From the IMG/VR virus record IMGVR_UViG_3300042307_000990, positions 1 through 20,283 of that record: 20,283 bases of DNA, one strand, 5' to 3'. Positions 1 through 20,283 of this stretch are shown here, piece after piece (position 1 is the first letter of the stretch; the number at the start of each line of letters is the position of its first letter). The notes under the pieces were generated by a model. It ran no database searches. It had not been told where the DNA came from and saw only the letters and a list, made by a program, of their open reading frames with translations. A program made the translations under genes and the position numbers. The DNA is from a virus.

Positions 1-289
1 CATTTAATTGATGCTTAGTATTACTCTTATTTAGGAATTCAACTTTAACACGTAATTCTGCTACTTCAGCAGTTAGTTTTAATACTAAATTACGTAAATC
101 ATCTTTTTCTCTAGCAGATGCGTCTAGCAATGCTTCTAATTTAGAAATTCTATCTTTGCAATCATGACGAATAAAATCATCATCTCTTTCACGGTGCATT
201 GCCCTTTTTTCGTAAAAACGAAACGCTGATGTGCCTCCTAAAACCGTTATCGCTGTGATCAATACTGACCACATATTGCTATTATCCAT
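1..289 (-). CDS. Membrane-anchored coiled-coil protein, 3' end beyond window
   Basis: An open frame starts at ATG 289-287 and runs 96 codons to the left edge without a stop, so the C-terminus is missing. Residues 7-22 (around WSVLITAITVLGG) form one hydrophobic segment. Basic residues follow (FRFYEKRAMHRER), then a charged heptad-like helix from about residue 34 to 88 with regularly spaced Leu, Ile and Val. This is the shape of a small anchored protein with a long coiled coil, as seen in phage spanins and many unnamed phage membrane proteins. I do not recognise a family. The gene follows the zinc-ribbon gene after a 34-nt gap that holds a weak copy of the boundary motif (316-324). No Shine-Dalgarno sequence is visible. 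The reading frame is secure and the function is unknown. Confidence 0.7.
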   Translation of the reverse strand, partial: MDNSNMWSVLITAITVLGGTSAFRFYEKRAMHRERDDDFIRHDCKDRISKLEALLDASAREKDDLRNLVLKLTAEVAELRVKVEFLNKSNTKHQLN

Positions 290-315
290 GTTATAGTATT
301 TAAGTAGTTATTGCT

Positions 316-324
316 AATAAATAT
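316..324 (-). promoter_or_regulatory. Weak boundary motif copy (ATATTTATT)
   Basis: One mismatch to the consensus at the last base. It overlaps the stop of the zinc-ribbon gene and lies 26 nt before the left-edge gene ATG. Similar one-mismatch copies also occur inside genes (for example 14835-14843), so this site is weaker than the six exact ones. Confidence 0.3.
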
Positions 325-911
325 TAAGGCTTTATGGTAGCTTTTAAGTTATCCAAATAGTCTTGCATCCATTTGGTGATTTCTTCTTTATCTAACCCAT
401 TACCCTTCCATGTTTCGATATCTCCGGCTTCAGTGACAAACGATTCTTCGGAAGTATTCATGGCTAAATCTAACAATGCGTCTTCTATCTCTTTAATGTG
501 ATATTGTACTCCTTGTTTAAGTATATTTTGTTGGTATTCTTCAAATTTACCATCACGTTTTAGTTTGGTTTCATGTTCAAAAACACAATCCGAACAGGTA
601 TGGTGTACTGCGTACATTTGTTTATCCAAATTGCCTTTATTCATTGCCTTTTTACATTTAGGACATACTAGTGGCATTTGTAATGTTTTTTTAACTAGAT
701 CTAATTTAGTTATGGTCATTTTGATACCATTTTTAATGGTCCAATTTTTGCCATTTTCTTCCCAAACATCACCCTCTTTATATTCTACTTGTTCTTTAGT
801 ATAACCTACTTGAGTAATGGTTCTATCAGAATAATTTTTAGATACTATATTACGTAAACGTTGTACATCACGCTCTTTGAATTCTTTTTTTAAAACCGAA
901 TCATTATTCAT
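324..911 (-). CDS. Zinc-ribbon hypothetical protein
   Basis: This is a 195-aa protein. C83-x2-C86 (CPKC) and C106-x2-C109 (CSDC), with 19 residues between the pairs, form a four-cysteine zinc-ribbon-like site. The N-terminal half is charged and includes a short beta-like stretch around GDVWEENGKNWTIKNG (47-62), typical of small phage proteins. The C-terminal 60 residues look helical and acidic and end in a WMQDYLDNLKATIKP tail. A nucleic-acid-binding or structural zinc role is possible but not shown. It starts 4 nt after the metallopeptidase stop, so the two are very likely co-transcribed. I do not recognise a named family. Confidence 0.7.
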   Translation of the reverse strand: MNNDSVLKKEFKERDVQRLRNIVSKNYSDRTITQVGYTKEQVEYKEGDVWEENGKNWTIKNGIKMTITKLDLVKKTLQMPLVCPKCKKAMNKGNLDKQMYAVHHTCSDCVFEHETKLKRDGKFEEYQQNILKQGVQYHIKEIEDALLDLAMNTSEESFVTEAGDIETWKGNGLDKEEITKWMQDYLDNLKATIKP

Positions 912-915
912 AACT

Positions 916-1803
916 TTATTTTTGTTGTGTTTCTAATGTGATATATTTTGTTATAGGAGTATCGTATATGTCATTGTGTTGCTTACCAAAATTACGTAAT
1001 AAAACACCCGCCATAGCGTTTGCTTCATTTTCAATTTCACTACCAGTATCGCCACTTTCATAGTTAATATGACCATCCTCATCCTGTTTACGATGAACTA
1101 ATTCATGTGCTAATGTACGGAATATATCAGCCATATTTCTATCTTTACTATATACCCAAATTACATTCTCACTTGGTACAAAATATCCAAATGAACATTT
1201 GTCTTTAGTTTCATTTGTATCTTCAGAAAATGTGATTTGTGGTTTTTCTGTTAATTTAAGTTCATCCATACAATACTGTATGAATTTATCTACTAAATTA
1301 ACTTCAAATTGTGGTTCAGGCTCTTGCTCTTCGTTAATGTTTAAATTTAATGTAGCTTGAAGTATTTCTGGATTTTGGTCTAATGCTCTGTATAATGATA
1401 ATACTAGTTCACCTGCTACCAAATAGTATTTGTTTGCTTCGTAGCGTAAAACTAAAGGTGGAGGTAATGGTTCTCCTTTTTTAACAGCTAATAGATATGG
1501 TTTTATATCTATATTATGTCGTTGAGCATACAATATTACTTGTCCAATACTTTCTATGTTATATGAATTTGTATTTTCTAATATTGCCCAAATATCGTCC
1601 ATTAAAACAACATTTTGAGCCGCTGTAAACGCGTATTCTAGATCATCAATGGGAACATTAAAATAAGCTGCTGCTTGGTTTATAGCGCCTAATTGGTTAT
1701 TTACATATGTGTAATTATCATCATCCTCAAAATTATTAGGTGTTGATTCATTTAATTGTAAGGACTCAGCCCACCATTGTTTAGTAAATACAGTATTTTC
1801 CAT
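916..1803 (-). CDS. Zinc metallopeptidase (HExxH) with N-terminal ParB-like segment
   Basis: This 295-aa protein carries HELVH at residues 233-237, preceded by the amphipathic FRTLA, and ENEAN at 258-262 on a downstream helix (ANAMAGVLL). That pattern resembles gluzincin-type peptidases of the ImmA/IrrE kind, where H233, H237 and a downstream Glu bind zinc and E234 is catalytic. Residues about 108-145 (GEPLPPPLVLRYEANKYYLV, then AGELVLSLYRAL) resemble the ParB/sulfiredoxin-like fold found in many phage proteins. The usual GNTRL-type nucleotide-binding motif reads GELVL here, so that part is probably inactive. The N-terminus (FTKQWWAESLQLNE) is typical of phage-encoded proteins. An acidic linker (NEEQEPEP) separates the two parts. 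Substrate unknown: host regulators, virion maturation and DNA-protein contacts are all possible. It is preceded by an exact boundary motif and an 8-bp inverted repeat. Confidence 0.72.
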   Translation of the reverse strand: MENTVFTKQWWAESLQLNESTPNNFEDDDNYTYVNNQLGAINQAAAYFNVPIDDLEYAFTAAQNVVLMDDIWAILENTNSYNIESIGQVILYAQRHNIDIKPYLLAVKKGEPLPPPLVLRYEANKYYLVAGELVLSLYRALDQNPEILQATLNLNINEEQEPEPQFEVNLVDKFIQYCMDELKLTEKPQITFSEDTNETKDKCSFGYFVPSENVIWVYSKDRNMADIFRTLAHELVHRKQDEDGHINYESGDTGSEIENEANAMAGVLLRNFGKQHNDIYDTPITKYITLETQQK

Positions 1804-1805
1804 AG

Positions 1806-1832
1806 TTCAATATCGTACGTATAAATATTGAA
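1806..1832 (-). repeat. 8-bp inverted repeat before the metallopeptidase start
   Basis: TTCAATAT and ATATTGAA are perfect arms with an 11-nt spacer that includes CGTACG. The 3' arm ends 2 nt before the ATG, and the 5' arm overlaps the boundary motif. It could be an mRNA hairpin or an operator for a dimeric protein. Confidence 0.4.
1820..1828 (-). promoter_or_regulatory. Boundary motif ATATTTATA, 16 nt before metallopeptidase ATG
   Basis: An exact copy of the 9-mer that recurs between gene clusters in this window. It lies in the 31-nt gap between the exonuclease stop (1835) and the metallopeptidase start (1803) and overlaps the 3' side of an 8-bp inverted repeat. It may be a late promoter core or another unit-boundary signal. 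Confidence 0.5.
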
Positions 1833-1834
1833 AT

Positions 1835-2620
1835 TTATGCTAATTTAACAGATGTCGGTAGTAATTCGCTATATGGTTTGCTGTCTGGATTTTCTAATCT
1901 ATAGATGTCGTATATTTTAGTAAAGATATCAAAATTCTTTTCAATGTCTTCTATTACTCTTAGTTGCCATCCAGCACCTTGAATTTTTTCACCTTTCTTA
2001 TCTTCACCACGAGTAGATGCTTTTAACCAAATAATACCAATATCTGTAATTGGCTCGTCATGGGTTTCATTCCATGCTTTAGCGTATGCTGATAATTGTA
2101 AATCGTAGCTAGTATGTAATGAGTTAGATGTTTTAATATCTAATAACCATAATTTACCTCTTAATCTAACAATTAAATCGGCTGTGCCTGCATATTCGTG
2201 TTTATCTGAAAATAAATGGTATTCTGCTGCTACTAATTCTGGTTTTTCACGATTCCAAAATTCAGTAAACTTTAAAATCATTTTCCAAACATCTAAATTA
2301 TAGTTTACAAAACCATTATCCTCAATCCATACTATTTCTTCACCGTTTAGGAATTTTTCCGCTGCGTTATGGACTTGTGTACCTTCAGCTGCTGCTTTAG
2401 ATGCAATAATATCACTGTTATGTCCTACGTCCTTTAGCCAAGAATGGAAAAATTGGTTTTTAGGGAAATAGTTTAAAATACTAGATACTGAAGGGTAATA
2501 TTTTTCATTTCGTCTATAGAAACGTTGGTCTAATATTGTTATTTGTTTGTTATCCTCACTATATTGAACGATACGTTTAATTTTAGGATCTTTAATTACG
2601 TTGAAATTTTTATCTATCAT
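1835..2620 (-). CDS. PD-(D/E)XK exonuclease, RecB/Cas4-like
   Basis: A 261-aa nuclease with the full motif series of the RecB/Cas4-like PD-(D/E)XK superfamily: PSVSSIL (43-49), GTQVHNAAE (80-88, motif I His84), E133 in AAEYHLF, GTAD (145-148), DIKTS (161-165, catalytic D161 and K163) and QLSAYA (175-180, motif QxxxY-like). Length fits stand-alone phage members. These enzymes cut or resect DNA with Mg2+ and commonly act in phage recombination, replication or host DNA breakdown. The ATG overlaps the stop of the primase gene (ATGA, 2617-2620), which implies translational coupling and a shared replication/recombination role. There is no CXC cluster pattern at the C-terminus, so a Cas4-type iron-sulfur cluster is not supported. 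Confidence 0.87.
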   Translation of the reverse strand: MIDKNFNVIKDPKIKRIVQYSEDNKQITILDQRFYRRNEKYYPSVSSILNYFPKNQFFHSWLKDVGHNSDIIASKAAAEGTQVHNAAEKFLNGEEIVWIEDNGFVNYNLDVWKMILKFTEFWNREKPELVAAEYHLFSDKHEYAGTADLIVRLRGKLWLLDIKTSNSLHTSYDLQLSAYAKAWNETHDEPITDIGIIWLKASTRGEDKKGEKIQGAGWQLRVIEDIEKNFDIFTKIYDIYRLENPDSKPYSELLPTSVKLA

Positions 2621-3570
2621 ATGTTGTTTAATTTTTTTATTAATAAGCTTTGGAATGTAAGTGGCGGTGTTTCTTCTAATATATTAAGGAAATTTTCAAA
2701 TCCTATTGTATTAGCATCCTTACCATCTAACTCTACCATATATACTTCTTTACCAAACGCCATTAATCGTTCACAATGTTTTAATGAATCCTTAATAGCA
2801 TCTTTATCTAATGCAATGTATATTCGTGTAACATCAGATGATACTAATTTTTCCATTAGTTTATCGTGAATTACTTTACCGAATAATGGAATGCAATTAC
2901 GTTTAATAGTTAAAAAATCAAATATACCTTCAACTAATATAATAGGAGCATTCCAGTTTATTAGTAGCTCCATACCAATTATATTTTTAGCAGATATAGG
3001 TGGATTATCGTATTTTCTAGATAATGTATCAGTATAATCACGAGCAATAAAGTAATTTAACATACCGTTATTGTCGTATGATGGTATTATAACTCGTTTT
3101 TCGTATTTACCTTCAACGCAAAATCCAATGTTGAATTTTAAGATGTCGTCCTCCGTTAAACCTCTAGATTTAATGTATTTAATCGCATGTTTAGCATTGA
3201 TTTTCGTAAGTTTATCTAGCGATTCTATACTAGTTAACGAAATAAACTCTTTAGGTAAATCTATTGTTTTTTCGGCACGTATTGTTGTGTGTCCTGGTTT
3301 GATAATTAATTTTAATTCTCTTAATTTATCAGAAGGCGCTTGTGTCTTTTTAAGTAAAGATGATATTGTTTTACCTTTAGTATTATTTTCAGGTGGACAT
3401 GTCCAACAATGCCATGGATTTTCACTTTTTTCATTAGTTTCTAATTGTATTTCTAATTTGCGTTTGTGATGATGGCAAAACGGACAGAAAAAAGACACAT
3501 TACCTTTGCTGGTATTTTGTCCTTTGCCCAATACGGATTCTAATAATACTAATAAACCTTGATTTTCCAT
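2617..3570 (-). CDS. DNA primase (zinc finger plus Toprim), T4 gp61-like role
   Basis: A 317-aa primase. An N-terminal zinc-binding segment has C29-x2-C32 (FFCPFCHHH) paired with C55-x2-C58 (WHCWTC), as in CHC2-type primase fingers. The central part carries KRVIIPSYDNNGMLNYFIAR (158-177), the usual RNA-polymerase-core strand of DnaG-like primases. The Toprim catalytic residues are visible as LVEG (E214), ALDKDA (D255, D257) and the downstream DGKDAN (282-287). It would make RNA primers for lagging-strand synthesis with a phage helicase not encoded here. Length is close to T4 gp61 (342 aa, known for the family). A 7-bp inverted repeat fills the 24-nt gap before the ATG, suggesting translational control. 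Confidence 0.87.
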   Translation of the reverse strand: MENQGLLVLLESVLGKGQNTSKGNVSFFCPFCHHHKRKLEIQLETNEKSENPWHCWTCPPENNTKGKTISSLLKKTQAPSDKLRELKLIIKPGHTTIRAEKTIDLPKEFISLTSIESLDKLTKINAKHAIKYIKSRGLTEDDILKFNIGFCVEGKYEKRVIIPSYDNNGMLNYFIARDYTDTLSRKYDNPPISAKNIIGMELLINWNAPIILVEGIFDFLTIKRNCIPLFGKVIHDKLMEKLVSSDVTRIYIALDKDAIKDSLKHCERLMAFGKEVYMVELDGKDANTIGFENFLNILEETPPLTFQSLLIKKLNNI

Positions 3571-3590
3571 TAGATTGAATATACAATCTA
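3571..3590 (-). promoter_or_regulatory. 7-bp inverted repeat abutting the primase start
   Basis: TAGATTG and CAATCTA are perfect inverted arms around a 6-nt TATATT loop on the coding strand. The hairpin fills the gap between the GIY-YIG stop and the primase start, and the 3' arm touches the ATG. There is no T-run after it, so it is not a classic terminator. It resembles translational operators that sit on T4 replication genes; the binding partner is unknown. Confidence 0.5.
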
Positions 3591-3594
3591 TATT

Positions 3595-4053
3595 TTAGAG
3601 AACAAAGTCTTTACTAAAGAACTTTCCAAGGACGTTGTCGTTATAGAATAGTTCTGGGTGTTCTAATACTTTGTAAGTGAATAGGGCTTGTGTTTCGTAG
3701 TATGTTAATAGCTTCTTGTTAGGTGCTAATTTAATTATAGTACGAGTAAACGATGCTTGTTTACCTTCCTTAATTAACTGCATTACTTCTTTATTAGAGC
3801 CATAGTAATTTAACCAATCAGATTCTTTAGTTACTATTTTAGTGGTTGGCTTACGGCCAACACCAGTTAATTCGGCTATTTCTTTTTTGCCTAATTTTAC
3901 TTTTTTGTTGTGATATAATACTTTTTTACCTATATAAGATTTATTAGTATCGTTATTTTTAACAATATAAATAAATCCGAATGTATCTTTAGGAAAATCG
4001 TTGAGATTAGTGATGGGCGTAGTATTGTACGTCCAAGTAGGAAGTGTTACCAT
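3595..4053 (-). CDS. GIY-YIG nuclease, SegE-like, free-standing
   Basis: A 152-aa protein with the GIY-YIG pattern relaxed to GFIYIV (26-31) and SYIGKK (39-44). It is followed by the WLNYYGSN strand/helix (80-87), R104 (FTRTII) and the metal-binding Glu E120 in YYETQALF, then the terminal FYNDNVLGKFF block. This order matches the SegE-like group of GIY-YIG endonucleases common in T4-type phages. It is a single small domain without an added DNA-binding module, so target choice cannot be read. It starts 1 nt after a virion-protein gene and ends 24 nt before the primase, at the border between structural and replication genes. It may be a homing-type element or a domesticated nuclease; all key residues appear intact. 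Confidence 0.8.
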   Translation of the reverse strand: MVTLPTWTYNTTPITNLNDFPKDTFGFIYIVKNNDTNKSYIGKKVLYHNKKVKLGKKEIAELTGVGRKPTTKIVTKESDWLNYYGSNKEVMQLIKEGKQASFTRTIIKLAPNKKLLTYYETQALFTYKVLEHPELFYNDNVLGKFFSKDFVL

Positions 4054-5022
4054 TTATAAATCGTATTTAACTACAAACGTCATATCTGTATTTGGAGACA
4101 TTAGTAATGGTTTTCCAAATTTAGCTACAGCTAATAATTCATCATTGTCGTTGTATAATCCTAATGCTGTTACATAAGGTGAGAAATCAGAACTGGTAGC
4201 AAAGTTTTTTAATGTACCATCATTAATATAGAAATTTGAACCAGAAATATTAACATTAGTTATACTTCCTGTTTGTAGTGTTGGGTTATAGCTTAAATTA
4301 AATTCGCTTTCCTTTACAACGCATCTTACTTCATTTTCATAAATAGTATAATTATTCTGGAATGATACGGTAAATGGATTAGCTGGGTTATAGAAGTCAG
4401 TAGCATAGTTTTGGTTAGTTATAACAACTATACCTTGAGCATAGAATATATTTCCTGCAAATAGTGATTCACTTCCAGATTGCTCTAAGAAATAACTACT
4501 ACTAACATAACTAGAGCTAACGTATCCTGATAGGTCTGTTATATTATATAGGTTACCTTTACCATCATCTACAATATAATGTATAGATGAAGATATTTTA
4601 AAACTATATGGAAGTATTTTATCTCCAAAAATACCGTTACTAACACTTAATATTCCAATTTGTTCATTAGAACCTGATGGAAATGCTTTTACGAAATCTG
4701 GGTTTGAATCGAAGATAAAATAAGATGATGTTGGTCTTTGAGATGATGCTGATTCATAATATATAGAACTAGCTAATGATCCTGTATTAAGAGAAGCAGT
4801 ATATGATTGATAATATAACTGATTAGCTAATGCATAGATAGAAGATTCATATTCTCCATTTGTAGTTGTGGTTCCACTAGCTACAAACGGGGTATTAGTA
4901 CCTACATAATAAGTAATATACCCATCATTTGGGGTAACACTATATGAAAAATTCCACTGCTTATTTGCAGTGTACGGTACTACAGTAACATCCGATGTGT
5001 AAAGTGGTTTGAATGAGCTCAT
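4054..5022 (-). CDS. Virion structural protein, paralog of the next gene upstream
   Basis: A 322-aa protein rich in Ser, Tyr, Thr and Asn with beta-strand-like alternation and no signal peptide or membrane segment. The C-terminal third carries two blocks also present in the protein at 5030-6022: an ExxFNxSxNPT-type block (KESEFNLSYNPTLQ) and a terminal block (YVTALGLYNDNDELLAVAKF, then GKPL). I associate these blocks with virion proteins of T4-like phages. The N-terminal part is not shared. The gene begins 7 nt after its paralog and ends abutting the GIY-YIG start. In T4 the region after gp6 and gp7 encodes gp8 and further baseplate proteins, so a baseplate role is plausible by position only. 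Confidence 0.72.
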   Translation of the reverse strand: MSSFKPLYTSDVTVVPYTANKQWNFSYSVTPNDGYITYYVGTNTPFVASGTTTTNGEYESSIYALANQLYYQSYTASLNTGSLASSIYYESASSQRPTSSYFIFDSNPDFVKAFPSGSNEQIGILSVSNGIFGDKILPYSFKISSSIHYIVDDGKGNLYNITDLSGYVSSSYVSSSYFLEQSGSESLFAGNIFYAQGIVVITNQNYATDFYNPANPFTVSFQNNYTIYENEVRCVVKESEFNLSYNPTLQTGSITNVNISGSNFYINDGTLKNFATSSDFSPYVTALGLYNDNDELLAVAKFGKPLLMSPNTDMTFVVKYDL

Positions 5023-5029
5023 GCATATT

Positions 5030-6022
5030 TTAGTAATCTAACTTAACTCTAATAAGAGCTTCTTTAGTAAAATCTTTAACTAATGGTTTACTTAATTTAG
5101 CAACAGCTAACAAATCGTTATTATCGTTGTATAATCCTACAGTTGTAACGTAGGTTTGTGGATTATTAATTAATGTTGTATATAATATATTACCATTTGC
5201 ATCTATAATAGATGGATTAGTAGTATAGTTAAAATCACCATTTTTAACACGTGTAAAGAAATAACGTGAAGATACTGTTTCTGATGATTGAACTGTTAAA
5301 GGAATACTTGCTACTCCAGAAGCTGATACTGAACTGAATAGTTTTAAAGCATTATAATTAGCAGCAAATGATGATGTAATTGGAGCAGCATATGGACTAA
5401 CTGAATTAGAACCACTTGCCTTTAAAATAACAACGTTAATATCAGGTAAAAACATACCATAATATGTTGTAGCAGCACTACCAGTATAAGCTGATCCATT
5501 GCTACCACTGATAATATTGTAGTATCTGTTTTCTCCAATAAAATTAGTAGTATTAGATACGTTACTATCGTCTGTTAAATATAGTTGAGCACTACCGCTT
5601 CTTAAACCTATGTTTAATGAGCCAGGTAATAATGATTCTTTATAGCGAGCTCTAGAAAAATTGATAACATATATATCATTAGCAGTTGTAGTACCACCAT
5701 CAAAGCTAAAGTTAGTAGTTTCAGTACCGTACACTAAGTTTCTGTATTGTCCGTAAACAATACGACTTGGCGAAGCGCCTGTTACTTGAGAATTTAAAAG
5801 TGCAGATCCTGAACCATATAGGTTACCGTATTGAACAGTAAATTGTACTGATGCTGAAGCATTGGTTGTTGGGTTAGCATTATATACATCTAAATAATAC
5901 TCAGTGTATCCACTAGCAGTAAAAAATGTTGTTAATGAACCTGTATCTCCACTGAATAGTCCTCTAACTACTGTTTCTGAACTGATTACTGAATCTTCTG
6001 GGTTATATCTTACAAATGACAT
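5030..6022 (-). CDS. Virion structural protein with conserved GLYND C-terminal block
   Basis: A 330-aa beta-rich protein. The middle contains RIVYGQYRNLVYGTE followed by DIYVINFSRARYKESLLPG, blocks I recognise from virion proteins of T4-like phages. The C-terminal region has VKNGDFNYTTNPSI and then TYVTTVGLYNDNNDLLAVAK, followed by LSKPL. Both C-terminal blocks recur at the same relative place in the neighbouring 322-aa protein, so the two arose by duplication. It has no predicted membrane segment. It follows the 218-aa virion gene by 22 nt across an AAATTTAAATTT palindrome. Exact virion location cannot be read from the sequence; baseplate periphery or tail attachment are the likeliest by position. 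Confidence 0.74.
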   Translation of the reverse strand: MSFVRYNPEDSVISSETVVRGLFSGDTGSLTTFFTASGYTEYYLDVYNANPTTNASASVQFTVQYGNLYGSGSALLNSQVTGASPSRIVYGQYRNLVYGTETTNFSFDGGTTTANDIYVINFSRARYKESLLPGSLNIGLRSGSAQLYLTDDSNVSNTTNFIGENRYYNIISGSNGSAYTGSAATTYYGMFLPDINVVILKASGSNSVSPYAAPITSSFAANYNALKLFSSVSASGVASIPLTVQSSETVSSRYFFTRVKNGDFNYTTNPSIIDANGNILYTTLINNPQTYVTTVGLYNDNNDLLAVAKLSKPLVKDFTKEALIRVKLDY

Positions 6023-6044
6023 ATTGTATAGTTAATTTTTAAAT

Positions 6045-6701
6045 TTAAATTTTAGTTATAGTAAGAGGAATAGTAATTCTTGCACCACTATCTCTACCAA
6101 TTACTGTTAATGTTGTTGTAATTGATGTTAATGTAGTACCATATAATGTATTAACTGTTGTACCAGTAATAGAGAATGATGTACCTACTTGTGTTGCTGA
6201 TAATATTGTTCCTGATGTTGTATTTAAACCAGTAATGCCAGGAGCAGTTGTTGTAATACCTGTACCTTGGAATGCTGATAATAATCTACCATCTGCTACT
6301 ACCACGATATATCCATTACTTTCAAAGCTGCTTAAAGCACCTAAGTAATTTAATGTTTGTGGAGTAATGGTTAATGACGCACCTTGTTTAATAATGATAC
6401 TATTGTATCCAACGTTGATAATAGGTAATTTAGCTGTACCACGAGGTAAAGTAATTAACTTATAACGCATTGTTTGTGTGTCTTCAGGGAATGCTTCAAT
6501 TACTGGCATAGCTTCAATAGCTTGTCCATAATATGCTGATCCTGATGGGTGATTAGGATTATATAATGTATAATCAATTTCATCATCAGCTAATGCAAAT
6601 TGTGTGATTTGAAACGAACCATCGTTACGCGCTAATAATTGGCGTCCTTTAGTGGTTAGAATAGCGTCTACTGTTACAGTAGAAGGGTTTAATATTGCCA
6701 T
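6045..6701 (-). CDS. Virion structural protein with C-terminal Ig-like beta region
   Basis: A 218-aa protein. The N-terminal half contains a strongly patterned region: ILTTKGRQLLARNDGSFQIT (14-33), FALADDEIDYTLYNPNHPSG and the following EDTQTMRYKLITLPRG, a type seen in structural proteins of marine and Bacteroidetes myoviruses. The last 65 residues (TGTTVNTLYGTTLTSITTTL and TVIGRDSGARITIPLTIT) alternate polar and hydrophobic residues like an Ig-like or BACON-type beta-sandwich, common on phage tails and capsids. It is the first gene of a tight cluster, 21 nt downstream of an exact boundary motif. The function is inferred from context only. Confidence 0.7.
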   Translation of the reverse strand: MAILNPSTVTVDAILTTKGRQLLARNDGSFQITQFALADDEIDYTLYNPNHPSGSAYYGQAIEAMPVIEAFPEDTQTMRYKLITLPRGTAKLPIINVGYNSIIIKQGASLTITPQTLNYLGALSSFESNGYIVVVADGRLLSAFQGTGITTTAPGITGLNTTSGTILSATQVGTSFSITGTTVNTLYGTTLTSITTTLTVIGRDSGARITIPLTITKI

Positions 6702-6722
6702 GTTTTAGTATTTTATTACTAT

Positions 6723-6731
6723 TATAAATAT
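6723..6731 (-). promoter_or_regulatory. Boundary motif ATATTTATA, 21 nt before 218-aa virion gene
   Basis: Exact copy in the 48-nt gap after the 1268-aa wedge gene. Downstream on the coding strand lie TAGTA and TACTA arms (5-bp stem, 6-nt loop) and then the ATG. It would open the virion-protein to replication-gene cluster. Confidence 0.55.
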
Positions 6732-6749
6732 ATGTTGTTTTAATTCTTG

Positions 6750-9700
6750 TTATAATATACCAGCTTTTCTAGCAATCTCCAAAGGATTGTATGCAGGGTT
6801 AAAATTCTTAGGAATCATTATCCCTGAATGTTCATTGTTTAACCCCACAGGTAATAATACTATAGTATCATTAGGTATTCTTCTATATATTAACCAACAT
6901 TGTTTATCATATGTTGGTATAGTATTAGTAGGTATTATTCTATCTACAAATAATGAACCTGATTGTAATCCAATAAATGAACTAGATACTATCATGTAAT
7001 CTGTTCTACCTGATAATCCCGGATTCCATTTAAATGCTGGGATGTTAGTTGGATCGGGAGATAATATTCCTGTTTCTGTTCCTAGTATTAGAAAATCTCC
7101 TACTTCTATTGATGAATACACATTATCAACTGAAGCTAAACTTTGTGAAGGATTAATTCTAAGTTGTGATGTATTATCAGTTAGTGTACTTCCTGTACTA
7201 GCGTTAGCAATTTCTATATCAGTAATAAGGGATCCGCTAAAAGAACCAGTTAAAAAAGGATATAACCAATTGAATGGTTGTTCTACATCTCCAGTTCCAG
7301 TACCATTTATCATAAATGTTTTAAGTTCTGTGGTAGTAGTTACTGGTTTAAAATATTCTGTTCGTGTGGCAGTAGTAGATCCTGTTAATTCTATACGTAC
7401 TTTATTACTTCCACTAGTAATATATCCATAGTATTGTACATTAGTTAATGTACCATCTGATGAACCAGAAACTAAACTAGAAATAATAGTTACATAATTA
7501 TTTCCTGCATCTAAACAAGTAACAGTTTTAGGAGTAGATAAAGAGCTACTATCATTGATGTAATATAAAAGTACATCTGATCCTGCATTAAATGTGTTAC
7601 TTACTTCGCTAATATATCTGTTTTCTCCTAAAGTATATCTAGTACCATTTATATCTATTAATTCACTAATTCGAGCAGCACTACCTACTGCTACTTGAGA
7701 ATATGAAGAAGTAATATAATTAAATACAGCAAAATAATTCGTATAAACATCAATAGCAGCTGTTAAACCATATCCCTGATTACTAGACGATACAGTATTA
7801 TATTTAGCACTTGTTGTTTTTACACCATCGTATCTTGAACGTTTATATGATGTTAAAGATAAATTTGAATCTTGTAATTCAGCTGGGGTGAAAATAGATG
7901 ATGTTGATTGTCTATTTATTAATTCACTATTTGGAGTGTATATGTTATTTCTAAGTCTTGATGTTACACTAGATGATACGTTATTAAATAATGGATTAGC
8001 ATCTACATCATATACAACTAAATCTTGAGTTGTTACTATTACTGTACTTCCACTTAATTCACCAGTGTAAAATTCACTTAAATCATTATGAAGTTTAGTA
8101 ACTAAACCCTTAGTAGTATTGATGTTTTCTACCCACGATTGAGAAGCAGGGTTAATATCTTCATATACTCCTCCACTTCCTGCTCTAGCCATTACTAATG
8201 AACCTGATTCATCAGCGAATGTATTAAATTCACCTGTATGGATGCTTTCAGTAGTAGATGTGCTAGGGTTAGCATATGTAAATTTATTACGCTCTAATAC
8301 TGGAGAGTCTATAGTGATACCTGTAGATAAGCTAGTTCTAGCAGGTACAAAATCTTCTAATGTTTTGAATAATGAATTATCAAAAAACTGAATTAATCTA
8401 ATGAATCCATTATAATCTAATAATGAACCTGTAAATCCAGAATATGAACCTGTGCCTTGAGAAAAATATATTTTACGTTGATTATCCAAATCAGGATAAG
8501 AACCACTATACATTTGTCTAGGATCACCAATATAATCATCTATATTCCAAGTAGGATTACTAGATGATATTGATTGTGAAATATATAAATCAATTTGTGT
8601 TTGAGGTGAGAATGAAATATCTACATAATTCAAATCTTCATCTAAAATATTAGCTGATGCTGTATTTGCTTGTTGAATGCTAATAAATGGAGATAGTAAA
8701 CTGCCTGTAGCATTATTATCTACTAATCTTACTTTAGAATCATTATATCCTTTTAGTAGACCTTTTTTAGTTGATCCACCATATTCTTTAACACTTAAAA
8801 TACTACCTGTAATACCAAATGTAGTGATAATAGCTTCTAAACCAGCTTTAGTACCTTTAGTTTTAACTAAGTAAGGTAAATTATGGTAAATACGTTTATA
8901 TACCTCAGCTAATAGGTCTTTACGAGGAATATTATTTAAATAGCTACTAGTAGGTGAGAAATTCTCTAATGAACCACTATAAACAGCACTTCCTGAGTTA
9001 TTACCAATTTCAAATTGGTTTAAATCTTCACCACCTAAACTATTGTATACATTAATACCAAATGATTTTAATACATAGTATACTAAATCTTTAGATACAC
9101 CTTCTTCTAAATTGTTATTAGCTAAATTTATATCTGTAATCGATTGTAGTAAAATCCATATATTATCAAAATAATGACCAACCATATGTAAAAACAAAAC
9201 ATATTGGCTGTTATCCGGATTATCTACTAAATAAATGGGGATACTATTCTTTAAATTATTTGGATTTAATTCATCATATGATGATGCTAATGCTATATTA
9301 TTATTATACCAAGTTATAGCAGTTGCTGAACCTGTTGAGTATAACACATAAGGTAGTGTAGCTGTTGATTTCGGCCAAGCATATGAGCTAGACTGAAAGT
9401 ATAAGTATGTTTCATATCCATCAAAATTAGCAATTATATTACTAATACTAGCTGAATATGTGTTGATTTCTGTTTGTAAATTTGGAAACAATGAAGCACT
9501 AAGAGTATAATTAGTTATTAAACTGTTATAGTCTTCTATTTGTTTTGCCTTAGTATAGAAATTAGCTAAACGTTGTTCTACTGAACCAAAGAATGAGAAA
9601 TTAGAATAATTAGTATAATCTACATTAATATCTATACTTTGTGAAGTAAGGGCATTTAATAATTTATTATATGATGCACTTTGAGATACTTGTAATGTTG

Positions 9701-10556
9701 AAACTAAATCACTATACGTTGTGTATTGAGTAGATATTGTATTAGTCTCTACTGGAATATTAAAATTAGCTCCTCTTAGCATTAATGCTGTAGGTGCTGC
9801 TAATAATACATCTAAATTAATATTGAAGATGTAGGGACTAACCTTTTCAGATACTACCCACACATATGTCTTTTCAGTAATTAATGCTGGGAGTGGTTCG
9901 TATAATTTAAATAGAATTTCATATCCAGCATCGTTTCTATTAAGAGCAACGTTAACTGCTACTACTTGTTGGTTTAATCCAAAGTTAAGTAAATAGTTAA
10001 CATAATATGTAGAGCCACTTATTTCATTAAATAAAACATTAGCATCAGCTTCAATTTGTAAATTTGTAAATACTGTTGAAGAAATACTAAGCTCTGTTCT
10101 ATCTGAAGATATTCTTTTAATGAAATATTGAGCTTCAGGAGATGATACTTTATTAGTAAAGAAATTGTATCTAACTGCAAATTCTCCTGAATTGTATCCT
10201 AAATTTTGTAAATCAACAATAGGATCTATTTCAATTATAGGATATGATGATCCAACAGGAGATGGTGCTTTTAATGTTCCAATATCGCCATCAGTAATAT
10301 TATCTTTAGGATTTGGAGCAGCAGTATAAATAGAAGATAAGGATGAATCAATAGGTAATTTAAAATCCTTATAATTGTAATTTAAATCTAATAAGTTACC
10401 TCCAGCATCATATACGTAATACTCAATATAATCATTAGGGGATCCAAAACTTTCTTGGATTTCCTGTGATTCTATTAATAGTGCATCTTGAGTAGAATAA
10501 CGTGATACTGTTTCTGTATTTAATATGTCTCCTACTATTTGTATATTATTAGCCAT
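6750..10556 (-). CDS. Giant baseplate wedge protein, gp7/P2 gpI-like
   Basis: At 1268 aa this is the largest gene here. The stretch RIYHNLPYLVKTKGTKAGLE with the following AIITTFG (KTKGT at 565-569) resembles the conserved HxxKGTxxALxxALxxLG block of the P2 gpI tail family, whose T4 counterpart is gp7 in the gp6-gp7-gp25 wedge. About 70 residues earlier, near 488-508, SKDLVYYVLKSFGINVYN precedes it, as in related structural proteins. The rest is long, beta-rich and full of Ser-Gly-Ser and Thr-Gly-Ser steps, with no membrane segment. T4 gp7 is about 1030 aa, so length is in range. It lies three genes downstream of gp6 and overlaps the 113-aa gene by 8 nt, implying coupled translation. Calling it gp7-like is an inference from one motif plus size and position; a tail-fibre connector is the alternative. 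Confidence 0.7.
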   Translation of the reverse strand: MANNIQIVGDILNTETVSRYSTQDALLIESQEIQESFGSPNDYIEYYVYDAGGNLLDLNYNYKDFKLPIDSSLSSIYTAAPNPKDNITDGDIGTLKAPSPVGSSYPIIEIDPIVDLQNLGYNSGEFAVRYNFFTNKVSSPEAQYFIKRISSDRTELSISSTVFTNLQIEADANVLFNEISGSTYYVNYLLNFGLNQQVVAVNVALNRNDAGYEILFKLYEPLPALITEKTYVWVVSEKVSPYIFNINLDVLLAAPTALMLRGANFNIPVETNTISTQYTTYSDLVSTLQVSQSASYNKLLNALTSQSIDINVDYTNYSNFSFFGSVEQRLANFYTKAKQIEDYNSLITNYTLSASLFPNLQTEINTYSASISNIIANFDGYETYLYFQSSSYAWPKSTATLPYVLYSTGSATAITWYNNNIALASSYDELNPNNLKNSIPIYLVDNPDNSQYVLFLHMVGHYFDNIWILLQSITDINLANNNLEEGVSKDLVYYVLKSFGINVYNSLGGEDLNQFEIGNNSGSAVYSGSLENFSPTSSYLNNIPRKDLLAEVYKRIYHNLPYLVKTKGTKAGLEAIITTFGITGSILSVKEYGGSTKKGLLKGYNDSKVRLVDNNATGSLLSPFISIQQANTASANILDEDLNYVDISFSPQTQIDLYISQSISSSNPTWNIDDYIGDPRQMYSGSYPDLDNQRKIYFSQGTGSYSGFTGSLLDYNGFIRLIQFFDNSLFKTLEDFVPARTSLSTGITIDSPVLERNKFTYANPSTSTTESIHTGEFNTFADESGSLVMARAGSGGVYEDINPASQSWVENINTTKGLVTKLHNDLSEFYTGELSGSTVIVTTQDLVVYDVDANPLFNNVSSSVTSRLRNNIYTPNSELINRQSTSSIFTPAELQDSNLSLTSYKRSRYDGVKTTSAKYNTVSSSNQGYGLTAAIDVYTNYFAVFNYITSSYSQVAVGSAARISELIDINGTRYTLGENRYISEVSNTFNAGSDVLLYYINDSSSLSTPKTVTCLDAGNNYVTIISSLVSGSSDGTLTNVQYYGYITSGSNKVRIELTGSTTATRTEYFKPVTTTTELKTFMINGTGTGDVEQPFNWLYPFLTGSFSGSLITDIEIANASTGSTLTDNTSQLRINPSQSLASVDNVYSSIEVGDFLILGTETGILSPDPTNIPAFKWNPGLSGRTDYMIVSSSFIGLQSGSLFVDRIIPTNTIPTYDKQCWLIYRRIPNDTIVLLPVGLNNEHSGIMIPKNFNPAYNPLEIARKAGIL

Positions 10557-10890
10557 TTGTTGAACTTAATGTTTGGATGGTTTGTTGAGCTAAAGATATT
10601 TCTTGTCTCAATGTTGTAATTTCATCTAAAAGTACTTGAAGATTATCTGTATTTAAATCAATACCTAAATAATCTGCTTCTTTCTGTAAGATATAGTTAT
10701 GAGAATTTGAATCTCCCTCTTTAGGAATTTGATAAAATAATTGCTCATATAGAGCAAAGAAATCCTCTAAAGTAAATTCAGGTGTATCGTCTCCTTGTTG
10801 GCTATTAAATAGCTGATGGAATTGAGTATCCACCACTTTAGGAAAATTAACCTTATTAAATACCGTTTTTTGTACAGGAATTTGTGACAT
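10549..10890 (-). CDS. Small virion-associated protein with C-terminal coiled coil
   Basis: A 113-aa protein. The N-terminal half is mixed (FPKVVDTQFHQLFNSQQGDD) and is followed by an acidic helical stretch FTLEDFFALYEQLFYQIPKE. The C-terminal 35 residues (LQVLLDEITTLRQEISLAQQ and onward) form a heptad-like coiled coil. The gene ends inside the start of the 1268-aa wedge gene (8-nt overlap) and begins 1 nt after the 363-aa gene stop, so its product is likely made in step with the wedge protein and may be a small partner or chaperone for it. I do not recognise a family. Confidence 0.66.
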   Translation of the reverse strand: MSQIPVQKTVFNKVNFPKVVDTQFHQLFNSQQGDDTPEFTLEDFFALYEQLFYQIPKEGDSNSHNYILQKEADYLGIDLNTDNLQVLLDEITTLRQEISLAQQTIQTLSSTNG

Positions 10891-10891
10891 T

Positions 10892-11983
10892 TTATCTTAT
10901 AACTTTAAAATAATAATTTTCATCTAATACTACTACTTCTCTATTAGCTAATACTGTTTTAAGTAATAATTGATAGTAACGTTCTGGTTGTAATCCGTTC
11001 ATATATACATCAAAATAACTTCCTGAAGTATCTGCACTTATTTTAGTGTATGTTGTATCATAATCTATAATAATCTCTTCAGTATCTAAGTCTTTAATAG
11101 ACCAGTATGAAGTAGCAGGTAGTACTTTATTGTTCAAATATACAGAAGAAGTTTGGAAAGTCCTAGCAGGGAAGCGATCTCTTACATTTACTCTAAAACG
11201 TTGTATCGAATCTTGTTGATATTCGTTTTGGTTATTTGGAATAGATGCTACTATTTGATCTGAAGTGATTACTGATAGTGATCCTGTACTGTATATTGTA
11301 TCATTCCATCTAATTTCTAAACATGGAGGATATATAGTATGGGTATTACTTGAAAAATATTTAGTTTCAAATTTAGAAGCCGAAGTAAATTCTATAGCAG
11401 AGCTATGTTTAACAATGAATCCTTGATTAGCTATCGAAGAGCTAAACCAAGCTGATACAGTATTATTTACTTTTAATTCAATATCTTTTGAAGTGGTATG
11501 AGTAAATGATTGAGTAGTCTCATATGAGCCAGTATACCATAAACCACCACCTGAATTAACACCATATGATCCTGTAGTGTTTGGAGGAAATGTTACGCCA
11601 AACCATGGACTACCACTTTCTGCGTTTCTATATCCCCAACTAGCACCATCGGTTGTAATAGGTGAATTAGATAGTCTACCAGTACCTATATCCCAACTTC
11701 CTGATAATGGATAACCATATATAGTGTAATCTAAAGGGATTTCAGTAGCAGTAGCTAAGTATAATTTTAAATATGCATCGAATGCGCTACCAGATACTTT
11801 ATTAGTAATAATGTCACTAATTTCACTTTGTGGAAATTTAATTAACACACGTGATGAATCATCAGTACTGGTTGCAGTATAAAAGGTGCTAATCTCTAAT
11901 ATCTCATCCAAACCTGTGTTTAGTTCTGGATAGTATGAATAGAGAGTAGCACTCTTTTCTGGGAAAATTTTATATATTGCCAT
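10892..11983 (-). CDS. Virion structural protein with DNRLRE-like N-terminus
   Basis: A 363-aa protein. The start, KSATLYSYYPELNTGLDEIL then SSRVLIKFPQSEI (residues about 10-56), matches the pattern of DNRLRE-type beta-sandwich modules (A-T-[LV]-Y-S-x-P-N-x-G, then R-x-L-[IL]-K-F), which are carbohydrate-binding-like domains of extracellular proteins. A second part includes a Gly/Trp/Tyr-rich region and TIYPPCLEIRWND. The C-terminal 120 residues have RFRVNVRDRFPARTF, LPATSYWSIKDLDTEEIIID and GLQPERYYQLLLKT, which read like a separate beta domain conserved in T4-like virion proteins. It is the first gene of its cluster, 19 nt after an exact boundary motif. A baseplate or fibre-attachment role is likely; sugar binding is only suggested. 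Confidence 0.72.
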   Translation of the reverse strand: MAIYKIFPEKSATLYSYYPELNTGLDEILEISTFYTATSTDDSSRVLIKFPQSEISDIITNKVSGSAFDAYLKLYLATATEIPLDYTIYGYPLSGSWDIGTGRLSNSPITTDGASWGYRNAESGSPWFGVTFPPNTTGSYGVNSGGGLWYTGSYETTQSFTHTTSKDIELKVNNTVSAWFSSSIANQGFIVKHSSAIEFTSASKFETKYFSSNTHTIYPPCLEIRWNDTIYSTGSLSVITSDQIVASIPNNQNEYQQDSIQRFRVNVRDRFPARTFQTSSVYLNNKVLPATSYWSIKDLDTEEIIIDYDTTYTKISADTSGSYFDVYMNGLQPERYYQLLLKTVLANREVVVLDENYYFKVIR

Positions 11984-12002
11984 AAATTATATAATTACTA
12001 TA

Positions 12003-12011
12003 TATAAATAT
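12003..12011 (-). promoter_or_regulatory. Boundary motif ATATTTATA, 19 nt before 363-aa virion gene
   Basis: Exact copy in the 45-nt gap between the endolysin stop (12029) and the next start. It is followed on the coding strand by TATAGTAATTATATAATTT, which includes a 12-bp palindrome, and then the ATG. Confidence 0.55.
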
Positions 12012-12028
12012 AACAACAATATGGATTT

Positions 12029-12841
12029 TTAAGACAATAAACTATAGTATTCTTTAAAATGTTTAATACGATCTGCTAATCCAATTGTACCACCGTTAAC
12101 GCGTTTAGTAACTGCTGTTACAGTTGCGTCATCAGCACCTTTATCACATATAGACCATAATTTGTTTGAATCAAAGAAAAATGCTGCTGATGCTAATGGG
12201 TATTTAGTAGCAACTAAATCTGGGTTAGCAACGCAATCTTCACCGATGTATTTAGTGAATCCTGTATAGTTTGATTTACCTGTCAATTGGATATATCCAC
12301 GTCCACGGAATTTAAAACCATCTTTAGATGCTTCATCTCCATTACCCATACGAGATGCATATACTTTAGAAGCAATTTTCTCAGGGTTACGAGCATAAGA
12401 ATCAGCTGTAGCTCCAGGGAAATACTTAGGGAAAATTTTCTTCAATCCGTCTGCAGAGTAATTAACATTTTCAGATACTGCTTTAAAGCCACCTGATTCA
12501 TGTCCACACTGTGCTAAGAAATGAGCTAATCTTAATGTGTTTGTAATGTTAAATTTAGCTGCTGTAACTGGAATTTGTGCAATAACAGCATCAGGAATAT
12601 GTCCTTTTAGTTTGTCTAATTTGAAAGCTCCTGTAGAAACTGCTGGTGCTGCTGGTGCTGCGCCAAACATTTTAGTCCAAGTTCCTTCTCCTACAATACC
12701 ATCGGCACCTAAACCATTAGCGGCTTGCCATTCTTTTACTTTAGCTTCTGTACCTGGTCCAAATGCACCATCAGCTGCTAATCCTAATTTTGCTTGGAGT
12801 TTTTTTACATCTTCTCCTGTTGATCCGTTTTTTAATAACAT
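12029..12841 (-). CDS. GH19 endolysin with N-terminal peptidoglycan-binding domain
   Basis: A 270-aa enzyme. Residues 1-60 form a PG_binding_1 domain: GSTGEDVKKLQAKLGL, ADGAFGPGTEAKVKEWQAAN, GLGADGIVGEGTW. A short Ala/Pro linker (61-70) leads to a glycoside hydrolase 19 catalytic domain (about 78-270) with HESGGF (catalytic E115), SENVNYSADGL (second acid E124) and FRGRGYIQLTGKSNY (178-192), the hallmark motifs of phage chitinase-like muramidases. It cleaves cell-wall glycan. There is no signal peptide, so for lysis it would need a holin, which I do not see. It lies 24 nt after gp6 inside the wedge cluster rather than in a lysis cassette. The Ala/Gly-rich composition and higher GC stand out from the neighbours, suggesting a separate origin. 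Confidence 0.9.
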   Translation of the reverse strand: MLLKNGSTGEDVKKLQAKLGLAADGAFGPGTEAKVKEWQAANGLGADGIVGEGTWTKMFGAAPAAPAVSTGAFKLDKLKGHIPDAVIAQIPVTAAKFNITNTLRLAHFLAQCGHESGGFKAVSENVNYSADGLKKIFPKYFPGATADSYARNPEKIASKVYASRMGNGDEASKDGFKFRGRGYIQLTGKSNYTGFTKYIGEDCVANPDLVATKYPLASAAFFFDSNKLWSICDKGADDATVTAVTKRVNGGTIGLADRIKHFKEYYSLLS

Positions 12842-12865
12842 AGTTTGTTTGTTTTTAAGTGTTTA

Positions 12866-14707
12866 CTAATATGCTATAACTCTACCTTGAATATCAGTTT
12901 CAGGGTATCTTAATTCAAATATACTTGGATCCAATGATGGATAAATTATATTATTGCTTGTAGCAGCTGCTATATCATATCCGTATTGAGAATATGTAGT
13001 ACCTGCAGTATCTTGTTTATTTATGATTTCTAATTTTACTACGGATTGTACTCCTCTAATTTTAAGTAATTGTGAAGTTATATCTGATAGAATAATAGGT
13101 TGGTTAATTTGCCATCTATCTATATTAAAATTTGTTTTTAATGTATCAATACAATTAGATAATACTTCATTGTTATTATATCCTACAGCTGTAGTAATAT
13201 CAAAATTAATCCCAATATTAATGTAAAATGCATTTTTAATATTAATAGCATCTGTTACCATTCTATATTGGTCGATGTATGTGGCTAAATTATTTTTTAA
13301 TGTGGTATTAGCGTTTACTAACTTCTTATTAGTATCATATGCGAGTACATATAAATCTAGAGACAGTGGGTTTACAGCGCTTGTAGGCGTTCCTGGTGCC
13401 GAATTAAGAGTGTTAGACGCGAAATTTTGGCTTAAGTATACTTTAGCTATTGTACCGTAATCTGAAGGTAAAGATAATGCTCTAACAATATAGTCATTTT
13501 TAGTTACCGCTCTTAATTGAGATGAATATGCATATAATGCATTATTACGAACTTCTTCGATTTCATCACCACCTCTACCACCTGATGATGGAGTAGGATT
13601 ATTTGATACTACACTAGCTACTACTTGATTTGCTAATGCTGTATTAACAGGTGCTCCGTTTTTAAAATAAATTCCAGTAGTACTGATTGTAGTTAAATCG
13701 TTTGAAGGAACGTTTGATGTGATTCCTCCTCCAACTAAATATCTTACTTGTAATGTACCATTAGATGGAGCTAAACCATATTCTCTAGTAAAGAAAATAG
13801 ATGCTTTGTTATAGTTATTACTTAAATTAGAAATCCCCGGTACTAAACCTAATTGAATATTATCTGGTGTAGGTAAAATAGTAGTGTCTGCACTATTAGA
13901 TACGCCTGCTCCAAATTCTAATTGTAATGTATTATTAGATAATACCCTAGATACAAATCTTCTAGGTACGTTTTGTAACTGAAGTAAATAAGGTACTTGA
14001 TCTGTAGAATAGTTAGGGTTAGTAACTTGATTAAATCTAGATGATTGAGCTAAATAAGGTACTTCATACCATTGATTACTATCACTACCAGTTACATCTA
14101 ATATTTGTATAACATTAGTATCAGTAATACTGATATTTGTAAATTTCTGTGGTGTATTAAATGTATAAGTAGCTGTTTTAATTTCTGCTGAAATAGTAGA
14201 TACTGTTTTCTTTAATAAGTAAAAGTTACTATTTACAAATGTAATTTCTGCTGAACCTGTATCTGTAAAATCTATTTGTGTTGTAGTTATAAATTTAGTA
14301 CCTGTAGATGTTGAAGTAACAGTAGAGTTAGCTGGGATAATTAATCCATAAGTTGCAACATCAGGAGTAGTAATACTTCCACTTGTAATAGAAGGTACTA
14401 ATTGATATACATCTAATGATGTATTAGAAGCATATGATGCTTTAGGTCTATATCCTAGAGCATATGATAATGCATATAAATTTTCTTTTTCCTTAGCGTA
14501 TAATAAAAAGTTTTCTTGTACTTGGGTATCTACATAGAAAGACATTACATCACCTACATAAGATGCCATTTCAATAAACATACTACCTGGAGAGGCATCA
14601 CTAAAATCATTATATGAATTAGGGAAATATGTTTGAGCATAGTTAATTAAACTACTCTTAAATTCAGTAAAAGTCTTATTTACATAAGATATGTTTTTAT
14701 CCGCCAT
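12866..14707 (-). CDS. gp6: Baseplate wedge protein gp6
   Basis: A 613-aa protein of the gp6/Baseplate_J family (T4 gp6 is 660 aa). The N-terminus FTEFKSSLINYAQTYFPNSY then DFSDASPGSMFIEMASYVGD and NLYALSYALGYRPK (13-90) is the classic gp6 opening. In the middle, GGRGGDEIEEVRNNALYAYS then SQLRAVTKNDYIVRALSLP (about 375-415) is the J-like core. The C-terminal part holds DRWQINQPIILSDI and IRGVQSVVKLEI, also typical. Dimers of gp6 form the inner ring of the baseplate with gp25 and gp7. The gene starts 1 nt after the gp25 stop (TAAAATG), giving coupled synthesis of two directly interacting wedge parts. Confidence 0.92.
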   Translation of the reverse strand: MADKNISYVNKTFTEFKSSLINYAQTYFPNSYNDFSDASPGSMFIEMASYVGDVMSFYVDTQVQENFLLYAKEKENLYALSYALGYRPKASYASNTSLDVYQLVPSITSGSITTPDVATYGLIIPANSTVTSTSTGTKFITTTQIDFTDTGSAEITFVNSNFYLLKKTVSTISAEIKTATYTFNTPQKFTNISITDTNVIQILDVTGSDSNQWYEVPYLAQSSRFNQVTNPNYSTDQVPYLLQLQNVPRRFVSRVLSNNTLQLEFGAGVSNSADTTILPTPDNIQLGLVPGISNLSNNYNKASIFFTREYGLAPSNGTLQVRYLVGGGITSNVPSNDLTTISTTGIYFKNGAPVNTALANQVVASVVSNNPTPSSGGRGGDEIEEVRNNALYAYSSQLRAVTKNDYIVRALSLPSDYGTIAKVYLSQNFASNTLNSAPGTPTSAVNPLSLDLYVLAYDTNKKLVNANTTLKNNLATYIDQYRMVTDAINIKNAFYINIGINFDITTAVGYNNNEVLSNCIDTLKTNFNIDRWQINQPIILSDITSQLLKIRGVQSVVKLEIINKQDTAGTTYSQYGYDIAAATSNNIIYPSLDPSIFELRYPETDIQGRVIAY

Positions 14708-14708
14708 T

Positions 14709-15119
14709 TTATTTTAATTCTATTGTAATTTGATCTGCTTTTCCCGAAAGTATCAATCTATATTTTACTACTACATTAATTGTATAATGGTCTTGATCAT
14801 AGATTACATCAATAGTGTCTGCTTGAATTTGAGGAATAAATATACTAATCGCATCCGCTATTTTACTTTGGATTAGTGGTATATTTTCATCTACCATTCC
14901 TTCAAATAACATATAGCTAATATCAGCTCCAAACTCAGGATTCATTATTCGTTCACCCTTATTAGATAATAGAAGATTAATCAAATTTGATTTAATTTGA
15001 TCTTGAGTACTATATGTACTTTTAAATACTTCACTACTATTAAATGGTAATGACACACCAATAGCTACATTTTTCTGTAGATCTAATGGGTCAATACGGG
15101 TTACTTCTTGTATAGGCAT
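14709..15119 (-). CDS. gp25: Baseplate wedge protein gp25
   Basis: A 136-aa protein matching the gp25/GPW family in length (T4 gp25 is 132 aa) and motifs: VSLPFN near the start, QIKSNLINLLLSNKGERIMN followed by PEFGADI (41-67), and a C-terminal beta region DVIYDQDHYTINVVVKYRL. In T4 and P2 this protein seeds sheath polymerisation and sits in the wedge core with gp6. The GERIMNPEFG block is the most conserved part of the family and is intact. It lies 1 nt after the 118-aa gene and 1 nt before gp6, the same gp25-gp6 pairing found in many contractile tails. Confidence 0.92.
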   Translation of the reverse strand: MPIQEVTRIDPLDLQKNVAIGVSLPFNSSEVFKSTYSTQDQIKSNLINLLLSNKGERIMNPEFGADISYMLFEGMVDENIPLIQSKIADAISIFIPQIQADTIDVIYDQDHYTINVVVKYRLILSGKADQITIELK

Positions 15120-15120
15120 C

Positions 15121-15477
15121 TTATCCTAAGTTTTTTAGTCCTGCTTTATCCTGTGCACTCATGTTAGCTGCAGCATCCATAATAAAATCTGTGAATGGAT
15201 TATCATTAGTTGGATCTACTTTTAATTCAGCTCCGCTATATGATGATACTGTTGGATTATTAAATCCAAATGCAGCTCCCATTTTTGATCTTAATTGGGC
15301 ACGAACATCTAATGTTTCATGTATGTCGTTAGTGGTAAAACTAACTGTTTTTGTTTCCTGTAATGGAGATGGTTTACTAACCGCCTTGGGTGAGTCACTT
15401 AAAATAGCTAATAGCTCTTCGCGTACTGCTTCAGCTACTGCCTCTTTAATCAAACCTTTAAATGCTTTTACATTCAT
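15121..15477 (-). CDS. Small hypothetical protein upstream of gp25
   Basis: A 118-aa protein. Residues 1-28 (FKGLIKEAVAEAVREELLAI) form an amphipathic helix, followed by a Ser/Pro/Lys linker and a C-terminal part with DNPFTDFIMDAAANMSAQDK. It has no cysteine cluster, signal peptide or membrane segment. The ATG at 15477 is the only sensible start, because the next in-frame Met is near residue 66. Only 3 nt separate that ATG from the boundary motif, so the mRNA would be leaderless or nearly so if the motif is a promoter. Placement before gp25 and gp6 suggests a small virion component or assembly factor. I do not recognise a family. Confidence 0.64.
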   Translation of the reverse strand: MNVKAFKGLIKEAVAEAVREELLAILSDSPKAVSKPSPLQETKTVSFTTNDIHETLDVRAQLRSKMGAAFGFNNPTVSSYSGAELKVDPTNDNPFTDFIMDAAANMSAQDKAGLKNLG

Positions 15478-15480
15478 ATA

Positions 15481-15489
15481 TATAAATAT
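15481..15489 (-). promoter_or_regulatory. Boundary motif ATATTTATA, 3 nt before 118-aa gene ATG
   Basis: Exact copy that abuts the stop codon of the 402-aa gene (TAA directly followed by ATATTTATA) and sits only 3 nt before the next start. This spacing does not leave room for a normal leader. Confidence 0.5.
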
Positions 15490-16698
15490 TTAACCTTGTA
15501 AATTTTGTTGATCTATTATTATTTTTAATTGGTCTATTAGTACTGGCGGTTCTAGTGTATATGAATAGTCACTTTTAACCACCTCAACATTACTTTTATT
15601 AATGGCTACAGCATAGTGGCGCTTAACGCCTCTAATTATAGTTTTAGGATCATTATCTTCTTTAATTACTAATTTAAATCCCTTATACATACCCTCTACT
15701 GGGTTTTTAATATCAGATAATAGCGCATTTAATGATGCTAATGAATTAGAATCTATAGTTTGTAAATCTAATCGATTATCTACATCACGTAATTGAGCTT
15801 TTAAATCTTCAAATTCAGCTATAACTGGTTCTAATATACTAATAATGATTGGTAAAATAAAGCCAATTAATGCTAATGCCTCTTGTAGTCTTCTAATTAA
15901 TGGAAGAGGTGGTGGGATTGCAAAATTTAATAAAGGGATAAGTAATTCTGTTATTGTTACAATTATCTGTATAGTAATCAATCTATCCTGCATTTGGATA
16001 AATGATCTTTCATTACTGTCTAAAACATTATAAGCCGAATTTCTAGATACTCTAGCCTGATCTAATTCAGCTGGCGTTTGAGCATTATCTATTATTTCAT
16101 TGGTTTGATCTACTAATTCTTGAAGTTTTAAATTCTGTGATATTAGTTTAGTAATGATAATAACAGCTGAGTATGCAATTAATGGTCCTAGTGTTTTAGA
16201 TATATTTTTAAGTAATGTTTTAGCTGCTTTTACTTTATCAGCTTTACTTTTCTTTTTCTTTCTTTGTATTTTACTCTTTAATCTAAATCTTTTTTTCTTT
16301 TGTTCTATTTCGGGATCTTGAGTAATACTATCAATTTGTTCTTTAGTCTTTTTATCCTGCTCATCTAATCCTTTCTTTTCAATCTCATAGCTAGTATTTT
16401 CAGCTATTACTGCTGCTTCATATTCTTGTTGTGTTAAAACAGGAGTAGCCGGTGGTTTAGGTTGGTATTGCTCGTTTAATTTTTTTAGGTTAGTTTTATG
16501 TCTAACTTCTAATTCAATTTTTTTCCTAGCAATTTCCTCAAGTTTCTGTTTAAGTTCACCTAATTTATCAACAGCTGTAGATATTATTTTTTGTTTAGCC
16601 ATATCCTTAACTTGACTCCCAAATGCTTGAGGAGAAGTTACAGTAGCTAATGTGCTACCTACCTGAGGTGGAACTAAAGAGGATACGTTAGTAGGCAT
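15490..16698 (-). CDS. Coiled-coil and membrane-segment protein between hub and wedge genes
   Basis: A 402-aa protein with a clear modular layout. Residues 28-80 are a charged coiled coil (VDKLGELKQKLEEIARKKIE). A second helical region ends in a very basic patch at 134-160 (KKKRFRLKSKIQRKKKKSKA). Hydrophobic stretches lie at about 171-187, 240-262 and 274-293 and are long enough to cross a membrane or pack in a helical bundle; a proline cluster IPPPLPL separates the last two. The C-terminus (VKRHYAVAINKSNVEVVKSD then YTLEPPVLIDQLKIIIDQQN) looks like a conserved tail. Its start overlaps the gp5 stop by 1 nt (TAATG). A tail-tip or membrane-contact role is an inference; too short and unlike known tape measures to claim that. 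Confidence 0.7.
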   Translation of the reverse strand: MPTNVSSLVPPQVGSTLATVTSPQAFGSQVKDMAKQKIISTAVDKLGELKQKLEEIARKKIELEVRHKTNLKKLNEQYQPKPPATPVLTQQEYEAAVIAENTSYEIEKKGLDEQDKKTKEQIDSITQDPEIEQKKKRFRLKSKIQRKKKKSKADKVKAAKTLLKNISKTLGPLIAYSAVIIITKLISQNLKLQELVDQTNEIIDNAQTPAELDQARVSRNSAYNVLDSNERSFIQMQDRLITIQIIVTITELLIPLLNFAIPPPLPLIRRLQEALALIGFILPIIISILEPVIAEFEDLKAQLRDVDNRLDLQTIDSNSLASLNALLSDIKNPVEGMYKGFKLVIKEDNDPKTIIRGVKRHYAVAINKSNVEVVKSDYSYTLEPPVLIDQLKIIIDQQNLQG

Positions 16699-17939
16699 TA
16701 TGATATATATATTTTAGTAGATGCTATATAATTTTTAGCACCTGGTTCTAATCTGTCTAATAATTTTTCAGTTTTATCAGCTAATCTATCAGCAGCGGAT
16801 TTAATACTAGCAACTATCATTCCTTGAGGAGCACCTATTGTAGGTGATATTGTATTTGAAAATTCATTCAATACTGATAGTATTTCACTTAATAAATCCA
16901 TTGTTTGGTATCCTAATAAAATAGGTTCACCTGGTAGATTATTTATAGTACCTTTTACGGTAGCTGGTCCTAAATATATTTTAGATGAATTTAAATGTAT
17001 TCTATTATCAGCGTTTAAGTTGATAATGTTTTGAGTATTTAATTCAATATTAGTTTTAGCAAATAACATTACTTCATCCTTCTTAGAATTTAAAACTATT
17101 CTATCTCCGTTAGCTATAACTTGAGATCCATTATATGTGTTAACAGATATTGGATTAGTAAATGGATTTAAACCACTATTCTTATCAGGGATAAGATTAA
17201 CAGCTTGAGTAGAAGTTAAATAAACAGAAGAAGCATCATCATTTATGCGCTCTACATATAGTAAAGCGGATGATGATGTATAAGCGTGTCCATTAGTAAT
17301 TAAAAGTATTGGATCACCGTTATTACCTACACTACTCCAACCGTTGCCGTTAGGGGTATTAGGGTTACTAAAAGATCTAACGGTACTACCAAAGCGAACT
17401 GAATTGCTTTTTCTGCCAAATAATATGTAATCACCTTCATATGATAATAAATTTTTATTGTTTGCTGTTTCTGTAAATGTTTTACCTAAAGGAGCATTAC
17501 TTAATGTGGTTTGAGAATTTGATTGACTATCATTCCACAAATTAATAGGACCAGCCCAATAAGTAGTAGTTTTAGTTCCCTTCTTAGTTATTTGAGACGC
17601 AGGTGCTGGAGCTGAATATAGATTAATTAATTCACCTATTAATGGGTAATATGTTACATTTGGTTGTATAGGTTTAGCGATTAGACAAGTGTTAAGGAAA
17701 TTATCGGATAAATCACCGTTAATTTGTTTACTACTTTCATATCCTAAATAAAATACAGAACCTATACCACTAACACCACCTGCTTTTTCATACATAGCAG
17801 GGGTAGGTGTATTTTCCGCTGTAACAATAGCAAATACTTTGCCAACGGAGCTATTAGAAGACCCAGGTGAGGATGATGCCTTGCGAGTATCATTGCTAGT
17901 AGAATTACTTCCTCTTAAACCTTGTCTAATTACAGCCAT
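16698..17939 (-). CDS. gp5: Baseplate central hub/spike protein, gp5-like without lysozyme
   Basis: A 413-aa protein. Residues 33-110 form the N-terminal OB-fold region (KVFAIVTAENTPTPAMYEKA, then GIGSVFYLGYE and YYPLIGELINLY). EGDYILFGRKSNSVRFGST (168-186) and SSVYLTSTQAVNL (237-249) are signature blocks of gp5 homologues in marine T4-like phages. Residues about 265-325 repeat short strands (VIANGDRIVLNSKKDEVMLF, IELNTQNIINLNADNRIHLN) typical of the triple-stranded beta-helix spike. The lysozyme domain found inside T4 gp5 is absent: nothing with a glycoside hydrolase pattern lies between the OB region and the helix. A helical C-terminus follows (about 340-400). It sits between a 128-aa gene and the 402-aa gene with 1-nt overlaps on both sides. 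Confidence 0.85.
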   Translation of the reverse strand: MAVIRQGLRGSNSTSNDTRKASSSPGSSNSSVGKVFAIVTAENTPTPAMYEKAGGVSGIGSVFYLGYESSKQINGDLSDNFLNTCLIAKPIQPNVTYYPLIGELINLYSAPAPASQITKKGTKTTTYWAGPINLWNDSQSNSQTTLSNAPLGKTFTETANNKNLLSYEGDYILFGRKSNSVRFGSTVRSFSNPNTPNGNGWSSVGNNGDPILLITNGHAYTSSSALLYVERINDDASSVYLTSTQAVNLIPDKNSGLNPFTNPISVNTYNGSQVIANGDRIVLNSKKDEVMLFAKTNIELNTQNIINLNADNRIHLNSSKIYLGPATVKGTINNLPGEPILLGYQTMDLLSEILSVLNEFSNTISPTIGAPQGMIVASIKSAADRLADKTEKLLDRLEPGAKNYIASTKIYIS

Positions 17940-18325
17940 TACGAGATTTGCTTTTGAATATTATTCGTTGTTTCCAGTAATTTAGCACCTTCATCAACAA
18001 CTGCTCGTTGTTCATCCAATAATGATTGGATTTCGCTCATATCAAATAAAGACTCACCACTATTACTATTAACAGTTGCTGCACGTTGTGCTATACCTGC
18101 CATTTTAATTAGTTGGTCGTTGTTTTTTACATTAACATCAATTAAATCTTTAACTGTAGGCATAAGCATAACAGCTGAACCAGCATTATTAGATGCTAGT
18201 GGTTTTAATTGTTCAATTAACCCGTTAATTTGGGCATCAACGTCTTTATTATTTTTATGAATCTGTTTAAATAAATCAGATAGGGATGTTTTTCCGTATA
18301 ATGTTATGTCGTCAAATGAGGCCAT
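17939..18325 (-). CDS. Small helical protein upstream of the hub gene
   Basis: A 128-aa protein, largely helical and polar, with no cysteine, signal or membrane segment. LSDLFKQIHKNNKDVDAQIN (15-34) and the C-terminal IQSLLDEQRAVVDEGAKLLE stretch look like coiled-coil helices around a central linker. Its stop overlaps the gp5 ATG (TAATG at 17937-17941), so translation is coupled to the hub. It is the first gene of the hub cluster, 21 nt after the boundary motif. By position it may be a hub partner or assembly factor. T4 gp53 lies upstream of gene 5 but is larger and I see no similarity. Confidence 0.66.
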   Translation of the reverse strand: MASFDDITLYGKTSLSDLFKQIHKNNKDVDAQINGLIEQLKPLASNNAGSAVMLMPTVKDLIDVNVKNNDQLIKMAGIAQRAATVNSNSGESLFDMSEIQSLLDEQRAVVDEGAKLLETTNNIQKQIS

Positions 18326-18340
18326 ATGTGTGTTGTTTAC

Positions 18341-18355
18341 AATAAATATAAATAT
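18341..18355 (-). promoter_or_regulatory. Boundary motif, overlapping double copy before the hub cluster
   Basis: The exact copy is at 18347-18355 and shares its first A with the sigma-gene stop codon. A second, one-mismatch copy (ATATTTATT) follows at 18341-18349, giving ATATTTATATTTATT. The 128-aa gene ATG is 21 nt downstream of the exact copy. It lies between the sigma factor and its presumed target genes. Confidence 0.55.
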
Positions 18356-19149
18356 TAATTAAATTTTATATGTCCATTCTTATAATATTCATTAAATAAT
18401 TTATTTCGCAACGTATCTAATTTTTTCGTTACCTTAGTAATCTGAGGTGTAGATGCATCGGTTATTTCACGAATATAAATGTATAATGCTTTTTTATTGA
18501 ATATTTCCAATGATTCACGTTTACGGAATAATTCCATAATGGCGTCTGCTGTTTTAGCGTCTTGGTTTTTAGGAAATAATTTATATAGATTGACGTCAAC
18601 GTATTTTACATACTGATCTATAAATGATATAGGGTCAACCTTATCTTCTGCTTCCCTGAGTGTATCATAGAGAATAACTTTATCCTCTTCAATTTCTTCG
18701 ATTTCAGCGTGTTCTTGTAGTTTTTTGTAATTCCCGTTATTATAGATAATAAGGTAACGTTTGGCGATAGTTCCAAAATAAGAATATGCTTTACCTTTAT
18801 CTTGGTTATATAGATGTAGTTTCTCTAATAAGAATGTAACTACTTCGTGCTTAAGTTCCTCAATTGTATCCAGATCGGTATAATAGAACTTAAATGTGTG
18901 AATAATATTTTCAGCTAATTTATAAAACGAATATCTAATTCGTTCATTATAGATTTGATTACGTACCGTTTGATCAGTAGTAATTAAATACTCAACGATA
19001 GCTTCCTCAGTATCGTGAGTAAAATAAATACGGGGTTCTTTTTCCTTACGCTTACGCGGTTTACCCTGTTTAGTTAATGGAACTTTACCAAATTCATTGT
19101 CTAGGAACGCAGAAACGTCTAGATTCTCATCATACAAATATATACTCAT
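18355..19149 (-). CDS. gp55: gp55-like late RNA polymerase sigma factor
   Basis: A 264-aa protein. A basic N-terminus (KQGKPRKRKEKEPR, about 27-40) is followed by a sigma region 2-like segment at about 70-145: RIRYSFYKLAENIIHTFKFY, TIEELKHEVVTFLLEKLHLY, and DKGKAYSYFGTIAKRYLI. The E-x3-L/F-x3-E-K-L-x10-G-K-A-x-S-Y-F pattern is that of phage late sigma factors of the T4 gp55 type, which direct host core RNA polymerase to late promoters. The C-terminal segment YIREITDASTPQITKVTKKL (226-245) reads like a helix-turn-helix, a region that T4 gp55 (185 aa) lacks. It is followed by the baseplate genes, fitting a late regulator expressed ahead of its targets. An inverted repeat includes its start codon. 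Confidence 0.8.
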   Translation of the reverse strand: MSIYLYDENLDVSAFLDNEFGKVPLTKQGKPRKRKEKEPRIYFTHDTEEAIVEYLITTDQTVRNQIYNERIRYSFYKLAENIIHTFKFYYTDLDTIEELKHEVVTFLLEKLHLYNQDKGKAYSYFGTIAKRYLIIYNNGNYKKLQEHAEIEEIEEDKVILYDTLREAEDKVDPISFIDQYVKYVDVNLYKLFPKNQDAKTADAIMELFRKRESLEIFNKKALYIYIREITDASTPQITKVTKKLDTLRNKLFNEYYKNGHIKFN

Positions 19150-19182
19150 TACGTGTTTAATTCAATTAGATCATAACGTAAT
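19148..19182 (-). repeat. 7-bp inverted repeat that includes the sigma start codon
   Basis: ATTACGT and ACGTAAT arms are separated by 21 nt. On the coding strand the downstream arm reads into the first two bases of the sigma ATG, so pairing would occlude the start. The loop is long and AT-rich, so stability is modest. Confidence 0.3.
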
Positions 19183-19205
19183 AAGAAAAAATCACATCTC
19201 CAAAT

Positions 19206-19478
19206 TTACTTCACAGTAATTTCAGATAATATAGATTGTAATTCTTTTATCTTTTGAAAAGTGGTTTGCATTTCTTCATCACCTTCAACCCAAAAACGAT
19301 CATTAATTTCACCTAATGCCATATTCAGTTCTCCAGTAATAATATTAATACTATCAATGTACTGTTGTTGTTGCATTACAACGTTCTCCAGCCTATTAGA
19401 CTTACGTATTAAAATGTAGCATCCTAAACCTACTAATTCAAGCAGATGGATTCCTACGACCCATAACAATGTTTCCAT
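19206..19478 (-). CDS. Small membrane-anchored coiled-coil protein
   Basis: A 90-aa protein with one N-terminal hydrophobic segment at 4-24 (LLWVVGIHLLELVGLGCYIL) followed by positive residues RKSNR, so the C-terminal helix is probably cytoplasmic. The remainder is a charged coiled coil ending in WVEGDEEMQTTFQKIKELQS. It has a good Shine-Dalgarno sequence: AGAGGA at 19484-19489, 5 nt before the ATG, the clearest in the window. It starts 2 nt after the 65-aa gene. I do not recognise a named family. A holin is unlikely from the single short segment and long soluble helix, but it is a small membrane protein and a lysis or membrane role cannot be excluded. Confidence 0.68.
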   Translation of the reverse strand: METLLWVVGIHLLELVGLGCYILIRKSNRLENVVMQQQQYIDSINIITGELNMALGEINDRFWVEGDEEMQTTFQKIKELQSILSEITVK

Positions 19479-19480
19479 AA

Positions 19481-19678
19481 CTATCCTCTAAATTGTTGTT
19501 CAAACTCGTCAGATTCTGTTCTAACTAGTTCCATAATGTTTTCTAAATGCTCTTTTAATTGTTCAACAGTGTTATCAATGTCTTCAGTTGACATGTTTCT
19601 GTTTACTTGCATTTGTAATTTTTGTCCGATGTTTTGCGCTTGAACTAAACCGTCTAGCACTTTATTTTTAAATCTCAT
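19481..19678 (-). CDS. Small coiled-coil protein
   Basis: A 65-aa protein, almost wholly helical and charged (DNTVEQLKEHLENIMELVRT at 35-54), with no membrane segment. Credible as a gene because it is the first of a tight pair, is 14 nt after an exact boundary motif, ends 2 nt before the next ATG, and has a low-complexity-free coding pattern like its neighbours. It resembles the many small helical phage proteins that partner larger complexes; no family can be named. Confidence 0.6.
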   Translation of the reverse strand: MRFKNKVLDGLVQAQNIGQKLQMQVNRNMSTEDIDNTVEQLKEHLENIMELVRTESDEFEQQFRG

Positions 19679-19692
19679 AATATATCTTTATA

Positions 19693-19701
19693 TATAAATA
19701 T
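19693..19701 (-). promoter_or_regulatory. Boundary motif ATATTTATA, 14 nt before 65-aa gene
   Basis: Exact copy at the downstream end of the 152-nt gap after the acidic gene. Upstream of it on the coding strand lies a G-rich run, and downstream an AT-rich TATATAAAGATATATT leader. Confidence 0.55.
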
Positions 19702-19830
19702 ACGAATGTTTCCCACTCCCACCAATTGTTTGCTATTTATTTCAAACGTTTGCAATCGTTTCTCTCATTCCCTTAATTTTCTAAAAACCCCGTAGGCTGA
19801 AGTTACAAGAATTTCCTTACGCTTCCAAAT
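19702..19830. other. Intergenic segment, the longest gap in the window
   Basis: This holds no convincing gene. It contains a 10-bp palindrome CAAACGTTTG (19743-19752) and, on the minus strand, a G-rich run GGTGGGAGTGGG (19712-19723). A CCTACGGGGTTTTT stretch on the minus strand near 19780-19795 is U-rich at the end but has only a tiny possible stem, so a terminator is doubtful. It may separate the acidic gene from the next unit. Confidence 0.4.
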
Positions 19831-20283
19831 TTAATTATAATTTCCTTCGTCTTCAATCTCAGCCCTAATCATATCATAGTCACCATCAAATATCATTTCA
19901 AATCCATCTTCTTCACTACCAGTAAACGCAGCAGGAATATAAAACACATACCTATCATAATAACCAACTATATAACCATACCATATTTCTTCTCCATCAT
20001 CAGTCATTCCATGATCAATTTCATTATTTATTTCATAATCATCAAATTCAATATCAACAATATCACAATCAGGTGTTTTAACTCTAGCAGTTAAATATGA
20101 ATATTGCGTTATAGGTAATACTTCCTCAACCTCAACTTCACATTGATCTTCTTTCTCCCATTCTAGTTCATCCGGATTAAAATCCAGCTCAGCCTCTTTC
20201 ACCACCACGGCCTTATCCGTATATACATTCTTAAACACCTTATTCAATTTTTCCTTAATCACATCGATTTTAGGTGACTTCTT
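19831..20283 (-). CDS. Acidic hypothetical protein, 5' end beyond window
   Basis: The frame is open from the right edge (first visible residues KKSPKID) to the stop at 19831-19833. A start at GTG 20262-20260 is possible, but the upstream codons stay open, so the gene is more likely 5'-truncated by the window and about 151 residues are visible. The protein is basic at the visible N-terminus (KEKLNKVFKNVY) and then strongly acidic, with D/E-rich stretches such as WEKEDQCEVEVEEVLP and FDDYEINNEIDHGMTDDGEE. It is rich in Tyr and Trp and ends EIEDEGNYN. The acidic surface would fit a DNA-mimic or a protein that binds basic partners, but no family is recognised. A 129-nt gap separates it from the next motif. 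Confidence 0.6.
   Translation of the reverse strand, partial: KKSPKIDVIKEKLNKVFKNVYTDKAVVVKEAELDFNPDELEWEKEDQCEVEVEEVLPITQYSYLTARVKTPDCDIVDIEFDDYEINNEIDHGMTDDGEEIWYGYIVGYYDRYVFYIPAAFTGSEEDGFEMIFDGDYDMIRAEIEDEGNYN

Follow-up and report, generated by a model that had tools for sequence, protein, structure and literature searches.

Late promoter recognition in bacteriophage T4 involves gp55 together with gp33 and the gp45 clamp. The T4 late promoter itself is the TATAAATA box read by gp55 (PMC2988020), and T4-like late promoters of the form NATAAATA have been described in marine cyanophage S-PM2 (PMC2984593). Bacteroidetes host promoters, on the other hand, are composed of a -33 TTTG and a -7 TAnnTTTG element (PMC6847099, PMC7366714), and in F. 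johnsoniae the -7 box lies 4–5 nt ahead of the start (PMC6847099).

We analyzed a stretch of 20,283 nt (the window) from a phage related to Flavobacterium phage immuto, in which all genes are located on the minus strand. As the original prediction had stated, TATAAATAT occurs on the plus strand in exactly six copies, and none was found in the opposite orientation in the window; the minus (gene-sense) strand reads ATATTTATA at all six sites (Table 1). We assign a probability of about 0.77 to the reading that ATATTTATA is the single-box, -10-type late promoter core of Immutovirus-related phages and is read by the phage's own sigma factor. Like the T4 late promoter, it would be a single A/T-only box near -10 with a tight consensus and no conserved -35 box, positioned ahead of virion gene clusters and probably read by a small divergent phage sigma. 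Unlike in T4, where the sense core is TATAAATA, the sense core in the window, its relatives, and immuto is TATTTATA, and this 8-mer would occupy -11 to -4, ∼2 nt nearer the start than the T4 box at -13 to -6. The S-PM2 box resembles it in being an in silico box upstream of T4-type late genes but carries an A run where the present box has a T run.

Table 1. Predicted promoter boxes and associated features of the window
Feature	Coordinates	Strand	Context	Predicted start	Leader
Box ATATTTATA	1820..1828	-	ahead of gene 916-1803	A 1816	13 nt
Box	6723..6731	-	ahead of gene 6045-6701	G 6719	18 nt
Box	12003..12011	-	ahead of gene 10892-11983	A 11999	16 nt
Box	15481..15489	-	3 nt ahead of ATG, gene 15121-15477	A of ATG (15477)	
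Box	18347..18355	-	ahead of gene 17939-18325	A 18343	18 nt
Box	19693..19701	-	ahead of gene 19481-19678	A 19689	11 nt
Likely seventh, variant box ATATTTATT	316..324	-	ahead of gene 2-289	A 312	23 nt
Purine/G-rich stretch ggtgggagtgggaaac (by eye)	19708..19723	-	upstream of 19693 box		
Divergent sigma factor gene, 264 aa	18355..19149	-	proposed reader of boxes		
Baseplate wedge (gp6-like) gene	12866..14707	-	within cluster headed by 15481 box		
Baseplate wedge (gp25-like) gene	14709..15119	-	within cluster headed by 15481 box		

The number of copies is within chance (mean of 3.6 in shuffled sequences, with six or more in 16 of 100 shuffles), and the signal is therefore carried by placement. Coding sequence accounts for ∼97.6% of the window, and all six boxes fall in the 2.4% that is intergenic, in the same orientation, ahead of gene clusters, and 3–21 nt from an ATG in the sense direction. 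The predicted arrangement was thus confirmed, as was the expectation that chance would rarely produce it: a Markov model of intergenic DNA gave 0.16 expected copies there, and six were reached in 0 of 20,000 simulations. The 15481 copy directly adjoins the stop codon of the preceding gene, and the 18347 copy shares one base with the sigma gene, the last of its stop codon, and is itself overlapped by an additional ATATTTATT located 6 nt downstream; such ATATTTATT variants are frequent ahead of genes in relatives. The 8-mer TATTTATA/TATAAATA showed no enrichment in the window (9 copies versus 9.6 expected), and the 9-mer, rather than the bare 8-mer, is the informative unit. Using a 13-column matrix trained on other phages only, the six boxes gave the six top sense-strand scores in the window (10.8–15.4 bits), with the next sense site at 8.4 bits and the best antisense site at 10.7 bits. 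Because ATATTTATA is identical when read backwards, a reversed-pattern control is uninformative.

We compared the upstream regions of orthologs in an unbiased test, for which five of the box-headed genes were suitable. The box stood ahead of the same five genes in relatives. Exact copies preceded 16 of 20 orthologs of gene 6045-6701 (20 of 20 allowing one mismatch), 41 of 70 orthologs of 10892-11983, 43 of 52 orthologs of 15121-15477 (52 of 52 allowing one mismatch, at a distance of 3–4 nt), 41 of 80 orthologs of 17939-18325 (76 of 80 allowing one mismatch), and 28 of 33 orthologs of 19481-19678, the gene that heads the run leading into the sigma gene, mostly at a distance of 14 nt. In contrast, among non-headed genes with enough orthologs to be counted, the exact box was near-absent (gp6, 0/87; gp25, 0/93; sigma, 0/60; further genes, 0/32, 0/19, 0/39, and 1/65). 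A gene similar to 916-1803 in contig G002 (34131) has the same box, and the gp6-like product shares 43% identity with the baseplate wedge protein of immuto. De novo searches ranked ATATTTAT as the top upstream 8-mer in five contigs of 57–169 kb and TATATTTA/TATTTATA second to third in immuto, and sense copies far exceeded antisense copies in these searches; the same procedure returned ATATTTAT for Microcystis phage Mel-JY01 and TATAAATA for the T4 control. When 126 words sharing its composition were compared, the box word ranked first in noncoding sense DNA (123 occurrences versus a mean of 9.5). Genes preceded by the box include those for terminase, portal, sheath, tube, tape-measure, hub, and baseplate proteins.

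The aligned sites share a 9-bp core followed by 3 nt and then a purine, mostly A. The fourth base after the core was A at a frequency of 0.72 and G at 0.17 (142 sites), and it was A in 17 of 20 unrelated single families. Over six relatives and the window, start codons were located at 3–5 nt (21 sites) or 10–30 nt (99 sites), with only 2 sites at 6–9 nt. A start codon thus either coincides exactly with the A, at distance 3 and without a leader, or follows by ∼10 nt or more. The leaderless layout recurs in 13 protein clusters, and the mRNA of gene 15121-15477 is predicted to be of this type. In Mel-JY01, which uses Shine-Dalgarno sequences, many boxes are 27–43 nt from the ATG, which leaves space for leaders that contain GGAG/GAGG/AGGA-like sequences. 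The sites are thus conserved in position and orientation, in spacing, in the purine at +4, and in their structural-gene context. We infer that the conserved purine is the transcription start site, although the A could in principle belong instead to a DNA-binding motif.

Upstream of the core, each column of the site alignment holds ≤0.3 bit, indicating no conserved -35 element. G-rich stretches like ggtgggagtgggaaac, which lies upstream of the 19693 box, were also noted by eye ahead of the counterpart of that promoter in contigs G001, G002, G004, and G008. An upstream GGCAAAA was confined to a minority of the sites, located in regions that look early. Some boxes in G001 and G002 have this addition and lie ahead of small non-structural genes, and early promoters may therefore use the core as well, perhaps with the host sigma.

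In the proposed mechanism, RNA polymerase with the phage's divergent sigma would melt the box on the gene-sense strand and would begin transcription at the purine 4 nt past it, placing the box at -12 to -4 and the A at +1. One box would give one transcript across one virion-gene cluster, and an ATG exactly on +1 would yield a leaderless mRNA. Transcription from the boxes is probably late.

The original prediction of a gp55-like sigma held for the fold and the likely role of the protein but was not borne out by detectable sequence similarity. Residues 41–152 of an AlphaFold2 model (pLDDT 71, pTM 0.41) aligned with T4 gp55 (PDB 7d7c, 7d7c_F) with a Z of 9.6 and an rmsd of 3.5 over 106 aligned residues, and the model matched sigmaE region 2 with a Z of 9.7; nearly all of the structure matches listed were sigma factors, with the T4 gp55 chain second by Z. 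PHROG and Pfam scans gave weak matches only (Sigma70_r2, E of 0.1 for the window sigma and down to 0.002 in relatives), an hmmsearch against PDB sequences found nothing, and an hhalign comparison with a 132-aa segment of T4 gp55 gave a probability of 0.3%. T4 gp55 is itself very divergent. When three large relatives were scanned for sigma-70 region 2, the best match was the ortholog of this sigma, with scores like that of T4 gp55. As modeled, the protein has a sigma-70 domain 2 fold close to T4 gp55, without detectable sequence homology. The more distant phage LR756508 encodes a homolog of the sigma (42%), yet the TATTTATA box was not enriched in its first 240 kb, nor was its own late box found; the link between box and sigma is therefore circumstantial. 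The T4-type sliding-clamp family PF02916 was detected in T4 and in none of five relatives, and T4-like coupling to replication is thus not supported in the relatives examined. The absence of detectable gp55 homology and of a gp45-type clamp family in relatives, along with the leaderless class, further distinguishes this system from that of T4.

Immuto also has a bipartite signal (GTTG, about 20 nt, then TATATTTAG) that shares an ATATTTA stem with the box but differs in its upstream GTTG element, its AG end, and its concentration in the 60–77 kb region. Whereas TATTTATA had 17 sites in the structural half (77–160 kb) and 2 in 60–77 kb, the bipartite signal had 16 in the 60–77 kb block of small genes versus 2 (Fisher P of 1.7e-6 for the split between regions). 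The genes with the bipartite signal are probably early. This signal bears on the alternative that the boxes are read by the host primary sigma (Bacteroidetes sigmaABfr) or a phage-remodelled host sigma. The position of the box agrees to about one base with that of the host -7 box (F. johnsoniae, PMC6847099), both have TA followed by a T run, and a T enrichment near -18 in the site alignment recalls the host pattern. However, ATATTTATA lacks the final TTTG of TAnnTTTG and has no -33 TTTG partner in the alignment, TTTG/TAnnTTTG pairs were not enriched upstream of genes, and the probable early genes of immuto have their separate signal, which is nearer the host type. Sigma-70 consensus scans gave fewer matches than shuffles. 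We consider reading by a host sigma unlikely and favor the phage sigma as the reader.

The nearness of the box to start codons would also fit an RNA-level leader element that acts in translation start or in mRNA processing, and in T4, ends mapped by primer extension can arise from processing (PMC2988020). Nevertheless, the box-to-ATG distance is bimodal and far longer in Mel-JY01, internal cluster genes lack the box although they too need translation, and the conserved purine keeps a fixed spacing to the core and not to the ATG, which makes such an element improbable. On the plus strand the sequence is indeed TATAAATA(T), which contains the core of the T4 late promoter, and the original prediction had described the signal as a mirror of that promoter, possibly read by the sigma in the opposite sense. 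What stands is a functionally comparable cluster-boundary signal; it is not the T4 promoter read backwards, and it looks like a mirror because an A/T-only word has a central T run in place of the A run of T4. At each of the sites, an antisense transcript would invade the preceding gene through its 3' end. Relatives have nearly all of their genes on a single strand, and it is on the sense side that the +4 purine and the ATG spacing are conserved, leaving an antisense T4-type promoter or opposite-sense reading very improbable. A terminator or a chance product of intergenic DNA that is 78% A+T can be dismissed almost entirely, as 0 of 10 terminator-like sites (G+C-rich hairpin plus T run) coincided with a box and the simulation, permuted-word, and ortholog tests rejected chance. 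Rather than the antisense promoter, terminator, or processing signal first considered, the element is most likely an ordinary sense-strand box, ATATTTATA-N3-A(+1).

More tentatively, a widespread clade of Bacteroidetes phages, together with Mel-JY01, which apparently infects a cyanobacterium, may possess its own late system, in which a sigma lineage with no recognizable derivation from gp55 reads ATATTTATA-N3-A and a start codon on +1 gives a leaderless mRNA for a conserved baseplate-cluster gene. Leaderless mRNA is uncommon in Bacteroidetes. No report of the motif was found in the open-access literature searched (motif, immuto, and Mel-JY01 promoters). The analysis provides a late-promoter consensus and predicted start sites for Immutovirus-related phages. 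Metagenomes contain abundant relatives of these phages (at least ∼600 matches in viral-contig scans). The consensus predicts operon starts and a leaderless mRNA that is conserved, and it singles out a sigma for testing; because the host of immuto is cultured, the prediction can be tested directly. These results suggest that late systems built on a single box, as in T4, can exist with another box sequence.

The 9-mer TATAAATAT was found on the plus strand of the window exactly six times, at the coordinates of the original prediction, and not once in the other orientation. All genes in the window lie on the minus strand and 97.6% of the window is coding; all six copies fall within short intergenic gaps, where they read ATATTTATA in the gene sense, with a start codon 3–21 nt downstream. 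The number alone is unremarkable (3.6 expected in 20 kb at 31% G+C), and the shorter word TATAAATA was not enriched in the window. Simulated intergenic DNA contained a mean of 0.16 copies, and six were never reached in 20,000 trials, which agrees with the original claim that chance placement of these one-way, intergenic copies is unlikely.

Relatives were recruited with the baseplate and sigma-like proteins; the matches listed comprised ∼150 viral metagenome contig loci, and the named relatives were Flavobacterium phage immuto, Microcystis phage Mel-JY01, and the uncultured phage LR756508. In a non-redundant set of 104 loci that contains the window, ATATTTATA occurred 319 times, with 254 copies in sense noncoding DNA and only 11 in antisense noncoding DNA. 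We then chose orthologs of each window gene blind to the motif and inspected the 60 nt upstream. For the relatives, start codons were assigned by a simple longest-ORF caller, and some are misplaced. Five boxed genes were boxed in relatives as well (see the table), and the exact box was absent or almost absent upstream of the remaining genes with enough orthologs (0/87, 0/93, 0/60, 0/39, 0/32, 0/19, and 1/65). Gene 916 had no orthologs in this set; a similar gene in the related contig G002 has the box. This ortholog test is the strongest support that the boundaries of the original prediction are real and conserved.

Probable promoter boxes and associated signals in the window and its relatives
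Position	Genome	Feature	Gene(s) downstream	Orthologs with exact box
1820	window	box	916–1803	
6723	window	box	6045–6701	16/20
12003	window	box	10892–11983	41/70
15481	window	box	15121–15477	43/52
18347	window	box	17939–18325	41/80
19693	window	box	19481–19678	28/33
316–324	window	variant box ATATTTATT, A at +4; probable seventh promoter	2–289, 26 nt downstream	
19708–19723	window	G/purine-rich stretch just upstream of promoter	19481–19678	
13227	G001	G-rich stretch, orthologous site		
13832	G002	G-rich stretch, orthologous site		
48584	G004 (reversed contig)	G-rich stretch, orthologous site		
9576	G008	G-rich stretch, orthologous site		
e.g. 60955–76215	immuto (L158–L160, L196)	AGTTG, ∼20 nt, TATATTTAGgtat(c/a)	∼16 small genes, 21–30 nt before ATG	
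e.g. 1865–11672 (L171)	G001 and G002, small-gene region	GGCAAAA ∼17 nt upstream of ATATTTATA core		

A de novo search returned ATATTTAT as the top upstream 8-mer in five contigs of 57–169 kb and also recovered it from Mel-JY01; in immuto, TATATTTA and TATTTATA ranked second and third. The same procedure applied to T4 as a control returned TATAAATA, the known late promoter. When all 126 words built from four A and five T were compared, ATATTTATA was the most frequent in noncoding sense DNA, with 123 copies against a mean of 9.5; most of the runners-up were overlapping shifts of it.

Among 142 sites aligned on the box, the clearest outside column was the fourth base downstream (A, 0.72; G, 0.17), which was A in 17 of 20 unrelated single families. 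The start codon lay 3–5 nt from the box at 21 sites, 10–30 nt at 99, and 6–9 nt at only 2 (six relatives and the window), and in the close-spaced class the fourth base is the A of ATG. Read most simply, this purine would be +1, and the mRNA would be either leaderless, or nearly so, or carry a leader of at least ∼7–10 nt. The exact leaderless arrangement occurred in 13 protein clusters, led by the gene 15121 family (62 copies). In Mel-JY01, Shine-Dalgarno-like sequences precede 81 of 231 genes, versus ∼4–5% in immuto and the large contigs, and many boxes lie 27–43 nt upstream with GGAG-like sequences within the leader. This shift fits a promoter and would not be expected if the box were a translation signal.

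The T4 late promoter is a single 8-bp box lacking a −35 element (PMC2988020). The proposed promoter of the window and its relatives shares this plan, but its core, TATTTATA, lies ∼2 nt nearer the predicted start, a position nearly identical to that of the TAnnTTTG box of the host group, 4–5 nt before the start (PMC6847099). Thus, the idea that the box is an inverted T4 promoter was rejected; the proposed mirror is a resemblance between two A/T-only boxes.

In immuto and G001/G002, boxes precede terminase, portal, PhoH, sheath, tube, baseplate hub, tape-measure, and baseplate-region genes. A second immuto signal, GTTG followed after ∼20 nt by TATATTTAG, is nearly confined to the 60–77-kb small-gene block (16 sites, versus 2 in the structural half), whereas TATTTATA has 2 sites in the block and 17 in the structural half (P = 1.7e-6). 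From gene content, we read these as early and late promoters, respectively. The longer AGTTG form, likely an early promoter, resembles the host TTTG/TAnnTTTG type. GGCAAAA upstream of the core suggests a second, bipartite promoter class sharing that core; since some boxes near small genes have this arrangement, use of the core may not be restricted to late promoters.

The proposed reader of the box, the product of gene 18355–19149, belongs to a conserved family. Its sigma-70 region 2 matches in sequence libraries were weak; in three large relatives, its ortholog was the best region 2 match genome-wide, with scores comparable to or better than that of T4 gp55. An AlphaFold2 model (pLDDT 71) matched sigma factors almost exclusively, T4 gp55 being among the best (Z 9.6, residues 41–152). 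As its sequence shows no detectable homology to gp55, we call it a divergent sigma rather than a proven gp55; it probably works like gp55. The sigma gene itself has no box, nor has any of 60 orthologs an exact one in the 60 nt upstream. It does fall within the gene run behind the 19693 box, and its expression may thus be self-reinforcing; the G/purine-rich stretch is a possible activator site for this run. The sigma-box link, the late timing, and the start site are predictions. In the first 240 kb of LR756508.1 (L201–L212), which has homologous sigma and baseplate genes, neither ATATTTATA nor TATAAATA was enriched.
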